39,284 bases of DNA, taken from the IMG/VR virus record IMGVR_UViG_3300043449_000537, positions 1-39,284 of that record; one strand, 5' to 3'. The position numbers and the translations under genes were made by a program. Below, piece after piece: positions 1 through 39,284 of the stretch; positions within the stretch are counted from its first letter, which is position 1; each line of letters begins with the position of its first letter. The DNA comes from a virus. The notes under the pieces were generated by a model that saw nothing but the letters and a program-made list of their open reading frames with translations, did no database searches and was not told the origin of the DNA.

Positions 1-76
1 TTGCATTCTATTCTCCATATCTGTCAACGTAGTTGACTAAACTCTCTCTACCGCCGCCGATTTCACTAATTGCGAC

Positions 77-307
77 CTATATATGTAATTTGTTGATAGG
101 TTCTTTAGACCAGTGTATATAAGATCTAATATATACTATTCCATATGCAACTGCTGCAAATATAAATCCGTACTGCTCTGTTGTTATAGCGTATACAGTC
201 CATAGGCATTCGTTTACAAGCAATAAAAGCCAAGCCCATATGACTCTACGCCCTACAAAAAATGTTCCAGTTACGCCAATGGCTGCCAACACATAAGACC
301 ACATCAT
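77..307 (-). CDS. Small integral membrane protein, 3 predicted TM segments
   Basis: A 76-residue, mostly hydrophobic protein with about three membrane helices (residues ~4-19, 22-42 and 47-64) rich in Trp and Tyr, ending in a short polar tail. The pattern of Trp, Asn, Tyr and Gln within the helices faintly recalls a piece of a PnuC-like transporter, but it is far too short for one. Its first ATG overlaps the TGA of the upstream zinc-knuckle gene (ATGA), so it is co-translated with it. Function unknown; it could equally be a membrane-acting lysis accessory protein. Confidence 0.75.
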   Translation of the reverse strand: MMWSYVLAAIGVTGTFFVGRRVIWAWLLLLVNECLWTVYAITTEQYGFIFAAVAYGIVYIRSYIHWSKEPINKLHI

Positions 308-498
308 TTTAGCTTATTCGCTTTCTTGCCTAGTTTGGCTGCCATATCTAGCACCTTCTGGTGCTCTTCTATTGTATGATTAATTGCATCTTGAAATGAC
401 TTACACATCTTACATAAATCTAGCATATCTGGGTACTTTGCCCAAGCCTCTTTATTTGTCTGGATGGAGCAATTATCGCAAGCTAATCTGTTTGACAT
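304..498 (-). CDS. Zinc-knuckle small protein
   Basis: 64 residues with two CxxC pairs (CDNC near residue 7 and CKMC near residue 29) that could hold one zinc ion, followed by a lysine-rich helical tail. An AGAAAG stretch lies before the ATG. It overlaps the following membrane-protein gene by ATGA. The family was not recognised; small phage treble-clef or zinc-ribbon proteins of this size often bind nucleic acid or host proteins. The function is not visible. Confidence 0.75.
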   Translation of the reverse strand: MSNRLACDNCSIQTNKEAWAKYPDMLDLCKMCKSFQDAINHTIEEHQKVLDMAAKLGKKANKLK

Positions 499-553
499 GC
501 TATTTCTTTCTAGTAAGTTAAGGCACTGAAACGCCTTAGAATACTATTATACA

Positions 554-832
554 CTATGACTGCTTAAGTTCCGCTTCCCAAGCCCACTGATCTTCCCATA
601 GACCCATAAGGGACTTATTTCCAATATCATCAAAATAAAAACGTTTCTTCGATTTATTATATGTCCATCCATACCATACATCGCCTTCCGCCCACGTTAA
701 ATTGGTTGGACCTTCTGCTTCATGCTCTGCAAGGCGACGCAGTAATTCATCATCTGCATGGACTACCGCTTGAATAGCTTCACGAAGTCTTTTTGGTCTC
801 ATAAGATATCTTTCTACTAAATCAATTAACAT
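554..832 (-). CDS. Hypothetical protein, 92 aa
   Basis: Residues 1-45 are charged and helical (Arg, Glu and Leu-rich); residues 46-92 are rich in Trp, Tyr and Phe with a YFDD segment, suggesting a small beta or SH3-like part. It starts just after the GroES gene with an AAAGG site ahead of ATG, so it is translated from the same message. No family recognised. Confidence 0.7.
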   Translation of the reverse strand: MLIDLVERYLMRPKRLREAIQAVVHADDELLRRLAEHEAEGPTNLTWAEGDVWYGWTYNKSKKRFYFDDIGNKSLMGLWEDQWAWEAELKQS

Positions 833-833
833 A

Positions 834-1130
834 TTAGCCTTTAGTCGCTAATACATTTTTAGAGTTAAGCAATAAATACTTTGTGTTGTCATCATCTTCA
901 ATTTCAGTTCCTGCATGCTCTGGGTAAAAGATTACGTCGCCGACATTAATACCGCCAATAGGGATTAGATCGCCCTTGTAGTTGTATTCGCCCTCACCTA
1001 CAGCGATAACAGTAGCTCTACTTGGCCCTTGGTCTGCAAATGCAGCAGATAAGACTAATCCCGTAGAAGTAGTCTTTTCTCCAGTTTCAATCTTCTTGAT
1101 AAGGAGCATTGCCCCAATAGGTTTAATCAT
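834..1130 (-). CDS. groES: GroES-like co-chaperonin (Cpn10)
   Basis: 98 residues, the usual Cpn10 length. It opens with an IKPIGAMLLIKKIE strand typical of Cpn10, followed by a mobile-loop region rich in Thr, Ser and Gly (residues ~18-32), a VIAVGEGEY strand, a GDVIFYPEHAGTEI core motif, and a C-terminal LLLNSKNVLA strand. GroES caps the host GroEL ring; phage versions such as T4 gp31 retune GroEL to fold phage proteins. No GroEL gene is in the window. The ATG overlaps the stop of the preceding 39-residue gene. Confidence 0.92.
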   Translation of the reverse strand: MIKPIGAMLLIKKIETGEKTTSTGLVLSAAFADQGPSRATVIAVGEGEYNYKGDLIPIGGINVGDVIFYPEHAGTEIEDDDNTKYLLLNSKNVLATKG

Positions 1131-1246
1131 TGTCTATGCCTTTTCTTGTTGCCGTAACGAGCCTTGACTTCTGCCTTGGCTTTATCTACAATAGATTGCG
1201 TTAATATCTCTACATTAAATTCATCATCAAACTGTTGTTCGTTCAT
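1127..1246 (-). CDS. Small hypothetical protein, 39 aa
   Basis: A short acidic N-terminus is followed by a basic tail ending in RHRQ. The ATG at 1246 is preceded by a GGAAGG site, and the TGA overlaps the GroES ATG as ATGA. The coupling and the good ribosome site support a real gene despite its size. It may be a leader peptide coupling GroES translation to upstream genes. No family recognised. Confidence 0.6.
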   Translation of the reverse strand: MNEQQFDDEFNVEILTQSIVDKAKAEVKARYGNKKRHRQ

Positions 1247-1312
1247 TTAACCTTCCAATACCCAGTTAAGAGCCTTAATTGTTTTATATATATAATATTT
1301 ATCATGTATCAT
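1247..1312 (-). CDS. Candidate 21-aa microprotein
   Basis: The frame fits exactly between its neighbours: its ATG overlaps the upstream stop (ATGA) and its TAA directly abuts the next ATG at 1246. It encodes a Tyr/Lys/Leu-rich peptide with no domain. It could be only a translational-coupling bridge. Evidence is positional, so confidence is low. Confidence 0.35.
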   Translation of the reverse strand: MIHDKYYIYKTIKALNWVLEG

Positions 1313-1530
1313 TTTAAATCCTCAATTTTCTCAAATGGTTGAAATGATATGTATCTTCTTGCTGCTCTTTTGGATGCTAGTTTTGCACCCCAATAAGTAA
1401 ATGCGTATCCACCATCAACGCTTGACCAATAACCATCTTTCTTTTTATTTGGCTGACGGTAATTTTCTACATCCCAGAAATAACCACTATAATTACGAGA
1501 GTTACGAATATTAATTCTGTATTGGCTCAT
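1309..1530 (-). CDS. Hypothetical protein, 73 aa
   Basis: The start at 1530 was chosen because AAGGA lies six bases upstream; a longer frame to 1560 lacks such a site and would overlap the previous gene more. The protein is basic and aromatic-rich (Tyr, Trp, Arg), with a GYFWDVENYRQ segment and a KLASKRAARRY stretch. It looks like a small alpha/beta domain. Family not recognised. Confidence 0.65.
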   Translation of the reverse strand: MSQYRINIRNSRNYSGYFWDVENYRQPNKKKDGYWSSVDGGYAFTYWGAKLASKRAARRYISFQPFEKIEDLK

Positions 1531-1624
1531 TTGGATCCTTTTCCCATGTAAGTTTTCCATCTGTATATACAGGCCAATATCCTAATGAACGCCAGTCCAT
1601 CTTCATAATTTTAGGCTCTTTCAT
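1511..1624 (-). CDS. Small hypothetical protein, 37 aa, leaderless
   Basis: A 37-codon frame starting at the ATG that lies exactly six bases after the -10 box of a strong promoter (1631-1659), so the message probably begins at or next to the start codon. It overlaps the next gene by 20 bases. The protein is Trp/Pro-rich with a WRSLGYWPVYTDG segment. No family recognised. The promoter position and the overlap argue that it is translated. Confidence 0.6.
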   Translation of the reverse strand: MKEPKIMKMDWRSLGYWPVYTDGKLTWEKDPNEPIQN

Positions 1625-1630
1625 TGCTTT

Positions 1631-1659
1631 AGTATACTATATGGGACGGGTACCGTCAA
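1631..1659 (-). promoter_or_regulatory. Sigma-70-type promoter, leaderless
   Basis: The minus strand reads TTGACG (1659-1654), a 17-base spacer, then TATACT (1636-1631). The ATG of the 37-residue gene starts six bases after the -10 box. This is the best-formed example of the repeated leaderless layout in the window. It should drive the 1624-to-77 gene run. Confidence 0.85.
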
Positions 1660-1663
1660 TACC

Positions 1664-1675
1664 CTCTACCGCCGC
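1664..1675. repeat. 12-bp repeat, copy 2 (copy 1 at 46-57)
   Basis: The plus-strand word CTCTACCGCCGC occurs at 46-57 and again at 1664-1675. In both places it lies downstream of a gene stop, next to a TTTCAC word, and upstream of a TTGAC box on the minus strand. It is GC-rich in an AT-rich genome. It may be a processing or regulatory site; its role is unknown. Confidence 0.45.
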
Positions 1676-1694
1676 ACTTTTTCACTTTCGGGTC

Positions 1695-1877
1695 TTATTC
1701 ACCACTATCATCTAAAGATTGCTTAATAGCCCAATCTTCAAACATTTGAACTAAGTTAACGTTATACTCTTTAATATCATCTGCCACAGACATACATTCA
1801 TCACACAGCATAAACAGATCATTATATGCATTCATATAAAGATACATATTGCCTCTGTAGTGGCAGATAAAGCACAT
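1695..1877 (-). CDS. Zinc-knuckle small protein, 60 aa
   Basis: CFIC at residues 2-5 and CDEC near residue 25 form two CxxC pairs; the C-terminal half is acidic and helical. It begins three bases after the stop of another zinc-knuckle gene. No family recognised; it belongs to a run of such microproteins. Confidence 0.7.
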   Translation of the reverse strand: MCFICHYRGNMYLYMNAYNDLFMLCDECMSVADDIKEYNVNLVQMFEDWAIKQSLDDSGE

Positions 1878-1879
1878 GG

Positions 1880-2014
1880 TTAGCTTACATAATAATTATT
1901 CATATGCTTCTTGCATACGGTTATTATTGTTGCTCCTACTTGATCCCAATAGGTTCCTACTTCGTTGCAGTAGTGACACTTATCGCTACTTGGCTTATTA
2001 ACATCAATTGTCAT
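1880..2014 (-). CDS. Zinc-knuckle small protein, 44 aa
   Basis: The 44-residue protein has CHYC near residues 13-16 and a C-x2-H element (CKKH, residues ~34-37), giving a likely CCCH metal site. Its ATG lies inside the end of the upstream gene (overlap 11 bases) and it stops just before the next ATG. Metal-site spacing and packing support it. Function unknown. Confidence 0.65.
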   Translation of the reverse strand: MTIDVNKPSSDKCHYCNEVGTYWDQVGATIITVCKKHMNNYYVS

Positions 2015-2222
2015 ATCTATCTTTTATCCTTCGCCATCTGCCCCATTGTGTTGGAACGTCAAGGCCTATATACTCTTGTCCAGTTTCTAGGTCTATCAAT
2101 AACCACTTCCCTGGTGCTTTTGTATGTATAGTTAAATTAACAGCTTCTTCAAACTCTTGTACCTCTGCACCCTGATACATCTTGGGTAAAAAGGTATAAA
2201 CGTTATTAAGTAGCTTTCTCAT
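2004..2222 (-). CDS. Hypothetical protein, 72 aa
   Basis: The start at 2222 was chosen over an upstream in-frame ATG at 2279, because 2279 would overlap the preceding gene and a TATAAT box lies just upstream of 2222. The protein has a WLLIDLETGQEYIG beta hairpin and a basic WGRWRRIKDRY end. No family recognised. Confidence 0.65.
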   Translation of the reverse strand: MRKLLNNVYTFLPKMYQGAEVQEFEEAVNLTIHTKAPGKWLLIDLETGQEYIGLDVPTQWGRWRRIKDRYDN

Positions 2223-2231
2223 AATAATACT

Positions 2232-2237
2232 ATTATA
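2232..2237 (-). promoter_or_regulatory. Putative -10 box before the 2004-2222 gene
   Basis: TATAAT on the minus strand with its last base nine bases before the ATG; no clear -35 box at 16-18 bases. Such a short leader would leave no room for a ribosome-binding site. Confidence 0.45.
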
Positions 2238-2242
2238 TCGTA

Positions 2243-2383
2243 TTAAATTGCTAAATCTCTGGGGATCATTGTACCGCAATCTTTACAGTAATCATACGTA
2301 GAGCCAGTATAAGGACATTGTCCTGCAAAATCTAAATCGTGACCTTTAAAGTAACACTTGATCTTATAAAATAAATACCTAAT
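2243..2383 (-). CDS. Zinc-ribbon microprotein, possible ATT start
   Basis: An open frame with no ATG, GTG or TTG start. The only well-placed start is ATT at 2383, eight bases after an AAAAGGA site and overlapping the upstream TAA by one base. From there it encodes 46 residues with a Cys near residue 9, CPY near 22 and a CKDC pair near 33. The Cys pattern and position suggest a real zinc protein. The rare start codon keeps confidence modest. Confidence 0.4.
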   Translation of the reverse strand: MRYLFYKIKCYFKGHDLDFAGQCPYTGSTYDYCKDCGTMIPRDLAI

Positions 2384-2529
2384 TAGACTATCCTTTTAAT
2401 TTCATAAAAGCATTCAGGACATTCGCCTACATGCAACCATTTACCAGATTCTTTTACTATTAATTCTTTAAGATTACCTTTTACATTTTTCTTGCAAATA
2501 ATACAATATGCTTCAAGATGTATTGTCAT
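2383..2529 (-). CDS. DUF5679-like zinc ribbon, 48 aa
   Basis: A compact protein with an EAYCIICKK knuckle near residue 8 and a GECPECF knuckle near residue 37, separated by a Lys/Glu-rich beta segment ending in GKWLHVG. This layout matches the short DUF5679-type zinc ribbons common in phages (two CxxC pairs about 27 residues apart). Its ATG overlaps the CDGSH gene stop (ATGA). Likely a zinc-stabilised adaptor; exact role unknown. Confidence 0.65.
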   Translation of the reverse strand: MTIHLEAYCIICKKNVKGNLKELIVKESGKWLHVGECPECFYEIKRIV

Positions 2530-2678
2530 CTCTTCCAGGAACCGCTTGCTTTAGGGTCTGGGTCTGAACTTTGCTCTGTTGCAATTGGTTCAGGGGCAGG
2601 TCTTCCATGTGATCCATCACATACTGGATATGATAAAGACCTGCCACACTGACAACCGACTGGGTATTTAGTTGGCAT
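2526..2678 (-). CDS. CDGSH-type [2Fe-2S] protein, 50 aa
   Basis: The 50-residue protein contains CQCGRSLSYPVCDGSH, an exact match to the CDGSH pattern C-x-C-x2-(S/T)-x3-P-x-C-D-G-(S/A/T)-H. Ligands would be Cys9, Cys11, Cys20 and His24. The family (mitoNEET type) binds a redox-active [2Fe-2S] cluster. A Pro/Asp-rich tail follows. It overlaps the next gene by ATGA. It is unusually small for the family and, if dimeric, would be one of the shortest. It may serve electron transfer or Fe-S delivery along with the other redox genes here. Confidence 0.8.
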   Translation of the reverse strand: MPTKYPVGCQCGRSLSYPVCDGSHGRPAPEPIATEQSSDPDPKASGSWKR

Positions 2679-2705
2679 TGTCTACCGCACAAACAAATAA
2701 GAATT

Positions 2706-2795
2706 TCATATTACTACGCTATCCAATACTGTGTCTACACCATCATCCATTGTTGGTTGATGTTCTTTAGAGCAATTGCCACACTGTTTACACAA
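2706..2795 (-). CDS. 29-aa Cys-rich microprotein, TTG start
   Basis: A short frame beginning with TTG one base past the upstream stop, with a purine-rich (AGAAAGAAAG) stretch ahead. It carries a C-x2-C-x2-C cluster at residues 2-8, then an acidic tail. Similar openings occur in neighbouring small genes. Plausible but weakly supported. Confidence 0.35.
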   Translation of the reverse strand: MCKQCGNCSKEHQPTMDDGVDTVLDSVVI

Positions 2796-2796
2796 G

Positions 2797-3003
2797 TTAA
2801 ACTTTCTTTCTGCCTGATTTCTTCGGTGGCTTTGGAACCAAACTTGTTTCTCTTCTAATACCGTGCTTGTTTCTGTCTATCTTAAGGCCTTGCCTTGGGT
2901 ACTTCTTTGGAGTGCTTGTGCTTGTTACGGCACCTGCTGGGGCACCTGCACCTGCAGGTGGGGTCATTCCTGTACCATCATCCTTTTGAAATGAATTAGT
3001 CAT
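2797..3003 (-). CDS. Pro/Gly/Lys-rich small protein, 68 aa
   Basis: A low-complexity N-terminus (Gly, Ala, Pro, Thr) leads to a strongly basic C-terminus ending in PKPPKKSGRKKV. It is likely disordered and could bind nucleic acid. It overlaps the upstream acidic gene by eight bases. No family recognised. Confidence 0.65.
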   Translation of the reverse strand: MTNSFQKDDGTGMTPPAGAGAPAGAVTSTSTPKKYPRQGLKIDRNKHGIRRETSLVPKPPKKSGRKKV

Positions 3004-3184
3004 TGTCGTCTTCTACTTCCCCACTTGGGTTATAAGTAGATTCAGAGTCTCTGTCATCCATTCCAATTCCATCAAGTCTATCTATGTCCCCGCCAAACAT
3101 GTTTCCGATGATTAGCATAGGTGAGTCTGGGGACTTAATATCACCAGAATTACCAGCTTCACCACAACCACACATTATGCACAT
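2996..3184 (-). CDS. Acidic Cys-rich small protein, 62 aa
   Basis: Opens with MCIMCGCGEAGNSG, a cluster of three Cys within the first seven residues, then an acidic Asp/Gly/Ser-rich tail ending in EVEDDND. It starts three bases after the stop of the 51-residue gene. The neighbour downstream is strongly basic, so the acidic/basic pair may interact. This is inference only. Confidence 0.65.
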   Translation of the reverse strand: MCIMCGCGEAGNSGDIKSPDSPMLIIGNMFGGDIDRLDGIGMDDRDSESTYNPSGEVEDDND

Positions 3185-3187
3185 CGA

Positions 3188-3343
3188 TTACTTACCGTTA
3201 TTTCCTACGCCAGCGCCATCCTGAGTTGACTTATCAGTTGCAGCGAATGCTGATCCTGGGTTGTCTGAGTAATGTGCGTTAATTGAATTTGTTGCTCCTG
3301 GCTTGGTCTCATTGAAACCTGTCAAGTTATTTCCGTCTGTCAT
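3188..3343 (-). CDS. Polar, Asn/Gly/Thr-rich small protein, 51 aa
   Basis: A 51-codon frame with an AGGAG site well placed before the ATG at 3343. It is rich in Asn, Gly, Ser and Thr with no hydrophobic core, so probably disordered or a short virion or surface peptide. It is the first gene after an extended -10 promoter (3401-3409). Confidence 0.65.
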   Translation of the reverse strand: MTDGNNLTGFNETKPGATNSINAHYSDNPGSAFAATDKSTQDGAGVGNNGK

Positions 3344-3369
3344 TTTGTTTCTCCTATAGGTCTGTTATT

Positions 3370-3396
3370 TAGATAGGTCTAGAAATCTATCTATCC
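3370..3396 (-). promoter_or_regulatory. 5'-leader hairpin
   Basis: TAGATAG (3370-3376 on the plus strand) pairs with CTATCTA, ending near 3396. It lies between a -10 box and the AGGAG site of the 51-residue gene, so it would sit in the untranslated leader. Confidence 0.4.
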
Positions 3397-3400
3397 CTTT

Positions 3401-3409
3401 ATTATAGCA
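3401..3409 (-). promoter_or_regulatory. Extended -10 promoter
   Basis: The minus strand reads TGCTATAAT, an extended -10 element, just downstream of the stop of the 3419-3661 gene. No good -35 box is visible. The same TGCTATAAT word precedes the large PA14 gene (14201-14209). Confidence 0.55.
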
Positions 3410-3418
3410 TTTAGTTGA

Positions 3419-3661
3419 TTAAAACTCTTCTTGTTGCCATGGGGTAGCCTTATGCATACCTGAATATTTACAGGGGCAAGCTATTCTGAATGGGTGATCA
3501 AAAGGCAATCTAGTCCTTATTGTGACCTCTGTTAAGCAGTCTGGACAAATAAATATTGCAGATTTCCATGGTCCAGCTATGGGGTTATTTGCTTCAACTT
3601 CTGCAAGATGCTTTAGATTTTGTTCAACAGCAATCTTTCTCTGTTGCTCCATCTCATTCAT
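3419..3661 (-). CDS. Zinc-ribbon protein, 80 aa
   Basis: A charged helical N-terminus (residues 1-28) leads to a zinc-ribbon-like part with CPDC near residue 39 and CPC near residue 62. Its ATG overlaps the upstream stop as ATGA. Probably a small nucleic-acid or protein-binding zinc protein; family not recognised. Confidence 0.65.
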   Translation of the reverse strand: MNEMEQQRKIAVEQNLKHLAEVEANNPIAGPWKSAIFICPDCLTEVTIRTRLPFDHPFRIACPCKYSGMHKATPWQQEEF

Positions 3662-3774
3662 AGCTTATACTTTTCGTTCCAATGATCGTTGCAAATTTCA
3701 ATATATTTAGACTCGCTGGATGTTAGATGAGTTGCCTTATTTGGGCAGTTATCTACTTCACACTTATTGCTCAC
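3658..3774 (-). CDS. Zinc-finger microprotein, 38 aa, GTG start
   Basis: The GTG start at 3774 overlaps the stop of the DUF2061 gene by one base, and its TGA overlaps the next ATG. The protein has CEVDNC (residues 5-10), a later Cys (~28) and CNDHW, giving a C-x4-C...C-x2-H site common in small phage zinc proteins. Overlaps on both ends and the metal motif support it. Confidence 0.6.
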   Translation of the reverse strand: MSNKCEVDNCPNKATHLTSSESKYIEICNDHWNEKYKL

Positions 3775-3992
3775 TATTTAACCTTACGTCCAAACTTAGC
3801 CCACATTCTTTCGTGAGTAAAATAAAAAATCATTTCTAAAGAAACGTATGAAATACCGTATAATCCGACATACTCCCACTCTGCTTCTCCAGTAAAATAC
3901 TTTAAAGTAAAGTATATAATTCCAGCCACAAAAGTAAAATGAACTAGTGGCCAGCTTAATGTCTTAAGGATACTTCTTTTTGTTGATTCCAT
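3774..3992 (-). CDS. DUF2061-like membrane protein
   Basis: 72 residues. It opens with a conserved-looking KRSILKTLSWPLVH segment, has two membrane helices (~13-31 and ~42-58) and a FYFTHERMW motif near residue 56, all typical of DUF2061 proteins. Function of the family is unknown. A -10 box lies exactly six bases before its ATG, so the message is probably leaderless. Confidence 0.75.
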   Translation of the reverse strand: MESTKRSILKTLSWPLVHFTFVAGIIYFTLKYFTGEAEWEYVGLYGISYVSLEMIFYFTHERMWAKFGRKVK

Positions 3993-3998
3993 ATACCT

Positions 3999-4004
3999 AT
4001 TCTA
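3999..4004 (-). promoter_or_regulatory. Leaderless -10 box
   Basis: TAGAAT on the minus strand, six bases before the DUF2061-like ATG. The -35 region (TTCTCT at 17 bases) is weak. Confidence 0.6.
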
Positions 4005-4012
4005 CCATTCTT

Positions 4013-4621
4013 TTAATTGAAAGAGAAGTCTATCTCTGGGATGTTATATTTAAACTGTATTGCTGCTCTTGGACCATTTGTATGTACATCATGTATCATT
4101 CCCCTAGGGATATAAACAACATCACCCTCTGATACATCAAATTCTACGTACCCGCCCGATTTATCATTAATATTAGATCCATCAAATGATCTTTTCTCAG
4201 ATGTATAAAATTTCCATTTAGTATTACCTATGCATTGCCAATAAAAGTTATCTGTCTCATCAAAATGTGGGTCAGATGGATCTTCTTTTGCAAAGTTTAT
4301 ATATGCAGATACAGCAATACCTCTATATGGTATTGCAGAGTTAAATATAGAAAAGAAATTATCAATCTGTGGGTACCACTCTGCCTTTGGCTCTACTACA
4401 TTTAAATAAAGAGGGCTTTTGAATAGCACACCTCTAATGAATCTTTCTCTGTATGGATTGCTTGGAACAACAGCAATTCTTTTATTCCAGTACTGATCGT
4501 TGACATGATTAATAAAGTTGTTCCATGAAGGAGTTTCTGTGCAAATTGATTTAAATAAATAGGGCCTATTGTTTTCTTTGCAATCCTGCAAGATTATTTT
4601 TATTTGATCTATTGTATACAT
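4013..4621 (-). CDS. JmjC/cupin-like 2-oxoglutarate oxygenase
   Basis: 202 residues. A helical N-terminal part with a TPSWNNFINH segment precedes a cupin barrel. The likely Fe(II) ligands are the HxD in DPHFDETD (residues ~117-124) and a distal His in a GDVVYIPRGMIHDV motif (~167-180), followed by GPRAAIQFKY, where the Arg may bind 2-oxoglutarate. The fold is that of JmjC-type protein or RNA hydroxylases. It is a clear paralogue of the 15039-15710 gene. Substrate unknown. It follows the terminator of the 4659-5726 gene's message, or is read through it. Confidence 0.8.
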   Translation of the reverse strand: MYTIDQIKIILQDCKENNRPYLFKSICTETPSWNNFINHVNDQYWNKRIAVVPSNPYRERFIRGVLFKSPLYLNVVEPKAEWYPQIDNFFSIFNSAIPYRGIAVSAYINFAKEDPSDPHFDETDNFYWQCIGNTKWKFYTSEKRSFDGSNINDKSGGYVEFDVSEGDVVYIPRGMIHDVHTNGPRAAIQFKYNIPEIDFSFN

Positions 4622-4651
4622 AGTAAAACGGCTGGGGATTTCTCCCCAGCC
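4622..4651 (-). terminator. Rho-independent terminator
   Basis: A perfect 8-bp stem, GGCTGGGG/CCCCAGCC (4630-4637 with 4644-4651) and six-base loop, followed on the minus strand by a GTTTTACT tail. It comes right after the stop of the secreted Ig-like protein gene. Confidence 0.85.
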
Positions 4652-4658
4652 ATCCTGA

Positions 4659-5726
4659 TTACTTCTTTAATGCAATCTTCAACTTAGGGAATTTCTTGTT
4701 CCACTTAGTTGCAAGGGCGTTGTATTCTGCCTTGTACTTTGCTGATGATGTCGCAATAGCAAGGTCCGATGCTGCCTTTGCATCTGCAAGAGCCTTATCT
4801 GCTGCAACCTTATCTGCTGCACGTCCAGCTTTTTCTGCTGCAAGAACATTTGCTGCTGCCTGTGCATCTAGTGCACGACCAGCCTTCTCTGCTGCAAGCT
4901 GTGCAGTTAGTGTTGCAACTGTTCCATTAAGATCAGATACGCTAAATGCTGCCTGTGCTGCCTTTGTTGGGGCTGCAAGTCCAGCGACTGTTGCTGCTGA
5001 TGTCGCACCTGTAACAACAACTGTTACTGTGCCTGCAACGCCAACTGCAAGTGATGCAGTCTTTGAGCCAGCAACTAGGGTTGTGTCTGCAGTTGCTTCT
5101 GCAGTTGTTGATGTTACCAATGTCTTTGTAATTGTTCCATCTGAAAATGTTGATCCAAGTACTGTAGCGGTAATTGTTTCGCCTGTAAGAATTGGATTAC
5201 CGAATACATCTGTAGCAGATACAGTTACTGTTGGGATTGTTCCAACTGCTGATGCTGCTGGGACTGCAACTGCAACATTTGATGCTGCTCCTGCTGTTCC
5301 CTTGATGTATACGACTGTTGAATATCCGCCGTTTGTGATTGTTACAGTTCCGACCTTTACACTTGTTGTGTATGCGTAAACTGTAATTGCTGTACCTGCT
5401 GATGTAACAGATAGTGTTGATACACCTGACGTAATTGTCTTAGGTGCATCTGTTGTGTGCAAAGCAGTTACAAGCTTAATTGTATCTGATGCAACAAATG
5501 ACACAACTGTTGCTGTGTCTGCAGTTGCTGCTAGTGCTACAGAAGTTCCAGACGTGATCTGGTTTGCTGATGGCACTGCAACTGTTGCAGGCGCTGCAGA
5601 TGTTGTAGCGTTATTTACTGTTGCTACCGTAACGGCTAGTGGTGCTGCCGAAACAGGTGCTACAGAAACGCTGATGATTGCTAGAGCTGCAGCAGTAACA
5701 ATCGATAGTTTCTTAAATGACTTCAT
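4659..5726 (-). CDS. Secreted Ig-like surface protein
   Basis: 355 residues. A signal peptide covers residues 1-28 (Lys-rich start, hydrophobic core, Ala cleavage site after VSA). Residues ~30-270 are Val/Thr/Ala-rich beta repeats with a VTVSATDVFGNPI motif typical of bacterial Ig-like domains. Residues ~275-335 form an Ala/Lys coiled coil with repeated LAAEKAGRA words, ending in a basic KWNKKFPKLKIALKK tail. Base composition is less AT-rich than its neighbours. AAGGAG precedes the ATG. It may be a host-derived secreted or wall-associated protein, or a virion decoration. A strong terminator follows. Confidence 0.75.
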   Translation of the reverse strand: MKSFKKLSIVTAAALAIISVSVAPVSAAPLAVTVATVNNATTSAAPATVAVPSANQITSGTSVALAATADTATVVSFVASDTIKLVTALHTTDAPKTITSGVSTLSVTSAGTAITVYAYTTSVKVGTVTITNGGYSTVVYIKGTAGAASNVAVAVPAASAVGTIPTVTVSATDVFGNPILTGETITATVLGSTFSDGTITKTLVTSTTAEATADTTLVAGSKTASLAVGVAGTVTVVVTGATSAATVAGLAAPTKAAQAAFSVSDLNGTVATLTAQLAAEKAGRALDAQAAANVLAAEKAGRAADKVAADKALADAKAASDLAIATSSAKYKAEYNALATKWNKKFPKLKIALKK

Positions 5727-5773
5727 TTAATTTATTCTCCTTATTTCCTCTGTACTTTAAATAGCACAGAAAT

Positions 5774-5962
5774 TTAGTTTAAGTGATTTACTCTTACTTG
5801 GAAAGAACACGGATCTCCGCCTTCATCCCATTCTTGCATTTCCTCTTCTGTCATAGGTGGTCCATCATGTGTATTACAAAATACATCTGAAACCCAACCT
5901 CTGTCATAACCGTTCTTGAGCCATATTTCAAACTCTAAAAAATCTGAATCTTCTAGATCCAT
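5774..5962 (-). CDS. Conserved small acidic phage protein, 62 aa
   Basis: An acidic protein with a distinctive VFCNTHDGPPMTEEEMQEW segment followed by DEGGDPC; the Cys/His content suggests a metal site. Proteins of this type are, from memory, frequent in actinophages, but no function is known. Its ATG overlaps the thioredoxin stop by ten bases. Confidence 0.75.
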   Translation of the reverse strand: MDLEDSDFLEFEIWLKNGYDRGWVSDVFCNTHDGPPMTEEEMQEWDEGGDPCSFQVRVNHLN

Positions 5963-6255
5963 TCGGACAGCTCCTTTAGCATTACATGCTTAGGTTTTGC
6001 ACCAGTAATAGTTTTTACTGGTTGACCAGACTTAAATAGTACCATATATGGGATAGAAGTAACAGAGTATTCTGCTGACTTTACTGGATTCTCATCAACA
6101 TTTAACTTTCCAACCCATAATCCACGCTCTTCAGATATCTCATCTAAGATAGGAGAGACCTTTTTGCATGGTCCACACCAAGGAGCCCAGAAATCAATCA
6201 GAACTAAATCGTGTGCTTCTAATGTTGATTTGAAGGATTGATCTGTTACTATCAT
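5953..6255 (-). CDS. trxA: Thioredoxin
   Basis: 100 residues, full thioredoxin length. The active site WCGPC is at residues 26-30 (redox Cys27 and Cys30), preceded by the VLIDFWAP strand, and the cis-proline loop is SIPYMVLF (Pro69). It would reduce protein disulfides in the cytoplasm. Phage thioredoxins can also act as polymerase processivity factors (T7 uses the host one), but the DnaE-type polymerase here gives no reason to expect that. It could recycle the AhpC and AhpD proteins encoded at 17.7-18.7 kb. Overlaps both neighbours by a few bases. Confidence 0.95.
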   Translation of the reverse strand: MIVTDQSFKSTLEAHDLVLIDFWAPWCGPCKKVSPILDEISEERGLWVGKLNVDENPVKSAEYSVTSIPYMVLFKSGQPVKTITGAKPKHVMLKELSEWI

Positions 6256-6461
6256 TCTCCCTTTAACTCCTCCGCTGCTGCATTAAACTTATTCATAAAT
6301 GTTTGAATAACAAATAATGTAGTCTCGTGTGCGTTCTTTGACATAGCGCTGAATGCCTGCTGATTTCTTTCATCTTCAGGTAATGCAGAAGACCACTTTG
6401 TATAAAGATCTTCTGCCACCTCTCCAATAATTTCTTCCATTACTGTTTGCTGATTACCCAT
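6252..6461 (-). CDS. Hypothetical helical protein, 69 aa
   Basis: An all-helical, acidic protein without motifs. It overlaps the thioredoxin start (ATGA) and the end of the subtilase gene, so it is translated from the same message. No family recognised. Confidence 0.7.
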   Translation of the reverse strand: MGNQQTVMEEIIGEVAEDLYTKWSSALPEDERNQQAFSAMSKNAHETTLFVIQTFMNKFNAAAEELKGE

Positions 6462-7569
6462 TTAATTTTGCCAACCATGTAGACTTTGTTGCAGCAAGCT
6501 TATCTTGTGCAGCTTTTAATTCAATTTGATACTGAGCTTCCGCTGCTGCGATTGCTGCATCAACTTGCGCTTTAAGAGCAGCTTTTGCTGCTTCTTTTTC
6601 TGCTAAAATCTTTGCAGTGTTATCTACAACAGATGAAGGCTGATATGATAGCGCTGCATTCACATCAATTAGCTTCTTAAATGTCCCTGGTTTTCCAGTA
6701 ACATTAACTAATGTTGCTTTGAAAGCATTAAGAATATCATTCATGCTTGCAGAAGGCTTTTTTGATTTAATCTCAAGCCACTTAGCAGCAGCAACTTGTG
6801 TTGCAGCAGATGATCCTGCAATATTCTTGACAACATTGCCTACTGACGGAACAGTAACATATCCAGTTGCAAACATATCAACCTTTGCATCATCATAGTT
6901 TGTATTACCCGCAATAAATGGAGACCTGTCTACAGCACCAACAGACACTGAAACATCTAGACACGCTGGCCAATCGATACGCTTGTAGTCTCCACCGTTA
7001 CCGACTGGAAAGAATACTGGAATGCCAATATCGGCAAGGTCTTTAATAGACTGTTCTGTGATTGGTGTCTTTGGACAGTAGTCTGTTCCTGCTGGACCCA
7101 GGTTATGGTGTCCTTGTGACATTGTTACTGCTTGAATATTATACTTAGATGCGTTTTGTTTCACCCATCGCAATGCGTTGTAAACAGATGCTTCTCCAGC
7201 ATTCTGTCGTACACCTGTTGCAGTGTTGCCAATAACCTTAACAAATACAATATCTACATCAGGGTTATTAGTAATAAATGTTGATACCATTTGAGTTCCG
7301 TGATCAAACCCATTTTTAGAAATGAGCGCTGCAGGCATAGATGCCGCCCCTGGACCCTCCATAAAAGATTGACCATTTGGACAGGTTGTCCATTCAATCA
7401 AACAAACTTCTTGAATAATCTTTCCATTAAATAAAGGCAATGAAGTGTCGATTGCTGTATCTAGGATTGCAACTGATGGTCGAGCTGTCTGATTCTTGAG
7501 AGCTGCATTAGCTGTTGTAGGGACAATGAGTGATAGTGCTACTAGAGCAGTTATTAGTTTTTTATTCAT
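6454..7569 (-). CDS. Secreted subtilisin-like serine protease (S8)
   Basis: 371 residues. A signal peptide spans residues 1-22. The catalytic triad is Asp37 (SVAILDTAID), His90 (GFDHGTQM) and Ser254 (AGSSAATQ); Asn191 in PVGNGG is the oxyanion Asn. No propeptide is evident, since the catalytic Asp lies only about 15 residues after the cleavage site. Residues ~318-371 are an Ala/Lys coiled-coil tail resembling that of the 4659-5726 protein. It would act outside the membrane on cell-wall or surface proteins, or process secreted phage proteins. The promoter is leaderless. Confidence 0.88.
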   Translation of the reverse strand: MNKKLITALVALSLIVPTTANAALKNQTARPSVAILDTAIDTSLPLFNGKIIQEVCLIEWTTCPNGQSFMEGPGAASMPAALISKNGFDHGTQMVSTFITNNPDVDIVFVKVIGNTATGVRQNAGEASVYNALRWVKQNASKYNIQAVTMSQGHHNLGPAGTDYCPKTPITEQSIKDLADIGIPVFFPVGNGGDYKRIDWPACLDVSVSVGAVDRSPFIAGNTNYDDAKVDMFATGYVTVPSVGNVVKNIAGSSAATQVAAAKWLEIKSKKPSASMNDILNAFKATLVNVTGKPGTFKKLIDVNAALSYQPSSVVDNTAKILAEKEAAKAALKAQVDAAIAAAEAQYQIELKAAQDKLAATKSTWLAKLNG

Positions 7570-7575
7570 AGACTA

Positions 7576-7603
7576 ATTCTACTAAATAATATCAGGATGT
7601 CAA
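7576..7603 (-). promoter_or_regulatory. Leaderless promoter for the subtilase
   Basis: The minus strand reads TTGACA (7603-7598), 16 bases, TAGAAT (7581-7576), then six bases to the ATG. A strong -35 box and no Shine-Dalgarno site. Confidence 0.8.
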
Positions 7604-7607
7604 GGGT

Positions 7608-7796
7608 TTACTTAATATTTTTGTACCATTTGCCTGAGTCTAACTTAGATGTTAGCTCATCTAGACTATCATTATTGTCGATAACCATCTCTTGTGCTTC
7701 CATTAGATTGTTCATGGCAAGCGTAAGTAGTTCAAGGGTCATTTCCATTCTAACTACTGTAAGTTCTAACTGTCTTAGTCTTTCGGACTTTCTCAT
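7608..7796 (-). CDS. Coiled-coil small protein, 62 aa
   Basis: A heptad-like pattern of Leu, Met and Val runs through most of the protein, predicting a dimeric coiled coil. Its ATG overlaps the upstream stop as ATGA. No family recognised. Confidence 0.65.
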   Translation of the reverse strand: MRKSERLRQLELTVVRMEMTLELLTLAMNNLMEAQEMVIDNNDSLDELTSKLDSGKWYKNIK

Positions 7797-8158
7797 TCCA
7801 TCTTCTCTCTATCTAGTAGTGTTGGTGCCGTCGCCATACTGCCACAATTTGCACATTCCATATCTAAGAAATATGTTGCTACCTCAAAATCTTCAAAGAT
7901 AACCTTTACATTCCAGATATTACACCCGCAAGGGCAAAGATGTGTGGGGGTTCCTCTAAGATCCATAGCGTGGTCATAGTTTTCTGGCTTTAAGTCATTG
8001 ATATCTACTATAGGACCTCTTGTGTGGTTAAGATCAGCAGACTCTTCTTCTTTATCAATATAGTATATTCCGAAGTCATACTTTGATCTAAAATCTTTCC
8101 ACAGCTTAAAGATTCTTTTAGCTGATAGCAGAGATAGCAAAGCAAATGTATACTTCAT
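7793..8158 (-). CDS. Zinc-binding hypothetical protein, 121 aa
   Basis: The first ~20 residues are hydrophobic then basic. The C-terminal half has HLCPCGCN (near residue 73) and ECANCGS (near residue 101), probably a zinc-ribbon with four or five Cys. The promoter is leaderless with a TTTACA -35 box. Family not recognised. Confidence 0.7.
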   Translation of the reverse strand: MKYTFALLSLLSAKRIFKLWKDFRSKYDFGIYYIDKEEESADLNHTRGPIVDINDLKPENYDHAMDLRGTPTHLCPCGCNIWNVKVIFEDFEVATYFLDMECANCGSMATAPTLLDREKME

Positions 8159-8164
8159 ATACTA

Positions 8165-8193
8165 ATTATACACTAAACTTGAATGTATGTAAA
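8165..8193 (-). promoter_or_regulatory. Leaderless promoter
   Basis: TTTACA (8193-8188), 17-base spacer, TATAAT (8170-8165), six bases to ATG at 8158. The -35 box lies inside the end of the Ntn-hydrolase gene. Confidence 0.75.
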
Positions 8194-8730
8194 TGGTGGA
8201 GCAACAGCCATATTGAATTCAGATGCAGCCTCTAATGCAGCCTTAAGTCTTAGCTTAGGGTTCTTTTGATTCTTGGTAGCATAAAGAGCTCCCAAAGCAA
8301 TCTGTCCGCCGCTTCCTTCTGCCATGTAGTTAACAATGTTTTCTCCTACATGAAAGTCTTCATCGATTGTAAAGATGCGACCCTCTAGGCCAACTATAAA
8401 GATGCCACCAGTATCTTCTTCTGAGGAGGACCCAATACTTCCGTAACCATTATCCTTAAAGGCTTGCTTTACAGAATCAATAAACTTAGTTCTCATAAAC
8501 TTATCAAGACCTGAGTTAGTTTTTGTTGGGGTATACTTTGGCGGAGTCCAAGAGTACTGAAGAATCTGCCCCATACGAAAAGAATCTGTAAATGCTACAG
8601 CATATTGCCCAACCTTAAAACACTTAGGCTCTTTGCGTGAAAGTATCCATCCGCTCTTATCGTCGGATGCTGCGTGATCTGATCCCATATAAACAACGCC
8701 GTTTTGGGCTATGGCTACTATACATGTCAT
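8173..8730 (-). CDS. HslV/proteasome-like Ntn hydrolase
   Basis: 185 residues. Removal of Met1 would expose Thr2 (M-TCIVAIAQNG) as an N-terminal nucleophile, as in HslV. The GSDHAAS motif (Asp18) and Lys33 correspond to the HslV Asp17 and Lys33 catalytic residues, and GSGGQIALGALYA matches the conserved GSGG turn of proteasome beta subunits. It is the length of HslV, which forms rings gated by HslU. No ATPase partner is seen in the window. It may degrade or process proteins, or cleave other amides. The -10 box is six bases from the ATG. Confidence 0.8.
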   Translation of the reverse strand: MTCIVAIAQNGVVYMGSDHAASDDKSGWILSRKEPKCFKVGQYAVAFTDSFRMGQILQYSWTPPKYTPTKTNSGLDKFMRTKFIDSVKQAFKDNGYGSIGSSSEEDTGGIFIVGLEGRIFTIDEDFHVGENIVNYMAEGSGGQIALGALYATKNQKNPKLRLKAALEAASEFNMAVAPPFTYIQV

Positions 8731-8736
8731 ATTACC

Positions 8737-8742
8737 AGTATA
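8737..8742 (-). promoter_or_regulatory. Leaderless -10 box
   Basis: TATACT on the minus strand, exactly six bases before the ATG of the Ntn hydrolase. The -35 region is weak. Confidence 0.6.
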
Positions 8743-8762
8743 CTATTTTTAAATTCGAAGTG

Positions 8763-9065
8763 CTAGCCCTCACCATGTAATTCTATGTGAGTTAATTTAA
8801 GCATAGTTCCCTCAAGCTCAGATTTGACCTGAATTAGCTCTTGTAAAGCCTCAAAGTATTTCTCTTTCCATTCGCTTAAATCCTTCTCAAGCTTATATAA
8901 CTTTATTTGCAAATCTTTAATTTCTATTATAAGTAAGTCATGGGCTCTTTCTGAGTCCCTGACTGCCTTTTCCGCCTTGTTTTTTCGTACAGAAATTATT
9001 GCTGCAATCAAACCGCTAACTGCAGATGCTAATATGGTTACTATTACTTGAGTATAAACATTCAT
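8763..9065 (-). CDS. Membrane-anchored coiled-coil protein
   Basis: 100 residues: a single membrane helix (residues ~7-25) with a short N-terminal extracellular or periplasmic end, then a long charged coiled coil (residues ~35-95). The layout resembles i-spanin or Rz-like proteins, but an actinobacterial host usually needs a different envelope system, so it could be a membrane scaffold. Confidence 0.7.
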   Translation of the reverse strand: MNVYTQVIVTILASAVSGLIAAIISVRKNKAEKAVRDSERAHDLLIIEIKDLQIKLYKLEKDLSEWKEKYFEALQELIQVKSELEGTMLKLTHIELHGEG

Positions 9066-9074
9066 TGTACATTA

Positions 9075-9080
9075 ATTATA
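9075..9080 (-). promoter_or_regulatory. Near-leaderless -10 box
   Basis: TATAAT on the minus strand, nine bases before ATG at 9065; it would give a leader of about two bases. A TTGACA word upstream is only 12 bases away, too close to be its -35 box. Confidence 0.45.
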
Positions 9081-9094
9081 CCCTATAATGTTTG

Positions 9095-9331
9095 TCAAAT
9101 TAATAATTCAGAGGCTGTAATCTCACTACCAATATACTTCTTTTTGCCTATAAATTCCTTAACATGATCTGCTCCATGCTGTCTTCCAGCAATGATTACG
9201 ACCCATCTAGGTTCAAATTTATTGTCTGAGCATGTCTGACATAAAAGTAGGTTTATGGCAAGAAGATTAGATTTCTTTGCAGATAACTGATTCTTGCTCT
9301 TATTGCATGAGTAACATAAAACTTTTTCCAT
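9095..9331 (-). CDS. Zinc-knuckle protein, 78 aa
   Basis: CYSC (residues 6-9) and CQTC (residues 31-34) form two zinc pairs; the rest contains a WVVIIAGRQHGADHVKEFI alpha/beta segment. It starts directly after the oxygenase stop. Similar to other small actinophage zinc proteins; function unknown. Confidence 0.7.
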   Translation of the reverse strand: MEKVLCYSCNKSKNQLSAKKSNLLAINLLLCQTCSDNKFEPRWVVIIAGRQHGADHVKEFIGKKKYIGSEITASELLI

Positions 9332-9333
9332 TA

Positions 9334-10086
9334 TTAGTTTACCTTAATCCATTTCATATATTTATTTCTTTCTACTCTTTGTCTCAATTGTTCTTTCTCT
9401 TTCCACTCTTCAGGGTCCCACTTTTCTTTCTCTAAAAGATAGTCTGGGTCGCCATCATATCTGTAGTGCCAAAATGATCTTACTATGTACTTATCTCCAT
9501 CAATAACATTTTTAACCCCATGGTAATATGGTGCTCCAGAAGGGAAGACTATGATGTCTCCTGCTTTTGCCTTGTATGAGATTATATCCTCACTTGGCTC
9601 AACCTGGAACATAACTTCTCCACCTTCATAGTTATCATTAATGTATAGGTTTGCAGTTATTCCATGCTTGATACCTGGCATTTGTGAACGCTCTTGTTGA
9701 TAATCTGTGTGGAATGGCAAAATCAGTCCAGTATACTTTACCTTCTTTGGGAAATACTTACAAAGCTGTGGATCAGACGAATGCCAATTTGGTAGGTCTA
9801 CACTGTTTCTTTTTATATAATCGGAAGTAATATCTTTAAATATTTTACTAAACTCTGAACTTACGTAAGCTTTATTTTCATCTGACTCTTGAGTTTCTGT
9901 ATTAAAGCCATGTGGGTCTCCAGAGTAAGACTGAGTCATAAGTGTTGTGTAATGACCGAAGCCTCCCCAAGGCTTCCATAAATCTTGATTTACTGCTAAA
10001 ACATTTTGCATAAACTCCGAATAGTTTGGTATTGCATTATGATATACATCTATCTTATCATGCAATGTTGTTATATCAAATTTCAT
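9334..10086 (-). CDS. 2-oxoglutarate/Fe(II) oxygenase, prolyl hydroxylase-like
   Basis: 250 residues. A double-stranded beta helix with HxD in LPFHTDYQQ (residues ~133-141), a YINDNYEGGEVMF strand, a GDIIVFPSGAPYYHGV motif with the distal His, and a following Arg (YIVRSFWHY) that would bind the 2-oxoglutarate carboxylate. This is the complete facial triad of P4H-type enzymes. Resembles the 29549-30520 protein in the core. The substrate could be protein side chains or modified nucleobases; nothing in the sequence decides. Confidence 0.88.
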   Translation of the reverse strand: MKFDITTLHDKIDVYHNAIPNYSEFMQNVLAVNQDLWKPWGGFGHYTTLMTQSYSGDPHGFNTETQESDENKAYVSSEFSKIFKDITSDYIKRNSVDLPNWHSSDPQLCKYFPKKVKYTGLILPFHTDYQQERSQMPGIKHGITANLYINDNYEGGEVMFQVEPSEDIISYKAKAGDIIVFPSGAPYYHGVKNVIDGDKYIVRSFWHYRYDGDPDYLLEKEKWDPEEWKEKEQLRQRVERNKYMKWIKVN

Positions 10087-10400
10087 TTCCTACTACCCCC
10101 TGGCTTTCCCTCAAGCTCAACTCTAACACCGTAGGACTCTAGTATATTCTTAACCATTTCAACATACTCTATGACCTGCATTCTAATTGATCCATCGTAC
10201 TGTGCAAAGTTATCTTCATACAATCTAATTGCTAAGAAATCAGGATACTTAACAATATCCATTTGAAGACTGTTTACAGGCTTTCTTAATTCACGGATCT
10301 TAGCAGCCATCTGCTTATTATAAAATACTGGCTTATTTGGCTCACCAGTCCACTGATTAATACCATTTTTAAAATGATCTTTATTCTTATCAATAAACAT
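10083..10400 (-). CDS. Hypothetical protein, 105 aa
   Basis: A charged mixed alpha/beta protein with a MDIVKYPDFLAIRLYEDNF segment. ATGA overlap with the oxygenase that follows suggests coupled translation, and possibly a shared complex. No family recognised. Confidence 0.7.
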   Translation of the reverse strand: MFIDKNKDHFKNGINQWTGEPNKPVFYNKQMAAKIRELRKPVNSLQMDIVKYPDFLAIRLYEDNFAQYDGSIRMQVIEYVEMVKNILESYGVRVELEGKPGGSRK

Positions 10401-10701
10401 GCTTTTCCTTTATTTGCTTCCAAACATCTTTTGTTTTGTGTGCGTTTCTTGATTTGTCTGGAAGCCCTGAGCTAAGATATACTCCGCCCCAAACACCATA
10501 ATCATTATTAAATTTTCCTTCATCATAACAAATTTTAATTACTGGACAAGAAAGACATGCCTGATCAATGTTTTTTGCAACATTAATATCTGATTCATAT
10601 TTATCAAAGAAAAGGTTTGTATCCATACCAAGGCATAATGCTAGATCATACCAGTTTGCGTTATCTTTATCTATCCCTAAACTATCTAAAATATCTGACA
10701 T
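10390..10701 (-). CDS. whiB: WhiB-like Fe-S transcription factor
   Basis: 103 residues from the ATG at 10701. Four conserved Cys (23, 49, 52 and 58) in the pattern C...CLSCPVIKIC would bind a [4Fe-4S] cluster, and GVWGG (residues 69-73) is the family's turn. A basic tail follows that could contact DNA. WhiB proteins exist almost only in Actinobacteria and their phages, and act by binding the host sigma factor. The start inside the end of the previous gene (20-base overlap) was chosen because the Wbl domain begins soon after it. Confidence 0.92.
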   Translation of the reverse strand: MSDILDSLGIDKDNANWYDLALCLGMDTNLFFDKYESDINVAKNIDQACLSCPVIKICYDEGKFNNDYGVWGGVYLSSGLPDKSRNAHKTKDVWKQIKEKHVY

Positions 10702-10858
10702 ATTTTTTTGGCAATTCCCAGATTCCTTCACGGCTGACAGAAATCTTTTCTGCCTTACCCCAAGCATCTTTCCTATACATTCCTTTTACGTCAGTATAGC
10801 CGCCACTATCTTTTTTCCAGATTACAAGGTCATAGTTATTCCAGAATGACTCCTGCAT
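10682..10858 (-). CDS. Hypothetical protein, 58 aa
   Basis: A basic, aromatic-rich protein with a VIWKKDSGGYTDVKGMYRKD segment, likely a small beta sheet. The ATG at 10858 lacks a clear ribosome site; a TTG about 19 codons upstream, just past the tRNA-Leu gene, is an alternative start. No family recognised. Confidence 0.55.
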   Translation of the reverse strand: MQESFWNNYDLVIWKKDSGGYTDVKGMYRKDAWGKAEKISVSREGIWELPKKYVRYFR

Positions 10859-10935
10859 TTTTGTTTGAGATCTTTTAATAAAAATCTCAACTCCCTTTTG
10901 TGTTAAGTGTAACAAATTGCTTTTACCTTTTCTAG

Positions 10936-11018
10936 TACCCGAAGTCGGACTTGAACCGACATGCCGTGAAGCAACAAATTTTAAGTCTGTCGTGTATACC
11001 GATTCCACCATTCGGGCA
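10936..11018 (-). tRNA. tRNA-Leu (anticodon TAA)
   Basis: 83 bases. Acceptor stem TGCCCGA/TCGGGTA, a CTTAAAA-containing anticodon loop, a long class II variable arm and a GTTCAAG T-loop. No encoded CCA. Reads TTA and TTG leucine codons, which are abundant in this AT-rich DNA. Confidence 0.93.
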
Positions 11019-11023
11019 TATGC

Positions 11024-11095
11024 TGGTCCACCAGGTCTCGATCCTGGGACATCCAAATTAACAGTTTGGCGCTCTACCACCTGAGCTATGGACCA
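11024..11095 (-). tRNA. tRNA-Asn (anticodon GTT)
   Basis: 72 bases. Acceptor TGGTCCA/TGGACCA, D-arm AGCTCAGGTGGTAGAGC, anticodon loop CTGTTAA and a T-arm with GATCGAG. Five bases from tRNA-Leu and transcribed with it from the promoter at 11124-11153. Confidence 0.95.
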
Positions 11096-11101
11096 CTATG
11101 C

Positions 11102-11150
11102 ACAAAACCACTGTACACATGTAATTATACATTGTGAACAGCGGTTTTGT
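11102..11150. repeat. 13-bp inverted repeat flanking the tRNA promoter
   Basis: ACAAAACCACTGT (11102-11114) and ACAGCGGTTTTGT (11138-11150) are complementary except at one position. The arms bracket the -10 box, one overlapping the -35 box. It could be an operator for a dimeric regulator or a start-site hairpin. Confidence 0.7.
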
Positions 11151-11153
11151 CAA
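11124..11153 (-). promoter_or_regulatory. Strong promoter for tRNA-Asn/tRNA-Leu
   Basis: TTGACA (11153-11148), 18-base spacer, TATAAT (11129-11124) on the minus strand, about 28 bases before the tRNA-Asn 5' end. Both boxes match the sigma-70/SigA consensus exactly. Confidence 0.88.
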
Positions 11154-11156
11154 CAA

Positions 11157-11300
11157 CTATTTCTGGGATATCTTTAATATATTGATCTTTTTAATTTCAT
11201 CATCTATATTGAATATATCATTAATATACTCTGACGCATCTTCTGGGTTAAAAGCATCTACTTCTACCTCAACCTCTAATTTAATGCGATATTTATTCAT
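11157..11300 (-). CDS. Small acidic phage protein, 47 aa, leaderless
   Basis: Starts with MNKYRIKLEVEVEVDAF, an alternating beta strand, followed by an acidic helical segment with DASEYIND. A small alpha/beta domain of this type is common in phages with unknown role. Its -10 box lies exactly six bases before the ATG, matching other leaderless genes here. The stop is directly upstream of the tRNA promoter. Confidence 0.65.
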   Translation of the reverse strand: MNKYRIKLEVEVEVDAFNPEDASEYINDIFNIDDEIKKINILKISQK

Positions 11301-11306
11301 GATACA

Positions 11307-11312
11307 AGTATA
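11307..11312 (-). promoter_or_regulatory. Leaderless -10 box
   Basis: TATACT on the minus strand, six bases before ATG at 11300. No good -35 box. Confidence 0.55.
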
Positions 11313-11318
11313 TCATTT

Positions 11319-11630
11319 TTAGGCTTTATTTGCATTTGCTTTAGCTGAAATTCTACGATTTTCAACTTCAACATCAGCAACTGTTTGAGCAGACTTATCT
11401 ACTGTTGAGAATGCTGCATTAATTTCATCAACTGTAAGCTTTCCGTCATCCATAAAGGCGCGAGCAAGCTTTTCTACAACTGCTGCTACTGCGGTTAAGC
11501 CAGCTACTGTGATTGCTTTTGCTGTTGAAATTCCAGCAATTGCACCTGCGCCGATTACGGCTAATCCATTTGCTGCAAATACAGCAACTATTCTCATAAT
11601 TATATTTTTAATATTTTTTACGCTTTCCAT
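11319..11630 (-). CDS. Holin-like membrane protein, 103 aa
   Basis: The ATG at 11630 is preceded by AGAGAGGA. The protein has one or two membrane helices rich in Ala and Gly (residues ~12-32 and ~36-52), then a VVEKLARAFMDDGKLTVDEIN segment with an EF-hand-like look, and a basic tail. This layout is common in actinophage holins or holin-like proteins. It follows another two-helix membrane gene and lies in the same region as the lysin, so a lysis role is likely but unproven. Confidence 0.65.
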   Translation of the reverse strand: MESVKNIKNIIMRIVAVFAANGLAVIGAGAIAGISTAKAITVAGLTAVAAVVEKLARAFMDDGKLTVDEINAAFSTVDKSAQTVADVEVENRRISAKANANKA

Positions 11631-11632
11631 TT

Positions 11633-11812
11633 TTAATCCTCTCTGTTTCTGATCGGACTTGTAATAATCCAAAGAGCAGTTGTAGCTATGATTCCATAGC
11701 CAACAATAGTCTTTGCACTTCCGTCCAGAACTACCCAAGCAATAAACATACCGAGAAGCGTCCATGCCTGGTCTACCATATCCTTTAAGATATTCTTTAT
11801 TATTCTTACCAT
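11633..11812 (-). CDS. Holin-like two-TM protein, 59 aa
   Basis: 59 residues with an amphipathic N-terminus, helix 1 (residues ~17-30, WTLLGMFIAWVVLDG) and helix 2 (residues ~38-52, VGYGIIATTALWIITS), ending in a charged RNRED. The ATG overlaps the stop of the large PA14 gene. It is a small class II-type holin candidate, paired with the next gene. Either could be holin or antiholin. Confidence 0.6.
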   Translation of the reverse strand: MVRIIKNILKDMVDQAWTLLGMFIAWVVLDGSAKTIVGYGIIATTALWIITSPIRNRED

Positions 11813-14157
11813 CTTCTTCCTCCTCGTGAACCTGGTGAATTTGCTCCTGATGAGCCTCCCCCAGAACTTCCTCCGCCTCCTGTGCCACCCCCTGTGGCTC
11901 CTCCTGCGGCAACTGCTGCTGCGTTAATTGCTGCACCTGCTGCTACAACTGTAGCAACAACCATGTCTGTTGCTTCTTCTCTCTCTTCATCTGACATATC
12001 TGCGCCTATGCTTCCAAATGCAGCTAATGCTGCTGCTGGATTTGTAAATAACTCTTCTACAAGAGCTCCTGGGTTTTGTAGTAATTCTACTTGAGCAGCA
12101 ACTGCTGCAGTAATTACAACCGCATTTCCATTTTCATCAGTACGAACATCTACTGGTGTTGCTGGTGGCAAATCAGAATATGATACACCTGCTGCTTTTA
12201 TATCTGCAGATGAAACTGTTTCTCCAGGCTTAATTGATTCAAGTAGCTTCTCTACAACAACTTCCTTTTGCTCTTCAGTTAGCTTTCCTTCTTCTGCTGC
12301 CTTCTTTAATTCTTCTGCTTCCTTTTTTGCCGCCTCTAACTCTGCAGCTTTTGCTTCAGCTTTTGCTTTTGCATCTGCCGCTTCTTGAGCTTTAGCTTCC
12401 GCCTCTGCTTTAGCGTTTGCTTCTTCTTGAGCCTTTGCTTCTGCTTCAGCCTTAGCATCTGCTTCTGCCTGCGCTGCCACTTCAGCCTCTGCGTCTAATC
12501 TATCTGCTTCTGCTTTTGCATTTGCTTCTGCTTGTTCTTTTGCTTCAGCTTCTGCCTTTGCTGCAGCTTCTTCTGCTGCTACACGATCAGCCTCTGCTTT
12601 AGCAGCGGCTTCTTCTGCGGCTACACGGTCTGCTTCTGCCTTTGCTGCAGCTTCCGCTGCTGCTTTGGCGGCTACTTCTGCTGCTGCTGCTTGTGCAGCT
12701 GCTCTTTGTGCTGCAGCTTCCGCTGCTGCTTCTTCTTGTGCTGCTTGGGCTGCTGCAGCCTCTGCTGCGGCATTTGCAGCGGCTTGTGCTGCTGCTTGTT
12801 GCTCTGCATAATAATTAACTGTAACTTGTGCTGCATTTGCCATTGAATTTACTGCTTCATTTACCTTTGTTGTTGCTGTATTAGCAAGAGAATCTGCTAT
12901 CTGAATAGCAATTGTTAGGTTTTGATTTGCTATTGTGAGGTTTTGTTCTTCTGTTATTAGGTTTGTTTCAGCAGATGTTAGGTTTGATTGAGCGTTTATT
13001 AGATTTGTTTCAGCCTCTGTTTTTTCTGCTGTGAGAGTTGTTAGTACCGCCGTATCACTAGCAAGAATGTTCTGAGCAGCTTGCAGTGCCGCTAATTGTT
13101 CTGGGCTAGCAGATGATTGAGAAAACTCAGAACCAGGTGCTATTGTCCAGCCTGTTGATGAGTTGTAACGGTAGAACCAAACACCAGCACCACCACCATT
13201 TTCGTAGTACCACAACTCAAAAGCTTTGCTAGTTCCAGCGGATACAAAAACCTGATTAACGCTTCCTCCTCCGCCTTTATCATACCAGTCGTTAATAACA
13301 ATCTGACCATCAAGATAAAGTTTTACACCATCATCTGCTGGAGCAAGAACATGAGTTACATCAACTGAAGGCGTCCAAGTTCCTGTGTACTTAACAATTA
13401 CATCCTCACTACGGTTAGAATTAGCGACATTTCCGCCACCCCATTGCTCATTAATCCCATTAGTGTCAACAGTTGTATGAATAGGAACAGCATTATCTGG
13501 AAGTACTGGAGCGTTATTCTGACCCTGTACATTATAAACTTCTACTTTTAATCCAGGACTGGTGACTTCTTGTACAGCAGATTGTGCTTCTGCTACAGCC
13601 AGCGTATCTGACTGTACTACAGCTGTTTGAGATTCTACAGCTGCTGTTGCCAATACTACATTTTCTGTTTCAGTATCAACTACTGCTGTGGCTGACTCTA
13701 CTGTTGTAATTGCTGTAGCAAACACAGTGGTTTGTGATTCAACCGCTGCTTGGGCAGTTACTGCAACTGCTACTGCTGTCTCAGCAGATTGAATTGCATT
13801 ATTAGCCTCTTGAACCTTGAGTGTAGCCTCTGCAACCGCATTTGCAATCGGCTCTTGAGTTGTAGCAATTTGAGTAGCAGTCTCACTATCAGTGTTTGGC
13901 ACATTCGCCTGAATTGTAGATATGATCGCATTGCCCTGTGTTTGGGCTTCTGATTGTAATGTATCTGCGGCCGCTTCTACTTTATCTGCGACTATCTCAA
14001 CTGTAATAGGAGTGGTTGCAGTGGCGGTATCTGAAGATGGATTGGCTGGTGTTACTTGAACTGTAACTTCATCAGCGCTTGCTACGCTGGGTCCAAAAAG
14101 GAAAAGCCAGCCGATTATAAAAAGGCTGGTTAAAGAATACTTAATCTTTCTAGTCAA
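11806..14157 (-). CDS. Large secreted PA14-domain coiled-coil protein, TTG start
   Basis: 783 residues from a TTG with AGGAG eight bases upstream. A signal peptide spans residues 1-28 (cleavage after ASA). Residues ~30-200 are Ala/Thr/Val-rich helices. Residues ~203-345 form a PA14-like beta domain with ADDGVKLYLDGQIVINDWYD, the typical carbohydrate-binding PA14 motif. Residues ~355-640 are a long coiled coil with repeats of AAAKAEADRVAAEE type. The end is Gly/Ser-rich with GGGSSGG words. Such a protein could bind host glycans as a fibre-like or surface protein. The signal peptide is unusual for a virion part, so it may instead alter the host surface. Confidence 0.78.
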   Translation of the reverse strand: MTRKIKYSLTSLFIIGWLFLFGPSVASADEVTVQVTPANPSSDTATATTPITVEIVADKVEAAADTLQSEAQTQGNAIISTIQANVPNTDSETATQIATTQEPIANAVAEATLKVQEANNAIQSAETAVAVAVTAQAAVESQTTVFATAITTVESATAVVDTETENVVLATAAVESQTAVVQSDTLAVAEAQSAVQEVTSPGLKVEVYNVQGQNNAPVLPDNAVPIHTTVDTNGINEQWGGGNVANSNRSEDVIVKYTGTWTPSVDVTHVLAPADDGVKLYLDGQIVINDWYDKGGGGSVNQVFVSAGTSKAFELWYYENGGGAGVWFYRYNSSTGWTIAPGSEFSQSSASPEQLAALQAAQNILASDTAVLTTLTAEKTEAETNLINAQSNLTSAETNLITEEQNLTIANQNLTIAIQIADSLANTATTKVNEAVNSMANAAQVTVNYYAEQQAAAQAAANAAAEAAAAQAAQEEAAAEAAAQRAAAQAAAAEVAAKAAAEAAAKAEADRVAAEEAAAKAEADRVAAEEAAAKAEAEAKEQAEANAKAEADRLDAEAEVAAQAEADAKAEAEAKAQEEANAKAEAEAKAQEAADAKAKAEAKAAELEAAKKEAEELKKAAEEGKLTEEQKEVVVEKLLESIKPGETVSSADIKAAGVSYSDLPPATPVDVRTDENGNAVVITAAVAAQVELLQNPGALVEELFTNPAAALAAFGSIGADMSDEEREEATDMVVATVVAAGAAINAAAVAAGGATGGGTGGGGSSGGGSSGANSPGSRGGRRW
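12520..12800. repeat. Ala/Glu-rich coding repeat region
   Basis: Within the PA14 gene, degenerate tandem units encode AEADRVAAEEAAAK and AQAAAEAA words. The repeated DNA gives long false frames on the opposite strand. Length variation between strains would be expected. Confidence 0.6.
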
Positions 14158-14168
14158 CTAAGGATCTC

Positions 14169-14198
14169 CTAAGTAATGCAATATTTTTGCTTACTTAG
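14169..14198 (-). promoter_or_regulatory. Leader hairpin of the PA14 gene
   Basis: CTAAGTAA and TTACTTAG (8 bp, perfect) flank a loop with a second TGCAA/TTGC pairing. It lies between the -10 box (14201-14206) and the AGGAG/TTG start, close enough to affect ribosome access or to act as an operator. Confidence 0.6.
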
Positions 14199-14200
14199 TA

Positions 14201-14209
14201 ATTATAGCA
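14201..14209 (-). promoter_or_regulatory. Extended -10 promoter for the PA14 gene
   Basis: The minus strand reads TGCTATAAT, about 44 bases before the TTG start. The -35 region is poor, as expected of an extended -10 promoter. Confidence 0.6.
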
Positions 14210-14224
14210 GAATGTTAGTTTAAA

Positions 14225-14407
14225 CTACTTAGGATTGTCTGTTTTGTAAAAGCCGTTACCTTTAAACTGAATTCCAGTCGGAGTGTAGTGTCTTTGCATA
14301 TCTTTACCGCAATCACCGCATGTCTGGTTTGGCTGGTAATCTTTTATTGACATCGTAACTGGTACAACCTTATCGTTACATTCACACTTATATTCGTATA
14401 CTGGCAT
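14225..14407 (-). CDS. FmdB-type zinc-ribbon protein
   Basis: 60 residues beginning MPVYEYKCECND, the FmdB (CxxC_CxxC_SSSS) family opening, with a second knuckle CGDC near residue 36 and TGIQFKGNGFYKTDN, the usual family ending. In bacteria these are putative regulatory proteins; in phages they are common accessory proteins of unknown role. Confidence 0.85.
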   Translation of the reverse strand: MPVYEYKCECNDKVVPVTMSIKDYQPNQTCGDCGKDMQRHYTPTGIQFKGNGFYKTDNPK

Positions 14408-14454
14408 TATAATCTTTCTATTAAGTAGCCCTAGCTAAAGGCACTAGTATATTG

Positions 14455-14460
14455 TACAAT
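14455..14460 (+). promoter_or_regulatory. Leaderless -10 box on the plus strand
   Basis: TACAAT exactly six bases before the ATG at 14467; it is part of the palindrome ATTGTACAAT. The -35 region is weak. Confidence 0.55.
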
Positions 14461-14466
14461 AGAAGT

Positions 14467-15054
14467 ATGGAAAAAGTCAATGTAGATAAGTATGTAATTA
14501 TGATCAAAGACATAATAGATCAAGATGAAGCCGATTTCTTAATCAATATGGCAAAGGGTGCTTCTGATGAAGAATGGGATGCCTATAGAAAAAGCTTAGG
14601 TAAAGATGCTAACTCTGTAAATGCCGCATATGGAGACTGGACAAAGCAAATGCTTTGGCTTGAGCTTAACCCACATCTATTTGAGAAGGCTCAAGAACTT
14701 GTTGAATCTATTAACAGAAGATCTATACACCTAATAAATGATCATTATCAAACTGACTATACACTTGATCCCCTATACAATATTTATAAATTTAGAGAAG
14801 GTGACTTTATGAAAGAGCACCATGACTCTGGCCTATCCCCAGATATAAAGCTTGGAGCAGTTATTTATTTAAACGATGATTTTGATGGCGGAGAAATTTA
14901 TTATCCAAAGGCTAATTTAGAGATAAAGCCTGTTGCAAGATCGCTAGTTGTACACCCCGCTGGAATGATATATAGACATGGGGTAAAGGCAGTAAGTAAC
15001 GGTGAAAGATTTAGCTTAGCTGGATTTGCTAGACTTAATCATTCCCAATCGTAG
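14467..15054 (+). CDS. 2-oxoglutarate/Fe(II) oxygenase (P4H type), only plus-strand gene
   Basis: 195 residues from ATG 14467 (an upstream TTG at 14452 overlaps the -10 box, so it was rejected). Fe ligands: HxD in MKEHHDSG (residues ~117-124) and the His in MIYRHGVKAV (residues ~173-182); Arg in GERFSLAGF would bind 2-oxoglutarate. A VIYLNDDFDGGEIYYP motif marks prolyl-4-hydroxylase-like enzymes. It closely resembles the 25899-26477 protein. Its end overlaps the convergent 15039-15710 gene by 16 bases. The opposite orientation may let it be expressed separately from the main transcript. Confidence 0.88.
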   Translation: MEKVNVDKYVIMIKDIIDQDEADFLINMAKGASDEEWDAYRKSLGKDANSVNAAYGDWTKQMLWLELNPHLFEKAQELVESINRRSIHLINDHYQTDYTLDPLYNIYKFREGDFMKEHHDSGLSPDIKLGAVIYLNDDFDGGEIYYPKANLEIKPVARSLVVHPAGMIYRHGVKAVSNGERFSLAGFARLNHSQS

Positions 15055-15710
15055 CCTTCTGGCATTATAAATGGTCTCTTTGTATGCATTCCCTTTTCAT
15101 GTAGCTCTTTAGGTCTATACATACTGTTCTCGCTATCTTTAAACTGATACGATAACACTATTCCCGCCCTTGGTCCGCTGTAATTAACAGCATGCTGTAC
15201 TCCTGCTGGGATTACTATTACATCTCCAGGCTCCATATTATAAACTTGAGATGGTGTCTCATTAGCAGAGTCTAGTCTTGTCTCCCAAACTGTAGTGCCT
15301 TGACATTGCCAGTGCACGTTAACCCAATCATCTGAGTGTGTTGGTACATTTGGCTCACCAGAAGAGAAGTTTATGAATGACGTACCTCCCCAAGCATTTT
15401 CTTCATATACAATATCAAAAAAGTTTTTAAAATCTACAACTTCAGGAAAGAAATTTCTAGACTTGTTTGGCTCATTAATTACATCACGAGTTTGATAATA
15501 AAAATCATGCTTTCTTAATACGCCATTAAACACAGTGTATTTAGGATCAGCGTTCATAAGCTTTATCGCAGGGCCCTTATTTAACTGATAGTCAAGATGG
15601 TTTAAAAATTGATCCCAGCTTGGGGCTGAGGGAAAAAGATTTTTAAAGAATGCTGGATTTTTATTTGCTGTAGCATCTTCTATTATCTTTTTTGCCTCAG
15701 TTAACTTCAT
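15039..15710 (-). CDS. JmjC/cupin-like 2-oxoglutarate oxygenase
   Basis: 223 residues; paralogue of the 4013-4621 protein (shared PSW-x-x-F-hydrophobic-NH segment and GPRAGIVLSY end). The Fe ligands are HSDD (residue ~125) in a VPTHSDDWVNVHWQC segment and a distal His in GDVIVIPAGVQHAV. The C-terminus is extended by ~30 residues. It probably hydroxylates a protein or a small molecule; substrate unknown. It lies between a thermonuclease and a convergent oxygenase gene. Confidence 0.8.
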   Translation of the reverse strand: MKLTEAKKIIEDATANKNPAFFKNLFPSAPSWDQFLNHLDYQLNKGPAIKLMNADPKYTVFNGVLRKHDFYYQTRDVINEPNKSRNFFPEVVDFKNFFDIVYEENAWGGTSFINFSSGEPNVPTHSDDWVNVHWQCQGTTVWETRLDSANETPSQVYNMEPGDVIVIPAGVQHAVNYSGPRAGIVLSYQFKDSENSMYRPKELHEKGMHTKRPFIMPEGYDWE

Positions 15711-16111
15711 TTAGACTTTGCCCTAGCTTTTGCTAATGCATCAAAATCTTTTATCTTTGTTTCCCCTAGGTATCCCCATGCATAACCATTATCTATCATC
15801 TCTTGATTAATAGACTTATCTGATCCATCTAGAAAAACCCAGCCAAGTATTCTTCCATACTTCTCTGAGCTATCCATCTTTTCAGTTTTAATTACAACCG
15901 ATTTAGCATTATCTATAGCATGCTTAAGGTAAGCTTTTGACTCTAACCCTAAAGCCTTTTCCATTTTGTCTGATGTTCTAGACTCTGGAGTATCTATGCC
16001 AGCAAGTCTCACTCTTGAGCTAAATGATATGTCAAATCCTAGATCAATATCTACATCGATAGTATCACCATCTACAACTTTGCTTACCTTCTTTACATAG
16101 TATTCAAACAT
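15707..16111 (-). CDS. Thermonuclease (SNase family)
   Basis: 134 residues forming a single SNase OB-fold. Conserved motifs are KVVDGDTIDVDID (Asp ligands), RVRLAGIDTPES (catalytic Arg and Asp region) and EKYGRILGWVF (second catalytic Arg). It lacks a signal peptide, so it would act in the cytoplasm on DNA or RNA, for example host DNA breakdown. Overlaps the oxygenase start by four bases and shares one base with the lysin stop. Confidence 0.92.
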   Translation of the reverse strand: MFEYYVKKVSKVVDGDTIDVDIDLGFDISFSSRVRLAGIDTPESRTSDKMEKALGLESKAYLKHAIDNAKSVVIKTEKMDSSEKYGRILGWVFLDGSDKSINQEMIDNGYAWGYLGETKIKDFDALAKARAKSK

Positions 16112-16710
16112 TACTTTGTCTTCTTTACTGCGTCTTTCTTGGCTGGTGCTGCCTTCTTTGCAACTGGCTTTTCAACCTTTGGCTTCACGGCCTGACCAAA
16201 CGCTGGGCGGCCAAATCCTACAATAAAGACAGGCTGGCTCTTGCGAAGCTTTGAACCGTTCTTCTTCTTGTAAGCACGGTTCTTGAGGCAAGCCTCTCCA
16301 CCGTTTCTTTGATCTCCCTTTTTATCTGCGGAAGTGTTTCCTTCTGCAACGTCTACTGTGCCATCTGCATTAACTGCAACAACAATTCCTACATGAGAAA
16401 TTCTATCGACGCCATCATTTGGAAAATCAAAATAAACAATATCTCCTACTGCAGGTGCAGCTAATTCTACTGGCTGCCATGTTCCTGCTTTAATAAATGC
16501 TTGTGCTCCTGCTGGAGTGTAAACAGTATTTGGAACTTTTACACCCGCTTCGTTAGCGCACCACATAACAAATGAGCCACACCAAGGCTGGAAGTTTGAC
16601 TTTGTAAACTTACCATACTTTGTTTCGTTATCCTTTGGGCCTTCGATGTATCCAATTTCACCTAATGCTACTTCTACTAATCTTGCTGCTGATCCTTGTA
16701 CTGCTGCCAT
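16111..16710 (-). CDS. CHAP-domain endolysin
   Basis: 199 residues. A CHAP amidase/endopeptidase domain with catalytic Cys44 in NFQPWCGSFVMW and His106 in RISHVGIVV, and a GDIVYFDF core strand. The C-terminal ~30 residues are Lys/Ala/Pro-rich (PVAKKAAPAKKDAV), a basic tail probably binding the cell wall or DNA. No signal peptide, so it needs a holin, for which two candidates lie at 11.3-11.8 kb. AAGGAG precedes the ATG. It could also be a virion-associated hydrolase. Confidence 0.88.
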   Translation of the reverse strand: MAAVQGSAARLVEVALGEIGYIEGPKDNETKYGKFTKSNFQPWCGSFVMWCANEAGVKVPNTVYTPAGAQAFIKAGTWQPVELAAPAVGDIVYFDFPNDGVDRISHVGIVVAVNADGTVDVAEGNTSADKKGDQRNGGEACLKNRAYKKKNGSKLRKSQPVFIVGFGRPAFGQAVKPKVEKPVAKKAAPAKKDAVKKTK

Positions 16711-16723
16711 TTTATTTCTCCTT

Positions 16724-17398
16724 TTATCTATTTAAATTATTGACATGCATTATAGATAAACTTTCTATGTTTACATGCTTTGGAACTGTGATTGACCAGC
16801 GAATCGCCTCGGCGACATCTTCTGGAGTTAAGCAATTGTTAACATCACGATCCCCACGACTATTTATATTACCTGGTGATATTTCTGTTACTCTAATATT
16901 TTTTTGAAATAGCTCTAATCTTAATATTTTTGATAATGCTACCTCTGCATGCTTTGCAACAGTGTAGCTACTTCCACCTCTATAGACGTCATGTCCAGCC
17001 ATGGATGTTATCAGCACGACATTACCGCCACCATTTTCTATCATTATTGGTGCAATTACTTTGGTCATGTTTGCTGCTGCAGTAACATTTAAATCAAAGG
17101 ACTTATTCCAATTTTCAATATCGTCATCAAGAATACTGTTTGGTAGATTAAAACCGCCTCCTGCATTATTTATTAAAGCAACAATATTCTTGCCATGCAT
17201 CAATCTTCCAAAGTTTTCTACTTGATCTTTTTTTGTAACATCAACCTGAAAGACTTCGATATCTTCACTTGCTATTGTGTTAAGCTCATCAATATTTCTT
17301 GCAATAGCAACAACATGAAAGCCATTTTCTGCAAGCAGTTTAGCTGTTGTTTTTCCAACCCCAAATGAGGCTCCAGTTATAATAACAATTTCTTTCAT
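16724..17398 (-). CDS. Short-chain dehydrogenase/reductase
   Basis: 224 residues, classical SDR. TGASFGVG (residues 8-15) binds NAD(P); NNAG is at 77-80; catalytic Ser132, Tyr145 and Lys149 are in ITSMAG and SSYTVAKH; PGN follows near residue 180. It would oxidise or reduce a small alcohol or carbonyl. An Arg in the second beta strand (AIARN) suggests NADPH. Probably host-derived. It is followed by the lysin gene in the same message. Confidence 0.9.
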   Translation of the reverse strand: MKEIVIITGASFGVGKTTAKLLAENGFHVVAIARNIDELNTIASEDIEVFQVDVTKKDQVENFGRLMHGKNIVALINNAGGGFNLPNSILDDDIENWNKSFDLNVTAAANMTKVIAPIMIENGGGNVVLITSMAGHDVYRGGSSYTVAKHAEVALSKILRLELFQKNIRVTEISPGNINSRGDRDVNNCLTPEDVAEAIRWSITVPKHVNIESLSIMHVNNLNR

Positions 17399-17447
17399 AA
17401 TATTCTCTATTCGGTACCTATAGTAAAGCTAATGCCTCTATTAATAT

Positions 17448-17453
17448 AGTATA
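17448..17453 (-). promoter_or_regulatory. Putative -10 box for the SDR gene
   Basis: TATACT on the minus strand, about 50 bases before the SDR ATG; the -35 position would fall inside tRNA-Lys and is poor. Transcripts may also run through from upstream. Confidence 0.4.
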
Positions 17454-17468
17454 CCATTTTTTATTTTG

Positions 17469-17541
17469 TGTCCCCAGATGGTCTCGAACCATCGACCCGC
17501 AGATTAAAAGTCTGCTGCTCTACCAACTGAGCTATAGGAAC
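17469..17541 (-). tRNA. tRNA-Lys (anticodon TTT)
   Basis: 73 bases. Acceptor GTTCCTA/TGGGGAC, D-arm AGCTCAGTTGGTAGAGC, anticodon loop CTTTTAA with a 5-bp stem, and a GGTTCGAGACC T-arm. No encoded CCA. Confidence 0.95.
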
Positions 17542-17545
17542 AAGT

Positions 17546-17676
17546 GATTAATGGGTCTACGAGCAGACTAACCCATTAATCCAATACGGTGAGGATTTAC
17601 TATCGCCCGTTGTCCTCCAGTTGTCCCCGTCGGGAGTCAGCCTAACTTGCCTGCCACGCAACCTTTGTATTAATTC
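17546..17676 (-). ncRNA. Candidate structured RNA A, between ahpD and tRNA-Lys
   Basis: A non-coding stretch of 131 bases. It contains a perfect 11-bp inverted repeat, GATTAATGGGT/ACCCATTAATC (17546-17556 with 17571-17581), with a GTCT/AGAC extension, plus a GAGGA/TCCTC pair (17591-17595 with 17613-17617). GC content is above its surroundings. It shares a GGGG(A)CAACT(A)GGAG word with element B. No known family recognised. Confidence 0.45.
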
Positions 17677-18189
17677 TTATGCTGAAAGGATCTTGGATAA
17701 AGCATTAATTGTTGCTGCAATTCTTCCGATATCACGCAACTGCTCTACTGAATATCCTTCTTCTTTTAGGGTTTCATAATGCGCTTTAACGCAAAAATGA
17801 CATTTACCTATAACGGATGACGCCAATGAATAGGCCTCAAACTTTGCCTTTGTTGTACCGCCATGGGATGCAATTGCATTCATTCTAAGCTGTGCTGGTA
17901 ATCCCTTTAGGTTAGGGTCATCAGCCATCTCAATAAATGGATACCAAACATTGTTCTGCGCCATGATTGAGCCTGCTGTCAAGGCTGCATTCTTTTCTAC
18001 TTCATCTGTTGCGCTTGCAACAATAAAAGTTAAAAGTTTAGCATTACCAGTTGCAAATGCAGCAGCAATAGAAAGGTATGTAGCATGCTCAGGATCAATA
18101 GTTGATCTATTAATAACTGCATCAAGATTTAGCTTGATATCCTTAGCATACTCTGGAAGAGAATCTTTAAGCTGGTCTACCCATGTCAT
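17677..18189 (-). CDS. ahpD: AhpD-like alkylhydroperoxidase
   Basis: 170 residues, all-helical carboxymuconolactone decarboxylase fold. The active site is GKCHFCVKAH: Cys130, Cys133 and His137, the E-x-C-x2-C-x3-H-type relay of AhpD. In mycobacteria AhpD reduces AhpC using lipoamide-linked enzymes. Here its ATG overlaps the AhpC stop (TAATG), so both are made together. Finding this pair in a phage suggests protection from peroxide during infection. Confidence 0.93.
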   Translation of the reverse strand: MTWVDQLKDSLPEYAKDIKLNLDAVINRSTIDPEHATYLSIAAAFATGNAKLLTFIVASATDEVEKNAALTAGSIMAQNNVWYPFIEMADDPNLKGLPAQLRMNAIASHGGTTKAKFEAYSLASSVIGKCHFCVKAHYETLKEEGYSVEQLRDIGRIAATINALSKILSA

Positions 18190-18725
18190 TAAAGAGTTTC
18201 TCCGCCCAAAGATCTATTACATGCACACAGCTCACCTGTTTGTAGTGCATCAAGTACACGCAATGTTTCGTCTGGATTTCTTCCTACATCTAGATTGTTT
18301 ACCGTTACATGCTGAATAATGTTATCTGGATCAACAATAAATGTTGCACGATATGTTACACCAGAAGGGTGGTGGACGCCGAGGTCGCTAGCAAGCTGGT
18401 GCCCTGTATCAGCAAATGACCATGAGTTGGTCTTCTTCAAATCTTCATGTGCATTACGCCATGCAATCTTGCAAAACTCATTGTCTACTGAGCCAACCAT
18501 TAGCACTGCATCACGATCATTGAAATCATTTACTAATGCATCATAAGCAACAATTTCTGTTGGACATACGAATGTAAAGTCCTTTGGATAAAACGCAATA
18601 ATCTTCCATTTGCCTGGAAAAGAATCTTGATTAATTAGTTCAAAAGAGGAATCGTCATAAGATAATGCCCCAGGTTTAACTCCAGTAACTGCAAAGTTAC
18701 CGAGCTTGTCTCCTACTGTTTTCAT
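18189..18725 (-). CDS. ahpC: AhpC-type 2-Cys peroxiredoxin
   Basis: 178 residues. The peroxidatic Cys54 lies in AFYPKDFTFVCPTE, with Pro, Thr and a later Arg (YRATFIVD) forming the active site; the resolving Cys is Cys167 or Cys169 in GELCACN. It reduces H2O2 and organic peroxides; AhpD (next gene) or thioredoxin (5953-6255) would recycle it. AAGGAG precedes the ATG. Shorter than E. coli AhpC (187) and similar to actinobacterial forms. Confidence 0.95.
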   Translation of the reverse strand: MKTVGDKLGNFAVTGVKPGALSYDDSSFELINQDSFPGKWKIIAFYPKDFTFVCPTEIVAYDALVNDFNDRDAVLMVGSVDNEFCKIAWRNAHEDLKKTNSWSFADTGHQLASDLGVHHPSGVTYRATFIVDPDNIIQHVTVNNLDVGRNPDETLRVLDALQTGELCACNRSLGGETL

Positions 18726-18757
18726 TTTTCTCCTTATATATAAGTGGGAAAATCCCG

Positions 18758-18831
18758 TGCTTCATGTAAGACTTGAACTTACAACATCATGATCCTAAAT
18801 CATGCGCCTCTACCAATTGGACTAATGAAGC
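18758..18831 (-). tRNA. tRNA with anticodon TAG (Leu), class I fold
   Basis: 74 bases. Perfect acceptor stem GCTTCAT/ATGAAGC, anticodon stem CATGA/TCATG with loop TTTAGGA (anticodon TAG, reading CTA), and T-arm GTAAG/CTTAC. The variable loop has only five bases (ATGTT), whereas bacterial tRNA-Leu normally has a long arm. It keeps A14, A15:U48 and A73, elements used by E. coli LeuRS. The amino acid charged is therefore uncertain. Confidence 0.85.
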
Positions 18832-18834
18832 TTG

Positions 18835-18905
18835 CTTCTCCCCTTGGACTCGAACCAAGATTTCCAGTGCCAAAAACTGGAGTCCTGCCATTAGACGAAA
18901 GAGAA
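18835..18905 (-). tRNA. tRNA-Gln (anticodon TTG)
   Basis: 71 bases. Acceptor TTCTCTT/GGGAGAA, anticodon stem CCAGT/ACTGG with loop TTTTGGC, T-arm CTTGG/CCAAG, discriminator G. Confidence 0.93.
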
Positions 18906-18909
18906 TCAG

Positions 18910-18992
18910 CGGAAGATATAGGATTCGAACCTATGGTACTTTCGTACGATCAGTTAGCAACCGATTGCTTTAGACCACTCAGCCAATCTTCC
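18910..18992 (-). tRNA. tRNA-Ser (anticodon GCT)
   Basis: 83 bases. Acceptor GGAAGAT/ATCTTCC, anticodon stem ATCGG/CTGAT with loop TTGCTAA, a class II variable arm with GTAC/GTAC pairing, and discriminator G. Reads AGC and AGT. Confidence 0.95.
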
Positions 18993-18996
18993 TTAG

Positions 18997-19071
18997 TTGC
19001 GGAGGAGGGATTTGAACCCACGACCTAAAGCTTATGAGGCTTCCGAGCTAACCAAACTGCTCTACTCCGCA
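18997..19071 (-). tRNA. tRNA-Met (anticodon CAT), initiator-like
   Basis: 75 bases. Acceptor TGCGGAG/CTCCGCA, loop CTCATAA. The D-arm GAGCAG...AGCTC has an A11:U24 pair, and AGGTCG...GGTTCAAATCC resembles bacterial initiator tRNA. But position 1:72 is a paired U:A, and the anticodon stem lacks the three G:C pairs of initiators. Identity as initiator, elongator or Ile2 is open. Confidence 0.9.
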
Positions 19072-19076
19072 TTGAT

Positions 19077-19236
19077 GTCGGGTCAGTTTATAGATTCTAC
19101 ACTGTAAGGTCATTACTCCGAGTGCCCCGACGACACTAGTACAGTAGGCTCCTAGTTGCCCCTGCATCTTGCGTAAACAGAAAGCCAACTTTTCGTAGCT
19201 AACGAAAGTTCCTACTGCCATACAAGAGGTTCCCTG
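19077..19236 (-). ncRNA. Candidate structured RNA B, between tRNA-Met and tRNA-Trp
   Basis: 160 non-coding bases with several nested pairings: GTCGGG/CCCGAC (19077-19082 with 19126-19131), CAGTAGG/CCTACTG (19142-19148 with 19211-19217), and inside it a hairpin AACTTTTCGT/AACGAAAGTT (19187-19210). No T-arm, so not a tRNA. Shares GGGGCAACTAGGAG with element A. Not matched to any family known to me. Confidence 0.5.
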
Positions 19237-19307
19237 CAGACCCCCAAGGATTCGAACCTTGTACTTCCGCTTTGGAGACGGACGTGATGCCTTTTCACTA
19301 GGGACCT
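19237..19307 (-). tRNA. tRNA-Trp (anticodon CCA)
   Basis: 71 bases. Acceptor AGGTCCC/GGGGTCT with two G:U pairs, anticodon stem TCCGT/GCGGA with loop CTCCAAA, T-arm CAAGG/CCTTG, discriminator G as in bacterial tRNA-Trp. Confidence 0.92.
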
Positions 19308-19460
19308 AAATGTCAGCCGTGGGAAAGCCCGCTGACTGTAACTACCTATTTACTTCCGCAGAGCAATCTCCATCGTGCTGAATCACTTCGTATGATGCGG
19401 GTAAAAACATTTATCAGTAATCACCATCTTAGCACAAATTATTCAGATTTGCACCCAGAG
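19308..19460 (-). ncRNA. Candidate structured RNA C, between tRNA-Trp and tRNA-Arg
   Basis: 153 non-coding bases. The clearest element is a hairpin at 19312-19336, GTCAGC/GCTGAC with an inner GGG/CCC pair. On the minus strand it contains TGGAG and AAGTAAAT words similar to those of element A (GATAGTAAAT). Length and position match elements A and B. Confidence 0.4.
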
Positions 19461-19532
19461 CACCCCTGGCTGGAATCGAACCAGCGACCAACAGATTAGA
19501 AGTCTGTTGCTCTTCCGCTGAGCTACAGAGGT
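19461..19532 (-). tRNA. tRNA-Arg (anticodon TCT)
   Basis: 72 bases. Acceptor ACCTCTG/CAGGGGT, anticodon stem ACAGA/TCTGT with loop CTTCTAA, T-arm GCTGG/CCAGC. Reads AGA and AGG, common in AT-rich phage genes and often rare in the host. Confidence 0.95.
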
Positions 19533-19540
19533 ATTGCATA

Positions 19541-19569
19541 ATTATAGTATTAAATTGTAGTTTTGTCTA
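19541..19569 (-). promoter_or_regulatory. Promoter for the tRNA-Arg to tRNA-Leu cluster
   Basis: TAGACA (19569-19564), 17-base spacer, TATAAT (19546-19541) on the minus strand, nine bases before tRNA-Arg. It overlaps the stop of the SGNH gene. It would drive the five following tRNAs and RNA elements, and perhaps ahpC-ahpD. Confidence 0.75.
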
Positions 19570-20472
19570 GTATATTTTTAATAAATCTGCATAATGTGCG
19601 TGTGCATGAGATCCCATGTGCTCTTGAGGATCATCTCCTACATTAAAAAATCTTTGGTCTAAATCTTTAATTTTTTGATGACAATTTAAATAATCAATAT
19701 TATTATCCGCTATGCTACATACATAGCTGTCAAAGCCATAATCGTACCTTTTAAAATGAGAGTTTAATTCATTATGCCACGTAGCCCATTTAAAATCTAT
19801 ACCTGCCGCATTACAGTATGCTTCCATGTGCTTGATTGCAATTAGGTTAGACCTGAAAGACATTGCTGTAGGCATAATTTTTTCTACAGCTACTGGCATC
19901 TTTTCAAACTTAAGCATTGATCTGTCTGGATCGGATACCGTATTGATAAAATCTCCTACATTGCCTCTTGAGTTTTGAATAAAAACATTTTCATTAGAAG
20001 CTTTTATAAACTTAAATCTCAAGAAGTCTGGTACTAAAAACCTAATGTGTTTTGGATGACCAAACAAATCAAAATACTTAAATGCATCTTCCACCATAGC
20101 TATAGTGCTGTTACCAGGATATGCTAGATTGGAGTATGACATATTGTTTTTGCTTGCTAGCATGCTTGGCCAAGAGAGGCGCTCTGGGACTCCTATACCG
20201 AATGTCTGTGAACATCCAGAAACTAGTAGGTCAGCTTTATCAAGCTCTGGGCCACGATACCCAAATGAATTAACAGTATAGTCAACATTAAATTTACTTT
20301 TGTAAGTAAATTTCTTTTGTCTAACTCCCAAAGAAAGCTCTTCGACCATGTTTTGCTTTCTATGCTGATCATTAATTAAATTGTCATAAAGAAAGCTTTC
20401 TCCGTTGTCACCAGTAACAACTCCAAAAAAATCAAGAGGGTACTCTGACTTGTTCCACACTAGTCTTTTCAT
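19567..20472 (-). CDS. SGNH-like hydrolase/transferase
   Basis: 301 residues. Block I is LLVSGCSQTFGIGVP (nucleophile Ser ~88), preceded by NSFGYRGPE; a PGNS motif is near residue 119; the C-terminal MGSHAHAHYADL holds the block V His. SGNH proteins act as esterases or acyltransferases. It is a paralogue of the 22844-23881 protein (shared N-x2-G-(Y/F)-R-x-P-E, SGCS-x-T and GSH-x-H-x-HY segments). GGAG precedes the ATG. The classic block I Asp is replaced by Cys (GCS instead of GDS), as in some phage members. Confidence 0.7.
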   Translation of the reverse strand: MKRLVWNKSEYPLDFFGVVTGDNGESFLYDNLINDQHRKQNMVEELSLGVRQKKFTYKSKFNVDYTVNSFGYRGPELDKADLLVSGCSQTFGIGVPERLSWPSMLASKNNMSYSNLAYPGNSTIAMVEDAFKYFDLFGHPKHIRFLVPDFLRFKFIKASNENVFIQNSRGNVGDFINTVSDPDRSMLKFEKMPVAVEKIMPTAMSFRSNLIAIKHMEAYCNAAGIDFKWATWHNELNSHFKRYDYGFDSYVCSIADNNIDYLNCHQKIKDLDQRFFNVGDDPQEHMGSHAHAHYADLLKIY

Positions 20473-20485
20473 ATCTGCTCCATTG

Positions 20486-20559
20486 TGCGACAGCTCGGAC
20501 TTGAACCGAGGATTACCGAATTATGAGTTCGGGGCTTTAACCAACTAAGCTACTGTCGC
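20486..20559 (-). tRNA. tRNA with anticodon CAT (Met or Ile2)
   Basis: 74 bases. Acceptor GCGACAG/CTGTCGC, D-arm GCTTAGTTGGTTAAAGC, anticodon stem CCGAA/TTCGG with loop CTCATAA, T-arm CTCGG/CCGAG, discriminator A. It could be elongator Met, or Ile2 if C34 becomes lysidine. It stands alone with its own promoter between two SGNH genes. Confidence 0.92.
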
Positions 20560-20568
20560 CTAGTTAGT

Positions 20569-20597
20569 ATTATATCTATATCAATCGGAAACGTCAA
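20569..20597 (-). promoter_or_regulatory. Promoter for the tRNA at 20486-20559
   Basis: TTGACG (20597-20592), 17-base spacer, TATAAT (20574-20569) on the minus strand, nine bases before the tRNA 5' end. The -35 box lies in the end of the upstream SGNH gene. Confidence 0.85.
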
Positions 20598-21342
20598 TAG
20601 ATAAATCATTAGCAAGATAATTAACGATTGGCTCGTAATACTCTTGCTTCATGTGATCATTAAGCAAAATGTTTATTGGCTTCTTAGGCTGTTTATATGG
20701 CTCTATCATATCGTCACCTAGTATCTCTCTAGTATTGATTGGCTCTCTAAGTCCCCGCTCTAAGCATTGCTTTCTTAATTCTTCCACAAACAATAAGTGC
20801 TGCTCATGCCTTAATTCAAAATCAATATCTGGATCGCTTCTATTTTCTACCCAGCCGTTAGTTATAAAACAAATAAATTGTGGAAGAGGCTCCATAAAAA
20901 TAACCTCACACTTGTCAAACTTATTTAAAACATTATCTATATAAGTCTTGACAACTTCTGCAGCACCTAAATACCCAGGCAAATGCTTTTGCGGTAGCCA
21001 GTTTCTAATGTCTATATAGCCTAGCCAAGGCACAATTATGTTGCCTTCTTCATTCCAGGGATCAAGCAAAAATTTCTGAGTGCCGCTTGCAAAGTTTTCA
21101 AAATCAAAATTTAACGCTGACCTCCCAGGGTGGGAGGACATCCATAGCTTTAAGTCTTTATCCTGATGTATCTTTAGATAGTCTTTTAGCCATATATCTC
21201 TTCCTTCTTCTACTAAATGAGTTACATAGTTTTGCTCCGCATACTGGTACTGCAGCTTTCTATTTTTAAAAAAGAAAACGTCTGGTACGCAATTCCCAAT
21301 CTTAGATGTATGAGAGTCCCCAATTACTAATATCTTTTTCAT
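20581..21342 (-). CDS. SGNH-like protein with GDSH motif
   Basis: 253 residues. Block I is KKILVIGDSHTSKIG at the N-terminus (Ser9), with an SHPGRSALNFDFEN segment near 69, a VIFMEPLPQF strand, and a C-terminal LLNDHMKQEYY with the DH of block V. A second SGNH type, distinct from its two neighbours, and shorter. Possibly an acyl or sulfo-type transferase or an esterase on the same substrate as the carbamoyltransferase that precedes it by three bases. Confidence 0.7.
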   Translation of the reverse strand: MKKILVIGDSHTSKIGNCVPDVFFFKNRKLQYQYAEQNYVTHLVEEGRDIWLKDYLKIHQDKDLKLWMSSHPGRSALNFDFENFASGTQKFLLDPWNEEGNIIVPWLGYIDIRNWLPQKHLPGYLGAAEVVKTYIDNVLNKFDKCEVIFMEPLPQFICFITNGWVENRSDPDIDFELRHEQHLLFVEELRKQCLERGLREPINTREILGDDMIEPYKQPKKPINILLNDHMKQEYYEPIVNYLANDLSIDVSD

Positions 21343-21345
21343 ATT

Positions 21346-22770
21346 CTACCTAACTATCCTAGTGTTGTACATTCTTTCCCATGCTACCACATCAGACTCA
21401 TCATTAAGCAGTGGCTGCCCTTTTACATTCAAGCTGGTATTTAAAAGCATAGGTACTCCAGTCTGTAGATAAAATTTGTTTAGAACTCTCCAAAGACCCC
21501 TGTGCTGTTCCCTGTTAACTGTTTGAACTCTAGATGTACCATCTACGTGAACGACTGAAGGAACCTTGTCTGGCTGTAAACATCTTACAGTGTACTGCAT
21601 GTACGGACTTGCAAAATCCATATCAAACCATCTTGAAGCATGCTCTTCCATTACCACTGGGGCAAATGGTCTAAACATTTCTCTTTGCTTAATTGTATTA
21701 ACCTTATCTTTAATTGATGGATCTCTGGGGTCAGCAAGAATACTTCTATTGCCTAAAGCCCTTGGACCGTACTCTGCTCTTCCGTTTGCCACTGCAGCAA
21801 TTCCGTCTTTTAATACTAATTCTACAATTTTATCTATAGGGTATTCCCCGCCAAGGTCGTGGCCAAGGTATGGGCCTTCCCATTCAACGTGCTTTCCATA
21901 CAAGGCTGCGGCTGCTCCAAGCGAGCTTCCAGCGTCTCCTGGATTTGGCATGATCCAGACATCATCAAATATGCTCCATAGCATTGTATTGGCTGATGAG
22001 TTTAGAGCACATCCTCCCATGAAAACTAAATTATTTTTACCTGTAAGTTTCTTTGCCCATGTCATATACTCAAAAAGCCTACGCTCATAAACAAACTGAA
22101 CTGCTGCGGCAATATCAAACTTGTCTTCTTCTGATATTGGAGTGCCCCAATCTGATATTCCTTCGTGAAAGTTATACTTCTGGTAATTTATACTTGGGAA
22201 ATATGCTAGAACTTTTTGATAATATTTCCTGTAGTCACCGTATCCAGCCATGCCCATCAGAATATACTCTTCTTGATTTGGTCGCAAGCCTATAAGATCA
22301 GTAAATGCAGAATAAAATAGACCAAAACTAAGTGGATAGTTATCCTTATGGACCTGCTTTATTGATTCTCCTTCTCCCACCCATATAGTAGAAGTATTGT
22401 ATTCTCCAATGGCATCAAGCACTACAATTACAGCATCATAGAATTTACTTGTATAGTATCCTGCACAGGCATGAGAGTAGTGATGCTTGAATGATTTGCG
22501 TGGCGTATTCTTTATATCAAACCTTGGCTTCCAGTCACCGTAACCACCCTTTAAAAGCAGTCTGGAGGCCTTTAGAAGCGGTTTCTCGTAGTAGGCTATA
22601 GCATCAGGTCTACCATATGATAAAACATCACTAACTAAACTATCGTTTATATACCAATCATTTTTTATCTTGCTATATCTTTCAGCATGCCCAGCAAAAA
22701 TAACCTTGCCGTCTTCTATTAAAGACAAAGATGCATCATGGGAAGTTTCATTTATGCCTAATATTTTCAT
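21346..22770 (-). CDS. NodU/TobZ-family carbamoyltransferase
   Basis: 474 residues. The Kae1-like N-terminal domain begins KILGINETSHDASLSLIEDG and has the HHYSHACAGYY metal motif (residues ~95-105), a VVLDAIGE strand, an MGMAGYGDY loop and GGCALNSSANTML (residues ~255-267). The C-terminal domain has GRAEYGPRALGNRSILADPR. The family uses carbamoyl phosphate and ATP to carbamoylate hydroxyl groups of sugars or antibiotics. It is shorter than NodU or TobZ (about 560-600). The acceptor here could be a surface glycan, a nucleotide or DNA base, or a small molecule. Flanked on both sides by SGNH genes. Confidence 0.92.
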   Translation of the reverse strand: MKILGINETSHDASLSLIEDGKVIFAGHAERYSKIKNDWYINDSLVSDVLSYGRPDAIAYYEKPLLKASRLLLKGGYGDWKPRFDIKNTPRKSFKHHYSHACAGYYTSKFYDAVIVVLDAIGEYNTSTIWVGEGESIKQVHKDNYPLSFGLFYSAFTDLIGLRPNQEEYILMGMAGYGDYRKYYQKVLAYFPSINYQKYNFHEGISDWGTPISEEDKFDIAAAVQFVYERRLFEYMTWAKKLTGKNNLVFMGGCALNSSANTMLWSIFDDVWIMPNPGDAGSSLGAAAALYGKHVEWEGPYLGHDLGGEYPIDKIVELVLKDGIAAVANGRAEYGPRALGNRSILADPRDPSIKDKVNTIKQREMFRPFAPVVMEEHASRWFDMDFASPYMQYTVRCLQPDKVPSVVHVDGTSRVQTVNREQHRGLWRVLNKFYLQTGVPMLLNTSLNVKGQPLLNDESDVVAWERMYNTRIVR

Positions 22771-22843
22771 TAGTAGATAAATCTATTCTTTTTCTTTTTC
22801 TTAAACTTTTTTAAGAACTTATATATATAATATCTTAATGCTA

Positions 22844-23881
22844 TCAATTTAATCCCCCACCCATATGCTTTAAAAATGTTTCATAGTAATGAATATGTCT
22901 ATGCGATCCAAAATGTGCGTGGTGCATTCCAAGAGATCTATCGTTAGCTAGATGGAAAGTGTCTGAATTAGAATACTCTATATGACACTCTAATGGGGTC
23001 TTTCCATAGTCTCCCTCATGCACCGAAACATCAAAAATATTATCAACTCCAGAATTTGGATCGTACAGCCAGTTATTTGCATCCATGCTTATATACTCTT
23101 TAAAAAATTGATCATTTTTTACCTTATGAATAATACGTTCTGTTCCTGAATCCCAAGTGCTCCATATAAATTTTATACCTGTGGCTTCACAATATTGTGA
23201 TAGCATGTTTATAAATTGAGAAGAATACATGTGAGACATCTCCTGTGTTATAACTTCATCTGCTATCAATGGTCGCTTAAAATAATCCTTTGATGATTGG
23301 TTAGGGTCAATTGTGGCTGTGTTCTTAGACATAAAGTTTAAGTACTCATTTGTTCTCTCGTCTTGCCCACCATCCTTGGCCCACTCAAAAGTTTCTTTAT
23401 TGTAAGATCTATAGTAGACAGCCGTTCCAAGCATTTTGTTATTGTTATAAGATAGGAATCGATTAAAGTCTGGAAAAAGAGCCACTATTGTTTTAGGCTT
23501 TCCATACTCTTTAATGTATGCAAATATTTTTAAAACTTGTCCTGTCACGCTATCCCCATGCATTGCTACAGAAGAATACGATCCTCCAAGTTTAGATGCC
23601 AGCTTTTCGTGCCACAGATCCTCCAGGTCTAGCCCCCATCCGTAAGTAACTGAGCATCCTGAAAACAAAAAGTCTGGATTTTCAATAGGTTCTGGAGATC
23701 TAAATCCATTTCTATTCATAGATATATACTTATCATCTTTCAATATAGTCCATGGCATTTTTCTAAGCTTTGGGTTTAAATTATAATAAATGCTAGGTAT
23801 TAAAACATGGCTGTAATCTATATTATCTGTAGATTTACCATCAACAACTGCATCTGTCAGATCCTTATGCGGATATTTCAT
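22844..23881 (-). CDS. SGNH-like hydrolase/transferase
   Basis: 345 residues. FLFSGCSVTYGWGL (residues ~69-82) is block I, preceded by NRNGFRSPE; SVAMHGDSVTGQ is near 108; GSHRHIHYYETF near the end carries the block V His. Longer paralogue of the 19567-20472 protein. First gene of the modification cassette after the terminase; its ATG lies inside the preceding zinc gene's end. Likely acts on a common substrate with the carbamoyltransferase. Confidence 0.7.
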   Translation of the reverse strand: MKYPHKDLTDAVVDGKSTDNIDYSHVLIPSIYYNLNPKLRKMPWTILKDDKYISMNRNGFRSPEPIENPDFLFSGCSVTYGWGLDLEDLWHEKLASKLGGSYSSVAMHGDSVTGQVLKIFAYIKEYGKPKTIVALFPDFNRFLSYNNNKMLGTAVYYRSYNKETFEWAKDGGQDERTNEYLNFMSKNTATIDPNQSSKDYFKRPLIADEVITQEMSHMYSSQFINMLSQYCEATGIKFIWSTWDSGTERIIHKVKNDQFFKEYISMDANNWLYDPNSGVDNIFDVSVHEGDYGKTPLECHIEYSNSDTFHLANDRSLGMHHAHFGSHRHIHYYETFLKHMGGGLN

Positions 23882-24110
23882 TTTTTAATATTGACTCTTC
23901 TACTATTTGCTGAACATACTCAGAAAAATGTTTTCTTATTGCACCCATTGGTCTTGATCCAAATGAGTCCCATATTCTTTTGTATTCAATTATATTTTGA
24001 AGTGTTGTTGGGCATACAACTATTCCATTGTATGACTTCATTGTTGTTGGTAAAGGCACATGCTTGCTGCAACATTTGCATTGCTTTGCCATCTCTTGAT
24101 ATTCGCTCAT
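23865..24110 (-). CDS. Zinc-knuckle protein, 81 aa
   Basis: CKCC (residues 11-14) is followed by one later Cys near residue 33 (VVCPTT), so a full zinc site is not certain; the remainder is helical. ATGA overlap with the large terminase stop. No family recognised. Confidence 0.65.
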   Translation of the reverse strand: MSEYQEMAKQCKCCSKHVPLPTTMKSYNGIVVCPTTLQNIIEYKRIWDSFGSRPMGAIRKHFSEYVQQIVEESILKNEISA

Positions 24111-25909
24111 ATTATTTGCATCCTGTCCATTGCGTCTTTTAAATGTTCTGGCATTCTGGGTGCCCTAATCATATTATATCTTGATGTTTCCCCATCTGCA
24201 TCTGTTTTGAAATCATCATCATAGCTCATTGATTCATATGTATGAACATTAATCTCATTATTCATATCTGGTCTGGTTCTACTAATTGCGTTAAATATAG
24301 ATCCGCATACAGCATCAGCTAAGTCTTTCGATCCTTTTCTAGGGTGGTCAACTTTGTCTCTCATAATTTTAAGCTGAAGCAATTCATCAATAAGCAATGG
24401 AATGTGTGGCCCATTTAATCTTTCTTCTAAAACAACCATGGCCATATCATCGTAGTGCTTTTTTGCTACAGACAATATCTCTGTATTAATTCCATACTGT
24501 TTTAGCTGCTGCATCATGTCATGAGAGTTCCATCGGTCAAATGTACAAACACCAATATCAAACCCACGAGTTTTTAACGATAAGATATAATCTTTAACTT
24601 CTGTAAAGTCAACAGATTTGTCTGGTGTAGGAGTCCAGTATCTGACTGCGTCTACTACAACTATAGGTGCAGGCTGAGAGTATTCATTGGTTACTCTAAC
24701 ATTTACCCATCTATCAACATGCGCTAGAGCTACTGCACAATGGTCATGCTTTTGAGCTAAGTCTACGTGAATAAAATATTTTCTTTCAGCCTCTGGCTTA
24801 AACCATTCTTCTAGTCTTCCAAAATTATCTACAGCAAGGTGCGCTACATTGAATGCCTTTTCAACCTTTTCTCTTGATTTAAAGAATGCGTCAACCATCT
24901 CTGGTGGCATACATGCAAATCTTCCTAGAGCATCAAGCATGTCCTTATAAAATTCAACTCTAAAATCTTCTATCTTTTTAGTAGGATTTACTTCCCATGT
25001 AGGTCTTTTTAGGGCATATGTCTTTGGGTAAAGGTAAGATATGATGTGATCTTCTTCCCATTCAACTGTTATCTCGTTAGCCTCTATACCGTCTGGAAGG
25101 TCTTCATCCATCTTTAAAAGCTTTGATCTTACAATAGTTTCTTTTTCTCCAATTACTGACTCATAAAATTTTTGAATTGGATCGTTCTTAAATCTAGGGA
25201 ATGAAAGCAAAATAACTTTTCCAAAGTCAGGGAAACGTGACATAACTGATGCACGGTACATGTCATATATAGCGTCAGCTGTTTTTGCTTGGTCATGACC
25301 TGTAGTATTTTCTTGTGCAAATCCTGAGATCTCATCAAGAATAACTGCAATAACGTTATAGCCTTCCCAAGCCTCTCTTTGTGAGTGGCCAGAGTGGACT
25401 GTGATTGCTTTATCAAACTTCATTTCTGAAGCTTTTGCTTCATACTTTCCTATAAACCAGGGCGACCTGTCGACTCTTGTTTTGAATCCCTTAAAGAAAA
25501 CATTGCTTGCTTGCTGTGCGTTAATAGCAATGTTAAGGATATCAATTGAGTCCCCAGGAGGTTTGCCATAGTATGATGCTGGGTCTTTTAAACAAAGCAA
25601 AAGATAAACCATATAGGCAACAGAAATTGTAGAAGAGTAATCTTTTCCAGAACCCTTACCTAGCTGAGCAATTACTTCGTTACATGTTTGCTTAAATCTT
25701 CTCTTTCCCTCTTCTTCTCCATAAAGCTTTATAAGTGTTGACTCTTTATATATCTGAGAAGATTTTTCTATAAGCTCATACTGATGAACTGACAGAGGTG
25801 GTAGGCCTAAATAGTCTGGGCTTGTAACGAATGTTGGTAGATCTACTGGCTTTTCTTCAAACTCTTCACCATCTAGAATATCGATTAGGTCAGAAAAATC
25901 AAATGACAT
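24107..25909 (-). CDS. terL: Terminase large subunit
   Basis: 600 residues. The ATPase has a Walker A-like GKGSGKD (residues 84-90), Walker B VIAVILDE (to Glu193), and a SFPRFKNDP coupling segment. The RNase H-like nuclease has FIHVDLAQKHD (~385), VCTFDRW (~460) and KDLADAVCG (~550), with the metal-binding Asp residues. It packages phage DNA into proheads. The portal gene, usually next, is absent; a zinc protein and the SGNH cassette follow. Starts within the oxygenase end (11-base overlap). Confidence 0.93.
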   Translation of the reverse strand: MSFDFSDLIDILDGEEFEEKPVDLPTFVTSPDYLGLPPLSVHQYELIEKSSQIYKESTLIKLYGEEEGKRRFKQTCNEVIAQLGKGSGKDYSSTISVAYMVYLLLCLKDPASYYGKPPGDSIDILNIAINAQQASNVFFKGFKTRVDRSPWFIGKYEAKASEMKFDKAITVHSGHSQREAWEGYNVIAVILDEISGFAQENTTGHDQAKTADAIYDMYRASVMSRFPDFGKVILLSFPRFKNDPIQKFYESVIGEKETIVRSKLLKMDEDLPDGIEANEITVEWEEDHIISYLYPKTYALKRPTWEVNPTKKIEDFRVEFYKDMLDALGRFACMPPEMVDAFFKSREKVEKAFNVAHLAVDNFGRLEEWFKPEAERKYFIHVDLAQKHDHCAVALAHVDRWVNVRVTNEYSQPAPIVVVDAVRYWTPTPDKSVDFTEVKDYILSLKTRGFDIGVCTFDRWNSHDMMQQLKQYGINTEILSVAKKHYDDMAMVVLEERLNGPHIPLLIDELLQLKIMRDKVDHPRKGSKDLADAVCGSIFNAISRTRPDMNNEINVHTYESMSYDDDFKTDADGETSRYNMIRAPRMPEHLKDAMDRMQII

Positions 25910-26477
25910 TTTTAGCCACCTTAACCTCTTTTGCTACACTTGAAGTGTATGTATATCTTACGCCAGATGTGACTGGTCTTGTGCCATGTGTGCAATGTTT
26001 TTCTGCACTGTGTATCACAAGGTCACCCTTTGATGGCTTATACTCAACACCTTGTTCTGGATAGTATATCTCTCCACCACCAAAATCGTTTAAATAAACA
26101 ACAATTCCATACATAGGATATAGATCTAAATCAAACTCTTCGCCATCTTTGTATCTATTAAATCTATCTATCACATCTTCATACACATTTGCATCGTGAT
26201 GTGGCTCATATTTTGCACCTTCTGAAAGACGAATTACTTGACACCCCATTGCAACTTTTAGATCCTCTGGAACAATCTTTCTAATCTTGCCTGGAACTGG
26301 TCTTAAGTAATAAGTTTTTTCAGCAATATAAACTTGCTCATTAGAAGTCTTCCACTTATCTTCAGTTAAACTGCTAGCAAATTTAGTATAGTCATCACAC
26401 TCTTCTTCTGTTAAGAAGTTTTTATAGACGTAGATGTCTTTTCCAATTTCAATTAGGTCTGGATTATTAAACAACAT
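25899..26477 (-). CDS. 2-oxoglutarate/Fe(II) oxygenase between the terminase genes
   Basis: 192 residues from ATG 26477 (a TTG four codons upstream is possible). Fe ligands: HHD in YEPHHDANV (residues ~99-107) and His in KHCTHGTRPV (~167-176); Arg in SGVRYTYTSS binds 2-oxoglutarate. VVYLNDFGGGEIYYPEQG is the P4H signature. Close relative of the 14467-15054 protein. It overlaps both terminase genes, so it is made with them. An attractive guess is that it modifies a packaging or virion protein. Confidence 0.9.
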   Translation of the reverse strand: MLFNNPDLIEIGKDIYVYKNFLTEEECDDYTKFASSLTEDKWKTSNEQVYIAEKTYYLRPVPGKIRKIVPEDLKVAMGCQVIRLSEGAKYEPHHDANVYEDVIDRFNRYKDGEEFDLDLYPMYGIVVYLNDFGGGEIYYPEQGVEYKPSKGDLVIHSAEKHCTHGTRPVTSGVRYTYTSSVAKEVKVAKNVI

Positions 26478-27003
26478 CTGCTTCTTCAATGACTATTGAT
26501 TCTACTATGCCAGTGATTTGTGAGAGTCTTTTTGCAACATCCATCTTGCACTTTGGGCATGATGCAGTTACTTCCTTCAGTATACCAACCAGGACTTCTT
26601 GCTTTCTTTCTGTTTCCGCAATCTGTGATGCTATTTGTGTGTTCTCTAAGACACCTACAGATTGAAGCATTGCAATTCTTTTAGTCTCTATATCTGCTAT
26701 AAGCTTTAAAGCCCCCGCCTTTACATTTAGCTGGCCCTGAGTATCTGCATCTTCTACTGTTTTCCAAGCTTCTTTGATCAGCATAGCGTAGTGCTGGTCA
26801 GCTCCAGATATAGCTTCTCTAGCACGATCACGGATGTTGTTGTCATTATGGACTACAGATTTCCACTCTTCAAGAAACTCTAGGACTTCTTTCCTTGAGA
26901 ATCCTGTAAGGGTGGCAATTTGAGTTGCTGAATTACCCTTTAAAAGTTCTTCAACAACCCTATTCATGCGGTCAAAATGTACTGCTGGCTCTATTTCGCT
27001 CAT
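26467..27003 (-). CDS. terS: Probable terminase small subunit
   Basis: 178 residues. A helix-turn-helix is near residues 17-45 (NSATQIATLTGFSRKEVLEF), followed by long helices (residues ~55-140) suited to ring assembly, and a CPKC pair near 152 that may bind zinc. Position two genes before terL supports the call. TerS recognises the packaging site and loads TerL. Sequence alone is not diagnostic. The gene has a leaderless promoter. Confidence 0.72.
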   Translation of the reverse strand: MSEIEPAVHFDRMNRVVEELLKGNSATQIATLTGFSRKEVLEFLEEWKSVVHNDNNIRDRAREAISGADQHYAMLIKEAWKTVEDADTQGQLNVKAGALKLIADIETKRIAMLQSVGVLENTQIASQIAETERKQEVLVGILKEVTASCPKCKMDVAKRLSQITGIVESIVIEEADVV

Positions 27004-27009
27004 AGAACT

Positions 27010-27038
27010 ATTATACTTCTAGTCGACTGAAATAGCAA
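27010..27038 (-). promoter_or_regulatory. Leaderless promoter for the terminase operon
   Basis: TTGCTA (27038-27033), 17-base spacer, TATAAT (27015-27010) on the minus strand, then six bases to ATG at 27003. Confidence 0.7.
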
Positions 27039-27363
27039 CCTGAGACATAGCAATACGCAATAAGATTAAATATCCAATTAGATCATCAATATCGTTGTCA
27101 CCAGCAAACCCTTGTGAGTTTCTAATTCGGTTTAGCTTATCATCAATTCTAACCTTAAGTTGCTCTACTGAATCTGACTTTGCAAATAAGCGCATTGGGT
27201 TTAAAGCTGAGTCTCCATAGGAAACATTCTTTTTAATTAGCATCTCTGCAACCTCTAAGCACTCCCTAATGATCTTTTGGCCAGACGGGGCATCCGTTGC
27301 AATTAATTGTAGGTCTGTTACCCAAGCCTGGTATCCGCCACTCTTATTAGGATAATCTGTCAT
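27019..27363 (-). CDS. Nmad1/DUF1599-like protein
   Basis: 114 residues from ATG 27363, which overlaps the stop of the small HTH gene (ATGA). An all-helical protein with a LIKKNVSYGDSALNP motif (residues ~46-60), a KVRIDDKLNRI helix and DNDIDDLIGYLILL, matching DUF1599 (nucleotide modification associated domain 1). The fold relates to MazG-like NTP pyrophosphatases. The family is often found near DNA-modification genes in phages; its exact reaction is unknown. Confidence 0.7.
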   Translation of the reverse strand: MTDYPNKSGGYQAWVTDLQLIATDAPSGQKIIRECLEVAEMLIKKNVSYGDSALNPMRLFAKSDSVEQLKVRIDDKLNRIRNSQGFAGDNDIDDLIGYLILLRIAMSQVAISVD

Positions 27364-27506
27364 TTTTTTCTTAGCAATCCAAACTCTTGTAAATATCTCT
27401 GTATAGTCATAGCAGAGACACCGCACTCTTTACCTATTTCAGTTACTGTTTTTTTCTGTACAATATACCTTCTGTACAGCCACTCTTTGCTTTGATAGAA
27501 CTTCAT
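27360..27506 (-). CDS. Small helix-turn-helix protein, 48 aa
   Basis: 48 residues that look like a single HTH: KEWLYRRYIVQKKTVTEIGK for helices 1-2 and ECGVSAMTIQRYLQEFGLLR for the turn and recognition helix. Such short modules resemble the DNA-binding tail of homing endonucleases. ATGA overlaps at both ends (with the RuvC-like and Nmad1 genes) strongly support that it is translated. It may be a DNA-binding regulator or a leftover of a larger enzyme. Confidence 0.75.
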   Translation of the reverse strand: MKFYQSKEWLYRRYIVQKKTVTEIGKECGVSAMTIQRYLQEFGLLRKK

Positions 27507-28069
27507 CTCTTTGTAAGTACCTGATTTGAATAATGGGCTATTCCAAATGAATCAGCCACATCAAAATCATCTATAGACAATCCATACTTTAAATTAAAGT
27601 AATCTACTGTCCTCTGCTTTCTCATGTTTCTTATCTTATTCTTATACCAGGAATCGGCATATCCTGGGTGAGCTAATCTTACTGCCGCCTTTTCTTCTTT
27701 AGTTGGATTCTTATTTCCAATGTACGCCTGCCATGCTGAAGGAGATATAGTTATTACGCTTGCGCCTGTTGACATAAGCTCTGCAATAACGACTCCATAA
27801 ACATATGACAATTTTATCACAGCATCAGGCGATCTGACAAGTATTGCACCTTCAACAACTATGTAATCAGCTTTTAATTCATCAAGCATTAATGCCATTT
27901 TTCTTTTAGCGTCGTATATCTTTTCATAGATATCCTGTCCCTCAAGATTAATTTTACCCCACTTCAAAGGCACATCGTTTTCCATTAGGCAGAAAGCAAT
28001 AGAGTTTGTAGAGGCATCTATACCTAAAACCCTATACGCTTTTGTTTTTACTAGGCTAGCTAATTTCAT
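27503..28069 (-). CDS. RuvC-like Holliday junction resolvase
   Basis: 188 residues with an RNase H fold. The acidic catalytic residues are in RVLGIDASTNSIAF (Asp ~18), DYIVVEGAI (Glu ~74), and DDFDVADSFGIAHY near the C-terminus (Asp ~168 and Asp ~171). It should resolve branched DNA before packaging. Lies between nuclease and terminase genes, consistent with that job. Confidence 0.85.
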   Translation of the reverse strand: MKLASLVKTKAYRVLGIDASTNSIAFCLMENDVPLKWGKINLEGQDIYEKIYDAKRKMALMLDELKADYIVVEGAILVRSPDAVIKLSYVYGVVIAELMSTGASVITISPSAWQAYIGNKNPTKEEKAAVRLAHPGYADSWYKNKIRNMRKQRTVDYFNLKYGLSIDDFDVADSFGIAHYSNQVLTKR

Positions 28070-28334
28070 TTATTATGTCCGAAACCATTTTTCTAGTCTT
28101 TGAGTAATTAATTTTTGAGCAGGACGCACATATGTCTTCTGAGTTATATCTACTCAACTCAGACTTACATTTCTTGCAATTTCTCAAAGCACCATTCTTA
28201 ATAGCCTTCTTCTCGTAGTACTTATCCATGATCCGCTTATTAGTAGCCACCCTGCAACATTCATCAGAACAATACTTCTGGTTATGAGTCTTTGCCTCAA
28301 ACTCATTCCCACATTCTAAATTTGCACATATCAT
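28056..28334 (-). CDS. Double zinc-finger protein, 92 aa
   Basis: Finger 1 is CANLEC (residues 3-8) with KYCSDECC (~21-27), similar to the zinc part of HNH or MYND-like small proteins; finger 2 is NCKKCKS (~53) with CASCSK (~70). The linker is basic. Likely binds nucleic acid next to the resolvase and exonuclease genes. ATGA overlap with the exonuclease. Confidence 0.7.
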   Translation of the reverse strand: MICANLECGNEFEAKTHNQKYCSDECCRVATNKRIMDKYYEKKAIKNGALRNCKKCKSELSRYNSEDICASCSKINYSKTRKMVSDIINEIS

Positions 28335-29122
28335 ATTTTTGGCACCTCAAATAGCTCAATCTGAACTGTGCCTACTGGCGTGTCTTTACTGTAGCACTCC
28401 TTCTTAATTGGACAATAAGTGCATGGCATCTTGGACTTAGTTGAGCCAGCTGGTCTCATGGGGATGTCTCCATCCTTAAAGTTGTCATACACTTCCTGCA
28501 TCCATAAGAATGTGTCTTCAATTATTTTAGTATTCTTTTCATTCATTGAGATTGGTATAACAAGTATTTCTTGTGTATTCTTATTCTCATACAAAAAGAA
28601 ACCCTCTTTAGCATTCTTTAGCTTCATATACGTAAGAAGCTGTAACATATGGTTTGCAGAAGACTTCATTTCAGATTGTCTTGTATCCCAAACCTCTTGT
28701 TTAGCCGTCTTGATTTCACCAATTACGGTCTCGCCATCGTACTCCATAATTAAATCAATAAACCCACGAATTGGTGGGTACTCATTAATAATCTCTTCTT
28801 CTTCTGCTCTCCACTCAGGCATAGTAGAAATAAGCTTCTGAAGTCTTTCGTGGGCTTGAGTTCCTTGTGCCATATTAGCAACAGCAACAGCATCATTATC
28901 ATCAATAAATACTGCACCGCTAAATGCCATGTACCAGTACCTAGGGCAGTTTCCATGACCATAGCCGAGGGAGCTTGGGCTAAATGATTTCTTTGTCATG
29001 TTGCCGTCTGCTCTTTTAGTATTACGATACGCCTCATCAAGAAGATCAGCGAATCTTTCTGGATCAAAAAATTTACCAGTGTGTTTTTTAAACTTAAGGT
29101 TCTTTACAATGTCTCTAGCCAT
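28331..29122 (-). CDS. Cas4/RecB-like PD-(D/E)XK exonuclease
   Basis: 263 residues. A Cys at GNCPRYWYM (~58) and three at CTYCPIKKEC (~238-247) match the four-Cys Fe-S cluster of Cas4/AddB nucleases. The catalytic core has a PPIRGFIDLIMEYD segment (Asp), ETVIGEIKTAK (Glu-x-Lys) and a QLLTYMKL helix. It would resect DNA ends for RecA recombination. No CRISPR array or other Cas gene is in the window, so it is a phage recombination nuclease. Confidence 0.88.
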   Translation of the reverse strand: MARDIVKNLKFKKHTGKFFDPERFADLLDEAYRNTKRADGNMTKKSFSPSSLGYGHGNCPRYWYMAFSGAVFIDDNDAVAVANMAQGTQAHERLQKLISTMPEWRAEEEEIINEYPPIRGFIDLIMEYDGETVIGEIKTAKQEVWDTRQSEMKSSANHMLQLLTYMKLKNAKEGFFLYENKNTQEILVIPISMNEKNTKIIEDTFLWMQEVYDNFKDGDIPMRPAGSTKSKMPCTYCPIKKECYSKDTPVGTVQIELFEVPKI

Positions 29123-29461
29123 TTATGAGTTGTACCTAACGACATACTTAAGTGCATCTACAAGTTTGTCTATGGACTCCTTTACTGAATAGTAAACATT
29201 CTTCTTATTATTATTGACAGTCCCAGCCTTGTCCTTGGCAATTGTTGAATAGACTGAAGACATAACTGCAAACTTTGTTGACATAGCCTGAAGCTCCATG
29301 ATTAGCATAGGGGCTTTAGCAGAAGGAACATCTGGATTCATCAATAGCTTTACTACAATAGATAAAGCCCTATCTAGATGTTCATCTTGCATAAACTCAT
29401 GCAAATCATTAAACTCAGTGATATCACTGATTAACTCAAGAGTGTTCTTATCTTCCGCCAT
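29123..29461 (-). CDS. Hypothetical helical protein, 112 aa
   Basis: An all-helical protein with an acidic N-terminus and a KKNVYYSVKESIDKLVDALKY end. AAGGAT precedes the ATG. It abuts the exonuclease start (TAAATG), so it may be its partner. No family recognised. Confidence 0.7.
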   Translation of the reverse strand: MAEDKNTLELISDITEFNDLHEFMQDEHLDRALSIVVKLLMNPDVPSAKAPMLIMELQAMSTKFAVMSSVYSTIAKDKAGTVNNNKKNVYYSVKESIDKLVDALKYVVRYNS

Positions 29462-29552
29462 TTTTCATCCTTTTGTCTAATTTATCAATGAATAGTCCCA
29501 TAGGGTATCCAACACTGAATCCTACCATAAGTCCTAGAAGAAAGTAAATCAT
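29448..29552 (-). CDS. Single-TM microprotein, 34 aa
   Basis: One membrane helix (residues ~2-22) with two Gly-rich turns, then a basic tail (DKLDKRMKNGG). The ATG overlaps the oxygenase stop as ATGA, and the end overlaps the next gene by 14 bases. Likely translated by coupling; it is a membrane microprotein with unknown role. Confidence 0.6.
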   Translation of the reverse strand: MIYFLLGLMVGFSVGYPMGLFIDKLDKRMKNGGR

Positions 29553-30520
29553 CTCAATCTACCATCTACGTAGATGTGATTCTCCTTCGAGACTTCTACT
29601 TTTATAGCAGGGTTTACATCCTGCCATTCCGTTCCTTCAATTCTAACTTCACGATCATACATACCAGTGTCCACCTTCTTTTGAACATCTGCATCTACAA
29701 TCTTAAGCCATTCTTCTTCACCGTGCTCAGCAATTCCATCTGCCCACTCTTTTGAGCCTGGATAATCCCACTGAGCAAAAACTCTAACGAAGACCTTCTT
29801 GTTTCCGCCTGTTACTGCTTTTGCTGAGTGCCAGTAAGGTATGCCTGATGGGAAAACCGTTACGTCTCCTACTCCAGGCTTGTATGTAATTACCTTCGGG
29901 ATCTCATCAATTTCATTCAAGAACTCGACGTCTCCACCCTCATAATCATCGTTTACGTAGATTGTAATTGTGATAATTTGTTGAGCTCGTGGCTGTCCAA
30001 CTCTATGCTTATGTGCATCAGTATGGAATGTAATTGCAAGCTTCTTTTCTGGGTGAATATCATGTTTTAGGATTTCAATAACGGAGTAATGCATTCTTGT
30101 TGCACCCTGCTCATTAAGTTTCCAATTATCGATGTAGTCTGGCCAATATCCTGAATCAGACCACTCATCAATATAGTCCTTAAATACCACAGCAAATGTA
30201 TCATAAAGTTTTTGTCTAAAGTCATACAGAAACTCTATATCTTTATCTTCAATATTTGCAGGCTTTTGCTTAAAGTTAAAGAATGTTTTCTTTCCAAATG
30301 TGTGCCATGGAACCCATTCGTTTAAAGGAGATACATCTTCTTTTTCTTGAGGAAGAACTCCATGGTTATCTCCTCTTGTAGAAAGCTCCTCATGAGTTAT
30401 CTCAAACTGGCTGGTGTCATTCTCATAAAGGTCCATCAGATCATAGAACCTCTTTAGCTCATCCTTATCAAACATATCTCTATATATAACAACTTGCGGC
30501 ATTACCTGATACTTATTCAT
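29549..30520 (-). CDS. 2-oxoglutarate/Fe(II) oxygenase, long form
   Basis: 323 residues. HxD in ITFHTDAHKH (residues ~167-176), YVNDDYEGGDVEF strand, distal His in VFPSGIPYWHSAKAV, and Arg in KVFVRVFAQW. Related in the core to the 9334-10086 protein, with extensions of ~60 residues at each end. It sits in the recombination block, translated after a nuclease-like gene. Substrate unknown. Confidence 0.88.
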   Translation of the reverse strand: MNKYQVMPQVVIYRDMFDKDELKRFYDLMDLYENDTSQFEITHEELSTRGDNHGVLPQEKEDVSPLNEWVPWHTFGKKTFFNFKQKPANIEDKDIEFLYDFRQKLYDTFAVVFKDYIDEWSDSGYWPDYIDNWKLNEQGATRMHYSVIEILKHDIHPEKKLAITFHTDAHKHRVGQPRAQQIITITIYVNDDYEGGDVEFLNEIDEIPKVITYKPGVGDVTVFPSGIPYWHSAKAVTGGNKKVFVRVFAQWDYPGSKEWADGIAEHGEEEWLKIVDADVQKKVDTGMYDREVRIEGTEWQDVNPAIKVEVSKENHIYVDGRLR

Positions 30521-30821
30521 GATTTTCCTCCCAGAAATTTATTAGATCTTCTAATATTGCCCACTCTATAATTCCAAGCCTTACTTTAGATTCGGAACCT
30601 ATAATAATTTTTAAAGCTGGATACATATCTCGATTTACCTTGAATGTATCTGTACATATCTTTGCCCAGTTATCCTTATTAAGTGTAAAGGATTTTCCTG
30701 CTTCTTTATAATCTACAAGAAATTGTTTCCACTGAGCATCACCCTTTTGGTAATCCCCACGACCACTATTCTTCTGAGCCTTAGCCCCGTCTCGTTTTAC
30801 TTCAGCTCTTTCGGACATCAT
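30513..30821 (-). CDS. Small PD-(D/E)XK-like nuclease candidate
   Basis: 102 residues. NSGRGDYQKGDA and FLVDYKEAGKSFTL resemble the core of small RecU/Hjc-type nucleases, where an Asp-x-Lys on a strand is followed by a Ser/Phe segment; a later PALKIIIG strand fits too. It would cut branched or nicked DNA. Position beside RecA supports a recombination role. The fold is inferred from motifs only. Confidence 0.55.
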   Translation of the reverse strand: MMSERAEVKRDGAKAQKNSGRGDYQKGDAQWKQFLVDYKEAGKSFTLNKDNWAKICTDTFKVNRDMYPALKIIIGSESKVRLGIIEWAILEDLINFWEENHE

Positions 30822-31015
30822 CCAACCTTGTACTTTGTCTCATGATTATCCTTGCACGTCCAAAACATTTCCATGGTTTGGTTATTAAAATAATATCTAT
30901 CTACGTAAAGATCACATTTTGAGCAAGGCCGCATCTGCTCTATAACCTCAACTCTTTCATCAAGAGGTACTGTTTCTATTGTAGATTTATTTAAAAACTC
31001 ATTAAGATTTGGCAT
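30818..31015 (-). CDS. Zinc-ribbon protein, 65 aa
   Basis: The ATG at 31015 was chosen because GAGG lies six bases upstream; a TTG at 31027 is less likely. CSKCD (residues ~31-35) pairs with a later WTCKDNHETKY; the metal site would be CxxC...C...H. Starts inside the end of recA. Function unknown. Confidence 0.65.
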   Translation of the reverse strand: MPNLNEFLNKSTIETVPLDERVEVIEQMRPCSKCDLYVDRYYFNNQTMEMFWTCKDNHETKYKVG

Positions 31016-32006
31016 TGATATCCTCAATTAACTGATCAACAACCTCTGGGTTATCACGCAAATACTGAACTGCTTTAGCACGACCTTGAAGTCTTTCTCC
31101 ATTGACTGTATACCAAGCTCCGCCCTTTTCAATTGCCCCAACCATTTCTGCAACATCAAGAGTTTCTCCAACAAGATCAACGCCTAGGGCTTCTCCTTGG
31201 TAATAGAAGTCGTACTGTCCTGATAAATTAGGGGGGCCGAGTTTGTTGTAATCAATAATCCAATTGACTGGTCTGCCAACCCTTTGCTCAATAATCTTGT
31301 CACCGACCTTAATGCCAGCTTTGATAGCATTAGCCTCAGCCTCAGAAGACCAAAGCTTAATGACGGTGGAAGAGAAGAACTTGACTGCCATTCCTCCTGT
31401 CGGTATGTGGGAGGCATGCATAGATCCAAACTGATTTCTCTGCTGTGAGATGAGTACCAATAGTGTATTTTTGTTTGCATAATTTAACATCTTGACTGCA
31501 TGAGTCATATCCTTTGCTTCTGCTCCGATTTGCTTTGTATCTTGCAAATCTTTCATTTCATTTCCATCTTTTTCAAAATAAATAGCTGGTAGCAAAGCTG
31601 AGATTGAATCTACTACGATTATGTCAACTCCTGCATCCATAAGTTTTGTAGCAACATCTACCATATCATTTACTGTTTTTGCTGGAGAGTAAATAAGGGA
31701 AGATGAATCTACTCCTAAAGCTTCTGCCCAAGCCTGATCATATGACGCCTCTGCATCAATCCAGGCACACGTCTTTCCGTCTTTCTGTGCAAGAGCAATC
31801 ATCTGCAAGCAGAATGAAGACTTACCTGCAGACTTATTGCCCCATACAAGAACTTGGCGTCCATAGCCTAAGCCACCCTTTAAAGCCATGTTTAAACCAA
31901 TGCTTGGTGTCTTTTGCTTTTCAACTTTTACATCTTGTGCTGCTTTTACTCTTGCTCTTGTTTTTGGATCTAATCCTGCTAGGATGTCATCAATCGCTAT
32001 AGTCAT
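31002..32006 (-). CDS. recA: RecA/UvsX-like recombinase
   Basis: 334 residues. Walker A GNKSAGKSS (residues 57-65), catalytic Glu in DAEASYD, Walker B VDIIVVDSISALLP, and the L2/Gln region LISQQRNQFGSMHASHIPTGG. The C-terminus is shorter than in cellular RecA (about 350). It carries out strand exchange on ssDNA, with the SSB-like protein and nucleases around it. A TATAAT box lies at 32030-32035 and AGAGAGAG precedes the ATG. Confidence 0.95.
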   Translation of the reverse strand: MTIAIDDILAGLDPKTRARVKAAQDVKVEKQKTPSIGLNMALKGGLGYGRQVLVWGNKSAGKSSFCLQMIALAQKDGKTCAWIDAEASYDQAWAEALGVDSSSLIYSPAKTVNDMVDVATKLMDAGVDIIVVDSISALLPAIYFEKDGNEMKDLQDTKQIGAEAKDMTHAVKMLNYANKNTLLVLISQQRNQFGSMHASHIPTGGMAVKFFSSTVIKLWSSEAEANAIKAGIKVGDKIIEQRVGRPVNWIIDYNKLGPPNLSGQYDFYYQGEALGVDLVGETLDVAEMVGAIEKGGAWYTVNGERLQGRAKAVQYLRDNPEVVDQLIEDINAKS

Positions 32007-32029
32007 TTTTTATCTCTCTCTTTGATACA

Positions 32030-32035
32030 ATTATA
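32030..32035 (-). promoter_or_regulatory. Putative -10 box before recA
   Basis: TATAAT on the minus strand about 23 bases before the recA ATG; the -35 region is poor. It leaves a normal leader with a ribosome-binding site. Confidence 0.5.
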
Positions 32036-32038
32036 TCA

Positions 32039-32428
32039 TTAAAATAAATTGCCGTGAAGCTTTGGACGAGACTTATTTATTTCCATTTTATTAAATAGAA
32101 CCTCATCAAGGCTGTGAGTAATAAACCCGCCATTATTCATTGCAGCAAATAAATCTAGTAATCTAATGATTACATCAGACATTTCTTCTACAATTTCTTC
32201 AGACCCTTTATTTTTGCGGATAGCTTCCAGAACCTCAGTAACTTCAGAGTGTACGAGAGCAAGCTTATTGCCAATCTTATCATGATTAATCGGGCCTTCC
32301 CAGAATCCTTTTGATATAGCAGTCTCATGCAAAACTGCTGCAAGTGCGTCTAGGCCATAGTCTGTTACAAGAGAAAACTCTTCATCTTTTTTTTCAATCA
32401 TAAGCTTACTCAGCATCCGTGTGTTCAT
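32039..32428 (-). CDS. MazG-like nucleotide pyrophosphohydrolase
   Basis: 129 residues. LALVHSEVTEVLEAIRK (ExxE metal site, residues ~55-70) and EEIVEEMSDVIIRLLDL (ExxD) are the MazG/dUTPase-like motifs. It would hydrolyse a nucleoside triphosphate, cleaning the dNTP pool or lowering ppGpp-type alarm signals. AAGGA precedes the ATG. Part of the replication message. Confidence 0.88.
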   Translation of the reverse strand: MNTRMLSKLMIEKKDEEFSLVTDYGLDALAAVLHETAISKGFWEGPINHDKIGNKLALVHSEVTEVLEAIRKNKGSEEIVEEMSDVIIRLLDLFAAMNNGGFITHSLDEVLFNKMEINKSRPKLHGNLF

Positions 32429-32621
32429 CTTGTTCCTTTAGTTTAAACAAAAATGTTTGCTTATCTGCATCATAGTCTACTTGCAATTCTTTATCTATTG
32501 TAGCAGCATTAATAAAAGATGAGCTTGGAATAGATATTTCTTTTTGCTGTTCTAGAATTGCTACTAGTATTTTTGAAACATTAAGCGATGCAAAGATGTC
32601 TCCTGGATCTTGATTTGTCAT
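32406..32621 (-). CDS. Triplicated family, third copy (short), 71 aa
   Basis: Contains FASLNVSKILVAILEQQKEI, matching the N-terminal helix of the next two genes upstream, then a VDYDADKQTFLFKL strand pair. The middle part found in the others is shortened. ATGA overlap with copy 2. Function unknown. Confidence 0.7.
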   Translation of the reverse strand: MTNQDPGDIFASLNVSKILVAILEQQKEISIPSSSFINAATIDKELQVDYDADKQTFLFKLKEQDEHTDAE

Positions 32622-33052
32622 TCTTTCTCCTCTAGAAATTTAACACCATAGACATTCCATGGTCTTCTTATTGAAAAGAAACCTACAGTCTCATTATTTT
32701 TTTGAGTATGTATTCCCTCTTCATAGCTTACAACTCTCATTGTAACCTTATCTGTTTTTGCATTATAGTAGACATTTACGTGCCCACCAATATCTTTAAT
32801 ATAGTCTGTAAAATTTACATCATACGGGTTTACTGAAGTATCGCTTGGCGGCATATCGTAATTGTTTAAGTGAATTAAATCTTTTCTATCAAATGATAAC
32901 TCGCCAATATTTTCAAACAAAAGTGTTAGCAAAACTGAAGAATTAAGTCTATTAAACATTTCAGTTATCTGCTGGTTTCTTCTATCTGTTTCTTCCTGAG
33001 TTAATGTAATTCCATCATCATGATAGTCTGATGGTGTCCAATTAGCTTCCAT
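32618..33052 (-). CDS. Triplicated family, second copy, 144 aa
   Basis: FNRLNSSVLLTLLFENIGEL helix, then FTDYIKDIGGHVNVYYNAKT and VTMRVVSYEEG strands, like copy 1. An extra C-terminal ~30 residues includes VGFFSIRRPWNVYG, also echoed in copy 1 (VGYVCVRSRWNDYA-like end). A strong AAGGAGG site precedes the ATG. Function unknown. Confidence 0.72.
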   Translation of the reverse strand: MEANWTPSDYHDDGITLTQEETDRRNQQITEMFNRLNSSVLLTLLFENIGELSFDRKDLIHLNNYDMPPSDTSVNPYDVNFTDYIKDIGGHVNVYYNAKTDKVTMRVVSYEEGIHTQKNNETVGFFSIRRPWNVYGVKFLEEKE

Positions 33053-33063
33053 TTTTTTCCTCC

Positions 33064-33417
33064 TTATGAGTGTGCATAATCATTCCACCTTGATCTTACG
33101 CAAACGTATCCTATACTATCTGGCTCAGACATTTTGTCATCAGCATCTTCTCTAGACATTAGAGTAAATGTAAATTCATCAGATTTAGAATCAAATTTAA
33201 GCTGTACATATCCACCATTTTCTTTTATATAGTCAATGTAGGTTTCCATATAGGTATCTATTGCACTGAAGTCTTGAAGATCTTCTGGTTTTTGATACTT
33301 TAAAATATTTTCTAGCTCTGACTTGCTAATATTTACTGGTCCAGTGGCTTTCAATACTGCAGTTAGCATGTTTGAAGCATTTAGCCTCTTTGTAATTGTT
33401 TCAATACTACTTGTCAT
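33064..33417 (-). CDS. Triplicated family, first copy, 117 aa
   Basis: KRLNASNMLTAVLKATGPV helix, a YIDYIKENGGYVQLKFDSKS strand pair, FTFTLMSREDA, and a SIGYVCVRSRWNDY end. ATGA overlap with the polymerase gene and AAGGAG upstream. The three copies lie between the polymerase and MazG, so a replication role is possible. Confidence 0.72.
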   Translation of the reverse strand: MTSSIETITKRLNASNMLTAVLKATGPVNISKSELENILKYQKPEDLQDFSAIDTYMETYIDYIKENGGYVQLKFDSKSDEFTFTLMSREDADDKMSEPDSIGYVCVRSRWNDYAHS

Positions 33418-36400
33418 AATATCTCCTTAATATTTAATGTGCCATCGTCTAGCTTTCCTAGAACAACTTTACATTTCATTCCTTCTCGCATCTTAGCAAG
33501 TGTCATTTTATACATTGCTGGGAACGCAATTGCACGTGTAAGAACCTTATTCTTATCTGATAAGACTATATGACTCATCTGCTTGCCAGCCTTAGTTGTG
33601 TATGGTGTGAAGTTTACCACAATGTACTCATCATCTTCAAGGTCATACCCTTTACTATAAAGATAGTCCACAAATAGATCATTGGATGATGGGTCAATAT
33701 CGCTGACCTTAATATACCTTGATATTCTATTATCTCCAACTAGAATAAAGTACATCTGGTTTGTTTCAATCTGTGTCTGCTCTGTATGGAATAGACCAAC
33801 TGTACCTGTCTCATCAACAAGCTCTACTCTTGCCCACCCATTTCCACGCTTAATGGACTTTACCATTCCAAACATAACGAATGATCCTAAGTCATCAAAC
33901 TCTTCAATTGGTCTAGCCTGAGCTTTAATTCTTGGAGGAATTCCTTCAAGGTTAAAGCTTGGAATACCTAGGTATTCGTAGTAGTTGTCTTTTTCATTTC
34001 CTTGCCTTTTGTTATCAGGGAACGCAGCACCGCCGATGGCGTTAAGAGCAGTAACAGCACGGCTATTAATGCCAGAACCTTTCTTTGATGCTTTCTCAAT
34101 AAAGTCAGCATAATCACTGTATGGTCTTCTTTCTATAATTTTGTTTGCAATACTGTCCGAAATAAACTTTATCTCAGCCAAACCAAATCTGATAGAATCT
34201 TTCTGTAAAGAAAAGTATAGATCAGATTCATTGATATGTGGAAGTAGAACCTTAAGCCCTAGTCTTTTTGCCTCAATTAAATATTCTGTTCTGGCGTCCT
34301 TATCATTTTCGTTTTTAAGAATTGAAAACATGAACTCAAGAGGATAATAGGACTTAAGCCAAGCAGTATAATAACTAAGCATAGAGTAAGCAACAGCATG
34401 GGAGCGGTTGAAAGAATAACCAGCATGCGCTTCAAAGTCATGCCATAGCGCCTCTGCCTTTTTCTTAGAAATGTGTTCTGAAGCCCCAGTAATAAACTTA
34501 TCCTTGAACTGGTCGAACTCCTTAGCATCTTTTTTCTTTCCAATAATCTTGCGGACCTTATCAGCCTCTGCCCAAGTCATACCACCAAGGTGTACGCATG
34601 CCTGCATAACCTGTTCCTGATATATAATAACACCATAAGTGTTTTCTGTAAAAGGCTTCATGATTGTATGGCTATAGTCTACTGCCTCGTTACCATTTTT
34701 TCTATTGATATAGGATGCTCCCACAGTGTTCATGGCCCCTGGTCGCACTAGAGCATTTGATGCAGCTAAGTCTTCAAACTTATCTACACCCATCTTAATC
34801 AAAAGATTTGTATAGGGGGTAGCTTCAGCCTGGAATACACCCTTAGTGTATCCGTCATTTAGCATCTGATAAACCTTTGGATCATCTAAGGATAACTTTG
34901 ACAGATCAATATCTTTGCCTGTTCTATCTTTAATAGACTTTAATGTGTCAGATATAACCGATAGGGTTTTTAGACCTAAAGCATCAAGCTTAATAAGTCC
35001 AATGTCAGCAACTGTATCCATGTCGTATGCGACAACAGGGATTCTTCCAGAAACCTTGTCTTGAGAATCTTCACGAGATTCAACTGGAGCAAATTTTCTA
35101 AGATCATCTTTAGCGACAACAACACCTGCAGCATGAACTCCAACTGAACGAATTCTTCCACGAAGTCTATCTGCAAGCCATACTACTTCTGGATACCTAA
35201 GTCTAAACTCTTTTGTATTTGGTGAATCAATAAAGTCTTCAAATGTATCTACAGTTTTAAGTGCACGGTTTACTTCTTGAAGTGGTACCATAAATACACG
35301 AGCAGCATCTCTTACAACACCCTTATCCTTAAAGTATGTATATGTAGAAATAGATGCAACGTGCTTAAACTTTTTCTTTAGATAATCCTTAACCTCTTTG
35401 CGACGACGGTCTTCAAAGTCTGTATCAATATCTGGAAAGTCATTTCGTTCTTCGTTAATAAATCTAAAGAACAGCAAGTTATATTCAATTGGGTCTACAT
35501 CTGTAATTCCCAGCGCATAGCATACAAGAGATCCAGCGGCAGAACCACGGCCTGGGCCCACACGGATATCGTTTTCCTTTGCCCAGTTAATCATGTCTCC
35601 CACAACAAGGAAGTATGAGGCAAAATTCTTTTTTGCAATAATGCCTAGCTCTTCGTTGAGTCTATCGATATAGGCAGGATCTGAAGCCTTCTGAAGCCTC
35701 TCTAAGCCCTTTTCAGCAAGCTCTCGTAGTCTTTCATCGGCATCTGTCTTTGGTACTGGGAGAAGGTCTAGTCCCTGGTAGAAATCGTAGTCTCCAACCT
35801 TATCCGCAATCTCCATGGTATTTTCATATATATCAGTACGTGAGATTCCAGCCTTATTAAAGTCTGCCTCAATCTCTGAGCGTGACTGAATAAATAAGTT
35901 CATGTCTTGAAATGATATTCTACGGTCTGGATAAAGATAATTAAATCTATCCAGCATGTCCTTCATGTTTCTAGACATGTCGAAGTCTGCTTCTTTATCT
36001 ACCTTTGGGGATGTAGACAGGATCAGTAGGGCTTCTTCTAAAATTCTATCTTCTTCTTTAGCAAAGTGAGCATCTCCAGTCGCCACCGCTTTAATCTTTA
36101 ATTCATCTGCTAGTCTTAGAAGTGCTGAGTTGATTTCCACAGGGTTATGTGACTGGACTTCCACATAAAAATCATCGTTAAACATTTGCTTAAAGCTCTT
36201 GAGGAGCATCTTAGCCTCATCATCATTGCCCTTTTCAATAGCCTTACTAATAAGACCGTTAAGGCATCCACTAAGAACGATAATGCCTTCTTTATAATCA
36301 TTCAATACCTCTCTATCAATACGTGGCTTATGATAAAAACCTTCGTTCCAAGCAAGCTCCTGAAGAGCATTGATATTTTCCAACCCCTTTTTATTTTTTG

Positions 36401-36683
36401 CTAGCAAAATAATATGGTTATAGGCTTGAATAGACTTATCTGTTTTAGAAGATCTATCAAATCTATCTGTTGGAGAAATATACGCCTCAACACCAAGAAT
36501 CGGCTTAATGCCAATTTCCTTTGCGGCAATCTGCATATCTCTGTGTGACGAGAGAGTACCATGGTCTGTGATTGCAATCGCAGTTTGCCCAGCATCTAGC
36601 GCTGCTTGGCATAATTCTTTAGGTGAATTTAGTCCATCCATTAATGAATAATAGGAGTGAACATGTAGGTGTGTAAAGCTCAT
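33414..36683 (-). CDS. dnaE: DNA polymerase III alpha subunit (DnaE type)
   Basis: 1089 residues from ATG 36683, which overlaps the previous stop (TAATG). The N-terminal PHP domain keeps all nine metal ligands seen in active PHP exonucleases: His5 and His7 (THLHVHS), Asp16, His in TDHGTLS, Glu in GVEAY, His in YNHIILL, Cys in SGCLNG, and GDAHF. Palm motifs are GPGRGSAAGSLV, DFPDIDTDFEDRR and DMDTVADIGLIKLD. A C-terminal OB-like part follows. It replicates the phage genome, with PHP proofreading likely as in mycobacterial DnaE1. An earlier frame to 36701 lacks support. Confidence 0.96.
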   Translation of the reverse strand: MSFTHLHVHSYYSLMDGLNSPKELCQAALDAGQTAIAITDHGTLSSHRDMQIAAKEIGIKPILGVEAYISPTDRFDRSSKTDKSIQAYNHIILLAKNKKGLENINALQELAWNEGFYHKPRIDREVLNDYKEGIIVLSGCLNGLISKAIEKGNDDEAKMLLKSFKQMFNDDFYVEVQSHNPVEINSALLRLADELKIKAVATGDAHFAKEEDRILEEALLILSTSPKVDKEADFDMSRNMKDMLDRFNYLYPDRRISFQDMNLFIQSRSEIEADFNKAGISRTDIYENTMEIADKVGDYDFYQGLDLLPVPKTDADERLRELAEKGLERLQKASDPAYIDRLNEELGIIAKKNFASYFLVVGDMINWAKENDIRVGPGRGSAAGSLVCYALGITDVDPIEYNLLFFRFINEERNDFPDIDTDFEDRRRKEVKDYLKKKFKHVASISTYTYFKDKGVVRDAARVFMVPLQEVNRALKTVDTFEDFIDSPNTKEFRLRYPEVVWLADRLRGRIRSVGVHAAGVVVAKDDLRKFAPVESREDSQDKVSGRIPVVAYDMDTVADIGLIKLDALGLKTLSVISDTLKSIKDRTGKDIDLSKLSLDDPKVYQMLNDGYTKGVFQAEATPYTNLLIKMGVDKFEDLAASNALVRPGAMNTVGASYINRKNGNEAVDYSHTIMKPFTENTYGVIIYQEQVMQACVHLGGMTWAEADKVRKIIGKKKDAKEFDQFKDKFITGASEHISKKKAEALWHDFEAHAGYSFNRSHAVAYSMLSYYTAWLKSYYPLEFMFSILKNENDKDARTEYLIEAKRLGLKVLLPHINESDLYFSLQKDSIRFGLAEIKFISDSIANKIIERRPYSDYADFIEKASKKGSGINSRAVTALNAIGGAAFPDNKRQGNEKDNYYEYLGIPSFNLEGIPPRIKAQARPIEEFDDLGSFVMFGMVKSIKRGNGWARVELVDETGTVGLFHTEQTQIETNQMYFILVGDNRISRYIKVSDIDPSSNDLFVDYLYSKGYDLEDDEYIVVNFTPYTTKAGKQMSHIVLSDKNKVLTRAIAFPAMYKMTLAKMREGMKCKVVLGKLDDGTLNIKEIL

Positions 36684-36889
36684 TAGTATCCGCCCAGGCA
36701 TTCGTTTCTTGTATGATAAAGTCTTATCTTAGTCATAGTCTTTTTATTTGGTGCATAAAGATCTTCGCCACAACATGCGGCCTTCATATGCCATTCTCTG
36801 GCAAAGAAATCATAAAGCATTCCTTTATAATCTTTATACTTGTTAGCAACAAATGTATCAAATGGGTCTGGTATCTCGTATGAAATCAT
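36683..36889 (-). CDS. Small Cys-containing protein, 68 aa, leaderless
   Basis: Acidic N-terminus, then REWHMKAACCGEDLYAPNKK, which recalls the first half of a WhiB domain (W-x3-A-A-C-x-G-x-D-L), but the CxxC part is missing. One more Cys lies near the end (ECLGG). Perhaps a trimmed Wbl relative or unrelated. It is the first gene after the SSB terminator/promoter. Confidence 0.65.
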   Translation of the reverse strand: MISYEIPDPFDTFVANKYKDYKGMLYDFFAREWHMKAACCGEDLYAPNKKTMTKIRLYHTRNECLGGY

Positions 36890-36895
36890 TGTGTC

Positions 36896-36924
36896 ATTCT
36901 ATCAAATAGAATAGGGGCAGTCAA
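36896..36924 (-). promoter_or_regulatory. Leaderless promoter embedded in a terminator
   Basis: TTGACT (36924-36919), 17-base spacer, TAGAAT (36901-36896) on the minus strand, then six bases to ATG 36889. The -35 box lies in the loop and 3' arm of the terminator hairpin at 36913-36936. Confidence 0.75.
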
Positions 36925-36936
36925 TAGACTGCCCCT
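36913..36936 (-). terminator. Rho-independent terminator after the SSB gene
   Basis: AGGGGCAGTC/GACTGCCCCT, a perfect 10-bp stem with a 4-base loop, followed on the minus strand by TATTCTATTTG. Lies 13 bases after the SSB stop. Confidence 0.82.
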
Positions 36937-36948
36937 AACTACTTTAAT

Positions 36949-37620
36949 TTACCAGTCTACGCTGCTGCTTGATGCAGTAGCTTCTTCTGCTTGTCCGCCT
37001 TCACCAGCAAAGAATGACTCTTGCTCTGTGTATGGCAGGTCACGAACTGCTGTTGTTTCCAGATCATATAGCTCTAGAGATGAACCATCAAATGGTGCTT
37101 CATCCTTAGCTAGTGGAATGATTGTGTAACTTGTATCAGTCTTTGTTCCTGAGCGCTTAATGCGCCACATGAGATTTGTAATTGAGCCCATCTCTCCAGC
37201 GTACTCAATAAGTGTTGGTGTGATTGTCTTACCACTTGAACCCTGAGAAAGGATTGCAACATATGGATCTTCCTTGCCGTCATCAATTAAGACATTGATG
37301 TAAAGTCGTGAACGACCCTTCCAGCCAGCCTTGTAATCCTTGCGGTGTTGTTCACAGCCGTAGCATTTTCCTTGGTCTTCCATTGTGCAAAGTGCCTTGC
37401 GACGGTAGTCTTTAGGGTTTGTATGCTCTACAGCAATAAATCCTAGACCTGCTTTTTCGTTGTATGTTGGTGAATCTGGATCAAGCTCTTGAAGGAAACG
37501 AACCTTCACGCTTTCTGCATCTTCAAGCTTGGCCCAACGAGCCTTTACTCCATCTCCGCCTTGGTGTTGCGGAGCATCCATAACCTTATTTAGGTCTTTT
37601 AGTCCTTTAACGATACCCAT
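36949..37620 (-). CDS. Single-stranded DNA-binding protein, gp32-like
   Basis: 223 residues. A zinc motif CTMEDQGKCYGCEQH (residues ~77-91) in an OB-like body, and an acidic Ser-rich tail ending SSSSVDW. The zinc site and acidic tail are those of T4 gp32-type proteins, in which the tail contacts replication partners. Position between primase and polymerase agrees. AAGGAG precedes the ATG. A terminator follows, so it is probably made in large amounts. Confidence 0.82.
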   Translation of the reverse strand: MGIVKGLKDLNKVMDAPQHQGGDGVKARWAKLEDAESVKVRFLQELDPDSPTYNEKAGLGFIAVEHTNPKDYRRKALCTMEDQGKCYGCEQHRKDYKAGWKGRSRLYINVLIDDGKEDPYVAILSQGSSGKTITPTLIEYAGEMGSITNLMWRIKRSGTKTDTSYTIIPLAKDEAPFDGSSLELYDLETTAVRDLPYTEQESFFAGEGGQAEEATASSSSVDW

Positions 37621-37673
37621 TGTATCTCCTTATTTGTAGTTGATGGTATAGATCCATCTGTATTACTATTATA

Positions 37674-38669
37674 TCACTGCCAACCGACATATTCAATATG
37701 AGAAACAGAGTTTTTTATACATTGTTTTATCTCTTCATCTGTCATATCGCCTACATCTTTTGCATCATGAGGGTATATCTTACCATAATCGTAAGAAGCC
37801 CACAAGACATCTTTTGTATTTAATCTATTTGCAATGCTCATGCCTAGCTCCCGCCCAGCTTCGTCTGCATCTGTCATCACAATAATAGTGCTAAAGTATT
37901 TATTTAAAAGTCTTTGCTGCTCAGAAGATAGTGACCCTCCAAGGGTAGCCACTACATTTGGAAATCCTGCCTGATGTACACGGATTGCATCAAAGTTAGA
38001 TTCAACAATGATAACATTGCTTCCAATCTTTTTAGCACGATGAATATTAAATAAGGTTTTGCTCTTTGCAAGGTTTGTACTATTCTTAAATGACTTACCT
38101 TCGATAGATCTACCAACAATTCCTATTGGTGTTCCATCTGGACTATGTACTGGAGTCACAACCATATTCATGGCTGGTGAGTATCCTAAACAAAAGTGTT
38201 CTGATGACTCGGCATTAATAAACCTTGAGGCAAGATAATCTCTTGCAGTTTTTTTACCTGAAAGATCTGCATGAAGTCGATCTATTGTTTCTTGTGGGAA
38301 AGTTTCAAACTCAGGCTTATCTTCCATTAAACCCTCAAGTAGCTCATCAAAATTTTCTAATGCTTCATTTTGTTTAGAGCTAATAAATCTTAATGCTTCA
38401 AAATCATTCTTGTGCAGAATTCTTTTTACTAATTCGATTAAGCTTCCAGACTCGCCGCATGCTGGGTTATAGCAAAGCCATGCCCCATTGTCACAACTGA
38501 TACTAAAGCTTGCTGTATGTCTATTTGAATGAAATGGACAATACATTAACAGGTTATTGTTAGCCTCTGATGTTTCCTTTAAGCCTAAAGCTTTTACAAT
38601 TGCTTTGACTTGGGAATGGGCATAATGCGTGGAATCAATCTTCCTTGCGTAATTCCCTCGTATTGCCAT
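37674..38669 (-). CDS. dnaG: DNA primase (DnaG type)
   Basis: 331 residues. CHC2 zinc finger: Cys44, His47, Cys66, Cys71 (YCPFHSNRH and LCYNPACG). TOPRIM domain: NVIIVESNFDAIRV (Glu) and IIVMTDADEAGREL (DxD). It lacks the C-terminal helicase-binding domain of cellular DnaG (about 580 residues). It makes RNA primers at the fork with the helicase at 38856 onward. Confidence 0.95.
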   Translation of the reverse strand: MAIRGNYARKIDSTHYAHSQVKAIVKALGLKETSEANNNLLMYCPFHSNRHTASFSISCDNGAWLCYNPACGESGSLIELVKRILHKNDFEALRFISSKQNEALENFDELLEGLMEDKPEFETFPQETIDRLHADLSGKKTARDYLASRFINAESSEHFCLGYSPAMNMVVTPVHSPDGTPIGIVGRSIEGKSFKNSTNLAKSKTLFNIHRAKKIGSNVIIVESNFDAIRVHQAGFPNVVATLGGSLSSEQQRLLNKYFSTIIVMTDADEAGRELGMSIANRLNTKDVLWASYDYGKIYPHDAKDVGDMTDEEIKQCIKNSVSHIEYVGWQ

Positions 38670-38896
38670 GCTTTCTTCTTTCCAACATATACACCATAGA
38701 GCGTCATTAGGAACGCCCAGGATTCTCCGTCAAATTCTACCGAAAAGCTAGGGTTTATGTCAAGTACTCTTGAATAACCCTTAGACTTCATGTCTTGCGT
38801 AAGAACTCTATCATATTGATTTCTTACTCTGATCATATCTGAATCGTCTTTGAATTTAACCTTTATTTGAAATCTTTTTATCTGTTTGTGATTCAT
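38594..38896 (-). CDS. Hypothetical protein, 100 aa
   Basis: ATG 38896 was chosen as the first start inside the end of the helicase gene. The protein is basic, with RFQIKVKFKDDSDMIRVRNQ strands and a VEFDGESWAFLMTLYG segment. It overlaps the helicase by 41 bases and the primase by 76 bases. Possibly a helicase loader or primase partner by position; nothing in the sequence shows it. Confidence 0.65.
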   Translation of the reverse strand: MNHKQIKRFQIKVKFKDDSDMIRVRNQYDRVLTQDMKSKGYSRVLDINPSFSVEFDGESWAFLMTLYGVYVGKKKAWQYEGITQGRLIPRIMPIPKSKQL

Positions 38897-39284
38897 TCTG
38901 CTGGAAAGGGTTCTCATAAATCTCTTTGACGATACCACGGTTGATATCCCAATCTAAGTATAAACCAAACTCATGCCCATGTCGATTCTTACGAGAAACA
39001 ACCTCAATCATATTCGTACCTGGGTATCTATGAACTGCCATAGCCATATCAGCATCGTACTCAATAGCCTTTGACCAAGCTACCTGCGACATCATAGGTG
39101 GGTTATCTTGATCTGATACATCATCTGCAGTTGCTGCAGTAATATCAATAATTGGAATATTATTTGAAACAGCAAGCATCTTAAACTCACGAGACACGTT
39201 TCTATTTCTTTCAACTTCAGACTGACTTCTCTTATTATCATTAAACAGCTGATGATAATCTAGGATAACTAAGTCTGGCTTGTG
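38856..39284 (-). CDS. dnaB: Replicative DnaB-like helicase, C-terminal part
   Basis: 143 codons are visible, the rest lies beyond the window. KPDLVILDYHQLFND is the Walker B strand; SREFKMLAVSNNIPIIDIT is the next helix and strand; QVAWSKAIEYDADMAMAVHR is the typical DnaB segment, and SRKNRHGHEFGLYLDWD holds the arginine-finger region. The hexamer would unwind DNA at the fork. No internal start is proposed. Confidence 0.92.
   Translation of the reverse strand, partial: HKPDLVILDYHQLFNDNKRSQSEVERNRNVSREFKMLAVSNNIPIIDITAATADDVSDQDNPPMMSQVAWSKAIEYDADMAMAVHRYPGTNMIEVVSRKNRHGHEFGLYLDWDINRGIVKEIYENPFQQNESQTDKKISNKG

Follow-up and report, generated by a model that had tools for sequence, protein, structure and literature searches.

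What a phage does with a whole set of Fe(II)/2-oxoglutarate (2OG) oxygenases, and on which substrates they act, is the question raised by a 39,284-nt fragment of a freshwater actinobacterial phage (IMGVR_UViG_3300043449_000537), which was analysed over its full length and is called the window here. A preliminary description had listed six such genes (A–F), with intact sites, and had taken them to point to a programme of hydroxylation of proteins, nucleobases or glycans.

Six oxygenase genes in an actinophage fragment

The six genes and the markers of lineage and host are as follows.

4013..4621, minus strand: A, minimal JmjC-fold 2OG oxygenase, 202 aa; Pfam JmjC_2, E 1.2e-12; H119, D121, H177, R185
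9334..10086, minus strand: B, long P4H-type oxygenase, 250 aa; PF13640, E 2.9e-8; H126, D128, H189, K199/R203
10390..10767, minus strand: WhiB-like regulator, host marker for Actinobacteria; Pfam WhiB, E 2e-9 among scanned window ORFs, Cys pattern in this ORF
14452..15054, plus strand: C, short P4H-type oxygenase, 200 aa; PF13640, E 3.1e-9; H123, D125, H176, R186
15039..15710, minus strand: D, paralogue of A, 223 aa; BLASTP to A, E 7e-23; H125, D127, H173, R181
24107..25909, minus strand: large terminase (TerL), context and lineage marker; 63.5% identity to Streptomyces phage Gilson, Stanwilliamsviridae
25899..26489, minus strand: E, short P4H-type oxygenase, 196 aa; PF13640, E 3.9e-7; H97, D99, H168, R178
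26467..27003, minus strand: small-terminase-like gene (TerS-like), upstream of E; phrog_9507, E 1.5e-54, without annotated function, role inferred from position
29549..30520, minus strand: F, long P4H-type oxygenase, 323 aa, within the replication block; PF13640, E 3.3e-8; H166, D168, H231, K242/R246

All six ORFs were present where they had been described, with C and E starting at TTG codons at 14452 and 26489 (the earlier starts, 14467 and 26477, are internal ATGs). The genes are scattered across the window rather than clustered, and no further 2OG genes were found inside it. C and D are convergent and overlap by 16 b. E lies at the junction of the TerS-like gene with TerL and overlaps each of them; a P4H gene occupied this junction in 12 of 75 loci, and elsewhere TerS and TerL mostly overlapped by ~11–40 b.

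Scores of B, C, E and F against PF13640 (2OG-FeII_Oxy_3) were 31.4–38.1 bits and all passed the curated cut-off of 27, as did A against JmjC_2 (47.9 bits; cut-off 22). D alone fell under the JmjC_2 cut-off (15.2 bits), with weak cupin/JmjC matches (E 0.003–0.017), but was 29% identical to A over 198 aa and is clearly its paralogue. Searches of isolate phages with A gave no match, and those with E and F gave weak partial matches only. PHROG assigned B–F the labels "DNA endonuclease V" and "ferrochelatase", which were set aside as mixed-family annotations that do not denote function.

The window phage is a Stanwilliamsviridae-like actinophage by TerL and portal homology (63.5% and ~58% for the Streptomyces phages Gilson and Muntaha), by a replication block with the same gene order and by its actinobacterial WhiB; the label refers to likeness and not to formal family rank. 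Unlike the window phage, Gilson has zero PF13640 genes and zero JmjC_2 genes. The window also contains sugar-type genes (carbamoyltransferase, SGNH-like) at 19567–23881.

Active sites and folds

An HxD motif, a distal His and a later basic residue were found in each of A–F (6/6), in agreement with the earlier view that all sites are intact. The further claim of a later Arg in every protein held for C and E, where Arg occupies the 2OG position of P4H enzymes, but B and F have Lys there (K199, K242) and, four residues further on, an invariant Arg, and the Arg of A and D is displaced. In an alignment of 95 P4H homologues encoded by this group of phages, the Fe triad HxD..H and a basic 2OG residue at ~+10 (Arg in C/E, Lys in B/F) marked these proteins as P4H-type, as in the Bacillus anthracis P4H (3itq, 5hv0) and collagen prolyl 4-hydroxylase. 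HxD..H plus R/K was kept in 88 of the 95 and HxE occurred in 4, one homologue had neither the distal His nor the basic residue, and two ended at contig ends; the Fe ligands were intact in 92 of 93 complete sequences.

H119 and D121 were invariant and H177 nearly so in the aligned A/D family, giving the HxD..H pattern of JmjC/cupin enzymes. Thr stands in A and D where FIH, MINA and NO66 have the 2OG-binding Lys: the family has Thr, Val or Ser at H+15, and no Lys or Arg was found at HxD +13 to +15 (compare FIH K214 and MINA K194). An invariant "PRA" Arg (R185, R181) lies on the last strand, at distal His +8. Foldseek matched the AF2 model of A (pLDDT 88) to YxbC, NO66, MINA53, YcfD and JMJD5, which share with it the DSBH fold and HxD..H; A/D differ from all five in having no 2OG Lys at the canonical position, in the invariant last-strand Arg and in having no C-terminal domains. 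We placed A/D as a divergent JmjC-like family and predict that they work like a JmjC hydroxylase.

Among solved structures, the closest bacterial one to C was the B. anthracis enzyme (BaP4H; E 5e-5), and C, together with the array enzymes introduced below, matched LH3, BaP4H, P3H1 and mimivirus L230 by sequence. The AF2 model of F (pLDDT 92) matched P3H1, PHD2, PolD and the Pseudomonas putida P4H–EF-Tu structure, and its profile matched the small-molecule enzyme PolD. The sister phage G002 retains all six genes, with F 94% identical, and dN/dS values relative to it were 0.044 for C, 0.061 for D, 0.10 for E and 0.015 for F (range 0.015–0.10); C–F are under purifying selection. A–F look like catalytically competent members of protein-hydroxylase families of Fe(II)/2OG oxygenases.

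A larger set beside repeat tail proteins

The nearest relative, G029 (97 kb), carries 16 2OG genes (14 P4H-like and 2 JmjC). Its ends match window positions 1–20744 and 38538–39284, so the two contigs tile, and adding E and F to its 16 gives about 18. Thus, A–F are only about a third of the oxygenases in one actinophage type of roughly 115 kb, and the programme to which they were taken to point is supported and larger than could be seen from the window. An 86-kb relative has up to 17 P4H-like genes, and the distribution is patchy (0 to 17 2OG genes per contig). Many phages do have one or two such genes, as the preliminary description stated, yet genomes of T4-like cyanophages contain up to five genes for 2OG-Fe(II) oxygenases, whose proposed roles are DNA repair or 2OG control (PMC3037559, Table 3). 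Cyanophages thus resemble the window phage type in having several PF13640-type genes per genome, and differ in number (up to five versus ~18) and in proposed roles other than virion repeats; no description of adjacent repeat substrates was found in the papers searched. An array P4H had weak sequence relatives in 334 phage records, most of them from cyanophages.

A tandem array of 6–8 P4H-type genes appears to form the core of the set; it lies in the virion module and outside the window. In G029, a gene for an Fn3-(FFSPPG)n-Hint protein (40935–42254) is followed by eight P4H genes and one DUF6065 gene, and a second tail protein (47848–50469) with the same C-terminal repeat and Hint domain adjoins a PF11397 GlcNAc-transferase gene (E 7e-41). 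The repeat, (FF[S/A]PPG)n, is of collagen-like Pro-Pro-Gly type, Pro-Pro-Gly being the motif that serves as the classic substrate in collagen. In contrast to the B. anthracis and collagen enzymes, many divergent putative P4H paralogues here lie beside an (FFxPPG)n tail protein and not Gly-X-Y collagen. No PPG-repeat protein is encoded inside the window.

This adjacency was found from both sides. A repeat-only search of IMG/VR returned at least 120 stretches, and a P4H gene was among the first four downstream genes in 48 of the 51 loci with four or more genes downstream of the repeat gene, compared with a background of 24% taken from other, P4H-rich contigs (p 2e-26). PF13640 was present in all 18 repeat contigs tested; repeat contigs with a TerL match ranged from 81 to 54% identity, and large contigs with no TerL match also exist. 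In a portal-centred sample of 43 loci chosen blind to repeats, all 17 loci with 5–6 P4H genes encoded FFPP/FFxPPG repeats and none of the 26 with 0–2 had repeats over threshold, although these loci are non-independent and collapse to 10 clusters at 92% portal identity, 4 of them with array and repeat. The (FFxPPG) repeat was absent from 84,980 prokaryote genomes, and isolate phages searched with the repeat-Hint protein gave no match. At locus L445, a JmjC gene of the A/D family and a repeat-protein gene are two genes apart. The SNRP240 and "HDH" 215-aa proteins had no Pfam match.

A putative prolyl hydroxylase and a PF11397 GlcNAc-transferase are encoded together in G029, G023 and G001, but not in the window. 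The Skp1 PhyA-Gnt1 pathway of Dictyostelium has the same pairing (PMC3515798); that pathway serves protist cytosolic signalling and modifies one proline, whereas the putative acceptor here is a virion repeat protein. No paper linking phage P4H enzymes to tail repeats was found in the literature searched. From the position of P4H genes beside collagen-like repeat tail proteins, the phage would seem to hydroxylate its own tail.

Kinship ties two of the window's genes to this array. BLAST supported the three pairs of the preliminary description (A–D, 7e-23; B–F, 3e-23; C–E, 1e-13), but the tree did not pair B with F: the sister of B is a tandem-array P4H (98/87), and F forms the next clade, sister to B plus the array member. 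Both nest in the clade holding most array enzymes, and C and E lie outside it; only 6 close loci were found for B. B and F probably derive from the array's P4H radiation, with A, C, D and E as separate lineages.

Candidate substrates and what they would mean

Evidence favours proteins among the targets first proposed, because the solved structures nearest to these enzymes are those of collagen prolyl/lysyl hydroxylases and JmjC protein hydroxylases and because the main block of sister genes adjoins Pro-Pro-Gly-repeat tail proteins. Array P4Hs would hydroxylate proline, and perhaps other residues, in the C-terminal (FF[S/A]PPG)n or FFPP repeats; cleavage or ligation of the tail protein where the repeat ends, by its C-terminal Hint domain, may follow, and a phage Gnt1-family GlcNAc-transferase may put a sugar on hydroxyproline, as in the Skp1 pathway. 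Because A–F are scattered and the window has no PPG-repeat protein, the case for their own substrates is one of kinship and analogy, by which they would act on phage, mostly virion, proteins. We give about an even chance to the whole reading, an ~18-enzyme set whose array hydroxylates virion repeat proteins, possibly with glycosylation, and whose six members in the window act on phage proteins too. P4H folds also occur in small-molecule enzymes such as PolD, a point against the tail-repeat reading.

Instead, the six might work apart from the array and modify host ribosomal proteins or EF-Tu, thereby adjusting translation in infected cells. The fold neighbours of A include the ribosomal oxygenases NO66, MINA53 and YcfD, those of F include the P. 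putida P4H with EF-Tu, and E and F lie in non-structural gene blocks of a scattered set. Yet these fold matches are broad (TM-scores 0.4–0.6, 11–19% identity), A (202 aa) lacks the dimerisation and winged-helix regions of ribosomal oxygenases, B and F group with array enzymes, and E is missing in most relatives (present in 12/75); we regard this alternative as unlikely, if deserving of some weight. Nucleobases, surface glycans, lipids or small molecules are decidedly unlikely as targets. PF13640 is a broad superfamily, the F profile matches PolD and the window has its carbamoyltransferase and SGNH-like genes; against this stand the protein-hydroxylase relatives and the repeat protein as the array's constant neighbour. 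Nucleobase modification was rejected, as Pfam scans of the window found no TET/JBP- or AlkB-type family.

That the oxygenases burn 2OG and shift host nitrogen or energy metabolism has been put forward for cyanophages, which have up to five of these genes (PMC3037559), but that proposal depends on the cyanobacterial regulator NtcA, and keeping ~18 divergent enzymes, each with its own conserved site and with fixed repeat-protein neighbours, would be a costly way to consume one metabolite, which makes it very improbable here. Selfish or hitch-hiking accumulation through inter-phage exchange, with little function per gene, would fit the patchy distribution and the insertion of E into the TerS–TerL junction; the low dN/dS of C–F and the nearly universal retention of Fe ligands leave it barely credible.

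Returning to hydroxylation of the phage's own tail, its broadest form, to which we give somewhat less than an even chance, is a system, widespread among aquatic phages, for hydroxylating and glycosylating the collagen-like Pro-Pro-Gly/Phe-Phe repeats of their own tail proteins. It would consist of a dedicated P4H array, DUF6065-type helpers, a GlcNAc-transferase and, for trimming or ligating the modified rod, a Hint domain, with the window's six extending the chemistry to other virion proteins. Auxiliary genes for 2OG oxygenases have been recognised in phages for more than ten years with no substrate known for them, and the repeat-protein neighbours, found independently from both sides, supply a concrete and testable candidate. 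If this is true, phages build virion parts that are rich in hydroxyproline and perhaps glycosylated, in the manner of collagens or plant extensins. A paper of 2012 on collagens of bacteria and phages held that neither bacteria nor viruses could do this (PMC3368898). Such phages would also offer biotechnology many small hydroxylases with built-in substrates.

Six oxygenase genes and their active sites

The window, a linear fragment and complete single IMG/VR record of 39,284 bases, contains all six oxygenase reading frames named in the preliminary description, and BLAST recovered the same three pairs (A/D, B/F and C/E).

4013-4621, minus strand, gene A, JmjC-type
9334-10086, minus strand, gene B, long P4H-type
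10390-10767, WhiB-like gene
14452-15054, plus strand, gene C, short P4H-type
15039-15710, minus strand, gene D, JmjC-type
25899-26489, minus strand, gene E, short P4H-type
29549-30520, minus strand, gene F, long P4H-type

In Pfam, B, C, E and F matched 2OG-FeII_Oxy_3 above the curated cut-off and A matched JmjC_2 (E = 1.2e-12); D was weakly recognized on its own, yet is a paralogue of A (E = 7e-23). Profiles built from A–F found no seventh oxygenase in the whole window. All six genes also occur in sister phage G002 (TerL 86%). Between window and G002, synonymous sites are near saturation and non-synonymous change is low, with dN/dS of 0.015 (F), 0.044 (C), 0.061 (D) and 0.10 (E); A and B, where dS is saturated, have dN of 0.41 and 0.15, respectively.

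Each site had been read as intact, with an HxD, a distal His and a later Arg. The HxD and distal His are indeed present in all six, but B and F align a Lys in the 2OG-binding role. The complete HxD..H with Arg or Lys is kept in 88 of 95 aligned P4H homologues from this phage group; four others show HxE, one lacks both the distal His and the basic residue, and two are truncated at contig ends. Alignment of the A/D family showed H119 and D121 (numbering of A) without variation and H177 and R185 almost as conserved, but Thr, Val or Ser at the position of the 2OG-binding Lys of FIH and MINA (for MINA, as placed by alignment). The conserved Arg, eight residues after the distal His, stands where the final strand of the predicted structure begins, the place of the carboxylate-binding residue in other 2OG oxygenases. 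With HxD..H kept, no canonical 2OG Lys and an Arg on the last strand, A and D look active, yet unlike standard JmjC enzymes, as judged from sequence and predicted fold.

Phage lineage and gene content

The window TerL is 63.5% identical to that of Streptomyces phage Gilson, and the two phages arrange their replication-block genes in the same order; Gilson itself lacks PF13640 and JmjC_2 genes. The WhiB-like gene, of a type used as a marker for freshwater actinophages (PMC6802176), points to an actinobacterial host.

Oxygenase number in related contigs ranges from zero to many: P4H-like genes were not found in G012 or G013, G017 (113 kb) has 13 P4H-like gene models (two at contig ends) plus one JmjC gene, and G023 (86 kb) has 17 P4H-like genes. 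G029 (97 kb), the closest relative, aligns with window 1-20744 at ~83-90% and with 38538-39284 at 94%; by these matches, the two contigs overlap to cover one phage type of ~115 kb. G029 carries 14 P4H-like and two JmjC genes, including counterparts of A–D, and with E and F the phage type would total about 18, a sum across two near relatives rather than a single assembly.

The window also contains a Cpn10-like (GroES) gene (834-1130). An AhpC-type peroxiredoxin and CMD/AhpD-like gene pair (17677-18725) is common to G002, G023 and G024, and a KatG-like gene takes its place at G017:95249-97291 and G021:41225-43267; either would provide phage-borne peroxide defence. At 19567-23881, three SGNH-like proteins, none with a Pfam match, flank a carbamoyltransferase (NodU/TobZ type), an arrangement that resembles a block for modifying glycans or small molecules.

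P4H arrays and tail repeat proteins

Between the tail-fibre genes and portal, G029, G032, G016, G017 and G023 each carry 6-8 P4H genes in tandem, and the gene directly before this array encodes Fn3 domains and (FF[S/A]PPG)n or FFPP repeats. Most of these repeat proteins end in a Hint domain, running from Cys to His-Asn.

G029:40935-42254, tail protein with a Hint/intein-like domain (Cys...His-Asn) right after the repeats
G029:47848-50469, second tail protein, ending in the same repeats and Hint
G023:52839-55970, tail protein with long runs of NTIATQ repeats and Hint, then three P4Hs and a PF11397 GlcNAc-transferase
G029:36247-36945 and 35529-36257, DUF6065 and SNRP240 examples

A GlcNAc-transferase (PF11397, E = 7e-41) adjoins the second G029 tail protein; this family includes the Skp1 Gnt1 enzyme, which acts on hydroxyproline. 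The Skp1 pathway is described in PMC3515798. G023 shows a third arrangement, with the Asn/Thr-rich NTIATQ repeat where PPG stands elsewhere. Self-cleavage or ligation by the Hint/intein-like tails is possible.

The association was sampled from opposite directions, portal-first and repeat-first. Portal relatives were picked blind to repeats, and 43 loci had enough upstream DNA. Seventeen contained five or six P4Hs, all with a Pro/Phe-rich repeat protein (16 called over threshold; locus L137 judged by eye); 26 contained 0-2 P4Hs, none with repeats over threshold, although loci with two P4Hs, where read by eye, had weaker TPFGF repeats. The portal loci are related, and clustering at 92% portal identity left 10 clusters, four with array and repeat and six with neither. 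The repeat-first sample used a DNA pattern encoding FFxPPGFFxPPGFF, which occurred in at least 120 stretches in IMG/VR and in none of 84,980 prokaryote genomes. A P4H was present in 61 of 75 loci encoding the FFxPPG repeat. Where at least four genes lay downstream, those four included a P4H in 48 of 51 loci, against a background rate of 24% drawn from P4H-rich relatives, and a DUF6065 or SNRP240 gene in 46 of 51. PF13640 genes were found on 18/18 tested repeat contigs. TerL identity of repeat contigs to the window ranged from 81% to 54%, and some had no TerL match, so the link crosses phage lineages. Locus L445 is an exception, with an A/D-type JmjC gene two genes downstream of the repeat gene.

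DUF6065 (PF19541) and SNRP240 (a ~240-aa family), which accompany arrays in loci L119-L198 and L375-L454, are perhaps helper proteins for peptide modification; SNRP240 also adjoins a tryptophan-halogenase gene. Elsewhere among the relatives, this module has in place of P4Hs a gene of the Trp-halogenase family (PF04820, E = 6e-107, L169:1128-2702; also L171, L174 and L176) next to collagen-like tail proteins, possibly a halogenating variant of the cassette.

Likely targets and a proposed pathway

The sister of B is a single array enzyme (support 98/87) and F falls in the next clade; a supported clade (96/98) encloses both, together with most array members. C and E branch elsewhere, with weak placement; E is an optional insertion, in 12 of 75 loci, between two genes that in most cases overlap. 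The F fold resembles P3H1, PHD2 and P. putida P4H, the A fold resembles JmjC protein hydroxylases, and C and one array enzyme match collagen prolyl and lysyl hydroxylases in sequence. Tree placement, predicted folds and these matches point to proteins as the target class rather than to any one target of A–F.

Several 2OG oxygenases per phage are already known: T4-like cyanophages carry up to five per genome, with proposed roles in DNA repair or 2OG control (PMC3037559). In 2012, phage-borne collagens were discussed with the statement that bacteria and viruses are without the needed prolyl hydroxylases (PMC3368898). We found no paper tying phage P4Hs to tail repeats in the open-licence literature, weak evidence that the link is without precedent.

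From family, motif and adjacency, the P4Hs would hydroxylate Pro in the repeats, and the array probably does act on them. GlcNAc might then be added to hydroxyproline, a less secure step, and the observed Hint domain could process the product. For this mechanism overall, we consider the balance even. Finally, A–F may extend modification to other phage proteins; that they act on phage proteins at all is a tentative proposal, which we think somewhat more apt to fail than to hold.
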